Assembly: GCF_025822765.1 (NCBI RefSeq)
Contig: NZ_JACKUK010000025.1
Coordinates: forward strand, 1,084-65,083
Direction: 5' to 3'
Length of the DNA: 64,000 nt
Source of the DNA: Mycobacterium barrassiae
GTDB taxonomy: Bacteria; Actinomycetota; Actinomycetes; Mycobacteriales; Mycobacteriaceae
Position numbers and translations under genes: made by a program. This document shows, piece by piece, positions 1 to 64,000 of the stretch (positions are counted from its first letter, which is position 1; every line of letters starts with the position of its first letter). The notes below the pieces were generated by a model, which was not told the origin of the DNA, made no database searches, and worked only from the letters and a program-made list of their open reading frames with translations.

Positions 1-129
1 GAAGCCCGCGCAGCGACCTACCAGAGCTGGCTGCATTACTACAATCACCACAGACCCCACACCGGCATCAAGAGCAAGACACCGATCGACCGCCTACGCG
101 TTCACAACCTGCCCGTGAAGAACAACTAG
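1..129 (+). CDS. IS481-family transposase, C-terminal fragment (cut by window edge)
   Basis: Frame 1 is open from the first base to a TAG at 127-129. It encodes about 42 residues including [20 protein letters not shown], the typical end of the rve/DDE domain of IS481 and IS3-type transposases, where the final catalytic Glu region leads into a YNxxRPHxxL motif. The start and most of the catalytic domain lie left of the window, so intactness cannot be judged. Its stop overlaps the stop of the convergent nitrobindin gene by two bases, so the element's right end lies in or very near that gene's 3' end. No terminal inverted repeat could be identified. Confidence 0.7.
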
Positions 130-755
130 CCGACGTACCTCGACAGGCGTGCGGACAGGTGCGGCACCAGGCCACCGTCGGCGTCGACGCGTTCCTCGAC
201 GTAGGCCAGATCACCGCCCTCGACGATGCCGTAGAGGCGTTTGGCGCCACCGACGAGCGTGCCGGACTTGGTGCGCGCCAGCGCGTCGGTGACCAATTCC
301 CACGACGACTGGCTCAAGGGGCGGCCGTAGAACAACTCGATGTAGCCGGCCGAATGAGCCAGTAGAAGCTCGATGGCCTGCGATTCGGACGGGTCGGCGG
401 GGTCGTTGACGAACCGCCAGAACCCCGACTCGCGCAGGGACGCGCCCGCGTATTCACCGGTGTCGGTGAGCCGCCAGGAGCGGGCCTCCCAGATCAGATA
501 GTCGCCACCGTCATGAGAGACGACGATCTGTTGGCCGAAGCGATAGTCGCCGTGCGACCCGCGGCCCTCGCCCTCGCCGCGCCACACCCCGACGAGCGGC
601 AGCAGCGCAAGCAGCGCGTCATGGAGATTCGCGCCTTCGCGAAGGTTCGCGGTATCGACCGGCCCTGGGAGATCGCCGAACGCCGGGATGTTGCGGGCGG
701 CGGTCGTTTTCGCGCGTTCGGCCGCAGCCGCGACCGCATCGTCGCCCGATGTCAC
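126..755 (-). CDS. Nitrobindin / FABP-like heme protein (Rv0813c homologue)
   Basis: 209 residues. This is a ten-stranded lipocalin-like barrel of the nitrobindin/THAP4 family (peroxynitrite isomerase-type heme proteins). The hallmark GxWxGxGxG signature is present as [11 protein letters not shown] near residue 57, and a C-terminal His ([11 protein letters not shown]) is a plausible proximal heme ligand. The family binds ferric heme and reacts with NO or peroxynitrite. The start is a GTG whose first bases overlap the stop of the upstream small membrane ORF (GTGA), so it is probably translationally coupled and the last gene of the sulfurtransferase operon. The family is clear from motif and synteny; the physiological ligand is inferred. 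Confidence 0.85.
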
Positions 756-850
756 GACTCGTCGGTGATGAGGCGGTAGAGCGTGTACAGCGCGAACCAG
801 GTAATGACCACCACGGCGGCGATCAGCAGGATCTCGAAGAGCAGCACCAC
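752..850 (-). CDS. Small single-pass membrane protein (32 aa) coupled to nitrobindin
   Basis: A GTG-started frame (or GTG at 847) gives 32 residues: a hydrophobic helix ([20 protein letters not shown]) followed by a short polar tail [10 protein letters not shown]. Its TGA overlaps the GTG of the nitrobindin gene by four bases, the usual layout of a coupled operon gene. It lies 45 bp after the DUF1416 stop. Function is unknown. A topology with N-terminus out and a short cytosolic tail is only a guess. Coding status rests on the coupling and on the perfect transmembrane composition. Confidence 0.6.
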
Positions 851-895
851 GACAGAAAGTCTAGCCGCACCACTGCCAACGACTCTCGGCAGCCG

Positions 896-1198
896 TCAGG
901 CGACCTTGACGTCGACCTCGTGGATACCGGCGCCCGACGGTGCGACGCTGGCGTCGCCGTTGCCGGCCGGGGACAGCGCACGCAGCGTCCACGTGCCCGG
1001 CGCGGCGAAGAACCGGAAATCGCCGGTGGCCGATGCGACGACCTCCGCGGTGAATTCGTCAGAGCTGTCCAGCAGCCGGACGAACGCGCCGCCGACGGCC
1101 TGACCCGAGCCATCCACCACGCGGCCGGTGATGACCGTCTCGCGCTCGAGGTCGACGCTTGCGGGCAACGTCAGCCCTTGTTTCGGTGCAGAGCACAT
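896..1198 (-). CDS. sseC: DUF1416 protein (SseC-like) of sulfurtransferase operon
   Basis: 100 residues starting MCSAPKQG. It is a DUF1416 protein, the small partner gene that follows rhodanese-type sulfurtransferases in mycobacteria (Rv0814c, annotated SseC2). The sequence is a single beta-sandwich of carboxypeptidase-regulatory type (ITGRVVDGSGQAVGGAFVRL, then GDFRFFAAPGTWTLRAL). One base separates its ATG from the stop of the sulfurtransferase gene, so the two are co-translated. A role in thiosulfate or cysteine sulfur metabolism is inferred from this constant linkage; no catalytic motif is seen. Confidence 0.85.
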   Translation of the reverse strand: MCSAPKQGLTLPASVDLERETVITGRVVDGSGQAVGGAFVRLLDSSDEFTAEVVASATGDFRFFAAPGTWTLRALSPAGNGDASVAPSGAGIHEVDVKVA

Positions 1199-1199
1199 A

Positions 1200-2033
1200 T
1201 CAACTTCCCAACTCGATCGGGGCCCCCACGAGAGAGCCGTATTCCGTCCAACTTCCGTCGTAGTTCTTGACGTTCTCGTGTCCCAGCAGCTCCTGGAGCA
1301 CGAACCAGGTGTGCGACGAACGCTCGCCGATCCGGCAGTAGGCGATGGTCTCCTTCTTGCCGTCGAGACCCGCCTCGGCGTACAGCTTGGCGAGCTCTTC
1401 GTCGGACTTGAAGGTGCCGTCCTCGTTGGCCGCCTTGCTCCACGGCACATTGATGGCGCCGGGGATGTGGCCCGGCCGCTGGCTCTGCTCCTGGGGCAGA
1501 TGAGCGGGGGCGAGGATCTTGCCCGAGAACTCGTCAGGGGAGCGCACGTCGACGAGGTTCTTGGCGCCAATGGCGGCGATGACCTCGTCGCGGAAGGCGC
1601 GGATATTGTTGTTCGGCGCCTTGGCCGTGTAGCTGGTAGCGGGTCGATTCGGCACATCCTTGACCAACGGGCGGCCGTCGAGCTCCCACTTCTTGCGACC
1701 GCCGTCGAGGAGCTTGACGTTCTCGTGGCCGTACAGCTTGAAGTACCAGTACGCGTAGGCGGCGAACCAGTTGTTGTTGCCGCCGTACAGAATCACGGTG
1801 TCGTCATTGCTGATGCCCTTCTCGGACAACAGCTTCGAGAACTGCTGCTGGTCGACGAAGTCGCGCTTGACCTGGTCCTGCAGCTCGGTCTTCCAATCGA
1901 GGCGCACAGCGCCTGCGATGTGGCCGCCCTCATAGGCGGCGGTGTCCTCGTCGACCTCGACGAAGACGGTGTTCGGCGCGTCGAGATTGCTCTCGGCCCA
2001 GTCAGTGCTGACCAGGACGTCGGAGCGTGCCAT
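1200..2033 (-). CDS. cysA2: Thiosulfate sulfurtransferase, tandem rhodanese
   Basis: 277 residues with two rhodanese domains: an inactive N-terminal one (to about residue 135) and a C-terminal one with the catalytic loop CRIGERSSH, whose Cys carries the persulfide. It transfers sulfane sulfur from thiosulfate to a thiol acceptor in the cytosol. The protein matches the mycobacterial CysA2/CysA3 (Rv0815c) type in length and motif. The start at 2033 has GAAAGGA upstream. It lies between DUF4395 (36 bp upstream) and DUF1416 (1 bp downstream), all expected to be under the polycysteine attenuator at 2647-2739. Confidence 0.93.
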   Translation of the reverse strand: MARSDVLVSTDWAESNLDAPNTVFVEVDEDTAAYEGGHIAGAVRLDWKTELQDQVKRDFVDQQQFSKLLSEKGISNDDTVILYGGNNNWFAAYAYWYFKLYGHENVKLLDGGRKKWELDGRPLVKDVPNRPATSYTAKAPNNNIRAFRDEVIAAIGAKNLVDVRSPDEFSGKILAPAHLPQEQSQRPGHIPGAINVPWSKAANEDGTFKSDEELAKLYAEAGLDGKKETIAYCRIGERSSHTWFVLQELLGHENVKNYDGSWTEYGSLVGAPIELGS

Positions 2034-2069
2034 GTAGGAAATCCTTTCGGTTGCTTGCTATTTGAAGTG

Positions 2070-2552
2070 TTAGGCGGTGGAAGGCACCCGGCGGAACCGG
2101 GCGACGAGCGGATATATCTGGCAGCCGAGGCAGATACCGAAGGCCGCGTTGAGAAAGGCCGCCACGAGGGCGAAGCCGGTGGCGGTGAGGCCGACCAGCG
2201 GGGCGCCCGACGCGAAGCCGATGACGCCGACGACGGCGAACACGAAGCCGACGAGTTGGGCGAACTTCAGCGGAGGCACCGGCTCCTTCTCGGTGGCGGG
2301 TCCGAGGCGGGGCGCCACGAAGGTCTTGAAGATCAGGCCGTACGGATGCTGCCGCGGTCCGCGCCAGGCGCCTATCGCGAACACCACCGCTTGCACGCCG
2401 AGGATCACTGCCGCGCCGACGGGGCTGACGGCGGAGATCAGCAGCACCGCGATGATCACGGCGGTGGTCACCCAGGCCGCGAAGCGTGGACCGCGGACGT
2501 CAACCTGGTCCGGTGGGGTGCTGGTCGTCTTGGTGCTCGTGGTGGTCGGCAT
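2070..2552 (-). CDS. DUF4395 integral membrane protein
   Basis: 160 residues from an ATG preceded by AGGAG at an ideal distance, which is why the longer upstream frame is rejected. It has four predicted transmembrane helices and the family's CxxC at the C-terminal helix (FGICLGCQIYPL). DUF4395 proteins are regularly encoded beside rhodaneses and thioredoxins, which suggests a thiol- or sulfur-related membrane role (transport or redox). No biochemical activity is known to me. It is the first structural gene after the polycysteine leader; its ribosome-binding region can pair with the Cys-codon tract. Confidence 0.85.
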   Translation of the reverse strand: MPTTTSTKTTSTPPDQVDVRGPRFAAWVTTAVIIAVLLISAVSPVGAAVILGVQAVVFAIGAWRGPRQHPYGLIFKTFVAPRLGPATEKEPVPPLKFAQLVGFVFAVVGVIGFASGAPLVGLTATGFALVAAFLNAAFGICLGCQIYPLVARFRRVPSTA

Positions 2553-2679
2553 AAATGTGCTCCTGTTGCGGGGATGGACTGGCTGGGGGGGAGGGCGGAC
2601 CACATGGGGCCACTCCCGAGCGCGGCGCGAAGAAAGGCGCAGCTACTCAGCAGCTACAACAACAACAGCAACAACCCGC
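2550..2679 (-). promoter_or_regulatory. Attenuator: Cys-codon tract can pair with DUF4395 ribosome-binding region
   Basis: The RNA just 5' of the AGGAG site reads GCAACAG (plus-strand 2563-2569). This is complementary, with one G-U pair, to the CUGUUGU/UGUUGC repeats made by the consecutive Cys codons (plus-strand 2663-2673). Pairing would hide the DUF4395 ribosome-binding site. A ribosome stalled on the Cys codons when Cys-tRNA is scarce would free it. Complementarity is visible in the sequence; the mechanism is inferred from the cysteine-responsive leaderless sORFs described in M. smegmatis. Confidence 0.6.
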
Positions 2680-2739
2680 GACGCGGCACAGATCGACTGC
2701 GCGGCGCTTGGTGAGCATCGGCTCGAGGCGGGCGAACAC
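2647..2739 (-). CDS. Leaderless polycysteine leader peptide (Ms5788A-type sORF)
   Basis: The 30-codon frame starts with GTG at 2739 and ends TGA. It encodes ...LTKRRAVDLCRVAGCCCCCCSC, with six Cys codons in a row and a seventh before the stop. A TAAGCT -10 box ends seven bases before the GTG, so transcription should start on the GTG itself, making the message leaderless. An in-frame ATG at 2718 is an alternative start (23 aa). This closely matches the polycysteine sORFs of mycobacteria that act as cysteine-responsive attenuators ahead of the DUF4395-sulfurtransferase operon. The peptide probably has no job of its own; translation of the Cys tract is the signal. Confidence 0.85.
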   Translation of the reverse strand: MFARLEPMLTKRRAVDLCRVAGCCCCCCSC

Positions 2740-2760
2740 GGGGGACAGCTTACCCAATGA
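2740..2760 (-). promoter_or_regulatory. -10 promoter element for the polycysteine leader operon
   Basis: Reading leftward, TAAGCT (plus-strand 2747-2752) fits the mycobacterial TANNNT -10 consensus. Seven bases (GTCCCCC) separate it from the GTG of the leader peptide. No clear -35 box is seen, which is usual for mycobacterial SigA promoters. The promoter abuts the 3' end of thiX. Confidence 0.6.
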
Positions 2761-2768
2761 CATGGTGA

Positions 2769-3191
2769 TCAAGCCAACAGCGGTTCCAGCGCCGACCGCA
2801 GGTCAGCGACTGTCGGGACACCGTGGGTCCGGAACCGGGGGCGACCTTGGGCATCGAAGATGATCGTGGTGGGCAGCGACAGCACCGAAAGCCGCCGGGC
2901 CGCTTCCGGATTGGCGTCCATGTCGATCTCGACGTGCGCGACCCCGGGCAATTCGGCGCATACCTGATCGACAACCCTGCGCACCGCCGCGCACGGTCCG
3001 CACCACTCCGCGGTGAAGTGCAGCACCGTCGGCCCTGTCTGCGACAGGCCAAGGTCACTCGTGTCGACCTCAGCGGCCTTTTCGCTCGCCTTGAGCAGGC
3101 CGGCGCGCAGCGTGACCAGCCTGCCGATCACGTAGGCCAATCCGAGCGCCGCGACGAGCACGGTGATCGCCAACACCCATGAAGTACTCAC
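2769..3191 (-). CDS. thiX: Membrane-anchored thioredoxin (ThiX)
   Basis: 140 residues. Residues 1-25 form one hydrophobic helix and the rest is a thioredoxin fold with the active site WCGPC at about residues 63-67 and the cis-Pro segment LPTTIIF. It probably works as a membrane-tethered disulfide reductase. It corresponds to Rv0816c by synteny. The GTG start overlaps the stop of lmeA (GTGA), so the two are translationally coupled. The active-site pair is intact. Confidence 0.9.
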   Translation of the reverse strand: MSTSWVLAITVLVAALGLAYVIGRLVTLRAGLLKASEKAAEVDTSDLGLSQTGPTVLHFTAEWCGPCAAVRRVVDQVCAELPGVAHVEIDMDANPEAARRLSVLSLPTTIIFDAQGRPRFRTHGVPTVADLRSALEPLLA

Positions 3192-4003
3192 GACAGGTTG
3201 AACTCGTCCAGGGCCACCGTTACTCCCTCGGCGATGCCTTCGATGATCACGTCCGAGCCGCGGGCCCCCTGGGCGGTGGGCGCGAGCCCGAAGGGCAGCT
3301 TCTGACCGGGCAGGCTGGTCGAGAAGGCGGCCAGCACGGCGGCCTTCTTGTCGTCGGGAACCGGCTGGTCAGCGGTACCCGGGCCGGTGAGCACGTCGGT
3401 GGCTGTGAGAACCAGGGTGGTCTGGTCCGGTCCGACGATCGACAGGTCCACGGCGATGCTCACCTTCTCGTCATACCCGGCTTTCGCGGGCGTTCCCGTG
3501 AACACGACCCCGCGATTGCTCGAGATCCCCGATTCGGTGGTGCCGCCGGTGGCGTCGTTGCTCTCGCGGGTCGGCGCCTCGACCAGTAGGTCGGGGACGC
3601 CCATGAACCGTCCCATGTGCGTGGAGTCGATGATGATGCGGCTCTCCGCCTTGCCGACGGCCAGCTTGGCCTCCGGACCGACCAGCCACGACGAGTCGCC
3701 GAGATCGATCGAATGCAGGGTGGCCTCCAGCGAGGCCTTGCCGACCACGGGATGGTCCACGCCGGCGGCCCGGATCTCGATTTCGTCGTAATGCCGGTCG
3801 ACGGCCTGGGGGATGAAGGGGAAACCGAGGATCGCCACTGACGGGTCCCAGGCCAGGTGGGCGGCCGTCCGCACGCTTCTGGCCAGGCGGTATTCGGCAT
3901 AGATCGCGGCACCGAAGTCGGTTCCGACAGCGCCGACGACCACGGCAGTCGCGGTGGCCAGCACACCGATCAGCAGCTTTCGCACCGCCACATTCTTGCC
4001 CAC
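3188..4003 (-). CDS. lmeA: LmeA-like DUF2993 cell-envelope protein
   Basis: 271 residues from GTG at 4003 (GTGs a few codons later are alternatives). An N-terminal transmembrane or signal helix (LLIGVLATATAVVVGAVG) is followed by a DUF2993 domain covering the rest. Rv0817c and its M. smegmatis orthologue are named LmeA, a periplasmic phospholipid-binding protein needed for lipomannan mannan-chain elongation. The same position next to glnR and thiX supports orthology. The longer open frame upstream overlaps the glnR region and shows no conserved features, so it is excluded. Confidence 0.82.
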   Translation of the reverse strand: MGKNVAVRKLLIGVLATATAVVVGAVGTDFGAAIYAEYRLARSVRTAAHLAWDPSVAILGFPFIPQAVDRHYDEIEIRAAGVDHPVVGKASLEATLHSIDLGDSSWLVGPEAKLAVGKAESRIIIDSTHMGRFMGVPDLLVEAPTRESNDATGGTTESGISSNRGVVFTGTPAKAGYDEKVSIAVDLSIVGPDQTTLVLTATDVLTGPGTADQPVPDDKKAAVLAAFSTSLPGQKLPFGLAPTAQGARGSDVIIEGIAEGVTVALDEFNLS

Positions 4004-4163
4004 CGGCGACCGTTCGACCCCGTTGGTCCAGCTGACCTGGAAGTGTCGCGCTATCGTTAGATCACCATCGGCCGGGTAACGGCCATATGACAGGCATGAA
4101 TCTGGGAAGTCACCGACCGACATTGATGTCCAGGCGAGGTCCCCATGGCTGCTGGAGGGCCAG

Positions 4164-5854
<1,691 letters not shown>

Positions 5855-5862
5855 CTGGACGA

Positions 5863-5880
5863 GTTCACCGGCCGTTCACT
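5863..5880 (+). promoter_or_regulatory. PHO box (two GTTCACY repeats, 11-bp period)
   Basis: GTTCACC at 5863-5869 and GTTCACT at 5874-5880 are spaced one helical turn apart, the arrangement bound by PhoP/RegX3-type phosphate regulators in actinobacteria. The site is about 87 bp before the pstS start, so phosphate starvation should induce pstSCAB through SenX3-RegX3. The motif is seen; the regulator is inferred. Confidence 0.75.
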
Positions 5881-5966
5881 TCACATCTCCGCGCTGTCCA
5901 CCACGGCCGCATACGTTGCCGGAGAGTTCAGGCCTTTTTAGAAGCCGTCAACGGAAAGTGGGATAA

Positions 5967-7091
5967 GTGAAGCTCAACAGCATTGGCAAGAACGTCGGAA
6001 TGGCGCTGTCCGTGACGGCCATCGCCGCGCTGACGCTGTCGGCGTGCGGCAGCGACAACAACACCGGAACCTCCGGAAACACCACCGGTGCAACCGGATC
6101 CGCGTCGGCCGAGTGCGGCGGCAAGAACTCCATCACCGCGGAGGGCTCGACGGCCCAGCAGAACGCGATCGCGGAATTCAACAAGGTCTGGGGCCAGACC
6201 TGCGCGGGCAAGAACCTCTCTTACAACCCGACCGGATCCGGCGCGGGTCGCGAGCAGTTCATCGCCGGTAACGTCGACTTCGCCGGATCGGACTCGGCGC
6301 TGAAGGAGGAGCAGATCGCTGCGGCCGCCGAGCGTTGTGGCGGCAACCCGGCCTGGAATCTGCCACTGGTGTTCGGTCCGATCGCGATGGCCTACAACAT
6401 CCCGGGCGTCGACAAGCTCGTGCTCAACGGGGACACACTCGCCAAGATCTTCCAGGGTCAGATCACCAAGTGGAACGACCCGGCCATTGCCGCGCTGAAC
6501 GAGGGCGTCACGTTGCCCGACACCACCATCACCCCTATCTTCCGGTCGGACTCCTCGGGCACCACCGACAATTTTCAGAAGTACCTCGAGGCCGCCTCCG
6601 GGGGTGCGTGGACCAAGGGCGACGGCAGCGAGTTCCAGGGCGGAGCGGGTGAGGGCGCGCAGAAGTCCGCCGGGGTCGCGCAGGCTGTGCAGGCGACGCC
6701 GGGTGCCATCGGTTATGTCGAGAAGGGATTCGCGGACCAGGCCGGCATCCCCTATGCGCAGATCGACAACGGCAGCGGTGCAGTCGTATTGACCGACGAA
6801 TCGGCCGGTAAGGCCATCGACGCGGCCAAATTCGCTGCCGAGGGCAATGACCTGACGCTCGACCTGGCCTCGCTGTACGGCACACAGGAGCCCGGTGCCT
6901 ATCCGCTGGTGCTGGCCACCTACGAGATCGTGTGCTCGAAGGGCTATGACGCGGACACCTCAGCGGCGGTGAAGTCGTTCTTGACGGTGGCGGCCAACGC
7001 CGGCCAGGCCAACCTGTCTCCTGCCGGCTATGTACCGCTGCCTGCCGCTTTCAAAGAGCGTCTGGTGACGTCCATCGACGCCATCAGCTGA
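5967..7091 (+). CDS. pstS: Phosphate-binding lipoprotein PstS
   Basis: 374 residues. A signal peptide with lipobox LSAC and lipidated Cys27 is followed by a Gly/Thr/Asn-rich linker and the PBP-like phosphate-binding domain (ITAEGSTAQQNAI, GSGAGREQF, FRSDSSGTTDNF, the phosphate loops). It captures inorganic phosphate outside the membrane for PstCAB. The start is GTG at 5967. It is the first gene of the pst operon, 112 bp after mshD and behind the PHO box. Confidence 0.95.
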   Translation: MKLNSIGKNVGMALSVTAIAALTLSACGSDNNTGTSGNTTGATGSASAECGGKNSITAEGSTAQQNAIAEFNKVWGQTCAGKNLSYNPTGSGAGREQFIAGNVDFAGSDSALKEEQIAAAAERCGGNPAWNLPLVFGPIAMAYNIPGVDKLVLNGDTLAKIFQGQITKWNDPAIAALNEGVTLPDTTITPIFRSDSSGTTDNFQKYLEAASGGAWTKGDGSEFQGGAGEGAQKSAGVAQAVQATPGAIGYVEKGFADQAGIPYAQIDNGSGAVVLTDESAGKAIDAAKFAAEGNDLTLDLASLYGTQEPGAYPLVLATYEIVCSKGYDADTSAAVKSFLTVAANAGQANLSPAGYVPLPAAFKERLVTSIDAIS

Positions 7092-7146
7092 CCTGCTCCG
7101 TTTGTGGCGCGAGCGCACCAAACCGGCGAAGATGGGTGCCTGACAA

Positions 7147-8196
7147 ATGACCGATAGGGTCGAAGTGACAACACCGAATCCGTTGGACGCAGGATCAGGC
7201 GAGGCATTGGCGATGCCTTTCGGGGAGCCCGAGCCCATCTCCACCAATCCCTCGAGGAACGCCAAGGAGCGACTGGGAGACCGGATCTTCCGAACACTCG
7301 CGGAGGGTTCGGGCGTCTTGATCGTCGTCATCATCGCGGCGATCGGGATCTTCCTGATCTGGCGCGCCATCCCGGCGCTCGCTCGCAACGAAGCGAATTT
7401 CTTTCTCTACGGCGGCAACTGGGTCACCACGAACACCTCCGCGATGCGGTTCGGCATTCTCGATCTGCTCCAGGTGACGGTGTTCGTGTCGGTATTCGCG
7501 CTGGTCCTCGCCATGCCGGTGGCGTTGGGCATCGCGATCTATCTGACGCAGTACGCACCGCGTAGGGTCGCCGGTCCGCTGGCCTACATGGTCGATCTGC
7601 TAGCGGCGGTGCCCTCGATCATCTACGGCGTGTGGGGACTGTATGTCCTTGCGCCCGTGATCAAACCGTTCGCGGTGTGGTTGAACGAGAACATGTCCTG
7701 GCTCTTTCTGTTCCAGACCGGCAACGCCTCGGTCGCAGGCGGTGGAACCATCTTCACGGCGGGCATCGTGTTGGCGGTGATGATCCTGCCGATCATCACC
7801 GCGGTCGCCCGCGAGGTGTTCATCCAGACACCGCGCGGGCACATCGAGGCGGCACTGGCGTTGGGCGCCACACGTTGGGAGGTGGTGCGCACGACGGTGT
7901 TGCCGTTCGGGCTCTCGGGCTACATCAGCGGCGCGATGCTCGGCCTCGGCCGCGCTCTCGGCGAAACCATTGCGCTGCTGATCATCCTGCGCGGCACGCA
8001 GCAAGCGTTCGGATGGTCGCTGTTCGACGCGGGCTACACGTTCGCAAGCAAAATCGCCTCGGCGGCATCGGAATTCAATGACCAGTACAAGGCTGGCGCC
8101 TACATCGCGGCCGGTCTCGTGCTGTTCATCCTCACGTTCGTCGTGAACTCCCTGGCCCGCGCCGCGGTGTCCGGAAAGGACCGGTCCGCATCATGA
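7147..8196 (+). CDS. pstC: Phosphate ABC transporter permease PstC
   Basis: 349 residues with about six transmembrane helices after a 55-residue cytosolic N-terminal extension. The coupling-helix EAA motif reads [22 protein letters not shown] near residue 235. It forms the translocation channel with PstA. The ATG at 7147 is followed by a typical variable N-terminus. The stop overlaps the pstA start by four bases (ATGA), so coupling is tight. Confidence 0.95.
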
Positions 8197-9107
8197 CCTC
8201 GACATTGGACAAGCCGGTCAAGGTGGCGACCTTTCAGGGCGTCAGCCTACGGCGCAAGATCACCAACAACATCGCCACTGTGCTGGTCACGGCGTCGGTG
8301 GTCATCGCGGTCATCCCGTTGGTGTGGGTGCTGGTGACGGTGGTGGTCAAGGGCGTCGGCGTGGTGACGTCGAGCACCTGGTGGTTCAACTCACAGGCGG
8401 GTATGACGGCGTTCCAGGCCGGCGGCGGCGCCTACCACGCCATCGTCGGCACACTGCTGCAGGGTCTGGTGTGCGCCGTCATCTCCATCCCGATCGGGGT
8501 GTTCGTCGGCATCTATTTGGTGGAGTACGGCGGCGGCACAAGGCTGGGCAAGCTGACCACCTTCATGGTCGACATCCTCACCGGCGTGCCGTCGATTGTC
8601 GCCGCGCTGTTCATCTACGCGCTCTGGGTTGCCACGCTGGGCTTCCAGCGGTCGGGTTTCGCGGTGTCGCTTTCCCTGGTGCTGCTGATGATCCCCGTCA
8701 TCGTCCGATCCACCGAGGAGATGCTGCGCATCGTCCCGATGGATCTGCGTGAAGCCAGTTATGCGCTCGGCGTGCCGAAGTGGAAAACGATCTCCGCCAT
8801 CGTGGTTCCGACGGCGCTGTCGGGCATTGTCACCGGAATCCTGTTGGCGCTGGCCCGCGTAATGGGCGAGACGGCGCCGCTGCTGATCCTCGTCGGCTAC
8901 GCCCAGGCCATCAACTTCGACATGTTCAGCGGCTTCATGGGATCGCTTCCCGGCATGATGTACGACCAGACGTCGGCGGGTGCCGGCGCCAACCCTGTGC
9001 CCACCGACCGACTGTGGGGTGCGGCGTTCACGCTGATCGTGTTGATCGCGTTGCTGAACGTCGGAGCCCGGTTCGTCGCCAAATTCTTTGCCCCCAAGAA
9101 GGTTTAG
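8193..9107 (+). CDS. pstA: Phosphate ABC transporter permease PstA
   Basis: 304 residues, six transmembrane helices, with the permease coupling motif [20 protein letters not shown] near residue 190. It is the second channel subunit of the Pst importer. The ATG overlaps the pstC stop, and pstB follows 12 bp later. Confidence 0.95.
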
Positions 9108-9119
9108 GAGCCACCTGAC

Positions 9120-9896
9120 ATGGCCAAACGGCTGGATCTCAAGGACGTCAACATCTATTACGGCACGTTCAAGGCGGTCGCCGAGGTCGCGCTGTCGGTT
9201 CAGCCGCGCAGCGTGACCGCGTTCATCGGCCCGTCCGGCTGCGGGAAGTCGACTGTGCTCCGCACCCTGAATCGCATGCACGAGGTCATCCCCGGCGCCC
9301 GGGTGGAGGGTTCGGTGCTGCTCGACGGCGAAGACATCTACGGCCCCGGCGTCGACCCGGTGGGTGTCCGCAAGACCATCGGTATGGTGTTCCAGCGCCC
9401 GAATCCCTTCCCCACCATGTCGATTCGCGACAATGTGGTGGCCGGCCTGAAGCTTCAGGGCGTGCGAAACAAGAAGGTGCTCGACGAGGTCGCCGAGCGC
9501 TCACTCAAGGGCGCCAACCTCTGGAACGAGGTCAAGGATCGGCTGGACAAGCCGGGTGGTGGGCTGTCGGGCGGTCAACAGCAGCGGCTCTGCATCGCCC
9601 GCGCGATCGCGGTCCAGCCCGACGTGCTCCTGATGGACGAGCCGTGCTCGGCGTTGGACCCCATCTCCACGCTCGCCATCGAGGATCTCATCGCGGAGCT
9701 CAAGCAGGACTTCACGATCGTGATCGTCACGCACAACATGCAGCAGGCCGCTCGCGTCAGCGACCAGACGGCGTTCTTCAACCTCGAGGCGACCGGTAAG
9801 CCCGGCCGACTCGTCGAGATCGACGATACGGAGAAGATCTTCTCCAATCCGAACCAGAAGGCGACTGAGGACTACATCTCCGGTCGGTTCGGCTGA
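9120..9896 (+). CDS. pstB: Phosphate ABC transporter ATPase PstB (PhoT)
   Basis: 258 residues. Walker A is GPSGCGKST (about 36-44), the signature is LSGGQQQRL, Walker B is [12 protein letters not shown] and the switch His is in VTHNMQQ. It hydrolyses ATP to drive phosphate import through PstCA. Its M. tuberculosis counterpart at this locus is Rv0820 (PhoT). All catalytic residues are present. Confidence 0.96.
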
Positions 9897-9901
9897 CCCG
9901 G

Positions 9902-9959
9902 CGAGCAGACGCGAAACCTCCCGAAATTGCGGGTTCTAGGAGGTGTTCGCGTCTGCTCG
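9902..9959. terminator. Long hairpin, probable bidirectional terminator; member of a dispersed GAGCAGACGC repeat
   Basis: CGAGCAGACGCGAA (9902-9915) pairs with TTCGCGTCTGCTCG (9946-9959), and inside it ACCTCC pairs with GGAGGT. It sits between the convergent pstB and phoU genes, the right place for a shared terminator. The same outer arm recurs at 53103-53160, so this is also a dispersed intergenic repeat. Confidence 0.75.
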
Positions 9960-9970
9960 TGGGGTGGGCG

Positions 9971-10636
9971 TCAGCGCGATGACAGCTTGTCCTCTTCAGG
10001 GAGGCTGCCGGTGGCCTGGAAGATGACCCGTCGCGCGATCTCGACAGCGTGGTCGGCGAAGCGCTCGTAGAACCGGCTCAGCAGCGTCACGTCGACGGCG
10101 GCGGTGACGCCGTGCTTCCACTCGCGGTCCATCAGCACGCTGAACAGGTGGCGATGCAGGTCGTCCATCGCATCGTCCTCTTCGTTGATCCGTGCCGCCT
10201 TGTCGGGATCGCGGGTGACCAGCACCTCCTGCGCGCTGTTGCCCAATTCGACTGCGACTCGCCCCATTTCGGCGAAATAGCCGTTGACCTCTTCAGGCAG
10301 TGCGTGCTGCGGATGACGGCGTCGGGCGATCTTGGCGACGTGCAGGGCCAGGGCGCCCATCCGGTCGACGTCGGCCACGATCTGAATCGCCGTGACGATC
10401 GAGCGAAGGTCTCCCGCCACCGGCGCCTGCAGGGCGAGCAACACGAACGCGGCCTCCTCGGCGCGCGCGCTCATCGCAACGATCTGCTCGTGGTCGCTGA
10501 TCACCTGCTCGGCCAGGACCAGGTCGGCCTGCAGCAGGGCCTGGGTGGCACGTTCCATCGCCACGCCCGCCAGCCCGCACATGTCGCCGAGCTGCGCACT
10601 TAGCTGATCCAGCTGCTCGTGGTACGCCGTCCGCAT
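9971..10636 (-). CDS. phoU: Phosphate uptake regulator PhoU (PhoY2)
   Basis: 221 residues, all helical, with two PhoU repeats (around residues 15-100 and 120-205) holding the metal-binding acidic motifs ExxxD ([12 protein letters not shown] and VDRMGALA). PhoU proteins shut down Pst transport and the SenX3-RegX3 response when phosphate is plentiful. It is convergent to pstB, as with Rv0821c (PhoY2) in M. tuberculosis. Confidence 0.93.
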
Positions 10637-10737
10637 GAGACCACCCTACGATCTGAACAGCGGCAAGGTCACGACGTCAGCGTGAACGCCGAGTGAATGG
10701 CGTATGCCCAGAAGGCGACATCGCCACGTGGCGGGGA

Positions 10738-12807
10738 CTATTCGCAGGTGGTGTCCGCGGCGTTGGTGACCGTCAGATCCTCGGGCAGCTTGGTCGGGGT
10801 GCTGTTCGAGCCGTGTGCCACGTGGACCTGCACGGGAGATCCGGTCGACGGCGGCGAGGTCACCGAGTAGAAGTCGGTTCCAAGGACCACCTGTACGACA
10901 TCGCCGAGGTTGGTGGCCCGCTCGATGTTGGCATTGGGGAACGCCGATGCGACGGTCGCGGCCGCCTGTTCGTTTCCTGGCGAGAAGAACACGGTGGTCG
11001 TATCCAGCGGGCCGGGGTAGTCGTCAGGCGTGATGACGTTGAAACCGTGGGTTTGGAGTTCGTCGGCGGCGGTGGCGCCCAGTCCGTCCTCGCCTGTCGA
11101 ATTCGACACCTGCACGGTGATGTCGTGCGGATTGGTTGTGATGGTGTCGACGAGTTCGGTTGCGGGAGCGGCGTCCTGGCTGGGCGCCTGGCTCTCGGGG
11201 GTGCCGGGCACCGGAGTGTTGTCGGCGTTCTTCTCCTCGGGCAACGGATCATCGTTGATGATCGCGTCGAAGATGGCCCCGGTGTCATCCTCACGGAGAT
11301 GTTCATTGCCGTACTCGTCCATGTACCCCGTGGTCGGCACCGTCAGGAAGGTGATGCGGCCCGCCGCGATGCCCTGCACCGACTGGCCCAGGGTGACGAG
11401 GTCCTTGGTGTCCATGTTGTCGACGTAGCTGTCGTTGATGAACATGTTGACGACGTTGTTGAGCTTGTTCAGCGAGAAGAACACTTCCTTGGAGATCATC
11501 GAGCGCAACAGCGAGGACAGGAAGAGCTGCTGGCGCTTGATGCGGCCGTAGTCGCCGTTGGTCTCCGTCGTCACCTGCCGGGCGCGCACGTACTGCAGCG
11601 CGGTGTGACCGTCGACGATTTGGCGGCCCGCCTGGGGTAGCACGGTGCCCAGCTCGTAATCCTCCAGCGGCGTGGTGCTGCACACCTCGACACCGCCGAG
11701 CGCATCGACCATCTTCGAGAATCCGGCGAAGTCGACTGCCATGAAACGGTTTACATAGAGACCCGACATCTTCTGGATGACCTTCACCAGGCACTTCGGT
11801 CCGCCGACGGCGTAGGCCGAGTTCAGCTTGTACTCGGTATATACCTCGTCGGCGCCGTACATCGGCGACTCCGGATCGGTGATCGGGCCGTACTTGCCGG
11901 TCTCGGGATCCCACGGTTCGCACTTCATCGGCTCGATGGCGAGATCACGCGGAAAGGACACCGCCACAACGCGTTCACGGTTGGCGGGAATGTTCACCAG
12001 CATCACGGTGTCGGACCTGGCACCGGCCGCCTCTTCGGTTGTGCCCGCGCCCATTTCGACGTTGTCACCCATGCGGCTGTCCACGCCGACGATCAAGAAG
12101 TTCTCGTCGCCGAACTGTGCGTTCGGGTCGACGATGTCGCGGGAGTCCGGATCGAGTGCGGAGACCCGGTTGAGCATGTTGTTCTTCGCCGACTGCCATT
12201 GCCACGCCCCGCCGGTCAGGGCGAGCGCCAGCACCGCGAGCAAGGCGGTGGCCACTCGGCCGACAATCACTGTGCGGCGGCGGCCTCGGTGCGACGGACG
12301 TGGATCGGGCCGGCGTCGGCCCCTGCCGACGTGTGACGGCGGTACCCGGCTCTGCCGATGGAGCAGCGCCAGATCCGGCAGGTCGGCGGCGCCCGCCGCG
12401 ATCGCGGGGATGATCTCGGTGTCCGGGTCGTCGGCGTCCGCCACTTCGGCAGGCCACTCGAGCTCCGGGGGCGCCGATACAGCGTCGATGACCTCAGTGG
12501 GCGGCGGCGTGCTGTCGTCGGCGGCCCGGTGCCGCTTCAGACCCGCCGGGACCGCGGCATCGCCTTGCAGCTTGGCGATCAGGTCGGCGACCGTGATTCC
12601 GTCAGTGTGGTTGCCGGTCGGGCCTGCGGCCTCCTCGTGCTCAGCGTCGGGATCAGGTCCGGTCACGCCTGCGCGCTCCCACGGCGCGGCGCCTGGCGTC
12701 GGCCAGCTGCCTGGGGTATCCCATTGATGGGCGTCATGCGGGCCGTCCGGTGCCGAAGAGCCGCCCTGGCCATGGCGGCCAGGAGTGGCGTTATCGGCGT
12801 CACTCAT
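10738..12807 (-). CDS. LytR-CpsA-Psr (LCP) family cell-wall glycopolymer ligase
   Basis: 689 residues. A long disordered cytosolic N-terminus spans about 1-190. It is followed by a transmembrane helix (VATALLAVLALALTGGAW), the LCP domain at about 230-480 (VDSRMGDN, RSDTVMLVNI, VSFPRDL, with conserved Arg/Asp pyrophosphate-binding residues), then a LytR_C domain (about 560-650, ITVQVSNSTGEDGLGATAAD). It should attach arabinogalactan or a similar polymer to peptidoglycan at the outer face of the membrane. Same locus as Rv0822c. The 209 bp upstream hold its promoter and the hairpin that closes the dus gene. Confidence 0.92.
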   Translation of the reverse strand: MSDADNATPGRHGQGGSSAPDGPHDAHQWDTPGSWPTPGAAPWERAGVTGPDPDAEHEEAAGPTGNHTDGITVADLIAKLQGDAAVPAGLKRHRAADDSTPPPTEVIDAVSAPPELEWPAEVADADDPDTEIIPAIAAGAADLPDLALLHRQSRVPPSHVGRGRRRPDPRPSHRGRRRTVIVGRVATALLAVLALALTGGAWQWQSAKNNMLNRVSALDPDSRDIVDPNAQFGDENFLIVGVDSRMGDNVEMGAGTTEEAAGARSDTVMLVNIPANRERVVAVSFPRDLAIEPMKCEPWDPETGKYGPITDPESPMYGADEVYTEYKLNSAYAVGGPKCLVKVIQKMSGLYVNRFMAVDFAGFSKMVDALGGVEVCSTTPLEDYELGTVLPQAGRQIVDGHTALQYVRARQVTTETNGDYGRIKRQQLFLSSLLRSMISKEVFFSLNKLNNVVNMFINDSYVDNMDTKDLVTLGQSVQGIAAGRITFLTVPTTGYMDEYGNEHLREDDTGAIFDAIINDDPLPEEKNADNTPVPGTPESQAPSQDAAPATELVDTITTNPHDITVQVSNSTGEDGLGATAADELQTHGFNVITPDDYPGPLDTTTVFFSPGNEQAAATVASAFPNANIERATNLGDVVQVVLGTDFYSVTSPPSTGSPVQVHVAHGSNSTPTKLPEDLTVTNAADTTCE

Positions 12808-12972
12808 GCTTCTCCCGGTCTCCGACTCTTCGACCGCCGAGTGCGGCGGTGGGCACCGGCGTCACGCGGTGCATCCTGACAGGTCACAGCACACTGCCGG
12901 GTTCCGACGCTGGAACCCATTACGAACGAGACTCATATCGTACTGAGACATTCTGAGAGATGTGATGTCAGA

Positions 12973-12994
12973 GTCGTCTCAGGTTAGAGACGAC
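12973..12994 (-). terminator. Hairpin between dus and LCP gene
   Basis: GTCGTCTC (12973-12980) and GAGACGAC (12987-12994) form a perfect 8-bp stem with a 6-base loop just downstream of the dus stop. No T-run follows, as is common in mycobacteria. It probably ends dus transcription ahead of the LCP promoter. Confidence 0.5.
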
Positions 12995-13016
12995 CCCGAC
13001 ACGTCCCCGAGACGAA

Positions 13017-14183
13017 CTAGCCGCCCGAGTTCATGATCTCGGCGCCTGCCGGGACCGTGCAGTCGTCGGGATCCGTTAGCCAGCCCTCGGGCAGGGACAC
13101 CGCCGCCGGTGATCCCTGACGTCCGCGGGGTCCGGTCGCCGCGGCGGGAAACGGGACGTCCGGGTCGAGGCCATCGAGAAGGGACTGCAGCTCTGCGAGG
13201 GTCTTGACCAGCGCTAATGCCCGGCGCAGGTCTGCGCCGGCAGGAAAGCCGTGCAGGTACCAGGCGACGTGCTTGCGGATGTCGCGCATGCCTTTGTCCT
13301 CGCCGAAGTGGGCGGCGAGGAGTTCGCCATGGCGCAGGATGATCGCGGCGACCTCGCCCAGTGTCGGCGGGGTGGCCACGGGGGTGCCGGTGAAGGCGGC
13401 CGACAATTCGGCGAACAGCCACGGCCGGCCCAGGCAGCCGCGCCCGACGACCACGCCGTCGCAACCGGTGGCCTCCATCATGGCCAGCGCATCACCGGCC
13501 TCGAAAATGTCGCCGTTACCCAGCACGGGAACCGTCGTGACGTGCTGTTTCAGGGCTGTGATCTGTTCCCAGTCCGCTTGGCCGGAGTACCGCTGCGCCG
13601 CGGTGCGGGCATGCAGAGCAACTGCGGCAGCACCCTCCTCGGCGGCTATTCGGCCCGCGTCGAGGTGAGTGTGATGAGCATCATCGATTCCGATCCGGAA
13701 CTTCACGGTCACCGGGATGTCCGTGCCTTCGGTTGCCCGAACCGCGGCCGCGACGATCTGCCCAAACAGCTTGCGCTTGAACGGCAGCGCCGCACCGCCG
13801 CCGCGACGGGTGACCTTGGGGACCGGGCAGCCGAAGTTCATGTCGATGTGATCGGCCAGGCCCTCGTCGGCGATCATCCGCGCCGCGGCGTAGGTGTTGT
13901 GAGGGTCGACGGAGTAGAGCTGCAGCGACCGAGGAGTCTCGTCATCGGCGAACGTGACCATGTGCATGGTCGCCGGATGGCGTTCGACAAGCGCGCGCGC
14001 CGTCACCATCTCGCATACGTAGAGCCCGCTGACCGTCCCGGCCCTGGCCAGCTCCAGTTCCCGGCACAGGGTGCGGAAGGCGACGTTCGTGACACCCGCC
14101 ATCGGCGCGAGCACGACCGGACTCCGTAATGCGATGGGGCCGATCTGCAGCGCCGCCGGGCGAGCGTCGGTTAGGACGCTGAT
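13017..14183 (-). CDS. dus: tRNA-dihydrouridine synthase (DusB-type)
   Basis: About 388 residues. It is an FMN-binding TIM barrel reducing uridines in tRNA D-loops. Visible are the FMN loop VVLAPMAGVTNVAFR, the catalytic Cys in NFGCPVPKVTRRGGG, and LGNGDIF and GRGCLGRPW near the phosphate-binding end, followed by the C-terminal helical recognition domain. The start is uncertain: no ATG, GTG or TTG in this frame precedes the conserved LQIGPIALRSP segment within the last 60 codons of desA1, so a rare ATC codon at 14183 (or GTC at 14186) is used here. The gene overlaps the desA1 stop. Confidence 0.9.
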   Translation of the reverse strand: MSVLTDARPAALQIGPIALRSPVVLAPMAGVTNVAFRTLCRELELARAGTVSGLYVCEMVTARALVERHPATMHMVTFADDETPRSLQLYSVDPHNTYAAARMIADEGLADHIDMNFGCPVPKVTRRGGGAALPFKRKLFGQIVAAAVRATEGTDIPVTVKFRIGIDDAHHTHLDAGRIAAEEGAAAVALHARTAAQRYSGQADWEQITALKQHVTTVPVLGNGDIFEAGDALAMMEATGCDGVVVGRGCLGRPWLFAELSAAFTGTPVATPPTLGEVAAIILRHGELLAAHFGEDKGMRDIRKHVAWYLHGFPAGADLRRALALVKTLAELQSLLDGLDPDVPFPAAATGPRGRQGSPAAVSLPEGWLTDPDDCTVPAGAEIMNSGG

Positions 14184-15178
14184 GACCCCACCAGAAGATT
14201 CTTGGCGGCCTTCTTCTCCGCGACCTTCGCGATGCGCTCGAGCCTGCGCTGCTTGGCGACCTCGAACTTCACGCAGGTCTCCTCGAGCTCCTCGACGTGC
14301 GCGGCCAACTCGTCGCGCAGGCGCGCGGTCTCGCCCGTGAAGTCCTCGCGTTCGAAGATGCGCCACTTCTTGAGGACCGGCATCACGACGTCATCGAGGT
14401 GGATGCGCGGGTCGTAGACACCGCCGGAAGCGATGGTGACCGCCTTACGCCGGAAGTCGGGGATCGTGTAGCCCGGCATCCGGAAGTTGGTCAGCACCTT
14501 GTGGAGTGAACGCATCGCCTGGTCGGGCGCGATCTCGAAGCCAGCGGCCGACACGTCGCGATAGAAGATCATGTGCAGGTTCTCGTCGGCCGAGATGCGT
14601 TGCAGCAGCTGGTCGGCGATGGTCTCCTCGCACGCCCTGCCCGTGTTGCGGTGCGAGACGCGGGTGGCCAACTCCTGGAACGTCACATAGATGACGGAGT
14701 CGAACAGCGAGTCGGCGAACAGGTCGGCCTCGATCTGCTGATTCTGGCCGGGGGAGAAGCCGCGGGTGACCTGCTCCATGCGCAGCTGCTCGAGTTCGAC
14801 GGGGTCGACCGCGCGGGTGACGACGAGGTAGTCACGCAGGGCGATGCCATGGCGGTTCTCCTCGGCGGTCCACCGGTTGACCCAGAAGCCCCACGGGCCG
14901 TCCATGCTGAAGTTCATCGCGATTTCGCGGTGGTAGGACGGCAGATTGTCCTCGGTCAACAGGTTGGTCAACATCGCAACCTGGGCAACCTCGGAGAGCT
15001 TGGACTCCTCGGGATCCCAGTCCTTGCCGCCGAGCGCGTAGTAGTTCTTGCCGTCGGACCACGGAATGTAGTCGTGCGGGTTCCAGTCCTTGCGCATCGT
15101 CAGGTGCCGGTTGATGTTCTTCTCGACAACTGGCTCGAGCTCGCGGAGCAGCTGCAGGTCGGTCAGATCCTTCGACAT
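14171..15178 (-). CDS. desA1: Acyl-ACP desaturase DesA1
   Basis: 335 residues. It is a soluble di-iron desaturase of the ferritin-like superfamily, with iron ligands in EENRHG (about residue 107) and DENLHM (about 195). It introduces a double bond into acyl-ACP chains, feeding mycolic-acid meromycolate synthesis. Same locus as Rv0824c. It has a lysine-rich C-terminal tail. The regulator MadR controls desA1 in mycobacteria by established knowledge; I could not assign its operator with confidence in the AT-rich stretch upstream. Confidence 0.94.
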   Translation of the reverse strand: MSKDLTDLQLLRELEPVVEKNINRHLTMRKDWNPHDYIPWSDGKNYYALGGKDWDPEESKLSEVAQVAMLTNLLTEDNLPSYHREIAMNFSMDGPWGFWVNRWTAEENRHGIALRDYLVVTRAVDPVELEQLRMEQVTRGFSPGQNQQIEADLFADSLFDSVIYVTFQELATRVSHRNTGRACEETIADQLLQRISADENLHMIFYRDVSAAGFEIAPDQAMRSLHKVLTNFRMPGYTIPDFRRKAVTIASGGVYDPRIHLDDVVMPVLKKWRIFEREDFTGETARLRDELAAHVEELEETCVKFEVAKQRRLERIAKVAEKKAAKNLLVGSSAS

Positions 15179-15647
15179 AGCTCTCCCAAAAATTATCTGT
15201 ACCTGTTGGTTGCACTCAATATATCTGTGTACCGCGGTGACATTCAAGTCGCCACGGCAATGATGCACATCTGCAACACAAGGCCCATTGGTTGTGGATA
15301 CGAAGCCGACGGGCAAAATGTCTTGGCCCCGACCCAGGTGCAGACCATGAGCCCGAGTGCAGGTGTTCAGAGTAGCCGCCCGTGCAGCGGTTGAAACCGG
15401 ATTGCGGCTGGTCGCGGGTAGCGTAACCGCGGCGCTAGATGTCGTGGATTTGCCGCTGGGACGGGTTGGTCGGGACCTCCGCGGCGGGCCCGGCGGACCG
15501 CGCGGCAAAGATCAAAGCCGACGGGGCCGCAGCGGTAGGAATGTGACCGGAAACGAGTAGTTCGCGAGCGGTGGCGGCGCAGGCCACGAGGTCATAAGCT
15601 ACGGCCATCAACCGTTGGGGTACACGGACAGTGGAGGTCTGGCGCAG
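15179..15647. other. Intergenic region upstream of desA1, no gene seen
   Basis: About 470 bp between divergent genes. The first 60 bp next to desA1 are AT-rich (AATTATCTGTACC, CAATATATCTG) and should hold its promoter and regulator site. The remainder is GC-rich with no open frame carrying a convincing start or recognisable protein. GGAGG at 15633-15637 belongs to the next gene. Confidence 0.6.
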
Positions 15648-16079
15648 GTGAAGAAGCTCATCGTTCTAGGGGCGGGCCCCGTGGTTGCCTCTGCGGCGGC
15701 GGCCCTGGTGTTCGGAGCCGGCACTGCGGCAGCCGCCCCGGATGTCGTGGGCCAGACGTATGCGGACGCCCAGACTGCGATCGAGGATGGCGGCGGCACT
15801 GCGGTGGTCGCGTCCCGGTTCGGCGACAAGCTCGACGAGGGTGACTGCATCGTCACCAACGCATACGACGCGTCGTTCCTGCGTGACGGTGTCGACGACG
15901 GTGGTCAGGTGAACGTCGTGCTGAACTGCAGCGGCGCATATGCCACGGCCAAGAATCCGGGTGCGTCTGTAGCGAGTCCGCTCGGAGGCGCTGCCAAGTC
16001 CGAGGCCGACGAGGCCGAAAAGCAGGCGGCGAATGAGGAAGAGCAATCACTCGAAGAGGTTTCCACGCCCGACGAGTAG
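15648..16079 (+). CDS. Secreted mycobacterial protein with PASTA-like segment
   Basis: 143 residues from GTG at 15648, chosen because GGAGG lies ten bases upstream and the signal peptide then starts correctly (KKLIVLGAG...AAAA with cleavage near AAAAPD). The mature part PDVVGQTYADAQTAIEDGG resembles a PASTA repeat, has two Cys that could form a disulfide, and ends in a Glu-rich disordered tail. Probably exported to the envelope; function unknown. Confidence 0.75.
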   Translation: MKKLIVLGAGPVVASAAAALVFGAGTAAAAPDVVGQTYADAQTAIEDGGGTAVVASRFGDKLDEGDCIVTNAYDASFLRDGVDDGGQVNVVLNCSGAYATAKNPGASVASPLGGAAKSEADEAEKQAANEEEQSLEEVSTPDE

Positions 16080-16082
16080 AGC

Positions 16083-16667
16083 TCAGTAGCTCGACACCCG
16101 GCTCATCAGCATTTCCACGCAGTAGTCGATGAACTGCGCGCGCGTGGCCGTGAGCCTGCCGTCCAGGTAGGCGGTGAACAACGCCGACAGGGCACCGATC
16201 AGACCCGTGGCCACCATGGCCGCCTGGGCGGGATCACCGATGCGAGTTAGCTTGCGCTGCAACAGATCTATGAAGCTCGGCATCCATTCGGCACCCGAGC
16301 GGGTCAGCACCGGTTCCTTCCCGGGCGCCAGCAGCAGCACCCGTCCGCGCGCTGGATCGTCGACCATCAGCTCCACGAACTGCTCCACGGCGTCGCGGGG
16401 AGTCTTCGCCGTCGTCAGCGCGGACATGGCGCGCGCGCAGACGTCGTCGTAGACCGCGCGGACGAACTCGTCGCGGTCGGTGAAACTCTCGTAGAAGTAG
16501 CGCTCGGTCAGTCCCGCCGAGCGGCACACCCCGCGCACCGTCAGCGCGGGGCCCTGCGCGCCGCCGAGGTGGGTGACGCCCGCGGCGATCAGTTCGTCGC
16601 GGCGTAAAGCCTGACGGTCGGGCAATGGAACACCGGACCATCGGCCCCGTCGTTGACCCGCGGGCAC
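16083..16667 (-). CDS. TetR-family repressor, divergent from MpaB-type oxygenase
   Basis: 194 residues. The N-terminal HTH (about 20-70) reads VRGVCRSAGLTERYFYESFTD, the TetR recognition helix. The rest is a helical ligand-binding domain. The GTG start is preceded by a near-perfect AGGAGG. The shared intergenic region with the oxygenase gene contains a perfect 19-bp palindrome, so it probably represses itself and the oxygenase. The ligand is unknown. Confidence 0.88.
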   Translation of the reverse strand: MPAGQRRGRWSGVPLPDRQALRRDELIAAGVTHLGGAQGPALTVRGVCRSAGLTERYFYESFTDRDEFVRAVYDDVCARAMSALTTAKTPRDAVEQFVELMVDDPARGRVLLLAPGKEPVLTRSGAEWMPSFIDLLQRKLTRIGDPAQAAMVATGLIGALSALFTAYLDGRLTATRAQFIDYCVEMLMSRVSSY

Positions 16668-16682
16668 ATCCCTCCTAGACTC

Positions 16683-16720
16683 AATTCTGACAACGACTGT
16701 AGTCAGAATTGCATTCTGAC
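16683..16720. promoter_or_regulatory. TetR operator: overlapping inverted repeats
   Basis: GTCAGAAT-TGC-ATTCTGAC (16702-16720) is a perfect palindrome. A third half-site AATTCTGAC (16683-16691) forms a second inverted repeat with GTCAGAATT across ten bases. Three half-sites lie between the divergent TetR and oxygenase genes, a layout for two cooperating dimers. Confidence 0.75.
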
Positions 16721-16739
16721 TGGATCGGAAGCTTCGTCA

Positions 16740-17747
16740 GTGACTCAAGATACGTCTGCGGTATGCCCGGTGACCAGGGAAACCGCCACGGTGGCAGCTG
16801 GGTGCCCAGTTTCGTCGGGTGGATATGACACCCTGCCCGAGCCGCTCGGACCCGACTCGTTGACCTGGAAGTACTTCGGCTGGTGGACCGGAATGCTCCA
16901 GGGGCCGTGGGCCGGCTCGATGCAGAACATGCATCCACAGCTGGGCGCCGCCGTGCAGCAGCACTCGATCTTCTTCATCGAGCGGATGCCGCGGCTGTTC
17001 CGGTCCGTCTATCCGATCGGGGGCGTGGTGTTCGACGGCGACCGCGCGCCCAAGACCGGGGCGCAGGTCCGCGACTACCACATCGGGATCAAGGGCGTCG
17101 ACGATCAGGGGCGGCGCTACAGCGCGCTGAACCCCGACGTCTTCTACTGGGCGCACGCCACGTTCTTCAAGTCGACGCTGCTGGCCGCGGAGTGGCTCGG
17201 CGGTGGCCTCACCGAGGCGCAGCGGCGTCAGCTCTTCGACGAGCACATCACGTGGTACCGGATGTACGGCATGAGCATGCGGCCGGTGCCGAAATCGTGG
17301 GAAGAGTTCCAGGAGTACTGGGACCACATGTGCAACAACGTGTTAGAGAACAACTGGGCCGCGCGCGAGGTGCTCGATCTGTCCTCGATGCCCAAGCATC
17401 CGTCGCTGGAATGGGTGCCGGATTGGCTGTGGCGGATTCAGATCGCAGCGATGCAGAAGTTCTTCAACTTCGCGACGGTTGGCTTGTTCGACCCGCCGGT
17501 GCGTGACCTCATGGGCTACACGTGGTCGCCCCGCCAAGAGCGACTGCACCGACTATTCGGCAAGACCATTTATTGGGTCACCAAGTTCCTGCCGAAGCGG
17601 ATGATGATGCATCCACGCAAGCGCTCGGCATGGGATCGAGCGACCGGACGGCTGCCCGCAGACTCGCCGTTGGTGGAAACGCCGGCGCGCAACCTGCCGC
17701 CCGTCGAGTACCGCGACGACCCGCATTACTACAGCCCCAAGGTCTGA
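16740..17747 (+). CDS. MpaB/latex-clearing-protein family oxygenase (DUF2236)
   Basis: 335 residues from GTG at 16740. DUF2236 proteins are helical heme b oxygenases related to rubber oxygenase Lcp. Visible are the GPDSLTWKYFGWWTG entry, the His-rich helices YWAHATFFKSTL and FDEHITWYRMYGMSMRP, and the distal DHMCNN segment. It corresponds to Rv0826-type proteins near desA1. Substrate unknown; control by the adjacent TetR is likely. Confidence 0.82.
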   Translation: MTQDTSAVCPVTRETATVAAGCPVSSGGYDTLPEPLGPDSLTWKYFGWWTGMLQGPWAGSMQNMHPQLGAAVQQHSIFFIERMPRLFRSVYPIGGVVFDGDRAPKTGAQVRDYHIGIKGVDDQGRRYSALNPDVFYWAHATFFKSTLLAAEWLGGGLTEAQRRQLFDEHITWYRMYGMSMRPVPKSWEEFQEYWDHMCNNVLENNWAAREVLDLSSMPKHPSLEWVPDWLWRIQIAAMQKFFNFATVGLFDPPVRDLMGYTWSPRQERLHRLFGKTIYWVTKFLPKRMMMHPRKRSAWDRATGRLPADSPLVETPARNLPPVEYRDDPHYYSPKV

Positions 17748-17750
17748 CCG

Positions 17751-18107
17751 CTAGCGACGGACGACGTGCCCCGTCCACATGACGCCGTCGAAATACCTTA
17801 GTTGCCAACGGTTTTGCGGATCGGGAAACCAGCCGGCCTGAACCGGCGGATAGCGGCCGAACACACCCCGTTGGTCACCGGCCAGGCTCAGCCGATACTC
17901 GTAGTCCGCTCGGGCACGCAGGCCCGCGTCGCGGATGGCCGATGCCTTCCTGCGGTGGTTGACGAACAGCAACAGTGCGGCGATCGCTGAGATGGTGACG
18001 GCCTCGTACCAGCCGTTCGCGAGCCACCAGAACGTCACGAGCGCCGCTGTGCCGGTGACAACGGGATGGCGTCGCCAGAACGGCTGTCGGGCCTGCTGGT
18101 AGAGCAC
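17751..18107 (-). CDS. DUF2510 small membrane protein
   Basis: 118 residues. Two hydrophobic helices (VVTGTAALVTFWWLA and AVTISAIAALLLFV) and then a C-terminal DUF2510 motif, WFPDPQNRWQLRYFDGVMWTGHV. In actinobacteria this motif is a short domain appended to membrane proteins. Function unknown. Confidence 0.8.
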   Translation of the reverse strand: MLYQQARQPFWRRHPVVTGTAALVTFWWLANGWYEAVTISAIAALLLFVNHRRKASAIRDAGLRARADYEYRLSLAGDQRGVFGRYPPVQAGWFPDPQNRWQLRYFDGVMWTGHVVRR

Positions 18108-18216
18108 ACAGCGAGATTACTTGGTCTGCGGCCGCCGGGACCGCCCGTCTCACGAACTGCCGCTGTGAACCGGCCGCTTGTGGCACGATCTTGAAAACCT
18201 TTCGTGCGGAGGTGGA

Positions 18217-19281
18217 ATGCGTAAGGGGCTGGCCCTGTCGGCAGCGACAGCGTCGGTCGCCGCCGCCTGTGCTTGGGCGGCACCAGCGCTCGCAGACGCA
18301 TGCTTCGACCGCAAGACCCAGTCGTACACCTCGGTGGTCGACAGCCATTTCCACCTTCGGCCGTTTGGCGGGCCGGGCATACCGCTGACGGAGGCGGCTG
18401 ACTACTGGCGCGAAACCGGCGTTCGCTACGTCAACGTCTACGGCATCGGACAGGTGCTGCCGGAGCGCTCGACGTGCACGTACTACCTCCACTGCGTCGG
18501 TGCACCGGTGGTGCCCAGCATGAAGAACGACGTCGAAAATGCGGAGGAGATCGCGCAGACCGACGTCGAAGGGGTGCAGCTCACCCTGTCGATGACGTTT
18601 CCCGATCTGGCCAATCCCGCAGGCATTCTCGACCAGATGCGTCAGCTCGACGAGGCGTATCCCGGCAAGTTCAAGTGGATGGGCGAAGTCAACCTGATCA
18701 AACAGGCCCTATTCGGTAACCAGGCGCAACCGGCCGACCTCGGCGCCATCGTCTCGTGGCGGCCGTTCATGGATGAACTCCGTCGGCGTGGCATGCCGAT
18801 CACCATCCACTCCGATCTGGGGAACGACGCGGAGCCGCTGAAGTACCTCTATCTGATGGAGGCCGCGCTCGCCCTCTACCCGGACAACAAGATCGTCTGG
18901 CCGCACATGGGCCTGTCCAACGAACAGAAGAAGATCGACCCGGCGCTACACATCGAGACGCTTCGGCGACTCATGGACGAGCGCCCGAACCTCTACTTGG
19001 ACATCAGTTGGCGAGTGCTGCAGGATTCGTATTTCGCCAACGAGGCGATCAGGAACCAGTACGTGCCGTTCTTCGACCAGTACTCGGCCAGGATCATCCC
19101 GGGCACGGACTTCGTCGCGGCGAGGAATAAAAACTTCTCGGTCTATGCCGAGGAGCTCGACGTCACGAGTCAGATCAACAAGTACCTCAACGACAAGGCT
19201 TTCCGGGACATCGCGCTCGGGCAGAGCTATTTCGACTTGTTGGGGCTGCCCGTGCGGGCGCCGACGGTGTGTGCGGCGTGA
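18217..19281 (+). CDS. Secreted amidohydrolase-family protein
   Basis: 354 residues. A signal peptide (to about residue 28, WAAPALADA) precedes a TIM-barrel amidohydrolase_2-type domain. Metal-site candidates are SHFHLRP (HxH), ITIHSDLG, VWPHMG and PGTDFVA (terminal Asp). GGAGG at 18208-18212 fixes the ATG at 18217. The Cys pair in CTYYLHC may form a disulfide outside the cell. Substrate unknown. Confidence 0.78.
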   Translation: MRKGLALSAATASVAAACAWAAPALADACFDRKTQSYTSVVDSHFHLRPFGGPGIPLTEAADYWRETGVRYVNVYGIGQVLPERSTCTYYLHCVGAPVVPSMKNDVENAEEIAQTDVEGVQLTLSMTFPDLANPAGILDQMRQLDEAYPGKFKWMGEVNLIKQALFGNQAQPADLGAIVSWRPFMDELRRRGMPITIHSDLGNDAEPLKYLYLMEAALALYPDNKIVWPHMGLSNEQKKIDPALHIETLRRLMDERPNLYLDISWRVLQDSYFANEAIRNQYVPFFDQYSARIIPGTDFVAARNKNFSVYAEELDVTSQINKYLNDKAFRDIALGQSYFDLLGLPVRAPTVCAA

Positions 19282-19337
19282 GTACCCGAGGGGACCCCGC
19301 GTTTCGATCTTTTCCGCTCGGTGTCAGTGGCGGTGGG

Positions 19338-19736
19338 TCAGCCTGCTGTTGAGAGTCGACGCCGAGCTGTAACGCGTCGATGGCAGTTTGCGCAGCGGAC
19401 CTCGCATTTGTCGATCTCGGCCTGTAGGGCGGGCAGATTCCATCCGGCGCGCGCCATAGATCCGACATCACGGAGTTTGTCCCCCGTGACGTGATCGAAC
19501 TCGAGGACTACGGGGTCATCTTCACCGCAGTCGACGCATGGGTGGGCCAGTAGATGTCGCAGGACGTATTCCTTGGCGGCCGCGATCGCCTTCAGTTTGC
19601 CGGCGCGGCGCTGGGTGTTCTTCTCAGGCGTTCGCTGGTAGTACGCCCGGTTGTATTCGCGGCGGCAGCCTGGACAGTAGGTGCCTGTGAACGCGGGACG
19701 TTCCTGTCGACAGCGCGGGCACCGCTGGCTAAGCAC
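19338..19736 (-). CDS. HNH endonuclease-like zinc protein beside tRNA cluster
   Basis: 132 residues. An N-terminal zinc ribbon (CPRCRQERPAFTGTYCPGC) is followed by a basic helix and an HNH domain, CVDCGEDDP..LEFDHV..CEVRCANCHRRVTARR. Such stand-alone HNH proteins are common beside tRNA genes and mobile elements. It lies outside the att sites of the island but only 450 bp from its tRNA target, so it may remain from an earlier insertion. Confidence 0.7.
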   Translation of the reverse strand: MLSQRCPRCRQERPAFTGTYCPGCRREYNRAYYQRTPEKNTQRRAGKLKAIAAAKEYVLRHLLAHPCVDCGEDDPVVLEFDHVTGDKLRDVGSMARAGWNLPALQAEIDKCEVRCANCHRRVTARRRLSTAG

Positions 19737-19767
19737 AACGGGACCTTAACGTCAGGGCCCGACATCG

Positions 19768-19840
19768 TGCCCCCCGTAGGGCTCGAACCTACGACCTATG
19801 GATTAAAAGTCCACAGCTCTACCAACTGAGCTAGAGGGGC
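19768..19840 (-). tRNA. tRNA-Lys (TTT)
   Basis: 73 bases. The acceptor GCCCCTC pairs with GGGGGGC, the D arm is AGCTCAGTTGGTAGAGC, the anticodon loop CTTTTAA gives TTT and the T arm is GTAGGTTCGAGCCCTAC. CCA is not encoded. It points opposite to the other three tRNAs. Confidence 0.95.
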
Positions 19841-19964
19841 TTGCGTGGATCAGGATACTGGGTGCCATCCGAGGGGCTCGTTTGAGGATTGGGGTGCCGG
19901 TGCCCTAAGCTATCGAAGCTCACAGCGTCATAGCGTTGCGAGTACCCCGGAGAGATTCGGCTGG

Positions 19965-20037
19965 GCCCCCTTCGTCTAGCGGCCTAGGACGCCGCCCTTT
20001 CAAGGCGGTAGCGCGGGTTCGAATCCCGTAGGGGGTA
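19965..20037 (+). tRNA. tRNA-Glu (TTC)
   Basis: 73 bases. The acceptor GCCCCCT pairs with AGGGGGT (one G-U), the anticodon loop CTTTCAA gives TTC and the T arm is GCGGGTTCGAATCCCGT. CCA is not encoded. Confidence 0.95.
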
Positions 20038-20070
20038 CGCGCGGCGCACGTACGATGGAGCCGCAAGCAA

Positions 20071-20147
20071 GGCCCTGTGGCGCAGTTGGTTAGCGCGCCG
20101 CCCTGTCACGGCGGAGGTCGCGGGTTCGAGTCCCGTCAGGGTCGCCA
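20071..20147 (+). tRNA. tRNA-Asp (GTC)
   Basis: The acceptor GGCCCTG pairs with CAGGGTC, the anticodon loop CTGTCAC gives GTC and the T arm is GCGGGTTCGAGTCCCGT. The genomic CCA at 20145-20147 is included. Confidence 0.95.
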
Positions 20148-20191
20148 TTTTTGGCGAGGCACTTTGGTTCTCGACATGGCCGGTGCCTTCC

Positions 20192-20265
20192 GGCCAGGTA
20201 GCTCAGTTGGTACGAGCGTCCGCCTGAAAAGCGGAAGGTCGCCGGTTCGATCCCGGCCCTGGCCA
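20192..20265 (+). tRNA. tRNA-Phe (GAA), integration target of the island
   Basis: 74 bases. The acceptor GGCCAGG pairs with CCTGGCC, the anticodon loop CTGAAAA gives GAA and the T arm is GCCGGTTCGATCCCGGC. From base 20227 onward the gene is supplied by the integrated element; the displaced original 3' part remains at 36317-36355. Confidence 0.96.
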
Positions 20266-20266
20266 C
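20227..20266 (+). repeat. attL core (40 bp, in tRNA-Phe)
   Basis: The 40 bases from AAAAGCGGAAGG to CTGGCCAC are identical to 36317-36356. They run from the anticodon loop to one base past the discriminator. A hairpin AGGCGG-TTT-CCGCCT (20272-20286) follows, imitating the host terminator retained after attR. Confidence 0.93.
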
Positions 20267-20309
20267 ATCAGAGGCGGTTTCCGCCTTGACATTGCACTGC
20301 ATCCGACGT

Positions 20310-21497
20310 TTATTCGTCGCTTATGCCGACCGCCCGGTCCAATACATCAGCGACCTCGGTGTGCACTCTGCCCCGCGACATGTAGACGTCTTGCGTCATG
20401 GACGGCCGCGCGTGCCCAAGCTGGTCGGCGCCAATGCGAGCCGATAGCCCCGAGTCGTCAATCAACGTCGCGACGGTCTTGCGGAAGCTGTGTGACGACA
20501 CGTCCGGCAGGCCGAGCGAGTCACGGACCTCCCGCCACTGCTTGCTGAAGTTGTCTGGGTCGCGCAGCGTGCCCGTAGACGACGGGAAGATCACGTCACC
20601 GGTGGAGGTCCGTAGCGGGTCGCCCTTGCGTCGGTGCAGGGCATCGATGGCGAACTGGGGGAGCGCCACGGATCGTTCGTCTCCGCCCTTAGTCCGCTCC
20701 TGACGCACCAGACCCTTGCCCTTGATCCGCACGATCGACCCCGACACCGTCACGACCCGGCGGTCGAGGTCGATGTCCTGCCACCGCAACGCCAACAGCT
20801 CTGAGCGCCGTAATCCGGTTGCCGCCAAGAGGATCACCGGGTCGCGTAGATCCTTCTGCTCGCAGTCCCCCGATGCCTCCACGCCTGACAGCAGATCTCG
20901 CACCTGATCTACGGCGAGAGCTGGTGCGCCCCTCGTCCTCTTCTTCTCAGCCTTCTTCACACGCCTCGAGGCGATCTCGCGCACCGGGTTGGCTCCGATC
21001 GCTCCGGCCATCACCGCGTCGGTCAGCACCGAATTCAACGCGACCTTCGTGTGACGCTCCCGCGTCGCCCCATGGTCGCGGCGGATGCCCTGCAAGATGT
21101 CGTTCAGGAGCCCGGGTTCAGCCTCGCTAACCCGGATCCCCACGAATCGTGCCTTGACCGTGTTGATCGTCGCCTCGTACGTGTCGACACTTTTGGGTGC
21201 CAGATCGCCATCTGCGCGGCACCGTTCGATGTACCGGGACAGCAGATCGCCCAGCAGCGTTGAGCCCGTGATCGTCCCTGTCCCCGGCGGCCGCCTAGCC
21301 GCGATCGCATCGAGAAGAGCACTCTCGGCGCGAGCCCCATACTCATCGGCGACGCCGGCCGGCGTCATGCGTTCAAGTCGGCGGGTCACTCCATCGCGAT
21401 CCCGGAACCGGCACCGTGCCACCCACACACCCGACTCCACTTGAGTGCGGGTGATTTTGCCGTGCTGCCCAATCCGCAGCGGCGGCCTACCCGCCAT
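20310..21497 (-). CDS. int: Tyrosine integrase of the island
   Basis: 395 residues. An N-terminal AP2-like arm-binding domain spans about 1-65, a SAM-like core-binding domain about 80-180, and the catalytic domain from about 205. The catalytic set is Arg in ATGLRRSELLALRW, HxxR in SHSFRKTVATL, a late His in LGHARPSM and the nucleophile Tyr in TQDVYMSRG. It integrates into the adjacent tRNA-Phe, 45 bp away. Its ATG overlaps the stop of the upstream repressor gene (ATGA), so int and repressor share one message. Confidence 0.95.
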   Translation of the reverse strand: MAGRPPLRIGQHGKITRTQVESGVWVARCRFRDRDGVTRRLERMTPAGVADEYGARAESALLDAIAARRPPGTGTITGSTLLGDLLSRYIERCRADGDLAPKSVDTYEATINTVKARFVGIRVSEAEPGLLNDILQGIRRDHGATRERHTKVALNSVLTDAVMAGAIGANPVREIASRRVKKAEKKRTRGAPALAVDQVRDLLSGVEASGDCEQKDLRDPVILLAATGLRRSELLALRWQDIDLDRRVVTVSGSIVRIKGKGLVRQERTKGGDERSVALPQFAIDALHRRKGDPLRTSTGDVIFPSSTGTLRDPDNFSKQWREVRDSLGLPDVSSHSFRKTVATLIDDSGLSARIGADQLGHARPSMTQDVYMSRGRVHTEVADVLDRAVGISDE

Positions 21498-22159
21498 CAG
21501 TCGGGCACTTTCAAGTTATCGACGGAGAAATTCTTACTCTCGCCGGTGAAACGGAGATCCGGAAACCGGGTCGAAAAGAGCACTTGATACGCCGCGTAGT
21601 CGGCGTCTTCAAATTCGTATTCCGGAGGAGAACTTCTGCCCGCGAGCGCTAGGTATTCATCGTGGTCGATGCCGAGTTCATCGTGAAGGTATCTCAGCGC
21701 GCTGTCCTCGCTGAGCAACTCCGTAAAGGTGAGCTCGAGGATCTCCATGAATTGACCCGCAGTGCCGTGAACAACGAATGCTGTATTACCCGAGATGATC
21801 TCGCGCATCAGCAAGAGTGCTTCTAGATCGCTTCGTGCCATCTCAGTTTCTTCTGCGATTAGGCGGAGACCCTGCCTCTTCTCGCGATATCGAATTGACT
21901 GCCGCTGAATCGCATATGACAACGTCCCTGATTCGGGGTTGAGGGCGTCCGCGCTCATCCCAAGCGCGTCAGCCACTGCGAACAGTTCGGTCGCCTTCAA
22001 TGCGCGCTGTCCGCTTTCGATCCGAGACAGCGTGGTGCGTGTCCACGACACCCCTCGCGCCTCAAGCGAAGTCAAGAAATCCTCCTGTCGGAGATCCTTC
22101 TGCTGGCGGGCCTCCGCGATGCGGACGCCGATCGCGCGATCTGAACTCTCCCCAGCCAT
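21497..22159 (-). CDS. XRE-family repressor (immunity-type)
   Basis: 220 residues from ATG at 22159. The HTH at about 8-70 (IAEARQQKDLRQEDFLTSLE, then WTRTTLSRIESGQRALKA) is of Cro/C1 type. The C-terminal half is helical and acidic with no LexA-type peptidase motif, so release from repression by RecA-induced self-cleavage is not expected. It faces the xis-like gene across a 125-bp divergent promoter region with an inverted repeat at 22241-22262. The longer upstream frame crosses that promoter region and is rejected. Confidence 0.85.
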   Translation of the reverse strand: MAGESSDRAIGVRIAEARQQKDLRQEDFLTSLEARGVSWTRTTLSRIESGQRALKATELFAVADALGMSADALNPESGTLSYAIQRQSIRYREKRQGLRLIAEETEMARSDLEALLLMREIISGNTAFVVHGTAGQFMEILELTFTELLSEDSALRYLHDELGIDHDEYLALAGRSSPPEYEFEDADYAAYQVLFSTRFPDLRFTGESKNFSVDNLKVPD

Positions 22160-22240
22160 GCCGAACAGTTTCCCATGTGACGCGCCGATTCCGCACATGA
22201 CACTTGCGGTTCTCGATCGATCGCGTATCATTCTATTAAC

Positions 22241-22262
22241 GCACATCGAATGTGCGATGTGC
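22241..22262. promoter_or_regulatory. Putative operator between repressor and xis-like gene
   Basis: GCACATCG-AATGTG-CGATGTGC is a perfect inverted repeat with 8-bp arms. Adjacent AT-rich boxes could serve both directions: TATCAT/TATTAA rightward and TAGAAT leftward. CATGTG-N14-CACATG nearby (22173-22198) has similar half-sites. This looks like the genetic switch of the element. Confidence 0.6.
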
Positions 22263-22284
22263 AATAGCAGAGAGGTTATATCAG

Positions 22285-22482
22285 ATGCCGACCAGCGAGG
22301 ATTACTGGCTGACTAGACCGGAGGTGGGAGAGCGGCTCAAGGTCCCAGTTAAAACCTTGGCCCAGTGGGCCTGTCAGGGAAAGGGACCCCGTTATCGGAT
22401 CTTCGGACGGCACACTCGCTATCGGCTCAGCGACGTTATTGCTTGGGAGGACGCCCAGGTGAGCGGTGGGACTCCGGCGTGA
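22285..22482 (+). CDS. HTH_17/MerR-like DNA-binding protein (excisionase/Cro-like)
   Basis: 65 residues from ATG at 22285 with GAGAGG upstream. It is a winged HTH of excisionase type: YWLTRPEVGERLKVPVKTLAQW, then the wing GPRYRIFGRHTRYRLSDVIAWED. As the first rightward gene facing the repressor it is in the position of Cro or Xis. It may direct excision with Int or repress the lysogenic promoter. Sequence alone cannot separate these roles. Confidence 0.75.
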   Translation: MPTSEDYWLTRPEVGERLKVPVKTLAQWACQGKGPRYRIFGRHTRYRLSDVIAWEDAQVSGGTPA

Positions 22483-22507
22483 TCCGCCCCCAGTTCAACC
22501 ACGCCAG

Positions 22508-22554
22508 AGCGGCCCCCGTGAATCCGGTTGCGCCAACAACCAGTGGGGGCCGCT
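22508..22554. promoter_or_regulatory. Nested hairpin after xis-like gene
   Basis: AGCGGCCCCC (22508-22517) and GGGGGCCGCT (22545-22554) are perfect 10-bp arms. The loop holds a second stem, GGTTG/CAACC. It lies between the xis-like gene and the next operon and has no T-tract. It may be a terminator-antiterminator or processing site. Confidence 0.5.
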
Positions 22555-22587
22555 GCGAACCCAACCATCAGCAGAGGGACAGGCTCG

Positions 22588-22647
22588 ATGACGACGATAC
22601 TCGGTGATGCCGACAGCGTGACGCATATGGGGACGGCGCGTCCATGA
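22588..22647 (+). CDS. Tiny ORF (19 aa) coupled to next gene
   Basis: ATG at 22588 follows AGAGGGACA by a good distance. The frame encodes MTTILGDADSVTHMGTARP and its TGA overlaps the ATG of the next gene (ATGA). It may be a leader that sets translation of the downstream replication-type gene. Conservation would decide whether it is a real peptide. Confidence 0.4.
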   Translation: MTTILGDADSVTHMGTARP

Positions 22648-23213
22648 CTGACGCACGCTTGCCCGAGCGGTGGCTCAACGATCGCCGATTGCAGCGGCTG
22701 TCGGCTGACCACTACCGCACGTTCATCAACGCGTTGTTGTGGTCGGTCGCCAACCGCACAGATGGGCGGATCGAGCGTGACGACGTTGCGCTAATCCCGC
22801 ACTGGTCCGCCAACGCCGCGAAGGCATTCATCGATGCCGGGTTGTTCACGGCACAGGCTGACGGATGGTTGATTGCCGACTACATGTCGACACAGACGTC
22901 GCGCAGTGAGCTGGACATGTTGGAGCGGAACCGACGGCGGGATCGGGAGAAGAAGGCCCGCCAGCGGGCCGCGAAATCAGGCGGACCCAACTCAGAGGAC
23001 CTCGGTGTTGGCGAAAGTGAAACATCCTCTGTCCCTCTGGATGTCCCGGGGGACGGTCCCGGGGAAATGTCCCGGGGGACTGCACAGGCAGGCAGGACAG
23101 GCAGGAAGGCAAGGAAGGCCGAGACTCAGGCGCAGCCGTCGCTTGCGGTGGTGAACGGGAAGGCGTCGGGGTGGCGTGGCGCTGGCCCTGACCCATTTTA
23201 TGAATACCGTTAA
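22644..23213 (+). CDS. Phage replisome-organizer-like protein (hypothetical)
   Basis: 189 residues. The N-terminal 90 residues (RLSADHYRTFINALLWSVANRTDGRI, then HWSANAAKAFIDAGLF) resemble the winged-helix head of phage DnaD/replisome-organizer-type proteins common in actinophages. A strongly basic helix RNRRRDREKKARQRAA and a low-complexity tail follow. No catalytic motif is seen. First full gene of the rightward operon; a role in loading replication proteins is a guess. Confidence 0.5.
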   Translation: MTDARLPERWLNDRRLQRLSADHYRTFINALLWSVANRTDGRIERDDVALIPHWSANAAKAFIDAGLFTAQADGWLIADYMSTQTSRSELDMLERNRRRDREKKARQRAAKSGGPNSEDLGVGESETSSVPLDVPGDGPGEMSRGTAQAGRTGRKARKAETQAQPSLAVVNGKASGWRGAGPDPFYEYR

Positions 23214-23241
23214 TTAGCAACATTTTTGAGAGGAGAAGATC

Positions 23242-23994
23242 GTGAGTGAATTGCGGGTAGTGGAGCCAGTCGAGGTGCTGGTGCCATTGGATGAGCAGGC
23301 AGCTAGGAAGTTGGACGGACGTATTCGGCGGTTGGCGAAACAGGCGGGGGATCAGCTGGTTTTGGTGGGCCAGCTGCTCGATGAGGCGAAGGTCGGTCGC
23401 ATTCATGAAGCGTTGGGCTTTCCCAGTTGGACTGCTTACGTGGCTGATTCGTTGGGCGGGACATTGCAGCTGTCGGGTGCTGCGCGTCAGGCGATGGTGG
23501 AGTTGATGGCGGGGGAGGGGATGTCTGTGCGTGCTATCGCGACGGCGACGGGGGTGTCCAAGTCAACTGTTGACCGGGATCTCGCGCAACTGTCCCGCGA
23601 TGGGACAGTTGACGCGGAATCAACTGTCCCGCAACGGGACAGTTCGCCACACCCAGGCGTAGGGATTGGGCTCGACGGCAAGGTTCGACGTAAGCCACGT
23701 CAGGCGCGACGTAGGCGTGAGCAGGAACCTTCGTCAACGCAATCCGCGGCGCGCAAGGTGCCCGTGCAGTCGATGTATCGGCGGACGGTTAAGGCGCTGA
23801 ATCCTGTTGTGTGCGAGCTGGGGAGTCTCGTTGATGATCCGCGGTGGGTAAAGGCGCGAGAACGGTTCACCGAGAAGGACCGAGCCGAAGTTCATGGAAA
23901 TATTGCTGTGCTGCAGAAGGTGCTCGCCGCAATGGACGCGACTGCAGTTGCATCGGTCGACGGCGGCGACTCGACCGCGAAGACAGTGCTCTGA
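23242..23994 (+). CDS. HTH protein of plasmid partition/replication type, with inverted repeats inside the gene
   Basis: 250 residues. Helical N-terminus, then a clear HTH at about 90-115 (MSVRAIATATGVSKSTVDRDL), a basic linker RRKPRQARRRREQ and a helical C-terminus. Similar proteins occur in actinobacterial plasmids and satellites, often of unknown role. GAGAGGAGAA precedes the GTG start. Just after the HTH the DNA carries three palindromes built on CAACTG (23562-23644). It may bind those sites itself. Overlaps the next gene at TGATG. Confidence 0.55.
   Translation: MSELRVVEPVEVLVPLDEQAARKLDGRIRRLAKQAGDQLVLVGQLLDEAKVGRIHEALGFPSWTAYVADSLGGTLQLSGAARQAMVELMAGEGMSVRAIATATGVSKSTVDRDLAQLSRDGTVDAESTVPQRDSSPHPGVGIGLDGKVRRKPRQARRRREQEPSSTQSAARKVPVQSMYRRTVKALNPVVCELGSLVDDPRWVKARERFTEKDRAEVHGNIAVLQKVLAAMDATAVASVDGGDSTAKTVL
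23562..23644. repeat. Three CAACTG-type inverted repeats within coding sequence
   Basis: GTCAAC-T-GTTGAC lies at 23562-23574. CAACTGTCCC-GCGAT-GGGACAGTTG lies at 23587-23611, and CAACTGTCCC-GCAAC-GGGACAGTT at 23621-23644. The last two begin 34 bp apart, so they are read in different frames and encode different peptides. The repeat is therefore kept as DNA or RNA, not as protein. Confidence 0.8.
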
Positions 23995-24272
23995 TGTCCG
24001 TCACGCCCGCCAACGACATCGAGGCCTTCGAACGAGTCATCGCCGCATGGTCGGAACCCGTGGACTGCGAGGCGCATACGAAGCTGGGTGCCCAGTGCCG
24101 ACGTCCAGCGCATTGGCGGCTCGACCTTCACGGCTGCGAGACAGTTCTGTTGTGCCGGCATCATTTGCGCGCTTGGGAGCTGAAGGCACGAAGCACGATG
24201 GCGCCCTGGTGCGCCGTTTGCGGCGGACGCTGGCCTTCGATTAATGACGCCTACTCGGTGACACCGCTGTGA
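23994..24272 (+). CDS. Small zinc-binding protein (hypothetical)
   Basis: 92 residues from the ATG that overlaps the previous stop. Cys/His pairs suggest two zinc sites: DCEAHTKLGAQCRRPAHW with LLCRHH, and WCAVCGGRW. Such ribbons are common in phage DNA-metabolism operons. Its stop overlaps the GTG of the second recombinase (GTGA), so three genes are translated as one unit. Confidence 0.6.
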   Translation: MSVTPANDIEAFERVIAAWSEPVDCEAHTKLGAQCRRPAHWRLDLHGCETVLLCRHHLRAWELKARSTMAPWCAVCGGRWPSINDAYSVTPL

Positions 24273-25135
24273 GCGCCACACTGCGACTGGTGGAGAACAC
24301 CGGGGATCGTGGTGGGGAGTTGCCTCCGATCGATGCCTATGAGGTGTGGATGCGTGGCCGCGGCTTGGCGGTACGCACCATCAGCGACACGGTGCTCACC
24401 CTGCGGCGTCTCCAGAGCGCGAGCGGCTACCCGATCGAGGCCACGCCGACGTTGGCGGTGTCACGGTTCCTGGGTGCGGAGCAGCTCGGTGCTCGAGCCC
24501 GCTATACGTATTTCGGTCACCTGCGCGGGTTCTTCCGGTGGCTGGCCAATGAGGGGATCGGCGCGGACGCGATGGCCACACTGCCCCGCCCCCGGATGCC
24601 GCGCTGTACTCCGCGGCCGATTACTACCGAGCAGCTGCAGGCGCTGCTGGAGTTGCCGCTGCGGCGCAAGACCCGTGCCATGGTGCTGCTCGCCGCACTG
24701 GCTGGGTTGAGGGCGCATGAGATCGCCAAGGTGCGCGGTCAGGACGTCGACCCTGACGCCCGCACGTTGTACGTGATCGGGAAGGGTGGGCACGCCGCGA
24801 CGATTCCGTTGCATCCGCTGCTTGTCGAGGTGGCGCGTGCGATGCCGGCGCGGGGCTGGTGGTTTCCGGCGAACTCGACCCGCCCGGGGGAGCACATCGG
24901 CTCCCGTCATGTCGTTAACACGGTCAGTGACGCCTGCAAGCGGGCCGACATCCCCGGTGGGACGTGTCACCGTCTCAGGCATTGGTACGGCACGAACCTT
25001 GTCGCCAGCGGGGCCGATCTGCGAACTGCGCAGACGCTACTCCGGCACGAAAATCTAGCCAGTACCGCGATCTACACCGAGGTCAGCGACGAGCGCCGCG
25101 TCGACGCAATCGATCGACTCGACCCCTTCGGATGA
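24269..25135 (+). CDS. Second tyrosine recombinase (XerC/D-like)
   Basis: 288 residues. An N-terminal SAM-like core-binding domain spans about 20-100 and the catalytic domain starts at about 110. Full catalytic set: Arg in LAGLRAHEIAKVR, Lys in the beta-hairpin GKGGHAA, HRLRH (His, Arg), His in LLRHENL and nucleophile Tyr in STAIYTEV. It lacks the arm-binding domain of the island integrase and is closer to Xer-type resolvases. Placed last in the replication-like operon, it may resolve multimers of the replicating element. The alternative is a second integrase. Confidence 0.85.
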   Translation: MSATLRLVENTGDRGGELPPIDAYEVWMRGRGLAVRTISDTVLTLRRLQSASGYPIEATPTLAVSRFLGAEQLGARARYTYFGHLRGFFRWLANEGIGADAMATLPRPRMPRCTPRPITTEQLQALLELPLRRKTRAMVLLAALAGLRAHEIAKVRGQDVDPDARTLYVIGKGGHAATIPLHPLLVEVARAMPARGWWFPANSTRPGEHIGSRHVVNTVSDACKRADIPGGTCHRLRHWYGTNLVASGADLRTAQTLLRHENLASTAIYTEVSDERRVDAIDRLDPFG

Positions 25136-25186
25136 CCACGGTTGCAGTGCTCACGTGAGCCCCGGCCTTGGGATAGGTGAAGGAGA

Positions 25187-25414
25187 TCAGGCGTTATCCA
25201 ACCGCTTCAACACTCTGCGGTCCTCGTCGACGATCTGCTCGAGCAAGTCGTCGCGGCGCGCTCGGCGTCCGTCCTGTGCCTGCCTCCGCCGAATATCCTG
25301 GCACCGGCAGTCGTTGACGTGACCGCGTTCCGGCAGGTCGAGCGCATGGCACGCACCCTTGTTGTCGTCGTGTTCGTTGACAGGGCACCCGCACTCCGCG
25401 CAGTAGTCGGCCAC
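25187..25414 (-). CDS. Small Cys-rich protein (hypothetical)
   Basis: 75 residues from GTG. Cys residues in YCAECGCPVNEHDDNKGACHA and NDCRCQD suggest a zinc knuckle, followed by a charged helical tail DDLLEQIVDEDRRVLKRL. Convergent to the second recombinase. An overlapping alternative frame (25194-25421) has no such pattern. Function unknown. Confidence 0.5.
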   Translation of the reverse strand: MADYCAECGCPVNEHDDNKGACHALDLPERGHVNDCRCQDIRRRQAQDGRRARRDDLLEQIVDEDRRVLKRLDNA

Positions 25415-25476
25415 GCATCACATGCTGCCCCAGCCGCTGCTGACGGTCGACGGTTTATTTTCGCGCGCGGCGCGGC

Positions 25477-25791
25477 TTACATGAGTTCGCCGGCGCCGCC
25501 TGTGATTACATCGGTCCCGAGGATCATGAAGTGCACAACGACGTCGTCGTCTGGGTCGAACACCCGGCCGGGCGTTCCATCCTCGAACTCGACAGTCCAC
25601 TGGTTCCGGTCGCCGAAGTGATCAGTGACGGTCGAGACTTTTCGGGCGAAGTGAGCCGGCACGCCGTCCAACCCGTCCTGCGGTACGTTGTCGTCGACAA
25701 ACAGCGGCCAGTACCGCTGTTGGTACTCCGCCAGGCCCGAGGCCTTAACGGTTTGGGTCATGATGACGGTGCAGCTGGGGTCTGGTTGCAT
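25477..25791 (-). CDS. Hypothetical protein of the island
   Basis: About 104 residues; starts at 25809, 25791 or 25761 are all possible and none has a good ribosome-binding site. The sequence is soluble and acidic (EYQQRYWPLFVDDNVPQDGLD, EFEDGTPGRVFDPDDDV) with no family recognised. It lies between the Cys-rich protein and the divergent HEPN gene. Confidence 0.45.
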   Translation of the reverse strand: MQPDPSCTVIMTQTVKASGLAEYQQRYWPLFVDDNVPQDGLDGVPAHFARKVSTVTDHFGDRNQWTVEFEDGTPGRVFDPDDDVVVHFMILGTDVITGGAGELM

Positions 25792-25912
25792 GGATGGAAC
25801 GGTAGACACAGACCCGACTGAGCGGGGGAGTCAATCCTCAATGCGTTGGATTCGGCAGGCTTTGAGGTTGACTCGGCCCCTATGTCCGCACCCGTGTCTT
25901 AGCGTTGGTTCC

Positions 25913-26701
25913 GTGACAGATGAGCCCTCGGAGACCGCTACTGATGGCCGCCCTCCCGAACAAATAATCGATATCGACCAGATTCCGACTTCCTCCGCGC
26001 ACGCATTCACCCCACTAAAAGGGGTGCGTCAGTACTTCGCGGCACAACACCTTTGGGCCGCACGCCTGATGGCACACCTATGTCGCGAGCGGGAGGAGCA
26101 GCTGCTCGCGGAGGTCGCGCACGGTGCCAAACGGAGAGTCGACAAACACCTGCAATCGCTCGCGTTGGGGGCCGTCATGGAATCCGTCGCAATGCTGGAA
26201 GCCGTGGTGAACGAAATCTGGCAAGACGCCGCCGAGACGGAACCAATCGTGGCTTCCGAGCGGCTGCAGGGGTTAAGTTCCGACGCGAGAGCGCTGATGC
26301 GGGACCTCCGAACACAAAGGGTCGAGCGATCACTCAAGCTGATGGAAAAGTATGCGGTGCTTCTGACGTGCGCAGGTAAGCCGCCGCTAGACAGGTCCCG
26401 TAGGCCATATTCGGATGTCAAGGCGCTAATCAAACTGCGCAACGCATTGGTGCACTTCACACCAGAAACGCAGTGGGACAACCAGGTCCATGATCTGGAG
26501 GCTGAAATGAAGTACCTGGTCCCCGAGAATCCGCTACTTCACGGTTCACGCCCGTGGTTTCCCCAGCAGCCCCTATGCGCTGGCGGCGCCCGCTGGGCTT
26601 GGGAGTCCAGTATGAAATTCGCAGATGACTGGCACACGCAGATGGGGCTTGAGCGCAGTTACCGCTACGGTGTGATTGATTGGCCCGACGGCCTGAATTA
26701 A
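25913..26701 (+). CDS. HEPN-motif protein, candidate RNase/defence gene
   Basis: 262 residues from GTG at 25913. Mostly helical, with the RN-x3-H motif of HEPN RNases at the end of a helix (LIKLRNALVHFTPETQ, about residue 183), preceded by the expected long helical bundle (EEQLLAEVAHGAKRRVD, ALGAVMESVAMLEAVVNEIW). HEPN proteins with this motif cut RNA in toxin-antitoxin and abortive-infection systems. It is a single gene without an obvious partner and has its own promoter position. A role in blocking competing phages is inference from motif and location. Confidence 0.6.
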   Translation: MTDEPSETATDGRPPEQIIDIDQIPTSSAHAFTPLKGVRQYFAAQHLWAARLMAHLCREREEQLLAEVAHGAKRRVDKHLQSLALGAVMESVAMLEAVVNEIWQDAAETEPIVASERLQGLSSDARALMRDLRTQRVERSLKLMEKYAVLLTCAGKPPLDRSRRPYSDVKALIKLRNALVHFTPETQWDNQVHDLEAEMKYLVPENPLLHGSRPWFPQQPLCAGGARWAWESSMKFADDWHTQMGLERSYRYGVIDWPDGLN

Positions 26702-26814
26702 GGACCCGACTATCAGTGATTGTGTTGTGCGGGAACCGAGAAATGCCAGTCTTACCCCATTAGCGAGCCTGGTGTCGTACGCTCCGCTAACAGCAACTTG
26801 CCAGGGGGGTCTGA

Positions 26815-27156
26815 GTGCCGCCATCATCGCGTGTCGTATCCATGGCCGCCATGCCCATAATGCCGTTTCGTGCGGGTGTGTCCGCGTTGTTGATCACTGC
26901 GGCAGCGGTGGGCGGCGGCGTGGTCGCGGCTCCCGTAGCCGGTGCGGTTCCTGGTGATCCGCTCGACGGGTGTGTCACGGCGCTGGCTCAGCAGCTCTGT
27001 GATGGGCCGATCCGCGAGGACGGGTCGTGGAAGCGATGCTTGTTTAGCAACGGGACGTTACTGGCTCCGGCGACCGCGAACTGCTTCATCGTCCCTGGCG
27101 CCGACCAGATCCCAATGTTCCCGATTGGGCAGCCGCCTTACCACATCACCGGATAG
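26815..27156 (+). CDS. Small secreted protein carried by the island
   Basis: 113 residues from GTG (ATGs at 26842 and 26851 are alternatives). A signal peptide (GVSALLITAAAVGGGVVAAPVAGAV region) is followed by a mature part with four Cys: CVTALAQQLCDGPIREDGSWKRCL and NCF. The CDGPIxxDGSW pattern recurs in small exported proteins of mycobacterial prophages. It should be exported and disulfide-bonded; it may be a lysogenic conversion gene. Function unknown. Confidence 0.6.
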   Translation: MPPSSRVVSMAAMPIMPFRAGVSALLITAAAVGGGVVAAPVAGAVPGDPLDGCVTALAQQLCDGPIREDGSWKRCLFSNGTLLAPATANCFIVPGADQIPMFPIGQPPYHITG

Positions 27157-27252
27157 GCGACGACTTTCAGTGTTCTGCTCACACCGCCGGGCGGAGTGGA
27201 CTCTGACGGCGTCTTGTCGCCCCATATCAGGTCGGGCCGTAGCGGAGCTGCG

Positions 27253-27888
27253 CTACGGGGCGTGGGTGAGGACGACGTTCAGAGCAGACCAGTCGGTGGC
27301 TGAATTGATCGCGCCGATGACGGTTGTCGACAGCGGGGAATCGCCAATGATCAACCCGGCCGCCACACCGCCTCGACTTCCGTTGAAGCGTTGTGCGCCA
27401 CCGGTGATTCCGGAGAAATCGTCACCCCTGGCACCCAAGCCCTGCACCACCAGACTCCCGGCGGGGACCGTCGCGGACTGCGTCGCTGACGAACTCGCCC
27501 CGTACGCAGATGCGGGGGTGCCAACCGACGCTATACCCAAGTACGAGACAGAACTCGCGCACGCGGAGTTAGTGGCGTTGCTCTTGCTGGCTATTACCGT
27601 CTTGGTGCCACCAGCAACACCGGCGAGGTGGTACAGCGCGAGCTGCCCCAGGCTGGAGTTGTTGTTGTGGAACACAGCGCCCAGCAGTGTCATGGCGACT
27701 CCGCCGTACGTGCAACCCGTTGAGGTGGCGGTCCCAGTGGTGCAGTGCCAGACAAATACATCCGCGCCTGCTGTAGCGGTGTGACTCCACGATTGGACGG
27801 ATCCCGTGCCGTTGCCTCCGTCCCCGACAGCGTCGAAGGGAACGGCCTGTGATCCGGCGAAGAATCCGCCCCTTGCAGTGAACATCAT
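27253..27888 (-). CDS. Phage tail-like beta-sandwich protein
   Basis: 211 residues from ATG at 27888, which overlaps the previous stop. Gly/Ser/Thr/Ala-rich beta pattern: AVGDGGNGTGSVQSWSHTA, ADVFVWHCTTGTA, GGVAMTLLG, LYHLAGVAGGTKTVIA, LVVQGLGARGDDF. This layout is seen at the ends of mycobacteriophage minor tail or adsorption proteins. Last gene of the leftward structural operon. It could let the island modify the particle's host contact; that is a guess. Confidence 0.45.
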   Translation of the reverse strand: MMFTARGGFFAGSQAVPFDAVGDGGNGTGSVQSWSHTATAGADVFVWHCTTGTATSTGCTYGGVAMTLLGAVFHNNNSSLGQLALYHLAGVAGGTKTVIASKSNATNSACASSVSYLGIASVGTPASAYGASSSATQSATVPAGSLVVQGLGARGDDFSGITGGAQRFNGSRGGVAAGLIIGDSPLSTTVIGAINSATDWSALNVVLTHAP

Positions 27889-28682
27889 GCGGCACCTCCC
27901 ACGGCACGTATCCCGGCGCGGATGTTCGCGCACTCGAACCCGTGCATGCTGCGGTCTTGCGAAAGACCCAGCGCCGCAGTGACATCAGCATGCGTTACTG
28001 GGCGGCCATTATCCATTTGGACCGCAAGCTGCGCGATGGCCGGCCAACACCGCAATACCAACGGTTTCACCTCACGGATGGGATCTGACGCGTACGCCCC
28101 GGCCGTCAACGCGTATCGCCGGAGCTCATCGAAGTCCGGCTGCCCCGCTAACACCTGGTGGATCTGCGCAGGCGTCGGCGAGGGCCCGAACCGTGCGATC
28201 GCCTCGGCTACCGGGCCCGCCGCGGCGACCAAGTGACGCCGAGCTTCCGTCACCGTGGTCAACGGCACCACCTTGCATTGACCGTTGAGCTGCCTGCCGT
28301 CACGGTGAACGATCGGGTCCCCGTGTTCGGGCCGGTACACCTCTGCAGCGTCCACCTCCCCTCCCAAGACCACTGCGACGGCAGCGTGGCCCGCCTCGTG
28401 CGCAGCTGATATCAAGCGCTCTGAAACCTCCGCCGTGCTATGGGGTTTGGCTTCGAGAACGGTGGCGGGTGGCGCCTGGTCGCTCAAGGTCATCGCGGCC
28501 TCGCGCAGCATGTCGCGCGAATCCAGCAGATACTCCCAGTGATCGAGGACATCGGCTGGAAGCGTCCGCCCGGCGTTGGCAAAGTCCGCGATGACGTCGA
28601 TCTCGATACTTGCCCGCTCGATAAGCGCGTCTAATTCCTTGACAGTGCCAGGCAGCTCGGCCGGCAACTCGAACAGGTCCAC
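27885..28682 (-). CDS. HEAGH metalloprotease (M41/FtsH-protease-like) in capsid operon
   Basis: 265 residues from GTG. A helical N-terminus (about 1-75, scaffold-like) precedes an M41-type peptidase segment: zinc motif AAHEAGHAAVAVVLGG at about residues 93-108, and the downstream helix VAAAGPVAEAIARFG that in FtsH carries AGRxAE. No ATPase domain is present. Lying directly behind the capsid-like gene, it takes the place where head-maturation proteases usually sit, although those are normally serine proteases. Processing of the head or scaffold is inferred. Confidence 0.6.
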   Translation of the reverse strand: MDLFELPAELPGTVKELDALIERASIEIDVIADFANAGRTLPADVLDHWEYLLDSRDMLREAAMTLSDQAPPATVLEAKPHSTAEVSERLISAAHEAGHAAVAVVLGGEVDAAEVYRPEHGDPIVHRDGRQLNGQCKVVPLTTVTEARRHLVAAAGPVAEAIARFGPSPTPAQIHQVLAGQPDFDELRRYALTAGAYASDPIREVKPLVLRCWPAIAQLAVQMDNGRPVTHADVTAALGLSQDRSMHGFECANIRAGIRAVGGAA

Positions 28683-28686
28683 GCGC

Positions 28687-28833
28687 TTACATCCTCTCCA
28701 CGACTGACGGATTCAACGGTTCAGCGGCGGGACCGGCACACAGCACAGACATCCCACCGCTGAACCAACCGGGGCCCGCAACACCCCGATAACCACCTTC
28801 GACTTCGACCCAGACGCCGGCGCTGTACAGCAT
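28687..28833 (-). CDS. Small ORF (48 aa) between capsid-like and protease genes
   Basis: The ATG at 28833 overlaps the capsid-like stop (TGATG). The frame runs to TAA at 28687-28689, five bases before the protease GTG. It encodes a Gly-rich peptide (LYSAGVWVEVEGGYRGVAGP, then WFSGGMSVLCAGPAAEPL). The beta-rich look and tight coupling on both sides suggest a real small structural or decoration protein. No family recognised. Confidence 0.6.
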   Translation of the reverse strand: MLYSAGVWVEVEGGYRGVAGPGWFSGGMSVLCAGPAAEPLNPSVVERM

Positions 28834-29633
28834 CACGGGCCCTCATCAGGTGGTACAACCTCGGCGGCGCCGATCAGCGCTTCGTATCCGATCACCAGCG
28901 ACCGCTCCGCGATCACGTGAAACCGGTTGTGCTCCAGCTTCTCCGCCGGATGCAGGTGAACTTCGCCGCGCCAGCCAAACGGCTGCGACGTCGCCACTAA
29001 CGTGTCACCCAGCGTTTCGGGATACCCACCCCCGAAAACCCAAGTGTGACCAGATGGCGTCTTGAAACCCGCGCCCGTACGCACCAGCAGATTCGCCTGC
29101 GCTGCAACAGACATCCACGAGGGACGTCCATGAATGAATCCGAGGGTGTTCGTCGCCGCCAGCATCTCATCCAGTGCACCGACCGCAGCGACAAGGTCGA
29201 CCACCTCGGTTGGCGTGTCAACATCATCAAGCAGCCGGGCCGCGAACTCCGCCTCCACCGCGACAGGCTCACGCAAACGGTGGATCTGGGCCGCACGGGT
29301 ACGAATCTCATCCCTCGACGGCGCCGTGAGGTCACATTCGTCGGCCGCCCACGTCGTGATCGCCGCGAACACCGGCAATGCGGCCGGACGGTCAGCAGCC
29401 CGCTTCACGTCCGCCTCGGGGACCAGGTCCTCCTCCGAGACGTTCCAGGCAGCCGCCCACACACCAAAGCTGCCGTCCACGCCGTAGTTCCAGGGTTTGA
29501 TTTCGACACCGTCCGGCAACCACCGCTCGGCGTCGCCAGCCGTCGGCTGCCACTGCGTCACCGCGAACAACCCGGCAGCCGACGGATTCACCAGCGGCGC
29601 GTCAAACGGCACCGGCGCCAACACACTCGTCAT
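28833..29633 (-). CDS. Major capsid-like protein
   Basis: 266 residues with GAGAGGATG before the ATG. The body (VFAAITTWAADECDL, FAARLLDDV, GFIHGRPSWMSVAAQANLL) and the C-terminal segment (TWVFGGGY, DTLVATSQPFGWRGEV, ERSLVIGYEALIGA) match the shape of capsid proteins in actinobacterial phages and encapsulin-like phage heads (A-domain and spine). It sits where phiRv1/phiRv2 keep their capsid genes, downstream of the small terminase. The HK97 fold is assumed, not shown. A smaller head for a 16-kb genome is plausible. Confidence 0.55.
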   Translation of the reverse strand: MTSVLAPVPFDAPLVNPSAAGLFAVTQWQPTAGDAERWLPDGVEIKPWNYGVDGSFGVWAAAWNVSEEDLVPEADVKRAADRPAALPVFAAITTWAADECDLTAPSRDEIRTRAAQIHRLREPVAVEAEFAARLLDDVDTPTEVVDLVAAVGALDEMLAATNTLGFIHGRPSWMSVAAQANLLVRTGAGFKTPSGHTWVFGGGYPETLGDTLVATSQPFGWRGEVHLHPAEKLEHNRFHVIAERSLVIGYEALIGAAEVVPPDEGP

Positions 29634-29711
29634 ATCGAAACATCCTCTCTCACCACAGGATTAGCCAGACCGGACAAACCCCCGCAGCCGAATCCCGCGC
29701 AAGCCGATTGC

Positions 29712-30545
29712 TCACAGCCGCAGCCTCCGCATATCGGCAGCCACGCGCAGCCGCTCCCGGTCCTGCGCCACCGACTCCGCCAGCACCCGTCCCGCTAACG
29801 CCTGCTGACGCCGATTCCGCAGCTCCGGCAGCCGGTTTCGCAACATCGCGACCCTTTGATCGAAACCGACGGGGATTTGACTCGACAACGCCTCGGAGAG
29901 AGCCACATCAAGCTCAGACACCCGCCCCGCCGGTTGCGCCGCCACCACCACCGCTAAATCCGCGCTCAACGGCTCCACCACCGCCACAAGGCGATCCACC
30001 CACGCGCCGGAATACAAGTCCGCCTCGTCGACCTCCGGAATCGCCGCATGGCCCGGATCGGCCACCACCGCAGACAACCGGTCACGCGCACCGTCCGGTA
30101 ACACCGACAGTGGCTGCTTCGCGATCAGCTCCACCAAAGCGGCCCGAAGATCCCGCACCGACCGCGCGACCTCACGGACGTCACGCAGCGGCTCCAACTC
30201 CAGAGGTGCCGCACCCTCAGCGAACAATCTGCCCACCCCGCGCCGGTCCGCCAACCGCACACCGTCCGCCAACAAGCCCTGGATCTCAACCGCCAACGGC
30301 CGAAGCTGCCCCGAAACCTCCTGACGCAGATCGAAGTCCGTGAAGTGAACTAGCCACCCCTGGCCCCGCTGCTCCCGCGCCGCAGCCTGGTCGAAATCCA
30401 CCCGCCTCGGCACCGACCGCACCGACGAACCCCGCCCACGACGACTCGACGCCGACGACAACGGCGCATCCGACGTCAACAACGAACGACGCCGCACCAC
30501 CCGCTCAGAATCGACCGGCGACGCGACATCCCACCCGCCACTCAC
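29712..30545 (-). CDS. Helical protein upstream of capsid gene (scaffold-like, hypothetical)
   Basis: 277 residues from the GTG that overlaps the previous stop (GTGA). A disordered basic N-terminus (about 1-55) is followed by long amphipathic helices rich in Leu/Arg/Glu (RLADRRGVGRLFAEG, RSVRDLRAALVELIA, MLRNRLPELRNRRQQALAG). Position between terminase-side genes and capsid and the helical composition suggest a scaffold or head-morphogenesis role. No family recognised. Confidence 0.55.
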   Translation of the reverse strand: MSGGWDVASPVDSERVVRRRSLLTSDAPLSSASSRRGRGSSVRSVPRRVDFDQAAAREQRGQGWLVHFTDFDLRQEVSGQLRPLAVEIQGLLADGVRLADRRGVGRLFAEGAAPLELEPLRDVREVARSVRDLRAALVELIAKQPLSVLPDGARDRLSAVVADPGHAAIPEVDEADLYSGAWVDRLVAVVEPLSADLAVVVAAQPAGRVSELDVALSEALSSQIPVGFDQRVAMLRNRLPELRNRRQQALAGRVLAESVAQDRERLRVAADMRRLRL

Positions 30546-30769
30546 CGCACCAGCCCCAAAAGCTGCGCACACAGCGCATCAACACCCGCAGGAGACAAAC
30601 GGGCAGCCTCAGCAGCAATCACCCGCCGCACACGCCAATACGCAATCCCCGCCACACAATCACGCACCCGCTCGTCATCCTCACCCACACCCCGAGCACG
30701 CCACGAACCGTACTCAGCACGCCACGACGTAGCCGTCCGCGAACCCGGATCAACACTCACCATCACCAT
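30542..30769 (-). CDS. Small hypothetical protein, first gene of the capsid operon
   Basis: 75 residues from ATG at 30769 (start choice uncertain among clustered ATG/GTG codons). Charged helical protein (YGSWRARGVGEDDERVRDC, VRRVIAAEAARLSPAGVDAL). Coupled to the next gene by GTGA overlap. Function unknown. Confidence 0.5.
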   Translation of the reverse strand: MVMVSVDPGSRTATSWRAEYGSWRARGVGEDDERVRDCVAGIAYWRVRRVIAAEAARLSPAGVDALCAQLLGLVR

Positions 30770-30982
30770 GGCGCAGACCGTACGCACGTACCGTGCACAC
30801 ACCCCTCCACGTCAACCAACAACGCAACTGAAATGCGAAAATCACGAAAAAAATCGCAGAAATTTGTTCGACCGCTCCGCTGCGCTCAGCGGGCACCCCC
30901 CTCAGGTAAACCTCCCCGGCATTTCTGACGGCGACACCCAGGGTGTCGCCGGGGTGGACATCCCTACCGCTGAAGGGACGTC
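30770..30982 (-). promoter_or_regulatory. Promoter/terminator region ahead of capsid operon
   Basis: 213 bp without a gene. Nearest the upstream gene is a strong hairpin CGGCGACACC-CAG-GGTGTCGCCG (30929-30951). Then comes an AT-rich stretch (ATCACGAAAAAAATCGCAGA at 30841-30860) that is unusual in this GC-rich element and suits a late promoter for the leftward capsid genes. Read leftward it contains CGTGATTTTCG, close to the iteron motif at 32166-32377. Confidence 0.5.
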
Positions 30983-31207
30983 CTACTCGGTGTCGCGCGC
31001 TTCTCGCTCGATCACCTGCTCACGCAATGCCACTAGCTCTTCAGCTGACACCTGCCCGGACGCGAGCACCTGCCGCGCGATCGACATCGCCAGCGGCCAT
31101 AACGGATCATCCCGACCCGTCAGGTTTAAGAGTCGTTGCCGGTATTCAGCGAACTTCCGTGTGAACGCCTCTGCCTCAGCGACTAGGGAATCCGGGTCAT
31201 CGTTCAC
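30983..31207 (-). CDS. Small hypothetical protein, paralogue of next upstream gene
   Basis: 74 residues from the GTG that overlaps the upstream gene. The core DDPLWPLAMSIARQVLASGQVSAEEL matches GDPVWPVQVSIVRDVLAVGGAVSADEL of its neighbour, so the two arose by tandem duplication. All helical, acidic. No known family. Confidence 0.55.
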   Translation of the reverse strand: MNDDPDSLVAEAEAFTRKFAEYRQRLLNLTGRDDPLWPLAMSIARQVLASGQVSAEELVALREQVIEREARDTE

Positions 31208-31607
31208 CGTCGTCCTCCTCGCCGGCATCCAACGCAAGCGCCTGCTCAATCCACGAACGACCCGTGGAGCTCGGCTCTTCACGAGACCGCTCAACCGCGG
31301 CCCACTCCGCGAGTTCATCAGCGGAGACAGCACCGCCCACTGCCAGGACATCACGGACGATGCTGACCTGCACCGGCCATACCGGATCACCCGGGCCGAT
31401 GACGGTGCCGACCGCCTCCCGGCACGCTTGCACCGCCGCAGCCTCGAGCTGCTCAGGATCAAGCTGCCCTGACGTGATGTCCTGCGCTACCGACATCGCG
31501 CTCGCAACCGCGGATCGCCTCGCGGCCGCCCGCCTATCGTGCCTGTTCAATTCGGTTCCTTTACTTCTCATTCCATCAACTCCTGACCTATCTACGCGTA
31601 GGTTCAC
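31197..31607 (-). CDS. Hypothetical protein downstream of small terminase (tandem paralogue)
   Basis: 136 residues from GTG at 31607, chosen because it overlaps the terminase stop (GTGA); an internal ATG at 31571 is the alternative. A basic N-terminus (ELNRHDRRAAARR) is followed by a helical domain shared with the next gene. Possibly a terminase- or head-associated accessory protein, by position only. Confidence 0.55.
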   Translation of the reverse strand: MNLRVDRSGVDGMRSKGTELNRHDRRAAARRSAVASAMSVAQDITSGQLDPEQLEAAAVQACREAVGTVIGPGDPVWPVQVSIVRDVLAVGGAVSADELAEWAAVERSREEPSSTGRSWIEQALALDAGEEDDGER

Positions 31608-32059
31608 TGCTCGATTTCGGGTATCTCCACCACCTCCGCATCCAGGACCGCCATCAGCTCACGTTCAGCGTCAGCAAGGATTTCCGCCGGGGATCGGAAG
31701 TGCGTCACCTGGACCTCAACCTGCTTCGGCGCATGCAAACCATCGAGGTTGGCCAGCTCGCGTGTGGTCAGCCGGATCTCACGGCTTGTCGCTGTAATCG
31801 CCTGCACGTCACCGCGTTGCGTCGCAAGCGCCAACTCCTCGTGTAACCGCTGCTGAGTGAGACGCAGCCCCTCAGCCAGTGAGCGACGTGCGAATTCCGG
31901 AGTCTCACGTATCCGGTCGTAATGGCGTGTCACAGCGATATGAGCCGCCTGTCGACTCCTATACGCCAGATGGTCCGCGATCGCTTGCCAGCTGTACCCA
32001 CGGGCCCGAAGGCCGGCAGCCTGTTCGGCGCGAGCCCGCGCTTCCCTCAACGACGTCAC
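31604..32059 (-). CDS. Small terminase subunit-like protein
   Basis: 151 residues from GTG. The N-terminal HTH (AAGLRARGYSWQAIADHLAYRSRQAAHIAV) is typical of actinophage TerS DNA-recognition domains. Long oligomerisation helices follow (SLAEGLRLTQQRLHEELALATQRGD), then a C-terminal Pro/Glu tail. TerS selects the DNA to be packaged and hands it to the large subunit, which this element lacks. It could redirect a helper's TerL to island DNA, with the recognition site probably in the adjacent repeats. Confidence 0.7.
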   Translation of the reverse strand: MTSLREARARAEQAAGLRARGYSWQAIADHLAYRSRQAAHIAVTRHYDRIRETPEFARRSLAEGLRLTQQRLHEELALATQRGDVQAITATSREIRLTTRELANLDGLHAPKQVEVQVTHFRSPAEILADAERELMAVLDAEVVEIPEIEQ

Positions 32060-32135
32060 GTCAACAACCTGTCAACACCGCGTGCAATCGACCGGGTGCC
32101 CGCGCGCCCGCGTCGTGGAATGGTGCTATCCCGTT

Positions 32136-32161
32136 CACCCGCCCTTTAAAGGGGCGGGGTG
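32136..32161. repeat. Near-palindrome CACCCGCCC-TTTAAA-GGGGCGGGGTG
   Basis: 26 bp with a TTTAAA centre flanked by GC-rich arms that match except for one extra G. It lies between the terminase gene and the iteron array. It could be a packaging (pac/cos) site, a terminator for the helicase transcript or part of the origin. Confidence 0.5.
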
Positions 32162-32165
32162 AAAC

Positions 32166-32377
32166 GTGATTGGTGGACGTGTGATTGGCGTGATTGCTTT
32201 CGTGATTGCCTGGCCTGCGGCGGTCTTGCGCGCGTGATTGCTTGTGACCGTATGTGATTGGCTTGTCGTGGGAAAAGTGCGTGATTGCCCCTGGCCTGCG
32301 GTTATCGGTCAAATCGTGATTGGGCGTGATTGCTCTTGGCGGCTGGCGCGTAGGGGTTATTCCGGCTCCCGTGATTG
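32166..32377. repeat. Iteron array: ten direct GTGATTG repeats (putative origin)
   Basis: Exact GTGATTG occurs at 32166, 32181, 32190, 32202, 32234, 32254, 32281, 32316, 32326 and 32371, all in the same orientation. A longer unit containing CTGGCCTGCGG follows copies 4 and 7 (32210-32220 and 32291-32301). The last copy lies inside the 3' end of the RepA-like helicase gene. Directly repeated short boxes beside a replication gene are typical of iteron origins; binding by TerS as a packaging site is the alternative. Confidence 0.8.
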
Positions 32378-33427
32378 CTTCTCAGCGAGGAACCATGCTG
32401 CTGGAGTGCGGTTGTCTCCGCCGCCGCGGCCGCCTTCGACGCGTACCAACCTGGCGTTGCTGTCGAGCTTGCGGCGGGCCTTCTCGATGTCAGCGCGTGA
32501 CGGGTTGGACTTGTCGGTGATCGCCTGTGCGAGGCCGCGTGCGGTTAACCCGTCTGCTCCGGATGCGCGTACTAGCTCGATCGGATCGACGGCGTGCTCG
32601 ACCGTCAGTACACCGGCGGCCGGGTCGTGAAGGAGCCGCCATGGACCCACCTCGTCGGCAGGCTGTTTGAGGTGGGTGAATCTGATGATGGGGTCGCCGG
32701 GGTTGCCGTTGAGGAGAATGACCGACCCGCAGCCGGAGGTGAGCCATGTCGAGCCGTAGACGTCGTCGATGGACAGATGTGCGTCCTTCTGCTTGTGGTC
32801 GCGCTTCTTGGTGTGGTGGAGATCGATAAGTTGGCGGCCGGATGCGAGAAGGTGTTGTCTGGCGCGGTTGTATGCCGCGCCGACTTCGTCGTTGGATAGG
32901 CCGAGGGCTGCGTCCTTGACGGAGTCGACGATCACGATGTCGGCGTCGAGATCGTGTGCCATGGCGGCGAGCATGTCGGGGCGGGCAGCGAGGTCGGTGG
33001 GCGGCGGCCCAGGTCGGATGAAGAGTTTGTCGTCGAGTGCGGCTCGGTCGTTCTCTGTGAATTGGCGGCCAAGGGATCGGGCGATCTGGCGCGGTCGGTC
33101 CATTGCGAGGTAAAGGACACGGTCGGCGGCGACCTGTACCGGTTGGCTGAGAACTTCAGCGTCGCCGCGGCCTAGGAGGGCGCGGACTAGCTGACCGACC
33201 AAGGTGGTTTTCCCGACGCCCTGGGGGCCGGCGATCATCAGGGATTCACCTTCGGCCCAGAGAACTTCGTTGCCTTGACCCCAGATGGCTGGGATGTGGT
33301 CGGGTTCGTCGAGGATGAACGCGCCTCCGCCGACGATTCCCCACTGATCTCTTGGGCTCGGCTCGATGACGTTAGGAGGATCGTGGACGGCTGGCGCGGC
33401 GTCGAAGTTGAGGTCGTGAATTGTCAT
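32357..33427 (-). CDS. RepA-like AAA/RecA-fold helicase
   Basis: 356 residues from ATG at 33427, chosen for GAGGGA eight bases upstream; an upstream start would overlap DUF2742. Walker A is GPQGVGKTT (about residue 66), Walker B is DADIVIVDSVKD, and LIDLHHTKK matches the sensor strand of RSF1010 RepA/AAA_25-type ring helicases. The C-terminal part looks like a winged helix (LTARGLAQAITDKSNPSRAD). It should unwind the island origin. The iteron array begins inside its 3' end. Confidence 0.8.
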   Translation of the reverse strand: MTIHDLNFDAAPAVHDPPNVIEPSPRDQWGIVGGGAFILDEPDHIPAIWGQGNEVLWAEGESLMIAGPQGVGKTTLVGQLVRALLGRGDAEVLSQPVQVAADRVLYLAMDRPRQIARSLGRQFTENDRAALDDKLFIRPGPPPTDLAARPDMLAAMAHDLDADIVIVDSVKDAALGLSNDEVGAAYNRARQHLLASGRQLIDLHHTKKRDHKQKDAHLSIDDVYGSTWLTSGCGSVILLNGNPGDPIIRFTHLKQPADEVGPWRLLHDPAAGVLTVEHAVDPIELVRASGADGLTARGLAQAITDKSNPSRADIEKARRKLDSNARLVRVEGGRGGGDNRTPAAWFLAEKQSREPE

Positions 33428-33474
33428 CGGATCCCTCGTGTAGCGGGGTTGGTGAGAGATGGCTTGCTGGGGCG

Positions 33475-33825
33475 TCAGTTGCTTGGAGCTCGGACCGCCC
33501 ACGGCCGTGATGCGCGGAAGTGGGCTCGGTGTTGAACGTCGCGGCTGACTGCCCGCCAGTCGGGGGCGGCCGCGACAGCTCGGCTCGCGTCAGCGCGCGC
33601 GGCCTGCGCGGTCTCGATGCGCAGCGCGTGGTGTTGGGCGCCGTCGAGAATCGCAGCCCACCGGCGTGGGTCGTCGTGGGCTAGTGAGCACCAGGCGGGG
33701 GTGCCGAGCATCGGCCAGTCGTTGACTTGTTTGAGGACTGCGTCGACGAATTCGTGCACCGACCACCAGCTGACTTGCTGGGCGCCCGGATTGTCCGGTG
33801 CTGACGGCGGCAGTCCGGTAGTCAT
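33475..33825 (-). CDS. DUF2742 protein (phiRv1/phiRv2 hallmark)
   Basis: 116 residues. The conserved pattern VSWWSVHEFVDAVLKQVNDW, WPMLGTPAWCSLAHDDPRRW and ALRIETAQAARADASRAV defines DUF2742, found in the M. tuberculosis prophage-like elements phiRv1 and phiRv2 beside their helicase/primase. Function unknown, probably replication-linked. Its start overlaps the stop of the excisionase-like gene (ATGA). Confidence 0.85.
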   Translation of the reverse strand: MTTGLPPSAPDNPGAQQVSWWSVHEFVDAVLKQVNDWPMLGTPAWCSLAHDDPRRWAAILDGAQHHALRIETAQAARADASRAVAAAPDWRAVSRDVQHRAHFRASRPWAVRAPSN

Positions 33826-34160
33826 TCGCGGTGGCTCACGTCGCCGATGTGATCGTTAGCCGGCGCAGGACTATCTGGCGGGGCTAGGCCTTGCCCAGAA
33901 AGAGGGATCTGCAGTTCCTTGGACGCGGCCTCGTCGCGTTGACGATTGGCGCGCGCGCCGCTGGGGACATACGGGATCAGCATGGCGTCGATGTCGCTCG
34001 CCTTGATCCGGACGGGCGCGTTCCTTGATCGGCCTACCTTGACGGCGGGAAGCTTCCCTTGCCGTAGCCAATCGCGGATCGTCCACGCCGAGACGCCGCA
34101 CTGGTCCGCGGCCTCAGCAACGGTAAATAGGTATTTCGGTGCAGTTGGGGTGCTCCGCAT
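33822..34160 (-). CDS. Excisionase-like HTH protein at head of leftward operon
   Basis: 112 residues. HTH_17 domain at about 10-60 (LFTVAEAADQCGVSAWTIRDW, LPAVKVGRSRNAPVRIKASDID), then a Pro-rich tail. In phiRv1/phiRv2 the equivalent gene is annotated as a possible excisionase. Being first in the operon with helicase and terminase, it could equally be the operon's activator. Confidence 0.75.
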   Translation of the reverse strand: MRSTPTAPKYLFTVAEAADQCGVSAWTIRDWLRQGKLPAVKVGRSRNAPVRIKASDIDAMLIPYVPSGARANRQRDEAASKELQIPLSGQGLAPPDSPAPANDHIGDVSHRE

Positions 34161-34402
34161 TCTCGTGGTCCTTTCACGTCGATTGGTGGAGTGTGAGGGT
34201 GCGGGGTGCAGCGGCTACCGGCTTTGATGTCACCGGGGCCGGGTCGAGCCGTCCTGACACGCCATCTGCCCTGATCAGCGCGACGGCCCAGTGCAGGCGG
34301 CAACGATTGAGGGGGCCGCTACCTGGGTATGTTTTTCGACACACGAAAGGGCGCCTTGGGGGTTGCGGCAGGAGAACGGGATGGAACCATTACGGTTGCA
34401 GA
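34161..34402. promoter_or_regulatory. Divergent promoter region between leftward operon and TA-like pair
   Basis: 242 bp without a credible gene. It must contain the promoter of the excisionase-helicase operon (AAAGGA ribosome site at its left edge) and that of the rightward pair. No strong palindrome or clear -10/-35 pair could be assigned. Confidence 0.45.
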
Positions 34403-34627
34403 ATGGCGGGGTGGAGCAGCGATATCGACTGCTATCCGGCCGTCAAGCAGTTCTTACGGGCCCTAGAAAAGGCTGGTTGGGAGCTGGAGAAGCGGGTGGG
34501 CGAATACGCATATGTAATCTGCAACTGCGCCGAGGAACATCGCGGCCGGGTTATATTGAACCCATGTTTGCCGGATGTGCTGGAGAAGTACATCCGCGTA
34601 ATACGAAACACGACGTGTTTTCAGTGA
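34403..34627 (+). CDS. HicA-like small protein (possible toxin)
   Basis: 74 residues from ATG at 34403. The start YPAVKQFLRALEKAGWELEKR resembles the helix and first strand of HicA-type mRNA interferases. The later CNCAEEHRGRVILNP replaces the usual catalytic His loop with a CxC...H cluster, as in actinobacterial HicA-like relatives. The next gene starts 10 bp downstream. A toxin-antitoxin role is tentative. Confidence 0.45.
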   Translation: MAGWSSDIDCYPAVKQFLRALEKAGWELEKRVGEYAYVICNCAEEHRGRVILNPCLPDVLEKYIRVIRNTTCFQ

Positions 34628-34637
34628 GGTGAATGAC

Positions 34638-34979
34638 ATGAGCACGACCTACTGGGTCGAGATGAGCTTGCTGGTATCCGGCTCACCCGACGCCGACTTG
34701 GTGGCGTTCGTGGAGGAGCTCGCGTCCGTCTTGGACAAAGATCACGACGGCGAAGTGATGTACACGTTTGCCAGCAAGACCGGTCATCTCACGTTGGCGC
34801 TGTCAACGGTCAGCGACGCCGACACGATGCAGGTGTGCGGCCACGTCGCCACCACCGTGCGGTCGGCAGCTCACGGGATGGGCGCGCACACGCCGGGATG
34901 GCCGCAAGCACCGGTCACCCTTTCGGACTTCACTGGCTTCAGCATCAAATCGTTGGACCGCGAAACCGTTCCCTGCTGA
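34638..34979 (+). CDS. Partner of HicA-like gene (possible antitoxin)
   Basis: 113 residues from ATG at 34638 with GAGGTGA five bases upstream; a GTG at 34629 is possible. Alpha/beta composition (YWVEMSLLVSGSPDADLVAF, VMYTFASKTGHLTLALSTVS) suggests a ferredoxin-like fold. No DNA-binding motif is seen. Probably co-expressed with the preceding HicA-like gene. Confidence 0.5.
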   Translation: MSTTYWVEMSLLVSGSPDADLVAFVEELASVLDKDHDGEVMYTFASKTGHLTLALSTVSDADTMQVCGHVATTVRSAAHGMGAHTPGWPQAPVTLSDFTGFSIKSLDRETVPC

Positions 34980-34980
34980 G

Positions 34981-35030
34981 TTGACGTTGGTTGACGTTGG
35001 TTGACGTTGGTTGGCGTTGGTTGACGTTGG
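34981..35030. repeat. Five tandem 10-bp repeats TTGACGTTGG
   Basis: TTGACGTTGG is repeated five times head to tail (one base differs in copy 4: TTGGCGTTGG), starting two bases after the stop of the TA-like pair. A 10-bp period places every copy on the same face of the helix. It could be a protein-binding array or a slippage-prone minisatellite. Confidence 0.85.
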
Positions 35031-35087
35031 TAGGCATTAGCCCTAGACTTGCTCTCGTAGCCATCCCATTGCGGTGGGATCGGAAGT

Positions 35088-35128
35088 GAGCCACAGGATA
35101 ACTCGCCGGACGACGAGGCCTGTGGCTC
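35088..35128. terminator. Hairpin between TA-like pair and DUF3800-like gene
   Basis: GAGCCACAGG (35088-35097) pairs perfectly with CCTGTGGCTC (35119-35128). It lies just beyond the stop of the leftward DUF3800-like gene and also downstream of the rightward pair, so it may serve both. A second small stem ATCCCA/TGGGAT lies at 35063-35080. Confidence 0.6.
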
Positions 35129-35135
35129 GCGGCTT

Positions 35136-35696
35136 TCAGGGGCTAATGGTGTGGATTTCCACGGTTGACCCGAGAATGTCCAGGTAGGCGGGGTTCCCCA
35201 CGCGCGACTGGACAACTGCACCGCACACGATGTCCGATGCCCACAGGGCAGGCTCGACGCGGCCTACGGCGTGATCGATCCGCAGGGTCGGGGTGATGGC
35301 ACGGCCGGACCGCAGAAGTTGCAGAGTGTGCAGGTCGCTGGCGTCGAGCGTGTGGCGCGACTCAAATGTGATGGTTGAGCAGGGCATTTCCGCGAGATGG
35401 GGCAGCAGAAACTCGAGGCATTTGCGGCGGTGCCGCTTGTCGCTGGCATCCTGCTCGACGTGGACGACGACGAACCCGGCGACGGGCAGCTGGGCGACGG
35501 TTTGGACCAGCTCGTGGCGGCGCTCGTCGCTGCTGCCGTGCCAGTGCAGCTTCTTCTCGCCGATCATCCGCAGCGCTTCCATCATTTTGCGCAGCTCGGG
35601 TACGTCGTCCTCGTCGCAGAGGGTGGCGCCGAGCATGTAGGCGCCCGGGTCAAGTTTGGGGATCGAGCCGCTCTCGTCACCCCATGCTGTCATCAC
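35136..35696 (-). CDS. DUF3800-like RNase H-fold protein
   Basis: 186 residues. It opens with AWGDESGSIP and a strand MLGATLCDEDDV, has a central His-rich helix KKLHWHGSSDERRHELV and a strand GFVVVHVEQD, and ends LRIDHAVGRVEPALWASDIVCGAV. The DESG start and terminal AxxDxxxGA match DUF3800 proteins, putative RNase H-like nucleases that travel on mobile elements. Catalytic acids appear present (Asp in DESG, Asp in ASDIV). Biological role unknown. Confidence 0.55.
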   Translation of the reverse strand: MMTAWGDESGSIPKLDPGAYMLGATLCDEDDVPELRKMMEALRMIGEKKLHWHGSSDERRHELVQTVAQLPVAGFVVVHVEQDASDKRHRRKCLEFLLPHLAEMPCSTITFESRHTLDASDLHTLQLLRSGRAITPTLRIDHAVGRVEPALWASDIVCGAVVQSRVGNPAYLDILGSTVEIHTISP

Positions 35697-35707
35697 GTGC
35701 GAGAACC

Positions 35708-36010
35708 CTAATCAGCTGGGTCAACAAGGTCTGTACGGGCACCCCGCCCGGGCCGGTTGATGTTCCACTCGTCGATCGTCGACGCGAGCCAGCCGCGCAG
35801 CGTTCCCCGCGGCAGAGTGCCGTCCGAGTTGATCGGCCCGATCACCGCATCCGCCGGCGGCAGCCTGTAGCGGCTCAACGTGTTCGGCTCGACACCGATC
35901 CGCTGCGCGAACTCGGCGACGTTAAAGTACCGGGTCGGCTGGTGTCGGGCCGGCTCATTCTTCTTCGCCAGGTCGGCGTAGTACTCCGCCATGCCTTTGT
36001 AGAGCTTCAT
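35708..36010 (-). CDS. Small HTH regulator at right end of island
   Basis: 100 residues from ATG at 36010. An HTH lies near 30-55 (YFNVAEFAQRIGVEPNTLSRYRLPPADAVIG) with a following basic segment. First gene of a pair with the DUF3800-like protein. A perfect inverted repeat two bases upstream of the start is a likely operator. The open frame continues far upstream across attR and is not coding there. Confidence 0.65.
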   Translation of the reverse strand: MKLYKGMAEYYADLAKKNEPARHQPTRYFNVAEFAQRIGVEPNTLSRYRLPPADAVIGPINSDGTLPRGTLRGWLASTIDEWNINRPGRGARTDLVDPAD

Positions 36011-36011
36011 C

Positions 36012-36041
36012 GGGTGGCTCAATCTCTCGTCTGAGCCACCC
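36012..36041. promoter_or_regulatory. Inverted repeat in the leader of the HTH regulator
   Basis: GGGTGGCTCA (36012-36021) and TGAGCCACCC (36032-36041) are perfect 10-bp arms with a 10-bp spacer, directly before the ATG at 36010. Either a self-regulatory operator or an RNA hairpin blocking translation. Confidence 0.6.
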
Positions 36042-36316
36042 ACAATACAGGATGTCCGTGTAATGTAACTACAGGTTTGAACTGTAAGGTTTGTGAGGCG
36101 CTTCAATAGCGTGGTTGGGCCCGCCAGCAGCGGCCTGCGTCCTGCCACGACAGCGGGTGACGGACTTCGCCCCATTTTCCAGTTGACGCATATTCGTCTG
36201 AAATGCCCGCGACACACCGAGAATCGTCGGCACCCAGCGAGCAAACTGTGAAGGGGATCGTGCAGGTAGAAAGGCACTTTCGGCAATCGTTGCGGCGCGT
36301 CAAGAATCGTCAACCT
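36042..36316. other. Right-end non-coding arm of the island
   Basis: No gene seen. GAATCGTC occurs at 36221-36228 and 36304-36311, and AATCGT again at 36285-36290; such repeats beside a core site could be integrase arm-binding sites. ACAG-GTTTGAA-CTGT (36071-36085) is a further small inverted repeat. Confidence 0.45.
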
Positions 36317-36356
36317 AAAAGCGGAAGGTCGCCGGTTCGATCCCGGCCCTGGCCAC
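36317..36356 (+). repeat. attR core (40 bp, displaced tRNA-Phe 3' end)
   Basis: Identical to 20227-20266. It is followed by AAGGCGG-TTT-CCGCCG, the host's own tRNA terminator hairpin left behind on insertion. Without the anticodon 5' half it is not a tRNA gene. Confidence 0.93.
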
Positions 36357-36426
36357 TCAAAGGCGGTTTCCGCCGCAATCTCCGCACCCCTCCACTCCGG
36401 TACTGCGACGTACCAGAACCGCTGGA

Positions 36427-37431
36427 TCAGGGCACCAGTACGACCTTCCCGACGTTCTCGCGCGCGGCGAGGATGCGATGCGCCTCGGCCGCATTGTCGA
36501 ACGGCACCGCGGCATGCACCACCGGCGACACGACGCCGTCGGCCAGCGCCTCCTGCAGCGGACCGATCCAGGGCTCGAGGGTGCTGCGGTCGTCCCACAG
36601 CGCCAGCATGTTCAGCCCGATGACGGCCTTGGACTCCGACAGCTGTTTGGTCAGGTTGAACCCACGCAGCATCGGCAGCAGCTGCGGTAGCGCGGTACGC
36701 AGGGAACGCTTTTCGCCCTGCTGCAACGCCGAGATGCCGTACGCCACCAGCCTGCCGCCGGGCCGCAGCAGGTTGTACGACCGGCGTAGCGACGCGCCCC
36801 CGATGGCGTCGAGCACGATGTCGTACGGCGGCAGATCCTTCCACCACCCGTCGCGCCGGTAGTCGATGGTGCGGTCGACCCCCATCTCGGTCAGCCTCTG
36901 ATGCTTGCCTGGTGATGCGGTGCCGTGGATTTCGACGCCGGCGGGTTTGGCGAGCTGGATCGCCGCGATACCGACGCCACCCGCCGCCGCATGGATGAGT
37001 ATCCGTTCACCGGCCCGCAGCGATCCGTACCCGTACAGTGCCGCCCACGCGGTCGCGTAGTTGACCGGTACGGCCGCGCCCTGCTCGAACGTGAGGGTCT
37101 CCGGCAGCGGCACCGTGTCGGCAGCCTTGACGTTGACGATCTCGGCGTAACCGCCGAAACGCGTTCCAGCCAAAACCCTTTCGGCAACGCGTGCCGCATC
37201 GACTCCCGCACCAACCGCCTCGATGGTGCCCGACACCTCGTAACCGACGACGCACGGCGGCTTCGGCGCCTCGGGGTAGAGGCCGACCCGGGCGAGATGA
37301 TCGGCGAAGTTCACGCCCGCGGCACGGACTGCCACGCGCACCTCGCCGGCCGCCGGCGGTGGTGGGTCTGGCCGCTCTTGGACCTTCAGCACCGAGAGAT
37401 CGCCGTGCTTGGTGATGACGACCGCGCGCAC
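36427..37431 (-). CDS. MDR-family NADPH:quinone oxidoreductase (VAT-1-like)
   Basis: 334 residues from GTG at 37431. GroES-like N-terminal domain (GVNFADHLARVGLYP) and Rossmann domain (LIHAAAGGVGIAAIQLAK), with no zinc-binding Cys/His set, as in quinone oxidoreductases. It reduces quinones or enones with NADPH in the cytosol. The start overlaps the stop region of the metallo-beta-lactamase gene, so the two are one operon. Confidence 0.88.
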   Translation of the reverse strand: MRAVVITKHGDLSVLKVQERPDPPPPAAGEVRVAVRAAGVNFADHLARVGLYPEAPKPPCVVGYEVSGTIEAVGAGVDAARVAERVLAGTRFGGYAEIVNVKAADTVPLPETLTFEQGAAVPVNYATAWAALYGYGSLRAGERILIHAAAGGVGIAAIQLAKPAGVEIHGTASPGKHQRLTEMGVDRTIDYRRDGWWKDLPPYDIVLDAIGGASLRRSYNLLRPGGRLVAYGISALQQGEKRSLRTALPQLLPMLRGFNLTKQLSESKAVIGLNMLALWDDRSTLEPWIGPLQEALADGVVSPVVHAAVPFDNAAEAHRILAARENVGKVVLVP

Positions 37432-37433
37432 GG

Positions 37434-38219
37434 CTACTCCGTCGCCTTCGCCTGCTCGAACAGGGTCGCGTCGTGGGCGCAGACCATCAACAGGTCGGGC
37501 TCCCGGCGCCGGTACAGCTCGGTGAGGCGAGCGTGGTTGTCCGCCACCTTCTTTCGATCGAAGGCGAGCAGAGGCTCGATGGCCTTGATCGGGCCCGGCA
37601 CCTTCGAATGTCCGTCCAGGGTGCCGTGGTGATAGAAGGCGTCCCCGCAGTGCAGCACCCAGCGGTGCCCGGCGTCGACGGCGATGCACGCGTGCCCCCG
37701 GGTATGACCGGGCAGCGATATCAGCACGATCCCCGGCGCGATCTCGTCGAGCTCCTTGGCGGCCGCAAAGCCCCGCCACTTCTCCCCGGCGGGATCGTGC
37801 TCGACGAGCTTGGGTCCGTGCGCCCACTGGGCGGCGCGGAAGCGGGTCTTCTCCCGAAACGTCGGTTCGCGCACTGCGCCGAGCACCTCGGCGGCGGTCA
37901 CGTGGATCTGCGCGTCGGGGAAGTCGGAGATCCCGCCGATGTGGTCCATGTCGAAATGCGTGACGACGATGTGGCGGACGTCGGCGCGGGTGAAGCCGAG
38001 ACGCTCCACCTGGCGCAGGGCCGTTTCGTCGTGGTCGAACGTCGGCTTGAAGAGATGGCGCGTCGGTCCGATCCGGGCGTGGTGGTTGCAGTCGTGCGAG
38101 CCGAATCCGGTGTCGACGAGGACGAGACCGTTGTCGGTCTCGACGAGCAGGACGTGGCAGACGATCCTCGGGGCACCGTACGGGTTCATCGTCCCGCAGT
38201 TGAGATGGTGGACTTTCAC
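37434..38219 (-). CDS. MBL-fold metallohydrolase
   Basis: 261 residues. The metallo-beta-lactamase motif is [10 protein letters not shown] (His-x-Asp-x-Asp-His variant). Other ligands are in [17 protein letters not shown] and CAHDATL. Lactonase/thioesterase-like subgroup. The GTG start overlaps the stop of the SnoaL-like gene. Substrate unknown; the operon with MDR reductase and SnoaL protein suggests catabolism of a lactone or thioester. Confidence 0.87.
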
Positions 38220-38671
38220 AGCTCTCCCGTTCCCACCATGGCGAGTAGCTCGCCGCGTCCGATCTGCGTGACCAGGCTGGCCGAGTCGAAGTAGATGCGT
38301 TCGTTGACGATGCGGTCACCCTCGAAGGCGAACACCGCGATGATCGGCACCCGGAAGGCCTTGCCTGTCGGCGACAGACCGTAGAACTCGCCGAGATTCG
38401 TTCCCAGCAGGTCGAATTCGACGATGACGGCGTCGTCGGCGACGTGGCAGCGGACGTTGTCGTGGCGCTGGTCCGGGAAAGCGGTTCGGGTGGTCAAGTA
38501 GTAGCCCATGACCTCGTCGTCGCCGTCGAACACTTGGCCGGTGGCCATGATCTCGTAGTGCGGATGGCCGTTAAAGGTGGCCAGGGTGCGGTCGAACTCC
38601 TTCGTCACCTCGGTGTCCATGTGCTCTCGGATCACCGCGAGGCGGCGGTCACGCAGATCGTCGGAGATCAT
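38216..38671 (-). CDS. SnoaL-like/ester cyclase-type protein
   Basis: 151 residues, single NTF2-like cone fold: [31 protein letters not shown] and [17 protein letters not shown] are typical SnoaL-like segments. It probably acts on a small organic ligand. First gene of the leftward operon with MBL and MDR proteins. Confidence 0.8.
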
Positions 38672-38699
38672 TCGTGAACTGTATGCCGCCGCTTATGTG

Positions 38700-39191
38700 T
38701 CAGACCGCGGATTGAAGTGCCCCGAGCTGTTGATGCCTGTGCTGACGCTCAGCTGCGGCGAGGTAGGCCGCCCACGCGAACGCCGAGCTGGCGAACAGAA
38801 TGAACCCGCAGAAGAGCCAGGGGTGTTTGATGCCGCGCCGGCGGCCGTCGATGATCGACCACACCGGGAAGAGCAGGACACTCATGACGGTGTAGTCCTG
38901 GCTTGCCGAGCTGGCAGCGGAGTTCGCATATCCGAGCGTGATGAACTCCCACCAGCTTCCGGGACCCCAGATGAAGTTGTGCACGCCGCCGGGTGGTGCG
39001 TAGTCGGCCACGTACTGATTGTTGAAGTAGTAGCCGAGCACGACCGTCGCGAGGCCCGCGACGTAATAGAAGAGTTCGAGCCCGGTCACCTGTGGTCCGG
39101 AGGAGTAGCGGGCGAAGATCGCGGGATTGGTCTTGACGATGACGGCCATCGTCGCGAACGCGAGGACAAGGTGGACGATCAGCGAAACCAT
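38700..39191 (-). CDS. DUF2834 membrane protein
   Basis: 163 residues, four hydrophobic helices (VHLVLAFATMAVIV, LFYYVAGLATVVLGYYF, MSVLLFPVWSIID, LFCGFILFASSAFAWAAYL). DUF2834 family, function unknown. Divergent from the TetR gene with the operator at 39224-39235 between them, so it belongs to that regulon. Confidence 0.75.
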   Translation of the reverse strand: MVSLIVHLVLAFATMAVIVKTNPAIFARYSSGPQVTGLELFYYVAGLATVVLGYYFNNQYVADYAPPGGVHNFIWGPGSWWEFITLGYANSAASSASQDYTVMSVLLFPVWSIIDGRRRGIKHPWLFCGFILFASSAFAWAAYLAAAERQHRHQQLGALQSAV

Positions 39192-39223
39192 GGGAGCAGT
39201 GTCGCACCGGCATCCCGAGTTTT

Positions 39224-39235
39224 GTCAATATTGAC
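39224..39235. promoter_or_regulatory. TetR operator copy 1
   Basis: GTCAATATTGAC is a perfect 12-bp palindrome (extended left by TTT) between the DUF2834 and TetR genes. The same core lies before the FAD oxidoreductase gene. Confidence 0.75.
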
Positions 39236-39261
39236 ATAACTGGGTGCGGTAGTTTTCTCCC

Positions 39262-39855
39262 ATGGTTCGCCCCGCCCAGACAGCACGAAGTGAGCGCACA
39301 CGTGAGGCGCTGCGGCAGGCTGCCGTGGTGCGGTTCCTGGCCCAGGGGTTCGAGGAAACGTCTGCCGAGCAGATCGCCGCCGACGCCGGCGTCTCGCTGC
39401 GCACGTTCTACCGGCACTTCGCGTCCAAGCACGACCTGTTGTTCGCCGATTACGCAGGCCTGCAATGGTTTCGGGCCGCGCTGTCCGAACGCGCTCCCGA
39501 CGAATCGATCATCGATGCGGTGCACTCGGCGATCATGGCGCGGCCGTACGACGACTGGGCCGTCGCGCAGACGGCCGCGCTTCGCGCCCAGGAAATCGAA
39601 CCCGACCGGATCGTCCGGCACATCCGGCAGGTCGAGGCCGATTTCGCCCAGGCCATCGACCAGCACCTCACCGAGGTGGATCCGCCCGCGCCGGGCACCG
39701 ACGAACGTATGCGGATCGCGGTCACCGCGCGGTGCATCGCGGCGGCGGTGTTCGGCGCGATGGAGGTGTGGATGCTCGGCGAGGAACGCTCGCTGCCCGA
39801 GTTGTCACGACTGACCCGGGAGGCACTGGACACGCTCGCCAAGGGGATCAGCTGA
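39262..39855 (+). CDS. TetR-family repressor of the DUF2834/FAD-oxidoreductase regulon
   Basis: 197 residues. The HTH at about 15-60 ends ADAGVSLRTFYRHFASKHDLL. The C-terminal half is a helical ligand domain. GTCAATATTGAC palindromes lie 26 bp before its start and directly after its stop, so it should control itself, the divergent membrane protein and the downstream oxidoreductase. Ligand unknown. Confidence 0.88.
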   Translation: MVRPAQTARSERTREALRQAAVVRFLAQGFEETSAEQIAADAGVSLRTFYRHFASKHDLLFADYAGLQWFRAALSERAPDESIIDAVHSAIMARPYDDWAVAQTAALRAQEIEPDRIVRHIRQVEADFAQAIDQHLTEVDPPAPGTDERMRIAVTARCIAAAVFGAMEVWMLGEERSLPELSRLTREALDTLAKGIS

Positions 39856-39857
39856 AA

Positions 39858-39879
39858 GTTTTGTCAATATTGACAAAAC
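39858..39879. promoter_or_regulatory. TetR operator copy 2 (22-bp perfect palindrome)
   Basis: GTTTTGTCAATATTGACAAAAC shares the GTCAATATTGAC core of copy 1 with longer arms. It lies between the TetR stop and the FAD-oxidoreductase start at 39905. Confidence 0.85.
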
Positions 39880-39904
39880 GTTGGCTGCATGCCAGCCTCA
39901 GCGC

Positions 39905-41467
39905 ATGACGAACTTCGATGCGATCGTCGTCGGCGCGGGACACAACGGACTGACCGCCGCCGCACTGCTGCAGAAGGCGGGGCTGCGCACGCTCTGCCTC
40001 GATTTCAAGCTCTATGCCGGGGGGATGGCTTCCACCGTCGAGCTGTTCGATGGCTTCAACTTCGAGATCGCCGGGTCGGTGCAGATCCCGACGTCGGCAG
40101 TCGTCAGCCGCGAGCTCGGGCTCGACGAGTTGCCGACCGTCGACCTCGACGTGATGTCGGTGTCCCTTCGCGGTGTCGGTGACGAACCACTCGTCTACTA
40201 CACCGATCCGATGAAACTCATGACCCACATCAACGAGGTGCACGGCGCGGAGGCCGTCAACGGGATGGCGGGCCTGCTGGCGTGGTGTCAAGCGCCGACC
40301 CGGGCGCTCGGGCGGTTCGACGCGGGCCAGCCGCCGAAGACGCTCGACGAGATGTATGACTGTGCAACAAACGAATTCGAACGTTCGACGATCACCGATC
40401 TGCTGTTCGGCTCGGTCACCGATGTGATCGACCGGTATCTGCCGGACAAGGAGAAGCACGGCGCACTGCGCGGCATGCTCTCACTGCTGGCGTGCAACAC
40501 CACCTACCGTGGCCCGGCAACCCCCGGCACCGCGGCGGCGTTGGCCTACGGATTCGCCGTTCCCGACGAGAACGCGCTGCTCGTCAAGAAGCTCGAGGGC
40601 GGCATCGGTGCACTGACCTCGCATCTGTGCGATGTATTCACCTCCAATGGCGGTGAGTTGCGACTGCGCGCCAAGGTCGAGGAGATTCTGGTCGCCGACG
40701 GTCGGGTGACCGGAATCCGGCTGGAGGGCGGCTCCGTCATCACCGCGCCGATCGTGATCTCCGGTATCGCACCGGATCTCACGATCAACGGAATGGTCGA
40801 CCCCGCCGCGCTGCCTGCAGACATTAGGGAACGCTTCTCACGTCAGGACCACCGCGGCAGCTACCTGCAGATGCATTTCGCGCTCGACGGCATCCCGGAA
40901 TTCGCGGCGCCCTACGAACTGCTCAACGATCCGGCGATGCAGTCGAACATCGGAATCTTCTCCACCCCTGAGGAATTGCAGCAGCAGTGGGAGGACTGCC
41001 GGCACGGGGTCGTGCCCGCCGATCCCTCGATCGCATTGCAGATTCCGTCGGTCAACGACCCGAGCCTGGCGCCGCCGGGCAAGCACGCCGCGTCGGCGTT
41101 CTCGCTGTGGTTCCCGATCGAGGAGTCGGAGAAGAGCTACGGCGAGATGAAGGCCGAGATGGGTCAGCGGGTGATCGACAAGATCACCCGACTCGCCCCG
41201 AACTTCGAGAGCCTGATCCTCAAGCACACCACCTTCACCCCCAAGCACATGGGCACCATGTTCGGTGCGCCCGGCGGCGACTACTGTCACGGGCTCATCC
41301 ACCCGGATCAGATCGGGCCGAACCGGCCGGGTCCGAAAGGCTATGTCGATCAACCGATCCCGATCGACGGCCTGTATCTCGGCAGCGCCGGATGTCACGG
41401 CGGCCCCGGCATCACGTTCGTACCCGGTTACAACGCGGCGAAGCAGGCGCTGGCCGACGCGTCGTAG
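39905..41467 (+). CDS. FAD-dependent phytoene-desaturase-like oxidoreductase
   Basis: 520 residues from ATG at 39905. The N-terminal dinucleotide-binding motif VVGAGHNGLTAAALLQKAG and the C-terminal FAD loop LYLGSAGCHGGPGITFVPGYNA are those of the CrtI/amine oxidase group. The substrate is probably a lipid or isoprenoid. Controlled by the adjacent TetR operator; an epimerase-type gene follows 44 bp later. Confidence 0.88.
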   Translation: MTNFDAIVVGAGHNGLTAAALLQKAGLRTLCLDFKLYAGGMASTVELFDGFNFEIAGSVQIPTSAVVSRELGLDELPTVDLDVMSVSLRGVGDEPLVYYTDPMKLMTHINEVHGAEAVNGMAGLLAWCQAPTRALGRFDAGQPPKTLDEMYDCATNEFERSTITDLLFGSVTDVIDRYLPDKEKHGALRGMLSLLACNTTYRGPATPGTAAALAYGFAVPDENALLVKKLEGGIGALTSHLCDVFTSNGGELRLRAKVEEILVADGRVTGIRLEGGSVITAPIVISGIAPDLTINGMVDPAALPADIRERFSRQDHRGSYLQMHFALDGIPEFAAPYELLNDPAMQSNIGIFSTPEELQQQWEDCRHGVVPADPSIALQIPSVNDPSLAPPGKHAASAFSLWFPIEESEKSYGEMKAEMGQRVIDKITRLAPNFESLILKHTTFTPKHMGTMFGAPGGDYCHGLIHPDQIGPNRPGPKGYVDQPIPIDGLYLGSAGCHGGPGITFVPGYNAAKQALADAS

Positions 41468-41511
41468 ACGCTGCGGGTTTTCGATCCACCGCCGACGGGC
41501 ATCCAAGCGAC

Positions 41512-42495
41512 ATGGGGCTCACCGTCGCGGTCACCGGTCCAACGGGCGAAATCGGCATCTCGGCGGTCACCGAACTCGAACGTGACCCCGGCATCGACCG
41601 AATCATAGGGATGGCGCGCCGGCCGTTCGACCCGGCGGCCCAAGGCTGGACCAAGACCGAGTACCGGCAGGGTGACATCACCGTGCGCGAGCAGGTCGAC
41701 GAACTGGTCGTCGACGCCGACGTGGTCGTCCACCTCGCGTTCATCATCATGGGATCGCGCAAGGAGAGCAGCCGGGTCAACCTTGCGGGCACCCGCAACG
41801 TCTTCGAGGCGACGGTCGCGGCTCAACGGTCCCGCCGACTGGTCTACACGTCCTCGGTGGCCGCCTACGGCTACCACTCCGACAATCCGATACCCATCAC
41901 CGAAGATGTGCCGCCGCGCGGCTCGCCCGAGCACTACTACTCCGAGCAGAAGTCCGCGTGCGAAGCCGCGCTGCAGGACATCGTTGCCGGCTCGTCGCTG
42001 GAGGTCTATGTGCTGCGCCCGTGCATCGTCGCCGGACCCAAAGCGCATGCGCTGGCCGACGTCATGCCGTGGAATCAGCTGCCCGGGCCCGTGAAGCGCG
42101 CGACGAGTGTGCTGCCACTGCTCAAACCGCTGCTTCCCGATCCCGGCGTCCCGCTGCAACTTGCCCATCACGACGATGTCGCCTCGGCGATCGCCTTGGC
42201 CGCGACCACGTCGGCTCCTCCCGGTGCCTACAACTTGGCCGGAGATGGGGTGGTCTCGATCTCCACAGTGGCCGAGGAGCTTGGCGCCCGACCCGTGCCG
42301 GTGCCCAGAGTCGCGGCGACGGTTGCGTCGGAGGTCATGGCCAGGCTTCCCTTCATTCCGTCTGCGTTGGAATGGCTGCATGCCAGCCGCACGCCGGTCG
42401 TCATGGACACGAGCAAAGCGAAGACCCAACTCGGGTGGACGCCGAAATACACTGCGGCCGAGACGCTGTCGGCGCTTGCGGACAGCCTCGACTAA
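41512..42495 (+). CDS. NAD-dependent epimerase/dehydratase (extended SDR)
   Basis: 327 residues. The Rossmann motif is TGPTGEIG, and the catalytic set is Ser in YTSSVAAYG with YYSEQK (YxxxK). Probably co-transcribed with the preceding oxidoreductase and ending at the hairpin at 42493-42537. Sugar-nucleotide or steroid-type substrates are possible. Confidence 0.87.
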   Translation: MGLTVAVTGPTGEIGISAVTELERDPGIDRIIGMARRPFDPAAQGWTKTEYRQGDITVREQVDELVVDADVVVHLAFIIMGSRKESSRVNLAGTRNVFEATVAAQRSRRLVYTSSVAAYGYHSDNPIPITEDVPPRGSPEHYYSEQKSACEAALQDIVAGSSLEVYVLRPCIVAGPKAHALADVMPWNQLPGPVKRATSVLPLLKPLLPDPGVPLQLAHHDDVASAIALAATTSAPPGAYNLAGDGVVSISTVAEELGARPVPVPRVAATVASEVMARLPFIPSALEWLHASRTPVVMDTSKAKTQLGWTPKYTAAETLSALADSLD

Positions 42496-42537
42496 CGGGT
42501 TGATCGCGTGCACCAGGTGCGTGGAATCAACCCGTTA
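42493..42537. terminator. Terminator hairpin after SDR gene
   Basis: TAACGGGTTGAT (42493-42504, beginning in the stop codon) pairs with ATCAACCCGTTA (42526-42537). Convergent genes lie on both sides, so it can act in both directions. No T-run. Confidence 0.7.
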
Positions 42538-42551
42538 GCGGAGGTCCGTCG

Positions 42552-42707
42552 CTAGGTCGCGGGGCCGCTGGGCGTGGCACCGCCCTCGTCGGACCAGTCG
42601 ACGCCTTCGCCGCCCCGGGCCGGGTCACTCTCGACGTCGTCGTCTGCCTTCGAGGAACCGATGTCGGTCTCAGCGGTCTTGGGCTTGTCGGACTTGCTGT
42701 TCGTCAT
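42552..42707 (-). CDS. Small acidic protein (51 aa)
   Basis: The ATG at 42707 starts MTNSKSDKPKTAETDIGSSK, continuing Asp/Glu-rich to TAG (VDWSDEGGATPSGPAT). Low-complexity and probably disordered. Short acidic proteins of this kind beside UBP zinc-finger genes are common in mycobacteria. Unknown function. Confidence 0.6.
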   Translation of the reverse strand: MTNSKSDKPKTAETDIGSSKADDDVESDPARGGEGVDWSDEGGATPSGPAT

Positions 42708-42727
42708 GACCGCCCGAGTACCCAAAC

Positions 42728-43081
42728 TCAGTCGCGACGACTCCGAAGCTGAACCATCCAGTCCTTGGGGACGCGATCAGCAGGTCCCGGAGCGGGCTGG
42801 TCGTCGGGATGATTGTCGGGCGGCGCGAGTTTCGGACCGTCGTAATAGGAGTTGGTGTCGTAATTCCAGAACCAGTCCTCACCGGGTTCGAACGAGCGGA
42901 TGACAGGATGCCCGCTGCTGCGCCAGTGCGCCGTCGCGTGGCGGGCCAGCGAGTCGTCACAGCAACCGATATGCCCGCACGCCGCGCAGCGACGAAGATG
43001 CACCCACCAGCCGCCGACCGCATCGCACTCCACGCACCCGGTGCCGCTCGGCGGAACGGTCGGGTCGACGGCGTCGCTCAT
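42728..43081 (-). CDS. UBP-type zinc-finger protein
   Basis: 117 residues from ATG at 43081. The ZnF-UBP pattern is CVECDAVGGWWVHLRRCAACGHIGC...HATAHWRSSGHPVIRSF...WFWNYDT. In eukaryotes this domain binds the ubiquitin C-terminus; in actinobacteria it is a stand-alone protein of unknown ligand, possibly Pup or another free C-terminus (speculative). All zinc ligands are present. Confidence 0.85.
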   Translation of the reverse strand: MSDAVDPTVPPSGTGCVECDAVGGWWVHLRRCAACGHIGCCDDSLARHATAHWRSSGHPVIRSFEPGEDWFWNYDTNSYYDGPKLAPPDNHPDDQPAPGPADRVPKDWMVQLRSRRD

Positions 43082-43191
43082 AGCCAATGAGCCTACCGAT
43101 TTCGGCGCCATTCGCGGGCAAGCCTTAAATTCAACAAGATTCGAATCGACTGCCGGATGGCGCGGCGGAACTCGGCGCCTCCGAGCCGGTT

Positions 43192-43635
43192 CTAACCGGC
43201 CATCGTCGAGTTCGGCGCGTGCCAGTCGGTCGAGACGAAGCGGTGCTGAATCAGCCACTCGTCCTCGACGGGCACGAACACATCGCGATACCGCCCGTAG
43301 TGGTCGAGGCCGATCTCGGTGACGACGGTGAAGTAGCAGGCGACCTGGGCCCGCTCGGGTGTCAGCTCGGTGAACCGAACGTTGGTCACGTTGTGGCGGA
43401 CAATGCGCCGCACCCCTGACTCCTGGGCCGCCGCATTCGGCGATGCGACCGCGCCGCCGAGGAACTCGACGATGGCGGCACGGCCCCGCACGGCCCCGCC
43501 GCCCCGCAGTTCGAGCTCGCCATCCTCGCAGAAGGATTCGGCGAGCTCAGGCAGTCGCATCGCGTCGCCGGACCAGTTGTAGCGGGCCAGCGTGTCCCTG
43601 ATGCGTTCGCGCGCCGAAAGCTCCCAAATTTCCAT
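43192..43635 (-). CDS. SnoaL-like/NTF2 protein
   Basis: 147 residues. NTF2-like fold with DTLARYNWSGDAMRLPELAE, FCEDGELELRGGG and WLIQHRFVSTDWH. Divergent from the SRPBCC gene. Catalytic role unknown. Confidence 0.8.
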   Translation of the reverse strand: MEIWELSARERIRDTLARYNWSGDAMRLPELAESFCEDGELELRGGGAVRGRAAIVEFLGGAVASPNAAAQESGVRRIVRHNVTNVRFTELTPERAQVACYFTVVTEIGLDHYGRYRDVFVPVEDEWLIQHRFVSTDWHAPNSTMAG

Positions 43636-43666
43636 GTGGACAACCGTATCGGGCTATCGTCGCCAA

Positions 43667-44110
43667 ATGGCTACCAGCGATTCCCGCGAGGTCGTGATCG
43701 AGGCGAGTCCGGAGGAGATCCTCGACGTCATCGCCGACGTCGAAGCCACGCCGAGTTGGTCGTCGCAGTATCAAAGCGCCGAGGTGTTGGAGTCCTATGA
43801 CGACGGACGGCCGCGCCGGGTCAAGATGAAGGTGAAGTCGGCGGGCATCACCGACGAACAGGTCGTCGAGTACACCTGGGCCGACAACAAAGCCAGCTGG
43901 ACATTGATCAGTGCTGGTGCGCTCAAGTCGCAAGACGCGTCGTACACGCTGACCCCTGACGGCGACAAAACCAAGGTCAAGTTCGAGATCTCCATCGACC
44001 TGTCCGTGCCGATGCCCGGGTTCGTCCTCAAGCGGGCGATGAAGGGGGCGATGGAAACCGCGACGGACGGGCTGCGCAAGCAGGTGCTGAAGGTGAAGAA
44101 GGGGAGCTGA
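43667..44110 (+). CDS. SRPBCC-family protein (first of two)
   Basis: 147 residues from ATG at 43667. START/Bet v 1-like fold: VVIEASPEEILDVIADVEATP, then SYDDGRPRRVKMKVKSAG. It probably binds a hydrophobic ligand or acyl-CoA. It is 8 bp ahead of the CoA-transferase gene and is about half identical by eye to the paralogue at 45255. Confidence 0.85.
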   Translation: MATSDSREVVIEASPEEILDVIADVEATPSWSSQYQSAEVLESYDDGRPRRVKMKVKSAGITDEQVVEYTWADNKASWTLISAGALKSQDASYTLTPDGDKTKVKFEISIDLSVPMPGFVLKRAMKGAMETATDGLRKQVLKVKKGS

Positions 44111-44118
44111 GCCGGCGC

Positions 44119-45198
44119 GTGACGAATACGGGCCCCCTCGCCGGGGTGAAGGTCATCGAACTCGGCGGCATCGGCCCCGGACCGCACGCCGGGATGGTGC
44201 TCGCCGATCTGGGCGCCGATGTTGTTCGGCTGCGCCGGCCCGGCGGTCTCGCGATGCCACCCGAGCACCTGGATCTGATGCACCGCGGTAAGCGCACCGT
44301 GGACCTCGACGTCAAGAAGCAGCCGCAGGCCCTGCTCGACCTGGCCGCCAAGGCCGACGTCCTGCTCGACTGCTTTCGACCCGGCACCTGCGAACGCCTC
44401 GGCATCGGGCCCGACGAGTGCGCCGCCGCCAACCCGCGGCTGATCTTCGCGCGAATCACCGGGTGGGGACAGGACGGCCCGCTGGCGATGACCGCTGGTC
44501 ACGACATCAACTACCTGTCGCAGACAGGAGCGTTGTCCGCCATCGGTTTTCGTGACCGGCCGCCCGTCGCGCCGCTCAACTTCGTGGCTGATTTCGGCGG
44601 CGGGTCGATGCTCGTGTTGCTGGGCATCGTCACCGCGCTCTACGAACGGGAACGGTCGGGCAGGGGCCAGGTGATCGACGCCGCCATGGTCGACGGGGTC
44701 AGCGTGCTCGCGCAGATGATGTGGACGATGAAGGCGACGGGTTCACTGAAAGACGAGCGCGAGTCGTTCCTGCTCGACGGCGGCGCACCGTTCTACCGCA
44801 CCTACGAGACATCCGACGGCAAGTACATGGCCGTCGGCGCCATCGAACCGCAGTTCTTCGCGCAACTTCTCGAGGGCCTCGGGCTGTCACCCGACGAGGT
44901 ACCCAACCAGTTCGACGTCGGGGCCTACGACCGGATGCGTGCGATCTTCACCGAGCGATTCGCGGGCAGGACCCGCGACGAGTGGACCGCCGTCTTCGCC
45001 GGCACTGACGCATGTGTCACCCCGGTGCTGACCTGGACCGAGGCCTCGCACAACGAGCATCTCCTGGCGCGCTCAACGGTGATCTCGCCGCACGGTGTCG
45101 AGCAGGCAGCACCGGCACCGCGGTTCTCCCGCACCCCGGCGGGCCCGGTCGGAACCCCGCCCAAAGAGGCCACTCCGATCTCCGACATCGTTTGGTGA
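44119..45198 (+). CDS. CaiB/BaiF CoA-transferase, alpha-methylacyl-CoA racemase type
   Basis: 359 residues. Family III fold: VKVIELGGIGPGPHAGMVLADLGADVVRL, DLDVKK, GWGQDGPLAMTAGHDINYLSQTGAL (racemase His) and FVADFGGGSML (Asp). Together these fit alpha-methylacyl-CoA racemase, which inverts branched acyl-CoA in sterol side-chain breakdown. Sandwiched by SRPBCC genes. Confidence 0.85.
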   Translation: MTNTGPLAGVKVIELGGIGPGPHAGMVLADLGADVVRLRRPGGLAMPPEHLDLMHRGKRTVDLDVKKQPQALLDLAAKADVLLDCFRPGTCERLGIGPDECAAANPRLIFARITGWGQDGPLAMTAGHDINYLSQTGALSAIGFRDRPPVAPLNFVADFGGGSMLVLLGIVTALYERERSGRGQVIDAAMVDGVSVLAQMMWTMKATGSLKDERESFLLDGGAPFYRTYETSDGKYMAVGAIEPQFFAQLLEGLGLSPDEVPNQFDVGAYDRMRAIFTERFAGRTRDEWTAVFAGTDACVTPVLTWTEASHNEHLLARSTVISPHGVEQAAPAPRFSRTPAGPVGTPPKEATPISDIVW

Positions 45199-45254
45199 AA
45201 ATTAGCTGCAAATTCCATTACATGAGGAGAACAAGGTAGCTATGATTTGCCACT

Positions 45255-45698
45255 ATGACTGTCCGAGCATCCAGAGAGGTGGTCTTCGACGCCTCGCCTG
45301 AGGCGATCATGGACGCGCTCGCCGACATCGAAGCCGTGCCCTCGTGGTCGCCGCTGCACAAGCACACCGAAGTCGTGGACCGCCACCCTGACGGCCGCCC
45401 GCACCACGTCAAGGCGACGTTCCGGATCATGGGGATCACCGACAAGGAGGTCCTCGAGTACCACTGGGGTGACGACTGGATGGTCTGGGATGCGACCGCA
45501 ACCGGTCAGCAGCGCGGTCAGCATGCCGAGTACAACCTCGTCCGCGAGGGCGACGGAAAGACGCGGGTGCGGTTCGACATCATTCTCGATCTGGCGGCGC
45601 CGGTGCCCCGCTTCCTTGTCCGTCGGGGGAAGCAGATGGTGCTCGACATCGCGACCGAAGCGCTGCGCCAACGCGTGATGGCGGGCAGCACCGCGTAA
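45255..45698 (+). CDS. SRPBCC-family protein (second of two)
   Basis: 147 residues, same length and pattern as the protein at 43667 (VVFDASPEAIMDALADIEAVPSWSPL). The pair flanking the racemase gene suggests duplication and a shared acyl-CoA or sterol context. Confidence 0.85.
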   Translation: MTVRASREVVFDASPEAIMDALADIEAVPSWSPLHKHTEVVDRHPDGRPHHVKATFRIMGITDKEVLEYHWGDDWMVWDATATGQQRGQHAEYNLVREGDGKTRVRFDIILDLAAPVPRFLVRRGKQMVLDIATEALRQRVMAGSTA

Positions 45699-45790
45699 CG
45701 AGTCCGCTGCGTACGGAAGAGTCTGACCTCGAAGCGCTTTGGGCCGTCGCCCGCAACATCGACGCAATATAGCCTGCCTACCGTGATCGG

Positions 45791-46510
45791 ATGCGGCGCC
45801 CCTCGGTACTGGTCGACCGGCTGACCGCCCATCCCGCCGGCCGGTCGCAACAAGCGATTCTCGACGAACTGCGTCGCGTCATCCTCGACGGTGCCGTCCT
45901 GCCAGGCACTCCGATTCCACTCGCTGAGGTCGCCGACCTTTTCGGCGTCAGCCAGATCCCGGTCCGTGAGGCGTTGAAGACCCTGATCGGCGAAGGACTC
46001 GTCTCGCACCGCAACAATTTCGGCTACGCCGTCGCCCAACTCACTCCGCAGGAACTGCGCGAGATGTACATCGTGCGTGAGACTTTGGAGGCTGCTGCGC
46101 TGGCGGCGTCGGTGGCCAACGCGACTGACGAGGACCGCGCTGCCGTCCTCGTCGCCCACGATCTCCTCGAGCAGGCGATCCGTGACGACGATCCAGTGAC
46201 CTACCACCGCCAGAGTCGTGAATTCCACCTGGCGCTGACGCGCCCGTCGCGCATGCACAGGCTGATGCACATGCTCGAGTCGGCGTGGAACGTGACCGAA
46301 CCCGTGCAGTCGATGGTGCACGTCACTCCCGACGACAGAACCGCGCTGCACGCCGACCATCGCCGGATGGTGGAGTTGTTCCAGGCGGGTGACGTCGAGC
46401 AATTGCTCACCACCGCCGAACTGCATGCGCAGCGGCTCAACTCCGTGATCGCCACCCTGCCGACCGACACCGGCCTGCTGGTCGCGCCGAATATATCTTC
46501 TGCGCAATAG
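45791..46510 (+). CDS. GntR-family (FadR/FCD) regulator of the allantoin cluster
   Basis: 239 residues. Winged HTH at about 15-75 (VADLFGVSQIPVREALKTLIGEGLV), FCD effector domain from about 90 with metal-site residues (YHRQSREFHLAL, HADHRRM). First gene before the transporter, so the likely repressor of allantoin uptake and breakdown. Effector unknown. Confidence 0.85.
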   Translation: MRRPSVLVDRLTAHPAGRSQQAILDELRRVILDGAVLPGTPIPLAEVADLFGVSQIPVREALKTLIGEGLVSHRNNFGYAVAQLTPQELREMYIVRETLEAAALAASVANATDEDRAAVLVAHDLLEQAIRDDDPVTYHRQSREFHLALTRPSRMHRLMHMLESAWNVTEPVQSMVHVTPDDRTALHADHRRMVELFQAGDVEQLLTTAELHAQRLNSVIATLPTDTGLLVAPNISSAQ

Positions 46511-46563
46511 CCGGGTAGTTCGCAGGAAATCCCGGCGCAATACGCCGTGGATAGCGTCCGCGC

Positions 46564-48117
46564 ATGACCGACCTCGAGACATCTGCAACTACGAAGGGCC
46601 TACCACCCGGCGCGGTAGTCGGCGCGGACGACCTCGTCGAAGCGGCCGGCCACCCGGTCGGCGGCGGCGTCATCAAACCGGGCTACGACCCGCGTCTGAC
46701 CAACGAGGACCTCGCGCCGCTCGGCAAGCAGACATGGACCTCCTACAACATCTTCGCGTTCTGGATGTCCGACGTGCACAGCGTCGGCGGCTACGTGACG
46801 GCGGGCAGCCTGTTCGCGCTCGGCCTGGCCAGCTGGCAGGTGCTGGTGGCGCTGCTGGTCGGCATCACCATCGTGTACTTCTTCTGCAACCTGGTCGCCA
46901 AGCCCAGCCAAGCCGCGGGCGTGCCTTATCCGGTGATCTGCCGCACGGTGTTCGGGGTGCTGGGCGCGAACATTCCGGCGATCATCCGCGGCCTGATCGC
47001 CATGGCGTGGTACGGCATTCAGACGTACCTGGCTTCGGCCGCCCTGGATATCGTGCTGCTCAAGCTGTTTCCCGGTCTCATGCCGTATGCGGTGGTCGAA
47101 AACTACGGATTCGCGGGTCTCTCCTTGCTCGGGTGGGGCAGCTTCCTGCTGCTGTGGGTGTTGCAGGCCTGCGTGTTCTGGCGGGGCATGGAATCGATCC
47201 GCAAATTCATCGACTTCTGCGGACCGGCCGTGTACGTCGTGATGTTCATCCTGTGCGGATATCTGATCCACAAAGCCGGTTGGGGGGCCATCGATCTCAA
47301 CCTCGGCGAGGTCACCTACACCGGATGGGCGTCGCTGCCGGTGACGTTGGGTGCGATCGCTCTGGTGGTGTCGTACTTCTCCGGGCCGATGCTCAACTTC
47401 GGTGACTTCTCCCGGTACGGCAAGTCGTTCGCGGCGGTCAAGCGCGGCAACTTCCTCGGCCTGCCGGTCAACTTCCTGGTCTTCTCGATCCTGGTCGTGG
47501 TCACGGCGTCGCTCACCGTGCCGGTGTTCGGCGAGCTGATCACCGACCCAGTCGAGACCGTGGCCCGTATCGACAGCACCTTCGCAATCGTGTTGGGCGC
47601 CTTGACGTTCACGATCGCCACCATCGGCATCAACATCGTCGCCAACTTCATCAGTCCGGCGTTCGACTTCTCCAATGTCAGTCCGCAGCGAATCAGCTGG
47701 CGCGCAGGCGGCATGATCGCCGCCGTCGGTTCGGTGCTCATCACCCCGTGGAACCTCTACAACAATCCGGAGGTCATCCACTACACGCTCGAGACTCTCG
47801 GCGCGTTCATCGGCCCGCTGTTCGGTGTGCTGATCGCCGACTACTACCTGGTGCGCAAGCAGAAGATCGTCGTCGATGATCTCTTCACCATGGAGACGAC
47901 CGGAAAGTACTGGTACACCAAGGGGTACAACCGAGTCGCGGTGCTCGCCACCGTCGTCGGCGCCACGCTGGCCGTCATCCCCGTGCTGCTCGGCGGCTCG
48001 GTGGTGGGTATGCACACCGCAGCGCAGTACAGCTGGTTCATCGGCTGCGGTGTGGCGTTCGTCCTCTACACCCTGGTGGCACGCCGCGACGCACTGGTCG
48101 CAGAATCGGTGTCGTGA
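46564..48117 (+). CDS. NCS1-family transporter, probable allantoin/nucleobase permease
   Basis: 517 residues, twelve transmembrane helices, starting with the NCS1 signature GKQTWTSYNIFAFWMSDVHSVGGY and FGVLGANIPAIIRGLIAMAWYG. Similar to PucI/Mhp1-type permeases. Its stop overlaps the racemase start (GTGA). Context with allantoinase and allantoicase points to allantoin as substrate. Confidence 0.87.
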   Translation: MTDLETSATTKGLPPGAVVGADDLVEAAGHPVGGGVIKPGYDPRLTNEDLAPLGKQTWTSYNIFAFWMSDVHSVGGYVTAGSLFALGLASWQVLVALLVGITIVYFFCNLVAKPSQAAGVPYPVICRTVFGVLGANIPAIIRGLIAMAWYGIQTYLASAALDIVLLKLFPGLMPYAVVENYGFAGLSLLGWGSFLLLWVLQACVFWRGMESIRKFIDFCGPAVYVVMFILCGYLIHKAGWGAIDLNLGEVTYTGWASLPVTLGAIALVVSYFSGPMLNFGDFSRYGKSFAAVKRGNFLGLPVNFLVFSILVVVTASLTVPVFGELITDPVETVARIDSTFAIVLGALTFTIATIGINIVANFISPAFDFSNVSPQRISWRAGGMIAAVGSVLITPWNLYNNPEVIHYTLETLGAFIGPLFGVLIADYYLVRKQKIVVDDLFTMETTGKYWYTKGYNRVAVLATVVGATLAVIPVLLGGSVVGMHTAAQYSWFIGCGVAFVLYTLVARRDALVAESVS

Positions 48118-48830
48118 CACGAATCTGGGTGATCAACCCGAACACCACCGAGGCGATGACGGCCACGATCGAGCAGTGCGCTCGGGCCGTCGTCGCACCG
48201 GGCACCTCCGTCACCGGCGTCACCTCCGAGTACGGGCCGCCGTCGATCGAGAGCCATTACGACGAGGCGATGAGCGTGCCCGGACTGCTGCAGGCCATTC
48301 AACGCGGGGAACGCGAGGGCGTGGACGGCTACGTCATCGCCTGCTTCGGTGATCCCGGACTGGACGCCGCCCGAGAGGTCGCACGGGGTCCGGTGGTCGG
48401 CATCGCGGAGGCCGCCATGCACACCGCGAGTCACCTGGGCCGCGGGTTCAGCGTGGTGACCACGCTGGCTCGCACCATGGGGCGCGCCGCCGATCTCGCC
48501 GAACATTATGGGATGCAGCGGTTCTGCCGGGGTATCCATGCGTGCGAGATCGCGGTCCTCGATCTCGAGACCGATCCCGATGCCCAGAAGATCGTCACCG
48601 AGGCGTGCCGCGACGCCGTCGAATCCGACGGGTCCGACGTCGTGGTGCTCGGATGTGCAGGCATGGCCGACATGTGCGCGTCGATCTCGGCCGAGCTCGG
48701 CGTTCCCGTGGTCGACGGCGTTACGGCGGCGACGCTGATCGTGCAGTCGCTGGTCACCATGGGACTGAGCACGTCCAAGCGCGGCGAGTTCGCGGCACCG
48801 CCTCCGAAGGACTACACGCTCGGCGGGTGA
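48114..48830 (+). CDS. Asp/Glu/hydantoin racemase family, probable allantoin racemase
   Basis: 238 residues. Catalytic Cys pair in VIACFGDPGLDAARE and VVLGCAGMADM, with opening WVINPNTTEAM, as in hydantoin/allantoin racemases. It would interconvert S- and R-allantoin for the allantoinase. Its end overlaps the convergent allantoinase gene by 19 bp. Confidence 0.85.
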   Translation: MTRIWVINPNTTEAMTATIEQCARAVVAPGTSVTGVTSEYGPPSIESHYDEAMSVPGLLQAIQRGEREGVDGYVIACFGDPGLDAAREVARGPVVGIAEAAMHTASHLGRGFSVVTTLARTMGRAADLAEHYGMQRFCRGIHACEIAVLDLETDPDAQKIVTEACRDAVESDGSDVVVLGCAGMADMCASISAELGVPVVDGVTAATLIVQSLVTMGLSTSKRGEFAAPPPKDYTLGG

Positions 48831-49720
48831 GTGGCGCGCCAGTGGTTCGCGATCTCGATGCGTCGCGCCACCCAGACGCGATCGTGAGCGGTGACGTGGT
48901 CGAGGAACCGCTGCAGCGAGGCGGCGCGTGCCGGTCGTCCGACGAGGCGGCAATGCAGTCCGACCGACAGCATTTTCGGTTGACCCGCAACGCCTTCGGC
49001 GTAGAGCACGTCGAAGGCGTCACGCAGGTGTGCGAAGAACTCGTCACCGTTGGCGAACCCGGCCGGTGATGCGAAGCGCATGTCGTTGGTGTCCAGGGTG
49101 TATGGCACCACCAGGTGGTCGGTATCGCGTACCCGCACCCAGTAGGGCAGGTCGTCGGCATAGGAGTCCGAGTCGTAGACGAATCCGCCGTGCTCGACGA
49201 CCAGGTCGCGGGTGTGTGGTGAATCGCGGCCGGTGTACCACCCGAGCGGGCGTGCTCCGGTGAGCTCGGTGAGGATGTCGACCGCCTCGGCCATGTGCGC
49301 CCGCTCGGTGTCCTCGTCGATCAGCTGGTAGGACTTCCACCGCAGCCCGTGACAGGCGATCTCGTGGCCGAGCTCGAGGAAGGCCGCGACGGCTTCCGGG
49401 TTTCGCTGCATTGCCCTGGCGACCGCAAAGATCGTCAACGGCAGCCCGCGGTCCTCGAAAATCCGCAGTATCCGCCACAATCCGGCCCGCGAGCCGTATT
49501 CGTAGAGCGACTCCATGCTCATGTGTCGATCGCCGAAAGGCTCGGCGGGGGTGATCTCGGAGAGGAACGTCTCCGACGCGGCATCGCCGTCGAGTACGCA
49601 GTTCTCGGCTCCCTCCTCGTAGTTGAGGACGAACGAGACGGCGATGGCTGCGTCGCCGGGCCACCGCGGATGCGGTGGGTGCGCGCCGTAGCCGACCATG
49701 TCTCGCGGATAGTCGTTCAC
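48812..49720 (-). CDS. puuE: Allantoinase, PuuE (polysaccharide-deacetylase-like) type
   Basis: 302 residues. NodB-like barrel of the metal-independent PuuE allantoinases: opening GYGAHPPHPRWPGDAAIAVSF, MSMESLYEYGSRAGLWRILR, LGHEIACHGLRWKSYQLIDE and SVGLHCRLVGRPAR. It hydrolyses allantoin to allantoate in the cytosol. Start overlaps the allantoicase stop by four bases. Confidence 0.92.
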   Translation of the reverse strand: MNDYPRDMVGYGAHPPHPRWPGDAAIAVSFVLNYEEGAENCVLDGDAASETFLSEITPAEPFGDRHMSMESLYEYGSRAGLWRILRIFEDRGLPLTIFAVARAMQRNPEAVAAFLELGHEIACHGLRWKSYQLIDEDTERAHMAEAVDILTELTGARPLGWYTGRDSPHTRDLVVEHGGFVYDSDSYADDLPYWVRVRDTDHLVVPYTLDTNDMRFASPAGFANGDEFFAHLRDAFDVLYAEGVAGQPKMLSVGLHCRLVGRPARAASLQRFLDHVTAHDRVWVARRIEIANHWRATHPPSV

Positions 49721-50679
49721 AGGAGCTCACCGAACAACCGCAGCCGGGCCAGGCCGCCGTCGGGGTAGATGTCCAGCCTGGCCTCGGTCACGGTGGCGTC
49801 CGCGTCGACCAGGAACCGGTGCCGGGTGTCGGGCAGCAGGTTGGTCCGGGGCAGGAGTTCCACCCATTGACCCTGGGTGTCAAGCCCTTTCAGCGATGCC
49901 GCGGCGGGGCTGTTGCCGATGAAGTAGGAGGTGTCGATCTCCGCCAGCCGTATCCGGCCGGGTCCCGCCAGCCGGATGTGCACCCAGTCGTTGGCGGCGT
50001 CGCGCCGGCGCGCGGTCTCCCAGCCGTCGCCCATGACCTTGGCAAGCCCGGGGAAGATCAGGTTCTGCGGTGAGCTGTAGAACCGGTTCGAGCAATCCAG
50101 CACCAGCCCGCCGTTCTCCAGTGCGGCCAGATCGACGGGGCCACTGCCGAGGAAGCGGCGGTCGGGTTTGCCTTCGCCGTGTACCCGCAGCCGCGCCACG
50201 CCGCCATCGGGATATATGCGCAGCCGGACGTGGGTCCACCGGCGGTCGGACGTCACCTCGAACGGGTTTCGGCTGTCGCCGTAGATCTTGGCGCGCTCGA
50301 CGATGCTCACCCAACCCGGTTCGGCGGCAAGCTCTTCCGCGGTCGGATAGCCGTCGACCTCCAGCGCGTCCAGTGATGCCTCCGGCGGGAAGTTGCCCTT
50401 GAACCACGCCGTGTCGATGACCACACCGCGGATCACGCCGGGCACACCGAGGCGCACGATCGCCTCGTCGAAACCGGGTTCGCGGCGCCGCCGGGTCTCC
50501 CACCCGTCATAGATCTGGCCGCGGTGTCCGAACGTGGCGGGCTGATACTTCGCAGGCCCCGGCTTGATTAGGTTCTCCTTCTCGGCGAAGGATTCGTCGT
50601 TGGCCCAAACGACCGCCCCGCCCGCCGTGCGCAGCGCCAGGTCGGGCAGCCAGGTGAAATCCGGTGGTGAAGTGGTCAT
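49717..50679 (-). CDS. alc: Allantoicase
   Basis: 320 residues from ATG at 50679. Two similar beta-sandwich repeats, each with YDGWETRRRREPGFDEAIVRLG / GDGWETARRRDAANDWVHIRLA and a DTAWFKGNFPPEA / DTSYFIGNSPAAA motif. It cleaves allantoate to ureidoglycolate and urea. The ATG overlaps the stop of the DUF6986 gene (ATGA). Confidence 0.95.
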   Translation of the reverse strand: MTTSPPDFTWLPDLALRTAGGAVVWANDESFAEKENLIKPGPAKYQPATFGHRGQIYDGWETRRRREPGFDEAIVRLGVPGVIRGVVIDTAWFKGNFPPEASLDALEVDGYPTAEELAAEPGWVSIVERAKIYGDSRNPFEVTSDRRWTHVRLRIYPDGGVARLRVHGEGKPDRRFLGSGPVDLAALENGGLVLDCSNRFYSSPQNLIFPGLAKVMGDGWETARRRDAANDWVHIRLAGPGRIRLAEIDTSYFIGNSPAAASLKGLDTQGQWVELLPRTNLLPDTRHRFLVDADATVTEARLDIYPDGGLARLRLFGELL

Positions 50680-51893
50680 GACAGCTTGCGGTTCTTCAGG
50701 TTTCGCAACACCGTGATGTCGGCGCCGGGCGCCAGAGCCAGCACGTCGTCGATGGTGAACGCGTCGACAGCCAGTCCGCGCAGTACGACGGTCGCCAGTG
50801 CCTCGGCGGTCGCCGGTTCGTCGACGATCACACCGCCGCGGCGGTCGAGATACGCCTGCAGCCGCGGCGCGGCAGTCGCCAGTGCGGCCTGAAAGAACGT
50901 GATCGTGGCCAGCCAGCGGGTGACGAGATGTCCGGGATGCATGTCCCAGCCCTGGTAGTAGCCGCGCTCCAGGGCGCGGGTGACCAGGTGGTGGTGTCTC
51001 CGGAGCGCCGAGCGGACCTGATCGTCCGTGCCGACCGGTATCACCTGCGTGGAGCCGTCGGCGACGCGCACGCCGGTCTGTGCCGAAGCGGCCAGCATGA
51101 CGGCCTTGGCGTGGTCGGCGACCGGGTGATCGAGTGACTGCTGCTGCGGTGCGATACCGCATGCTGCGCTGTAATCATAAGTGCCGTAATGCAACCCGAG
51201 GCAGCGTCCGTCGCTACGGTGCAGGGCCTTGGCGACGGTGGCGGTGCCGTCGGCGCCGATGATTGCCTGCGGGCTCTCGATCTGCAGCTCGAAACGTAGT
51301 GTGCGGTCGGGTAGCCCGTGCGCTTGTTCCAGGGCTTCGCAGAGCCATACCGCGGCGGTGGCCTGTTCGGCCGCGCGCACCTTGGGGACCGTGAACACGA
51401 AGCCGGACGGGACCTGGCCAGCGGCGTCGAGCACCAACTCGAGGGTGCGGATGGCGCGTTTGCGTTCGGTGACAGTGAGCCCCTTGATTCGGATACCGCA
51501 GAGGTCGATGCCGAGCGCCGCGAGCGTGTGTCCCGCGCGTCGGGCGTCGCGGTCTTCGGTGTCGTCGGGGCGGTGTCCGTATCCGTCTTCGAAGTCCAGC
51601 CGCAGATCCTGTATCGGCGCGGACACCAACCGCTGCCGCACGGCGCCGACCGCGTCGTCGCCGCCGAGTTCGACGAGCAGGTCGTGCTGGCGGTCGAGCA
51701 GATCAGTGGCGGCCGTACCCCAGTCCGCAGGCGTGGTCACGGTGGCATCGGCGGCGCTGACGTACACGGTGTGCACGGGCTGGTCGACGTCGCCGCCGGG
51801 GTAGCGGGCGTCGAGATCGGCCTCCACCCCCGCCAGCAGTTCGTCGATGCGGGCGTGAAGCGTCGGCACTATCGGCCTGCCGGGTTCTGCCAC
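50676..51893 (-). CDS. DUF6986 HpcH/HpaI aldolase-like protein in allantoin operon
   Basis: 405 residues from GTG at 51893. TIM-barrel lyase related to CitE/HpcH: DLRLDFEDGYGHRPDD (metal-binding Asp/Glu), FVFTVPKVRAA, RFELQIESPQAIIG and LGLHYGTYDYSAACGI. Coupled to allantoicase and allantoinase. It may use the C2 product of allantoate breakdown (glyoxylate or ureidoglycolate) in a Claisen- or lyase-type step. That reaction is inferred. Confidence 0.75.
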   Translation of the reverse strand: MAEPGRPIVPTLHARIDELLAGVEADLDARYPGGDVDQPVHTVYVSAADATVTTPADWGTAATDLLDRQHDLLVELGGDDAVGAVRQRLVSAPIQDLRLDFEDGYGHRPDDTEDRDARRAGHTLAALGIDLCGIRIKGLTVTERKRAIRTLELVLDAAGQVPSGFVFTVPKVRAAEQATAAVWLCEALEQAHGLPDRTLRFELQIESPQAIIGADGTATVAKALHRSDGRCLGLHYGTYDYSAACGIAPQQQSLDHPVADHAKAVMLAASAQTGVRVADGSTQVIPVGTDDQVRSALRRHHHLVTRALERGYYQGWDMHPGHLVTRWLATITFFQAALATAAPRLQAYLDRRGGVIVDEPATAEALATVVLRGLAVDAFTIDDVLALAPGADITVLRNLKNRKLS

Positions 51894-51903
51894 CCGTCCA
51901 TCG

Positions 51904-53097
51904 TCACAGATGCCGGCTGCCACGTCGCATCGACGACAGCCGGCGGATGGCCTCATCGAGGGTGTCGTCGCGCTTGCAGAACGCGAAGCGCACCAGGTGG
52001 TTCCACTGCTCGAAGTCCGCACCGTCCGGATCGCAGAACGCCGCCATCGGTATCGCCGCCACGCCCGTCTTCTCGGGCAGTTCGGCGCAGAACGTCGTGC
52101 TGTCGTCATAGCCCAGGGGCCGAGGGTCGGCGCACAGGAAATAGGTGCCCAAACTGTCGTGCACGTCGAAGCCGATGTCGGACAGCGCCGAGCCGAGTCG
52201 GTCGCGCTTGGCCTGCAACGAATCCCGCAGCGCGGCGACCCAGGTGTCCTCGGTGTTGAGCGCATGCGCGACGGCGGGCTGGAACGGGGCCCCGCCGACG
52301 TAGGAGAGGTACTGCTTGGCTGCGCGTACCCCGGCGATGAGTTCTGCCTGGCCGCAGGCCCATCCGATCTTCCAGCCGGTGACGTTGAACATCTTCGCGG
52401 CACTGGAGATGGTGATGGTGCGCTCGGCCATCCCGGGATAGTTCGCGAGCGGGAGGTGGCTGCGGCCGTCGAACACCAGATGTTCGTAGACCTCGTCGGA
52501 GATGACCAGGAGATCAGCTTCGACGGCGAGTTCGGCCAGCGCTTTCAGCTCGGCGTCGCTGGCGACCATCCCCGTCGGGTTGTGCGGCGAGTTGACGATC
52601 AGCGCCTTGGTCTTCGGCGTCACGGCCCGGCGCAGGCCGTCGACGTCGATCGCGAAGCCGCGACCGTCGGCCACCATGGGTACGGCGCGCCGCTCACAGC
52701 CCGCCATCGCCAGCACGGGGGAGTAGGAGTCGTAGAACGGCTCGATGAGCAGCACCTCCGAGCCGGGCTCCACGAGGCCCAGGACCGACGCGGCGATCGC
52801 TTCGGTGGCGCCGACAGTCACCAGCACCTCGGTGTCCGGGTCGTAGTCGGTTCCGAAGTTCCGTTTGCGCTGCGCGGCGATCGCCTCACGAAGCGGTGCG
52901 ATACCGAGGCCGGGCGGGTACTGGTTGACGCCCTCGGCGATCGCGTTCTCCGCGATCTTCAGCATCGCCGGCGGACCGTCCTCGTCGGGGAAGCCCTGGC
53001 CCAGGTTCACGGCGCCGATGCGCGCCGCAAGCGCCGACATCTCGGCGAAGATCGTCACCGCGTACGGCTGCAGGCGTCGGACTGTCACGGTCACCAT
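51904..53097 (-). CDS. dapC: N-succinyldiaminopimelate aminotransferase (DapC-type)
   Basis: 397 residues from ATG at 53097. Fold-type I PLP enzyme: GQGFPDEDGPP, VNSPHNPTGMV, ISDEVYEHL, SSAAKMFNVTGWKIGW (PLP Lys) and the final Arg in VRFAFCK. Same position as Rv0858c next to fadA. Lysine/DAP biosynthesis; the family also contains other class I aminotransferases. Confidence 0.88.
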   Translation of the reverse strand: MVTVTVRRLQPYAVTIFAEMSALAARIGAVNLGQGFPDEDGPPAMLKIAENAIAEGVNQYPPGLGIAPLREAIAAQRKRNFGTDYDPDTEVLVTVGATEAIAASVLGLVEPGSEVLLIEPFYDSYSPVLAMAGCERRAVPMVADGRGFAIDVDGLRRAVTPKTKALIVNSPHNPTGMVASDAELKALAELAVEADLLVISDEVYEHLVFDGRSHLPLANYPGMAERTITISSAAKMFNVTGWKIGWACGQAELIAGVRAAKQYLSYVGGAPFQPAVAHALNTEDTWVAALRDSLQAKRDRLGSALSDIGFDVHDSLGTYFLCADPRPLGYDDSTTFCAELPEKTGVAAIPMAAFCDPDGADFEQWNHLVRFAFCKRDDTLDEAIRRLSSMRRGSRHL

Positions 53098-53102
53098 CTT
53101 GC

Positions 53103-53160
53103 CGAGCAGACGCAAACTGCCCCAACACGCCGCGATAAATGGGCGCTTTGCGTCTGCTCG
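53103..53160. repeat. Second GAGCAGACGC hairpin repeat
   Basis: CGAGCAGACGCAAA (53103-53116) pairs with TTTGCGTCTGCTCG (53147-53160). The outer arms match the hairpin at 9902-9959, while the inner loop differs. Here it lies upstream of dapC and the divergent fadA. Confidence 0.75.
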
Positions 53161-53276
53161 CGGGGAGCGACAGGCTGCCCAACCAGCCGGTTGGGTGGGG
53201 CTGTAGGCTGCGACCAGAGGACTACCGCCCATGTGGGCAGGTTCCCAACAACCCCATCTGAACAGGAAAAATCTTC

Positions 53277-54488
<1,212 letters not shown>

Positions 54489-54518
54489 GCCGCGTCGGAA
54501 CAGAGGAAACGAAAGACC

Positions 54519-56663
54519 ATGGCAGAGAACACCATCAAGTGGGACAAGGATGCCGACGGCATCGTCACCCTGACGTTGGACGACCCGACCGGTTCGGCCA
54601 ACGTGATGAACGAGCACTACACCGAATCCATGCACAACGCGGTGGAACGGCTTGTCGCGGAGAAGGATTCGATCACCGGCGTCGTCATCACCAGCGCGAA
54701 GAAGACCTTCTTCGCCGGCGGTGACCTCAAGGGCATGATCAACCTCGGCCCGGACGACGCGGCCGAGGCGTTCGCCACCCCGGAGGCGATCAAGGCCGAC
54801 CTGCGCAAGCTGGAGACGCTGGGCAAGCCGGTCGTGGCGGCCATCAACGGCGCCGCACTCGGCGGTGGCCTGGAGATCGCGCTGGCCACCCACCACCGGA
54901 TCATCGCCGACGTTCCCGGCGCAGTCGTCGGCTTCCCAGAGGTGACGCTGGGCCTGCTGCCCGGCGGCGGCGGGGTGGCCCGCAGCGTGCGGATGTTCGG
55001 CATCCAGAAGGCATTCATGGAGGTGCTGAGCCAGGGCACCCGGTTCAAGCCGGGCAAGGCCAAGGAGATTGGCCTGGTCGACGAGGTCCTGCCGACCGTC
55101 GACGAGCTCGTCCCCGCGGCGAAGGCCCGGATCAAGGCCAACCCCGACGCACACACCCAGCCGTGGGACCAGAAGGGCTACAAGATGCCCGGCGGCACCC
55201 CGAGCAGCCCGGGCCTGGCGAGCATCCTGCCGTCGTTCCCCGCACTGCTGAAGAAGCAGCTCAAGGGTGCGCCGATGCCGGCGCCGCGCGCGATCCTCGA
55301 CGCGGCTGTGGAGGGTGCGCAGGTGGACTTCGACACCGCCAGCCGTATCGAGAGCCGCTACTTCACGAAGTTGGTCACCGGTCAGGTCGCCAAGAACATG
55401 ATCCAGGCGTTCTTCTTCGACCTGCAGGCCATCAACGGCGGCGCCTCACGGCCGGACGGTATCGCCAAGCAGGAGATCAAGAAGATCGGCGTGCTTGGCG
55501 CGGGCATGATGGGCGCAGGCATCGCCTACGTGTCGGCCAAGGCCGGCTTCGACGTCGTGCTCAAGGACGTCAGCCTCGAAGCCGCGCAGAAGGGCAAGGG
55601 CTACTCCGAGAAGCTGGAAGCCAAGGCGCTCGAGCGGGGCAAGACCACAAAGGAGAAGTCGGACGCGCTGCTGGCTCGCATCACGCCGACCGCGGAGGCC
55701 GCCGACCTCAAGGGCGTCGACTTCGTGATCGAGGCCGTCTTCGAGAACCAGGAACTCAAGCACAAGGTGTTCCAGGAGATCGAGGACATCGTCGAGCCGA
55801 ACGCGCTGCTGGGTTCGAACACCTCCACGCTGCCGATCACCGGTCTGGCGACCGGCGTGAAGCGCCAGGAGGACTTCATCGGTATCCACTTCTTCTCGCC
55901 GGTCGACAAGATGCCGCTGGTGGAGATCATCAAGGGCGAGAAGACTTCCGACGAGGCGTTGGCCCGGGTGTTCGACTACACCTTGGCCATCGGCAAGACC
56001 CCGATCGTGGTCAACGACAGCCGCGGCTTCTTCACCAGCCGCGTCATCGGCACCTTCGTCAACGAGGCGCTCGCGATGCTGGGTGAGGGTGTGCCCGCGG
56101 CCAGCATCGAGCAGGCGGGTGCGCAGGCCGGTTACCCGGCGGCGCCGCTTCAGCTCTCGGATGAGCTCAACCTGGAGCTGATGCAGAAGATCGCGACCGA
56201 GACCCGCAAGGCCGCCGAGGCCAGCGGCGCGACCTACGAGCCGCACCCGGCGGAGGCCGTCGTGAACAAGATGATCGAGATCGGTCGTCCGTCGCGACTC
56301 AAGGGCGCCGGCTTCTACGAGTACGCCGACGGCAAGCGCGTCGGCCTGTGGCCGGGCCTGGCCGACACGTTCGGCTCGAACAACGCTGATATTCCGTTGC
56401 AGGACATGATCGACCGCATGCTGTTCGCCGAGGCGCTGGAGACCCAGAAGTGCCTCGACGAGGGCGTGCTGACCTCGACCGCCGATGCGAACATCGGCTC
56501 GATCATGGGCATCGGCTACCCGCCCTACACCGGCGGCAGCGCGCAGTTCATCGTCGGCTACGAGGGTGAACTGGGCGTCGGCAAGGACGCGTTCGTCGCG
56601 CGGGCCAAGCAGTTGGCCGAGCGCTACGGCGACCGGTTCACCCCGCCGCAGTCGCTGCTCTAA
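54519..56663 (+). CDS. fadB: Trifunctional-enzyme alpha subunit FadB (enoyl-CoA hydratase/3-hydroxyacyl-CoA dehydrogenase)
   Basis: 714 residues. Crotonase domain at about 1-200 ([10 protein letters not shown] and [17 protein letters not shown] oxyanion Gly), linker helix, NAD-binding dehydrogenase domain at about 325-500 ([32 protein letters not shown] with catalytic His) and C-terminal domain (FFTSRVIG). Fatty-acid beta-oxidation with FadA. Confidence 0.95.
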
Positions 56664-56673
56664 ACCGATACGC

Positions 56674-56713
56674 GAAAGCCCCCGGAACTCTTGCGGTTTC
56701 GGGGGCTTTTGCG
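56674..56713. terminator. Terminator hairpin after fadB
   Basis: GAAAGCCCCCG and CGGGGGCTTTT form a GC-rich stem flanked by A/T tracts, ten bases after the fadB stop. It also faces the convergent isochorismatase-type gene. Confidence 0.85.
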
Positions 56714-56732
56714 TTGGACACGCAGCGGTTCG

Positions 56733-57464
56733 CTAACCCACGGCGGCAACCGGTTCGGCGGCCATCCGCGTCCACAGCGTCTCGAGGGCGACCAACACGT
56801 CCGAACTCGTGGCGTGCGCCCCGAAAACGCCGCCCTGCATCGTGATCATCTTCAGCGCGGCAAGGTGATTCGCGTAATCGGTTGCGCCCGTCGCATCGGA
56901 CACCACCAAGCATTCGTAACCGCGGTCGTTGGCGTCGCGCATCGTGGTGTGCACGCAGACATCGGTGGTGATGCCGGTGAAGATGATGTGAGTGATCTGG
57001 TTCGTCTGCAGGATCAGATCCAGATCCGTCGCGTAGAAGCTGCCCTTGCCTGGCTTGTCGATCACCAGTTCGCCTGGCAGCGGAGCCATTTCGGGCACCA
57101 GTTCCCACCCCGGCTCACCCCGGGTGAGGATGCGTCCGCACGGCCCGACCGATCCGATCTCGGCGCCGATCTGAGCCGAGCGCCATCTCTTGTTGGGCGG
57201 CAGATCCGACAGGTCCGGTCGGTGGCCCTCGCGGGTGTGGATGATGAACAACCCCGCGTCGCGTGCGGCGTTGAGCACCCGCTGCGCCGGGCCGAGGGGC
57301 ATGCGGACCAGGGAGAGGTCGTAACCCATCCGGTCGACATAGCCGCCCTCACCGCAGAAATCGACCTGCCAGTCGATGTTGATCAACGCGGTGTGCTCGG
57401 CGACGATGTCGCCGTCGTAAGGCCACGCATAGGGTTTGGCGTCGATGGTCACCGGGGTCGTCAT
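56733..57464 (-). CDS. Isochorismatase-family cysteine hydrolase (biuret hydrolase-like)
   Basis: 243 residues from ATG at 57464. Catalytic triad Asp in [11 protein letters not shown], Lys in [14 protein letters not shown] and Cys in [15 protein letters not shown]. Close in pattern to biuret/ureidoacrylate amidohydrolases. Given the nearby allantoin genes and amidase, it may release nitrogen from a carbamoyl compound. Confidence 0.85.
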
Positions 57465-57584
57465 ACGGGCTTCTCCACTCAGGGCCGTCGAATTGTCACT
57501 TGTATACAGTCCGTCGGCCGCTGACGCGGTCGCCAACGGTTAGGGCCGCGTGAAGATTTCGTTACGAGGCCAGTGCGCTTGCGG

Positions 57585-58010
57585 TCAGATCGATCCGAGG
57601 TCGGCGGATAGCCAGTGCGCCGGCTTCATGAAGATGGCGACGCTGTCGCCGTGCTCGCGGCGGGCGAACTCCAGATAGCCGTCGACCTTTTCGGGCGGCA
57701 GATAGCGCTTGACCATCTCGACGAGTTGCTCGTCGGTGGCCGGCTCGATGCGGCTGACCGGACCGTCGACCGCTACGTATCGCACTGTGGGCTCGAGGCG
57801 CTGGGCCATCAATGTGAACTCACCCTGCGACTCGATCAGCCGATGCTTACGCGAACCGTTGCCGGTGTGCACCCACAGCTCACCGCCGGGACTGTACTGG
57901 TACCAGATGGGAACGGTCAGAGGTCCGCGCTTGTCGCCTGCGCTCACCGACAGCGCCCCGATATGCGGCTCGGCCAGAAACTGTTCGCGTTCTTCTTTGG
58001 AAAGGGCCAT
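57585..58010 (-). CDS. Split-barrel flavin/F420-binding (PPOX-class) protein
   Basis: 141 residues from ATG at 58010. Pyridoxamine-oxidase-like barrel: EREQFLAEPHIGALSV, GPLTVPIWYQYSPGGELWV, RKHRLIESQGEFTLMAQR and VRYVAVDGPVSRIEP. Mycobacterial members use F420 or FMN. Substrate unknown. Confidence 0.82.
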   Translation of the reverse strand: MALSKEEREQFLAEPHIGALSVSAGDKRGPLTVPIWYQYSPGGELWVHTGNGSRKHRLIESQGEFTLMAQRLEPTVRYVAVDGPVSRIEPATDEQLVEMVKRYLPPEKVDGYLEFARREHGDSVAIFMKPAHWLSADLGSI

Positions 58011-58055
58011 GTTGCCCACGCTAGACCCGACGTCCGTCGGGCCGGTGGGCTTACG

Positions 58056-58271
58056 TCAGCAGCCGATGCGCGAGAAGAACGCCACGGCGACGAGGCCGAT
58101 GACGAAGGCCACCTGTGGCTGACCCATTGCCAGGGTGCTCGCGACGCCTGCGATCGCGGCAATCGCAATGACGGCCAACAGGAGGACCATGTACCAACGG
58201 ACGTGGATCGCCCCGGGATGACGCATGTGGTGCGACTTCAACTCCGTCATGGAGTCACGCCGTCCGAACAT
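58056..58271 (-). CDS. Small two-helix membrane protein
   Basis: 71 residues. A His-rich cytosolic start (ELKSHHMRHPGAIHVRW) is followed by two hydrophobic helices (MVLLLAVIAIAAIAGVA; QVAFVIGLVAVAFF). Start choice (58271 or the internal ATG at 58250) uncertain. Function unknown. Confidence 0.6.
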   Translation of the reverse strand: MFGRRDSMTELKSHHMRHPGAIHVRWYMVLLLAVIAIAAIAGVASTLAMGQPQVAFVIGLVAVAFFSRIGC

Positions 58272-58456
58272 CGATCACTCCTTGTGGCTTGCGTCACATG
58301 AATGCTTCCTTGTGAGCCACACCATACAACACCTGACGGCGAACGCACACGCTGACTGGAGGATGTCGCCATTGCAGGCTGATAACGGCCCGACCACTAC
58401 TTTTGTGCTGGAAACTTCGACGTGATCCTGTGGCAATTCCAGAGATGAGCTAACAA

Positions 58457-59860
58457 ATGACCGATTTTTGTCAGCTGCCCGCTCATGAGCTGGTTCGTCT
58501 GATGGCCGCCGGGACGGTCTCGTGCCGGGAGGTCATCGAGGCGCACCTTGCACGCATCGACGCCGTCAATCCCGCTCTCAACGCGCTCGTGGCGGCCACC
58601 GATCCGCAGCAGTGCCTGGCCGCCGCCGCTGAGGCCGACGACCGTGTCGCACGCGGCGCCCCGCTCGGCCGCGCCCACGGACTGCCAGTCGTGGTCAAGG
58701 ACGTCATGAAGGTCGCCGGCCTCGAATGCTCGGGCGGCAGCCCGGCGCTGCGCGCCACCGCCTCCGACGACGCGACGGTGGTGGCGCGGCTTCGCAACGA
58801 AGGCGCGATCGTGCTCGGACTCACGAACGTCCCCGAAATGGGCCGCGGTGGCGAGTCGAACAACAACCTCTACGGCCGCACCAACAATCCGTTCGACCTG
58901 TCGCGGACCCCGGGTGGCAGCAGCGGCGGTTCGGCGGCGCTGGTCTGCGCGGGCGGCGCCGCGCTGAGCGTCGGGTCGGACGGCGGCGGCAGCATCCGAC
59001 AGCCGTCGCACAACACCGGAATCGCCGGCCTCAAGCCGACCCACGGGCGAATTCCGCGGACCGGCAGCGTCTTCGGCGATGCGCTCGGCATCTTCGGACC
59101 GTTCAACTGCTACGGCCCGCTGGCGAGGTCCGTGGCGGATCTGCACCTGGGCCTGTCGATCATGAACGGTCCGGATCTACGTGATCCCTACGCGGTGCCC
59201 GCGCCGCTCAGCGATCCCGGCGACGTCGACCTGGCCCGGCTTCGGGTCGCCACCTACCTCGACGACGGCATCTCGCCGCCCGAAGAGGACGTCGCGGCCG
59301 TCGTCGGCGACGCGGTGCGGGTGCTGACGGACGTGGTCGGCCTCGTCGAGCACGACGCGCCGCTGTGCCTCGGCCGCACGATCGAATTGTTGTGGGAGTC
59401 CGTGTTCCTCGGCGGCGACCGCGGCGAAGGGTTCGAAGCCGACCTGGCGGCGATCGGTGCGACTGACCCTTCCGAGGAACTCGCCGAGTTCCTCAAACAA
59501 GCGCGACGGGTCGACTTCTCGCTGTCGGAGGCTAGACGGCGGCTCACCGAGATCGACGCCTACCGCATCGAAATGCTCGAGTTCATGGCCGACTACGACG
59601 TGATCATCGGACCTGCCATGCCGACCGCGGCCAAGCCGCACCACCACGGGCTCGTCGAGATATCGGACTTCTCCCACCTCATGGCACACAACCTCACCGG
59701 CTGGCCGGCCGTCGTCGTCCGGTGCGGCACTTCGCACGAGGGTCTGCCCATCGGTGTGCAGATCGCGGCAAGGCCGTGGGAGGACGCGACGGCGCTCGCG
59801 GTGGCGCGCCGACTGGAAACGGCACTGGGAGGATGGCGTCCCCCGCCGCTGGTTGCATAG
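58457..59860 (+). CDS. Amidase signature family hydrolase
   Basis: 467 residues. Ser-Ser-Lys triad: Lys in LPVVVKDVMKVAG, cis-Ser and nucleophile Ser in DLSRTPGGSSGGSAAL and GSDGGGSIRQPS. Cytosolic amidase of unknown substrate; no GatB partner nearby, so not a tRNA amidotransferase subunit. Confidence 0.9.
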   Translation: MTDFCQLPAHELVRLMAAGTVSCREVIEAHLARIDAVNPALNALVAATDPQQCLAAAAEADDRVARGAPLGRAHGLPVVVKDVMKVAGLECSGGSPALRATASDDATVVARLRNEGAIVLGLTNVPEMGRGGESNNNLYGRTNNPFDLSRTPGGSSGGSAALVCAGGAALSVGSDGGGSIRQPSHNTGIAGLKPTHGRIPRTGSVFGDALGIFGPFNCYGPLARSVADLHLGLSIMNGPDLRDPYAVPAPLSDPGDVDLARLRVATYLDDGISPPEEDVAAVVGDAVRVLTDVVGLVEHDAPLCLGRTIELLWESVFLGGDRGEGFEADLAAIGATDPSEELAEFLKQARRVDFSLSEARRRLTEIDAYRIEMLEFMADYDVIIGPAMPTAAKPHHHGLVEISDFSHLMAHNLTGWPAVVVRCGTSHEGLPIGVQIAARPWEDATALAVARRLETALGGWRPPPLVA

Positions 59861-59871
59861 AGTCGGGAGCC

Positions 59872-60864
59872 ATGCGCTTCGGACTGTTCATCCCACAGGG
59901 CTGGCGACTCGATCTCATCGACATTCCCCCGGATCAGCAGTGGTCGGTGATGCGTGACCTCGCCGCGTACGCCGACGGCAGCGGCGCGTGGGACTCGTTG
60001 TGGGTCTACGACCACTTCCACACCGTCCCGGTGCCGACGGACGAGGCGACGCACGAGGCGTGGTCGCTGATGTCGGCATACGCCGCGGTCACGTCGCGCA
60101 TCAAGCTCGGCCAGATGTGTACGGCCATGGGCTATCGCAACCCGGTCTATCTGGCGAAGGTCGCCGCCACCGCGGACATCATCTCCGGCGGTCGGGTGCA
60201 GATGGGTATCGGCGGCGGCTGGTATCAGCACGAGTGGGAGGCGTACGGCTATGGATTCCCCTCCGCCGGTACGCGATTGAAGATGCTCGACGAGGGCGTG
60301 CAGATCATGCGCGACGCCTGGCGCGACGGCCGAGTCACCTTCCACGGCAAGCACTATCAGGTCGACGGCGCGATCGTCGCCCCGAAGCCGTTGCAGGAGG
60401 GCGGCTTGCCGATGTGGATCGCGGGTGGTGGGGAAAAGGTCACGCTGAAAATCGCGGCGAAGTATGCGCAGTACACGAACTTCACCTCGGAGCCAGAGGG
60501 ATTCGCGCACAAGTCGCAGGTGCTCGCGGACCACTGCCGGGATGTCGGCACCGACTTCGACGCGATCGTGCGGTCGGCCAACGTCAACGCCGTGATCGGC
60601 ACGTCGGAAGAAGATGTCGACGAACGCATCGCCCGGTTGCGTGCCCGGCAGGTCACCAAAGCCAACGAGCAGGCGGTCGACGCGATGCTCGACAACGTGA
60701 AGTCGCCAGACTCCGCAAGTGGCACAACGGAACAGGTCGTCGAGAAACTGAAGCGCCTGCGCGACCTGGGTTGCGAGTACGCGATTCTCTACTTCCCCGA
60801 GGCCGCGTATGACCGCTCAGGCATCGAGATGTTCGAGCGCGAGGTCATCCCCGCGCTGAGCTAG
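59872..60864 (+). CDS. LLM-class F420-dependent oxidoreductase
   Basis: 330 residues from ATG at 59872. Luciferase-like TIM barrel: FGLFIPQGW, DSLWVYDHF, VTSRIKLGQMCTAMGYRNPVYLAK, DIISGGRVQMGIGGGW and PMWIAGGGEKVTLKI. Mycobacterial members mostly use F420. Twelve bases after the amidase, so probably one operon. Substrate unknown. Confidence 0.88.
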   Translation: MRFGLFIPQGWRLDLIDIPPDQQWSVMRDLAAYADGSGAWDSLWVYDHFHTVPVPTDEATHEAWSLMSAYAAVTSRIKLGQMCTAMGYRNPVYLAKVAATADIISGGRVQMGIGGGWYQHEWEAYGYGFPSAGTRLKMLDEGVQIMRDAWRDGRVTFHGKHYQVDGAIVAPKPLQEGGLPMWIAGGGEKVTLKIAAKYAQYTNFTSEPEGFAHKSQVLADHCRDVGTDFDAIVRSANVNAVIGTSEEDVDERIARLRARQVTKANEQAVDAMLDNVKSPDSASGTTEQVVEKLKRLRDLGCEYAILYFPEAAYDRSGIEMFEREVIPALS

Positions 60865-61470
60865 TCAGGGCCGCGGTGCGATGGGCCCGTTGGCCGGTAG
60901 CGCGTTGGGGTCGACGGGCTGTTGCACGTTCGGGTCGGGCGGCGCGTCGAAGTACCCGGGCGGTGGTGGCCCGGTGAGCGGGTAGTACCCCTCCGGCAGC
61001 GGGGGGCCGCCTTCGTAAACCTTCGTCGTCACCGGCCCGTTCGACGCGGGGTCGGTCAGCGACTGGTAGCCAGGTGGCAGCGGCGGCGCCGCACCGGCTC
61101 CCGGCGGGGGCACGGCCGGTTTGATGTCGCCGGGCTGCATGGGGCCGGTGAAGCTGTACGGGTCCTGGGCCATGTGCCAGGCATCACGCAGGAAGCCCAG
61201 CGGACCGTCGGTGTTGCCCTGCCCGTACTGCGGGTTGGCGATCTCCGGAACGGGCGGCGGACCGACAGGGGGCGGCGCGGGGGCCGCCACCGGCTCGGCC
61301 CCGGGGACGTCCATGACGGGCTGGCCGGGCGCCGGTGTTTGCCCTGGCACAGACGGTGCGGCCGGCTGCGCGCCGGCCTGGGTGGCGGCGACGAGGGCGC
61401 CCATCCCGATCGCGGCAGCAGTGACCGCGATCCCGGCGACCCACCGAAGTGAGGAGGTGTATCCGCTCAT
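60865..61470 (-). CDS. Pro-rich secreted or membrane-anchored protein
   Basis: 201 residues. Hydrophobic N-terminal helix (WVAGIAVTAAAIGMGALVAA, AGAQPAA cleavage-like) and a Pro/Gly-rich body with PPPPGYFDAPPDPN, resembling mycobacterial exported Pro-rich antigens. A short conserved block LGFLRDAWHMAQDPYSF lies near residue 92. Function unknown. Confidence 0.72.
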   Translation of the reverse strand: MSGYTSSLRWVAGIAVTAAAIGMGALVAATQAGAQPAAPSVPGQTPAPGQPVMDVPGAEPVAAPAPPPVGPPPVPEIANPQYGQGNTDGPLGFLRDAWHMAQDPYSFTGPMQPGDIKPAVPPPGAGAAPPLPPGYQSLTDPASNGPVTTKVYEGGPPLPEGYYPLTGPPPPGYFDAPPDPNVQQPVDPNALPANGPIAPRP

Positions 61471-61721
61471 GTGTGCCGTGTGCGCTTCCTGCTCGAAGCC
61501 CGCGAGGGCTGGTGCCGACCCGGGATGAGGCTAACGCGTTTGCGCGGCTCGCGCGGGGTCAGGGCGATTTCCGGAGGTCCGGAAGGACCGGCCTCGGTCT
61601 TGCCGGTGCCGTCGATGACGACAATGGTGGAGGATGCATTGGTTGTGCCGCGTATTCACCAGCCCGAATCACGGCGGCCAAGCTCTACTACATATCCGAT
61701 CGCCTGAAAGGTGCGTCGACG

Positions 61722-62066
61722 ATGGAGAAGATCTCTCTGACCGCACTCGCTCGTGAGCATCTGGAAACCGCTCGAGCGGCCAGCAGCGGCCGCAGCGCGC
61801 ACACGGTGTACGGCGGCCACGAGCATTCGTTGCGCCAGACCCTGATGGCGTTGACGGCGGGCAGCAAGCTCGACGACCACGAGAGCCCGGGTGAGGCCAC
61901 GCTGCAGGTTCTGCAGGGCAGGGTCAGGGTGACCAACTCGTCGTCGGGATGGGACGGTACACCCGGTGACCACATCGTCCTGCCCCGCGAACGCCACGGG
62001 CTGAGTGCCATCGAAGATTCGGTGGTTTTACTGACCGTGTCGAAACCGGTTGGGCCGCATACCTAG
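61722..62066 (+). CDS. Small cupin protein
   Basis: 114 residues from ATG at 61722. Single cupin barrel: TLMALTAGSKLDDHESPGEATLQVLQG and PGDHIVLPRERHGLSAIED, with His ligands for a metal. Convergent to the XPB helicase gene. Probably a sensor-type or dioxygenase-like cupin; role unknown. Confidence 0.78.
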   Translation: MEKISLTALAREHLETARAASSGRSAHTVYGGHEHSLRQTLMALTAGSKLDDHESPGEATLQVLQGRVRVTNSSSGWDGTPGDHIVLPRERHGLSAIEDSVVLLTVSKPVGPHT

Positions 62067-63712
62067 ATCGCGGGGCCGAGCAGATCGTCGGCGTCCTTGA
62101 TGATGTAGCCGTAGCCCTGCTCGGCCAGGAACCGCTGACGGTGTGCGGCGTACTCCGCGTCGAGGCTGTCTCGCGAGACCACCGAATAGAAGATCGCGCC
62201 GCCGCCGTCGGCCTTGGGCCTCAGCAGCCTGCCCAGCCGCTGCGCCTCTTCCTGGCGGGACCCAAAGGTGCCCGAAACCTGCACGGCCACATTGGCTTCC
62301 GGTAGGTCGATGGAGAAGTTGGCGACCTTGGACACCACCAGCGTGGGGATCTCGCCGCGTCGGAATTGATCGAACAGCGCCTCACGCTCGGCGGTTTTGG
62401 TCGACCCCTGGATCACCGGAGCGTTGAGTTCGGTTCCCAATTCGTCGAGTTGGTCGAGGTATGCACCGATCACCAGGGTCTGATCGCCCGGGTGCTTGGC
62501 CAGAATCGACTTCACCACCGCGATCTTGGAGTGCACCGTCGAGCAGAGCTTGTACCGCTCGTCCGGTTCGGCGACGGCGTAGAGCATCCGCTCGTTGTCG
62601 GTCATCGTGACCCGTACCTCGACGCACTCGGCGGGCGCGATCCAGCCCTGCGCCTCGATGTCCTTCCACGGGGCGTCATATCGCTTCGGCCCGATCAGCG
62701 AGAACACGTCACCCTCGCGCCCATCCTCGCGGATCAGCGTGGCGGTCAGGCCGAGCCGTCGCCGCGACTGCAGGTCGGCGGTCATCCGGAACACGGGAGC
62801 GGGCAGCAGATGCACCTCGTCGTAGATGATCAGCCCCCAGTCGCGGCTGTCGAACAGTTCGAGGTGTTTGTACTCGCCCTTGGTGCGACGGGTGATGACC
62901 TGATAGGTGGCGATGGTGACCGGGCGGATCTCCTTCTTTTCGCCCGAGTACTCGCCGATCTCGTCCTCGGTCAACGAGGTGCGGTTGATCAGCTCGCGTT
63001 TCCATTGCCTGCCCGCGACCGTGTTGGTGACCAGGATGAGTGTGGTCGCGGACGCCTTGGCCATCGCCGCCGCTCCGACGAGCGTCTTGCCCGCACCGCA
63101 CGGCAACACCACGACACCGGATCCGCCCTCCCAGAACGACTCGGTGGCCATCTCCTGGTAGTCGCGCAGGTGCCAACCGTCCTGCGCGAGGCTGATCGGA
63201 TGCGCCTCACCGTCGACATATCCCGCGAGATCCTCTGCGGGCCAACCGATCTTGAGAAGCATCTGTTTGACGCGCCCGCGTTCGCTGTTGTGCACCTGGA
63301 CCGTGTCGTCGTCGATGCGCGCGCCGAGCATGGGGGCGATCTTCTTGTTGCGCAACACCTCCTCGAGCACCGCGCGGTCCAGGCTCACCAGCGTCAGACC
63401 GTGCGCCGGATGTTTGACCAACTGCAGGCGCCCATAGCGGGCCATGGTGTCGACGATGTCGACGAGCAGCGGCTGCGGCACCGCGTATCGCGAGAACGAC
63501 ACCAATGCGTCGACCACCTGCTCGGCGTCGTGCCCCGCGGCACGGGCGTTCCACAGCGCCAGCGGGGTGATCCGGTAGGTGTGGACGTGCTCGGGCGCAC
63601 GCTCCAGTTCGGCGAACGGGGCGATCGCGGCCCGGGCCGCACCGGCCTGAGGATGGTCGACTTCGAGCAGCACGGTCTTGTCGGACTGCACGATCAGGGG
63701 GCCGTCGGTCAT
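62063..63712 (-). CDS. XPB/ERCC3-family DNA helicase
   Basis: 549 residues from ATG at 63712. N-terminal damage-recognition-like domain, then SF2 helicase: VLPCGAGKTLVGAAA (Walker A), YDEVHLL (Walker B), GLTATLIREDGREGDVF (RED motif) and the second RecA domain IQGSTKTAEREALFDQF with QEEAQRLGRLLRPK. Same as Rv0861c. A 3'-5' helicase for repair. Confidence 0.94.
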   Translation of the reverse strand: MTDGPLIVQSDKTVLLEVDHPQAGAARAAIAPFAELERAPEHVHTYRITPLALWNARAAGHDAEQVVDALVSFSRYAVPQPLLVDIVDTMARYGRLQLVKHPAHGLTLVSLDRAVLEEVLRNKKIAPMLGARIDDDTVQVHNSERGRVKQMLLKIGWPAEDLAGYVDGEAHPISLAQDGWHLRDYQEMATESFWEGGSGVVVLPCGAGKTLVGAAAMAKASATTLILVTNTVAGRQWKRELINRTSLTEDEIGEYSGEKKEIRPVTIATYQVITRRTKGEYKHLELFDSRDWGLIIYDEVHLLPAPVFRMTADLQSRRRLGLTATLIREDGREGDVFSLIGPKRYDAPWKDIEAQGWIAPAECVEVRVTMTDNERMLYAVAEPDERYKLCSTVHSKIAVVKSILAKHPGDQTLVIGAYLDQLDELGTELNAPVIQGSTKTAEREALFDQFRRGEIPTLVVSKVANFSIDLPEANVAVQVSGTFGSRQEEAQRLGRLLRPKADGGGAIFYSVVSRDSLDAEYAAHRQRFLAEQGYGYIIKDADDLLGPAI

Positions 63713-63749
63713 TTTGTCCATTATCCAGAAGTCGCGGACACGGGCGGCT

Positions 63750-64000
63750 TCAGCGGGTGGCGACCGATCCCCGGTCGGCCGAAAGACCAGCCTTGACCTG
63801 GCGCGTCAGCTCGTCGCCGAGGACCTCGACCAGACCGGCCTCCACACCGTCGAGCGCCGCCGCGGCCACCGTCGCGGGGTCGCTCTTGGGGGCGTCGACG
63901 TCGGCGACCATGTCGGTGTCCATATAGCCGACGTGCAGCGCGGTCACCGCCACCCCGCGCGGTGCGAGCTCGTCGCGCACGGTGTCCGTCTGCGCCCACA
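63750..64000 (-). CDS. Short-chain dehydrogenase, C-terminal part (cut by window edge)
   Basis: The frame is open to the window end. Visible sequence WAQTDTVRDELAPRGVAVTALHVGYMDTDMV is the helix and strand after the SDR active site, followed by the C-terminal region AALDGVEAGLVEVLGDELTRQV. The nucleotide-binding and catalytic Tyr parts lie beyond the right edge. Confidence 0.75.
   Translation of the reverse strand, partial: WAQTDTVRDELAPRGVAVTALHVGYMDTDMVADVDAPKSDPATVAAAALDGVEAGLVEVLGDELTRQVKAGLSADRGSVATR

Follow-up and report, generated by a model that had tools for sequence, protein, structure and literature searches.

Boundaries and identity of the element

What kind of element sits at the tRNA-Phe gene of Mycobacterium barrassiae, and how could it obtain a particle with the few virion genes that it carries? 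In the window, which is the whole stretch of 64,000 nucleotides analysed, a 16.1-kb element of the chromosome lies between two perfect 40-bp copies of the 3' end of tRNA-Phe. ARAGORN places tRNA-Phe (gaa) at 20192..20266 (+). This attachment gene forms the left end and remains intact. Its 3' end is the first repeat copy, attL (20227..20266, +), and attR (36317..36356, +) is 100% identical to it, as a preliminary description of this DNA had reported. A tyrosine integrase of 395 aa is encoded at 20310..21497 (-; PF00589, 1.5e-23; phrog_1, 2.3e-52). The element is thus integrated, with its own integrase and att repeats, as satellites generally are.

The set of virion genes is incomplete, which is also general among satellites. 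Hexamer, portal, large terminase (TerL) and tape measure are unrecognised in the element. More precisely, no family of the last three was matched by the 23 proteins scanned (20 compared with Pfam and PHROGs, 3 with Pfam only). The longest coding ORFs have 395 and 381 aa, and no separate lysis gene was seen. The absences listed in the preliminary description therefore stand. An integrated phage satellite is the reading that fits best.

The same tRNA-Phe site is occupied in genome G039 by a different island, with its own 40-bp repeat and an integrase 85% identical. No empty attB was found among 118 genomes. The right flank and the tRNA-Phe copy are joined only in the own genome and in G039, where the junction holds another island. 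In relatives, the core of the element recurs at many tRNA sites.

Early, regulatory and accessory genes

After the integrase comes an HTH repressor-like regulator (21497..22264, -; PF01381), whose start is uncertain. On the plus strand, profile matches identify an HTH_17 excisionase/activator-like protein (22252..22482), a replication-initiation-like protein (22644..23213; phrog_2447, 3.5e-12) and a weakly ParB-like HTH DNA-binding protein (23242..23994). The second tyrosine recombinase, rec2 (24269..25135, +; PF00589, 2.5e-23), is 91% identical in G039. A rec2-like match in the locus L196 was discarded as a separate case, because the fetched stretches overlap and it is the same gene as in L032. 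The minus strand encodes a RepA/AAA_25 replicative helicase (32357..33502; PF13481, 1.8e-14; phrog_6012, 9.6e-108), DUF2742 (33475..33825; PF10888, 4e-34) and an HTH_17 excisionase-like protein (33822..34160). Iteron-like tandem repeats of 10 bp lie at about 34970..35038 (+). The second recombinase, helicase, DUF2742 and iterons agree with what had been described.

Two accessory calls fared worse. The protein at 25688..26701 (+), 90% identical in G039, had been named HEPN. It has no Pfam, PHROGs or PADLOC match, and the R-x4-H motif, typical of HEPN proteins, was read by eye only. Its true start is probably near 25857, where homology with G039 begins. Likewise, the supposed TA-like pair (25187..25414 and 25477..25809) gave no Pfam or PADLOC match, and any PHROGs matched were weak and of unknown function.

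A pentamer gene without a hexamer gene

PENT (28833..29633, -) had been taken for the capsid-like protein of a capsid-type module. No Pfam family and no solved structure (PDB) matches it. It is homologous to the protein annotated in cluster-B mycobacteriophages (Bclasvirinae) as 'major capsid pentamer protein', with 54% identity over 257 aa to Arbiter gp16. It also belongs to phrog_779 (3.8e-86), which has no assigned function. Its AlphaFold model has a pLDDT of 93. Profile comparison shows no relation between PENT and the hexamer protein. The name 'pentamer' is the GenBank annotation of the phage homologues, and the vertex role of PENT is read from that name.

The hexamer query found genes in the prophage genomes G182 and G222. 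In the own genome it gave only the N-terminus of a protease. No hexamer-type helper prophage was found there with the hexamer query or with a TerL query that had no positive control, in a search limited to hexamer-type capsids. The element has a phage capsid-protein homologue without a complete capsid set, as pentamer hijacking would require. Since PENT is present and the hexamer gene absent, the element is probably unable to build a head alone. The earlier proposal of a capsid-encoding satellite is kept as to the satellite, but not as to a whole capsid module.

The tail-like protein described before has a minor-tail-protein C-terminal domain (27253..27933, -; phrog_553, 6.5e-40; matches in 738 phage records). 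Its weaker matches include a 'minor tail protein with lysin activity'.

As phage genes, PENT and the tail domain could be what is left of a decayed prophage, a cluster-B-like remnant stripped of most head and tail genes. Such a remnant would show neither selection nor recurrence. Both are found here. Against the G039 copies, dN/dS is 0.10 for PENT, 0.26 for the HExxH protein and 0.43 for the scaffold-like protein SCAF, and ranges over 0.10-0.43 in eight genes, well under 1. Judged by these ratios, the eight genes are under purifying selection.

Scaffold-like and protease-like proteins

SCAF (29712..30572, -) is a satellite-specific protein. All of its 62 family matches are in satellite loci. 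It has no Pfam family, tblastn against 50,697 phage records gave nothing, and the profiles of SCAF and of the HExxH protein found nothing in eight phage-type loci. Two families not found in phages argue against the decayed prophage. AlphaFold predicts SCAF as nearly all helix (pLDDT 82), with residues 1-60 unordered. The earlier term, scaffold-like, is accordingly narrowed to a protein predicted to be almost all-helical. We considered whether SCAF might be a hidden hexamer or shell protein; the predicted helical fold and the absence of a phage match rule this out. All PDB matches of SCAF and of the small-terminase-like protein were to designed helical proteins or to proteins that seem unrelated. 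Upstream of SCAF is p86 (30542..30802, -), a small conserved protein whose family is found in satellites.

The HExxH metalloprotease-like protein (27885..28682, -) has an unexpected composition. Its residues 3-62 correspond to the N-terminal domain of the hexamer protein (hhalign 95%, E 3.5e-8) and are followed by HEAGH. H95, E96 and H99 are invariant in 31 aligned sequences. The Pfam family Peptidase_M50B scores 23 bits, below its cut-off of 26. So, the metalloprotease of the preliminary description retains its HExxH domain, now seen as fused to a hexamer N-terminal domain. The fusion is a feature of the window lineage. Homologues of the HExxH protein are present in L085 and L098 too, there without the remaining core.

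A satellite family across the genus

In a genus sample of 297 genomes, drawn by the search tool, 32 (the own genome included) have PENT without a hexamer gene, and nine have it beside one; G195 (E 6e-4) was placed in neither class. The core of the satellite family consists of the small-terminase-like protein (TerS), p136, p86, the helical SCAF, PENT and the HExxH protein, in an order shared by the window and its relatives, where p86-SCAF-PENT-HExxH is kept as a block. Repeats of a tRNA 3' end flank 16 elements, at tRNAs of seven amino acids, and 12 of them measure 14.6-17.2 kb. The same partial gene set and order at different sites in 32/297 genomes is not what a decayed prophage would leave.

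TerS (31604..32059, -) was assigned by its HTH-like N-terminus, conserved core and gene order. It matches no TerS family, and its PHROG is named 'Rnase E', which makes the earlier call of a small terminase a qualified one. The adjoining p136 (31197..31607, -; phrog_27872) is conserved in relatives. In L050, L051, L053 and L054, the order TerS-p136-TerL lies inside about 1.1 kb. TerS-like genes are present in 31 of the 33 related satellite loci, two of them doubtful. A homologue of TerL, itself homologous to the TerL of Bclasvirinae phages, is present in 25 of the 33. It is absent from the window copy and its closest kin, so the element had rightly been said to have no packaging motor, but this does not extend to the family. 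By its gene content, the window copy would have to borrow a TerL.

Two relatives were scanned for part of their ORFs, L049 (10 ORFs, PHROGs) and L048 (7 ORFs, Pfam); for the others the check was limited to tblastn with genes of Arbiter and of the window. The scans gave integrase, primase/AAA helicase, TerS-like, resolvase, TerL, methyltransferase, Mrr and OGG genes. No portal or shell protein was among these 17 ORFs, six of which matched nothing. They lend no support to the idea that L048 and L049 hide a capsid, portal or tape-measure gene. In another relative, L073, a tape-measure gene adjoins the HExxH gene, as one might expect of a decayed prophage. A shortened tape-measure gene is not established there, since the frame extends beyond the BLAST match toward the contig end. 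We also examined 15 viral loci for an exact terminal repeat. Five are not whole contigs and two are phage-type; none of the remaining eight, whole satellite-type contigs, has such a repeat, and no circular or packaged form is among them.

Three shortened relatives without TerL keep the PENT-HExxH block: G045 (8.7 kb), G199 (5.1 kb; SCAF and PENT in one ORF) and G133 (8.3 kb; SCAF undetected). By size and gene content, these forms show decay of some copies. They would also suit an interference element, in which SCAF, PENT and the HExxH protein mainly poison the assembly of an incoming phage, and the island serves defence and is rarely or never packaged. The methyltransferase or Mrr cargo of two relatives points the same way, and capture of a phage PENT is compatible with a decoy too. 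Nevertheless, TerS-like and TerL genes are conserved as counted above, integration and replication genes are present in the relatives scanned, and element sizes cluster at 14.6-17.2 kb. We regard interference as an unlikely main function.

Exchange of PENT between phages and satellites

We compared trees of PENT and TerL for the same 73 loci. Loci were labelled satellite or phage by gene content, L073 being counted as satellite despite its tape-measure match. The label changes 12 times on the PENT tree (at least 7 well supported) and twice on the TerL tree, where a change may stand for transfer in either direction. The PENT of the satellite L047 groups with that of Arbiter, a relative of Rosebush (SH-aLRT 88). 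A single satellite clade for PENT was rejected (AU test, p 3e-10). The trees are quick IQ-TREE searches, and six long-branch rows were removed before the AU test. One row was kept for each set that did not differ in the last 200 (PENT) or 250 (TerL) residues. The minimum length was 220 aa for PENT and 330 aa for TerL, and long PENT rows were trimmed to the last 290 residues.

Judging from these trees, PENT genes have moved many times between phages and satellites, and TerL hardly at all. This suggests that the pentamer gene was changed repeatedly, following the phages exploited. A phage gene whose annotation covers just the corners of the shell suggests that the particles are built from the shell proteins of another phage. 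A prophage in decay should not exchange PENT repeatedly while TerL stays stable. Taken with the selection and recurrence described above, we find a decayed prophage quite improbable.

Proposed mechanism

Our main reading is that these satellites bring capsid vertices of their own, repeatedly exchanged with phages, together with a scaffold of their own, and so redirect helper hexamers into small heads. We give it a probability of about 0.58. The targets would be phages with two-protein heads of hexamer and pentamer, that is, Bclasvirinae and related prophages. Helper infection or induction would lead to excision of the satellite by Int and the xis-like protein, and then to replication by RepA. 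SCAF, PENT and the HExxH protein would join the assembly of the helper procapsid. Satellite pentamers at the vertices, among stolen helper hexamers, would give a smaller shell. TerS would steer the helper TerL, or in most relatives their own, onto satellite DNA. The hexamer-like N-terminal domain may carry the protease into the procapsid, and cleavage of scaffold or capsid N-termini may follow.

The exchange of PENT, and not of TerL, would follow because the vertex gene must match the helper hexamers. We scaled head capacity from the T=9, 67-kb Rosebush-type head as genome length x (T ratio)^1.5, which is our own scaling. On this basis a T=4 head holds about 20 kb and a T=3 head about 13 kb, and elements of 14.6-17.2 kb would fit the former.

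More tentatively, the family might be a widespread actinobacterial satellite lineage with a 'vertex swap'. It would have its own packaging genes and scaffold, and would repeatedly recruit the pentamer gene from each phage lineage parasitised; one sublineage would use a copy of the hexamer N-terminal domain to smuggle a protease into the procapsid. The PENT phylogeny could then serve as a record of earlier helpers. This wider picture has less than even odds in our judgement.

Comparison with known systems

The φRv elements carry DUF2742, AAA helicase and xis-like genes. These early genes are also present here, and other elements with DUF2742 in the genus share early genes with this one. The likeness to φRv1/φRv2 drawn in the preliminary description seems to end there. 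If the element were a satellite of this type, it would make a complete small head of its own. We fetched 12 other DUF2742 loci and scanned 10 ORFs from four of them; three of the four have the HK97-type major capsid protein PF05065, which is absent here, PENT and SCAF having no Pfam family. SCAF, as a predicted helical protein, is also unlike a shell protein. A complete head of its own is therefore very improbable. Candidate mycobacterial PICIs, φRv1/φRv2 among them, are described as 'PICI-like', with an integrase, often at a tRNA, a DNA helicase and virion genes; they were defined by the major capsid protein, and 'pentamer' and 'hexamer' are absent from the main text of that source as far as consulted (PMC10654092).

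According to the parts consulted of a second source, cfPICIs make capsid parts of their own and tails are all that they steal, and in P4 (Sid), SaPI (CpmB) and PLE (TcaP) a satellite scaffold redirects capsid size with no satellite pentamer gene (PMC10945586). The element resembles cfPICIs in its own capsid-related and packaging genes, but it lacks the hexamer gene and a portal. SCAF may be analogous to Sid, CpmB and TcaP. Bclasvirinae phages such as Rosebush and Arbiter are the kind of phage from which PENT and the hexamer N-terminal domain come, and are themselves complete phages.

In the literature considered, as far as consulted, replacement of pentamers that shrinks the helper head is described only for a staphylococcal SaPI subfamily (SaPIbov5). 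PMC literature from 2019 on, for phage satellite, pentamer and capsid, gave no mycobacterial title. If our main reading is true, mycobacteria would offer a second case, apparently independent, present in roughly one of every nine genomes sampled in the genus. The exchange record of PENT would then predict helper phages. Two questions become open to test: what mobilises the phage-like islands of mycobacteria, which are poorly understood, and how two-protein heads set capsid size.

In SaPIbov5, in the parts of the sources consulted, the satellite capsid-protein homologue Ccm forms pentamers and the helper protein hexamers, giving T=4 heads (PMC8569155; PMC10945586). As in SaPIbov5-type cos SaPIs, a capsid-protein homologue is satellite-encoded, here known from genes alone. 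Hosts and genes differ, and what has been captured here is a gene dedicated to the pentamers of a two-protein capsid. Also unlike SaPIbov5, the mycobacterial elements have a satellite-only SCAF, a metalloprotease with a hexamer N-terminus and, in relatives, usually TerL.

Anatomy of the element and its tRNA-Phe site

The interval 20227-36356 is a real satellite-like element. The genome that carries it has 5.9 Mb in 49 contigs. A perfect 40-bp repeat, which is the 3' end of tRNA-Phe, flanks the element, and a tyrosine integrase gene adjoins attL. After the integrase, the rightward genes encode an HTH protein, a replication-initiation-like protein, an HTH/ParB-like protein, a second tyrosine recombinase (rec2) and accessory proteins. 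Inside the ParB-like gene lie two 24-nt palindrome-like repeats (23587-23644), 92% identical, with starts 34 nt apart. They are possible binding sites. On the right, a leftward operon encodes xis-like, DUF2742, AAA_25 helicase and small-terminase-like (TerS) proteins, the small proteins p136 and p86, a helical scaffold-like protein (SCAF), a capsid-pentamer homologue (PENT), a metalloprotease-like (HExxH) protein and a minor-tail domain.

In the related genome G039, this tRNA-Phe is occupied by another island (L201, about 7.6 kb), which has its own 40-bp repeat, other cargo and an integrase 85% identical to the one here. The G039 copy of the rec2-to-TerS block sits elsewhere, flanked by ychF on one side and on the other by a gene whose product has serine-integrase domains. 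Integration and cargo modules can thus be exchanged. Compared with the G039 copy, eight genes show dN/dS values of 0.10-0.43. It means that these genes are under constraint.

The capsid gene and its missing partner

Matches to PENT (28833-29633) were obtained in 501 phage records. All are below 60% identity, and 500 span at least 80% of the PENT length. The best matches are Rosebush-like phages, where the product is mostly named 'major capsid pentamer protein'. In phage Arbiter, the homologue is gp16 (54% identity over 257 aa), whose gene directly follows that of gp15, annotated as 'major capsid hexamer protein'. The Rosebush head is described as T=9 with gp15 as its capsid protein (PMC7150772); the main text of that paper has no mention of gp16 and does not establish its position in the head. 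The AlphaFold model of PENT (pLDDT 93) presents a 34-residue helix, then a mixed region and then long C-terminal strands. The predicted structure would suit a shell protein of the HK97 type.

We searched six genomes with the hexamer protein of the G182 prophage. The query matches genes in G182 and G222, and gave no match in G120 or G018. In the genome of the window and in G039, it finds no hexamer gene, and its matches are confined to the N-terminal part of the HExxH protein. A profile alignment pairs hexamer residues 2-61 with HExxH protein residues 3-62 (95%, E 3.5e-8). Thus, an N-terminal hexamer domain is fused to the HEAGH domain in this protein. The H, E and H of the HEAGH domain are invariant across 31 aligned sequences. 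Among these, read by eye, the hexamer-type N-terminus is confined to the window and G039 proteins.

A satellite family across genomes

PENT matches are present in 42 of 297 genomes of the genus. Nine have PENT beside a hexamer gene, seven of them seen in stretches of about 20 kb with portal and tail genes and two only in 3.8-kb stretches. Another 32, the window's own included, lack the hexamer; one weak match (G195) was counted in neither class. The 31 other hexamer-less genomes gave 33 loci, in stretches of at most 20 kb. Among the tblastn matches listed for these loci, none was to the Arbiter portal, MuF or tape measure, and the only one to the hexamer was to its N-terminal domain, in L032.

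Family profiles detect p86 in 33/33 loci, SCAF in 32, HExxH in 31, TerS in 31 (L042 and L062 are doubtful), p136 in 30 and large terminase (TerL) in 25. Both HExxH misses, L039 and L040, stop at contig ends. The TerL proteins of L048 and L049 match large-terminase families. Genes for an Mrr restriction endonuclease and for a DNA methyltransferase follow TerL in these two loci (L048:13525-14562, L049:13316-14455) and may act against phages. Outside the genus, a Rhodococcus locus (L074) is also a member, with TerL and p136 not found there, as is a Williamsia locus (L084), whose record is flagged as possibly contaminated.

SCAF is directly upstream of PENT in nearly all loci, the exceptions being the rearranged L059, L084 and L097. 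In L060 and L064 both form one ORF. All 62 SCAF matches fall in satellite loci and none in phage loci, although one of these satellites (L073) has an adjacent tape-measure gene; among 50,697 phage records SCAF had no match at E<=1. In L084 (7945-9992) and its viral-contig twin L097 (7815-9862), PENT lies upstream of SCAF and in the opposite orientation to both SCAF and HExxH, as if recently replaced. In the TerL-less L073 (10532-13425, Mycolicibacterium canariasense), the tape-measure gene directly follows the HExxH gene and runs towards the contig end. Together with the minor-tail domain in the window, it hints at a TerL-less sublineage with tail genes where others have TerL.

A tRNA 3'-end repeat was found in 16 elements, our own included, at tRNAs for Phe, Tyr, Leu, Arg, Asn, Val and Ala. 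Twelve measure 14.6-17.2 kb, one 20.3 kb, and three are short (5.1, 8.3 and 8.7 kb). The remaining loci showed no tRNA repeat in the searched stretches, with flanks extended for some only. The 20.3-kb element (L064, genome G152) has two PENT genes and a repeated p86-PENT segment; G152 also carries a further satellite (L049) at another tRNA-Arg.

Exchange of PENT between satellites and phages

The PENT tree, with 117 rows (45 satellite, 72 phage), needs 17 label changes, at least nine of them forced by strongly supported branches. PENT and TerL can be compared across 73 loci that have both (36 satellite, 37 phage), a set outside which the TerL-less window copy falls. Here PENT changes label 12 times (at least seven forced) and TerL twice. 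After removing six long rows, 10 PENT changes remain, and a single clade of satellites is rejected by the AU test (lnL difference 238, p 3.4e-10). A satellite packaging gene that stays put, next to a presumed vertex gene that switches sides, is what one would predict if the vertex protein has to match the hexamers of the current helper. The transfers may run in either direction.

Relation to known satellites

DUF2742 is present in 40 of 148 genomes of the genus. The PF05065 capsid appears in three of the four DUF2742 loci scanned (10 ORFs, from 4 of 12 fetched loci). The 12 fetched loci had no listed tblastn match to PENT, SCAF, HExxH or TerS, so the window element joins a DUF2742-type early module to a pentamer-type late module. 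The word 'pentamer' is absent from the main text of PMC10654092, on candidate mycobacterial PICIs. Judged by titles and abstract beginnings, and with subscription journals mostly outside the search, none of the papers found deals with actinobacterial satellites of the pentamer-only kind.

Beside the observed anatomy, family and exchange pattern, we infer a cycle for this element. Helper attack would trigger excision and replication. Satellite vertices and SCAF might then redirect the helper hexamers into small heads, with packaging presumably guided by TerS and, in the window copy, a borrowed TerL. Scaled down from a 67-kb T=9 head, a T=4 head would hold about 20 kb and a T=3 head about 13 kb.

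SaPIbov5 offers a working precedent for such vertex replacement. Its Ccm is described as homologous to the capsid protein of the helper, as taking the pentamers of T=4 procapsids and as unable to build shells alone (PMC8569155). The same authors suspect N-terminal delta domains in size control. By inference only, the mycobacterial protease, with its hexamer-type N-terminus, points to that stage of head assembly too.
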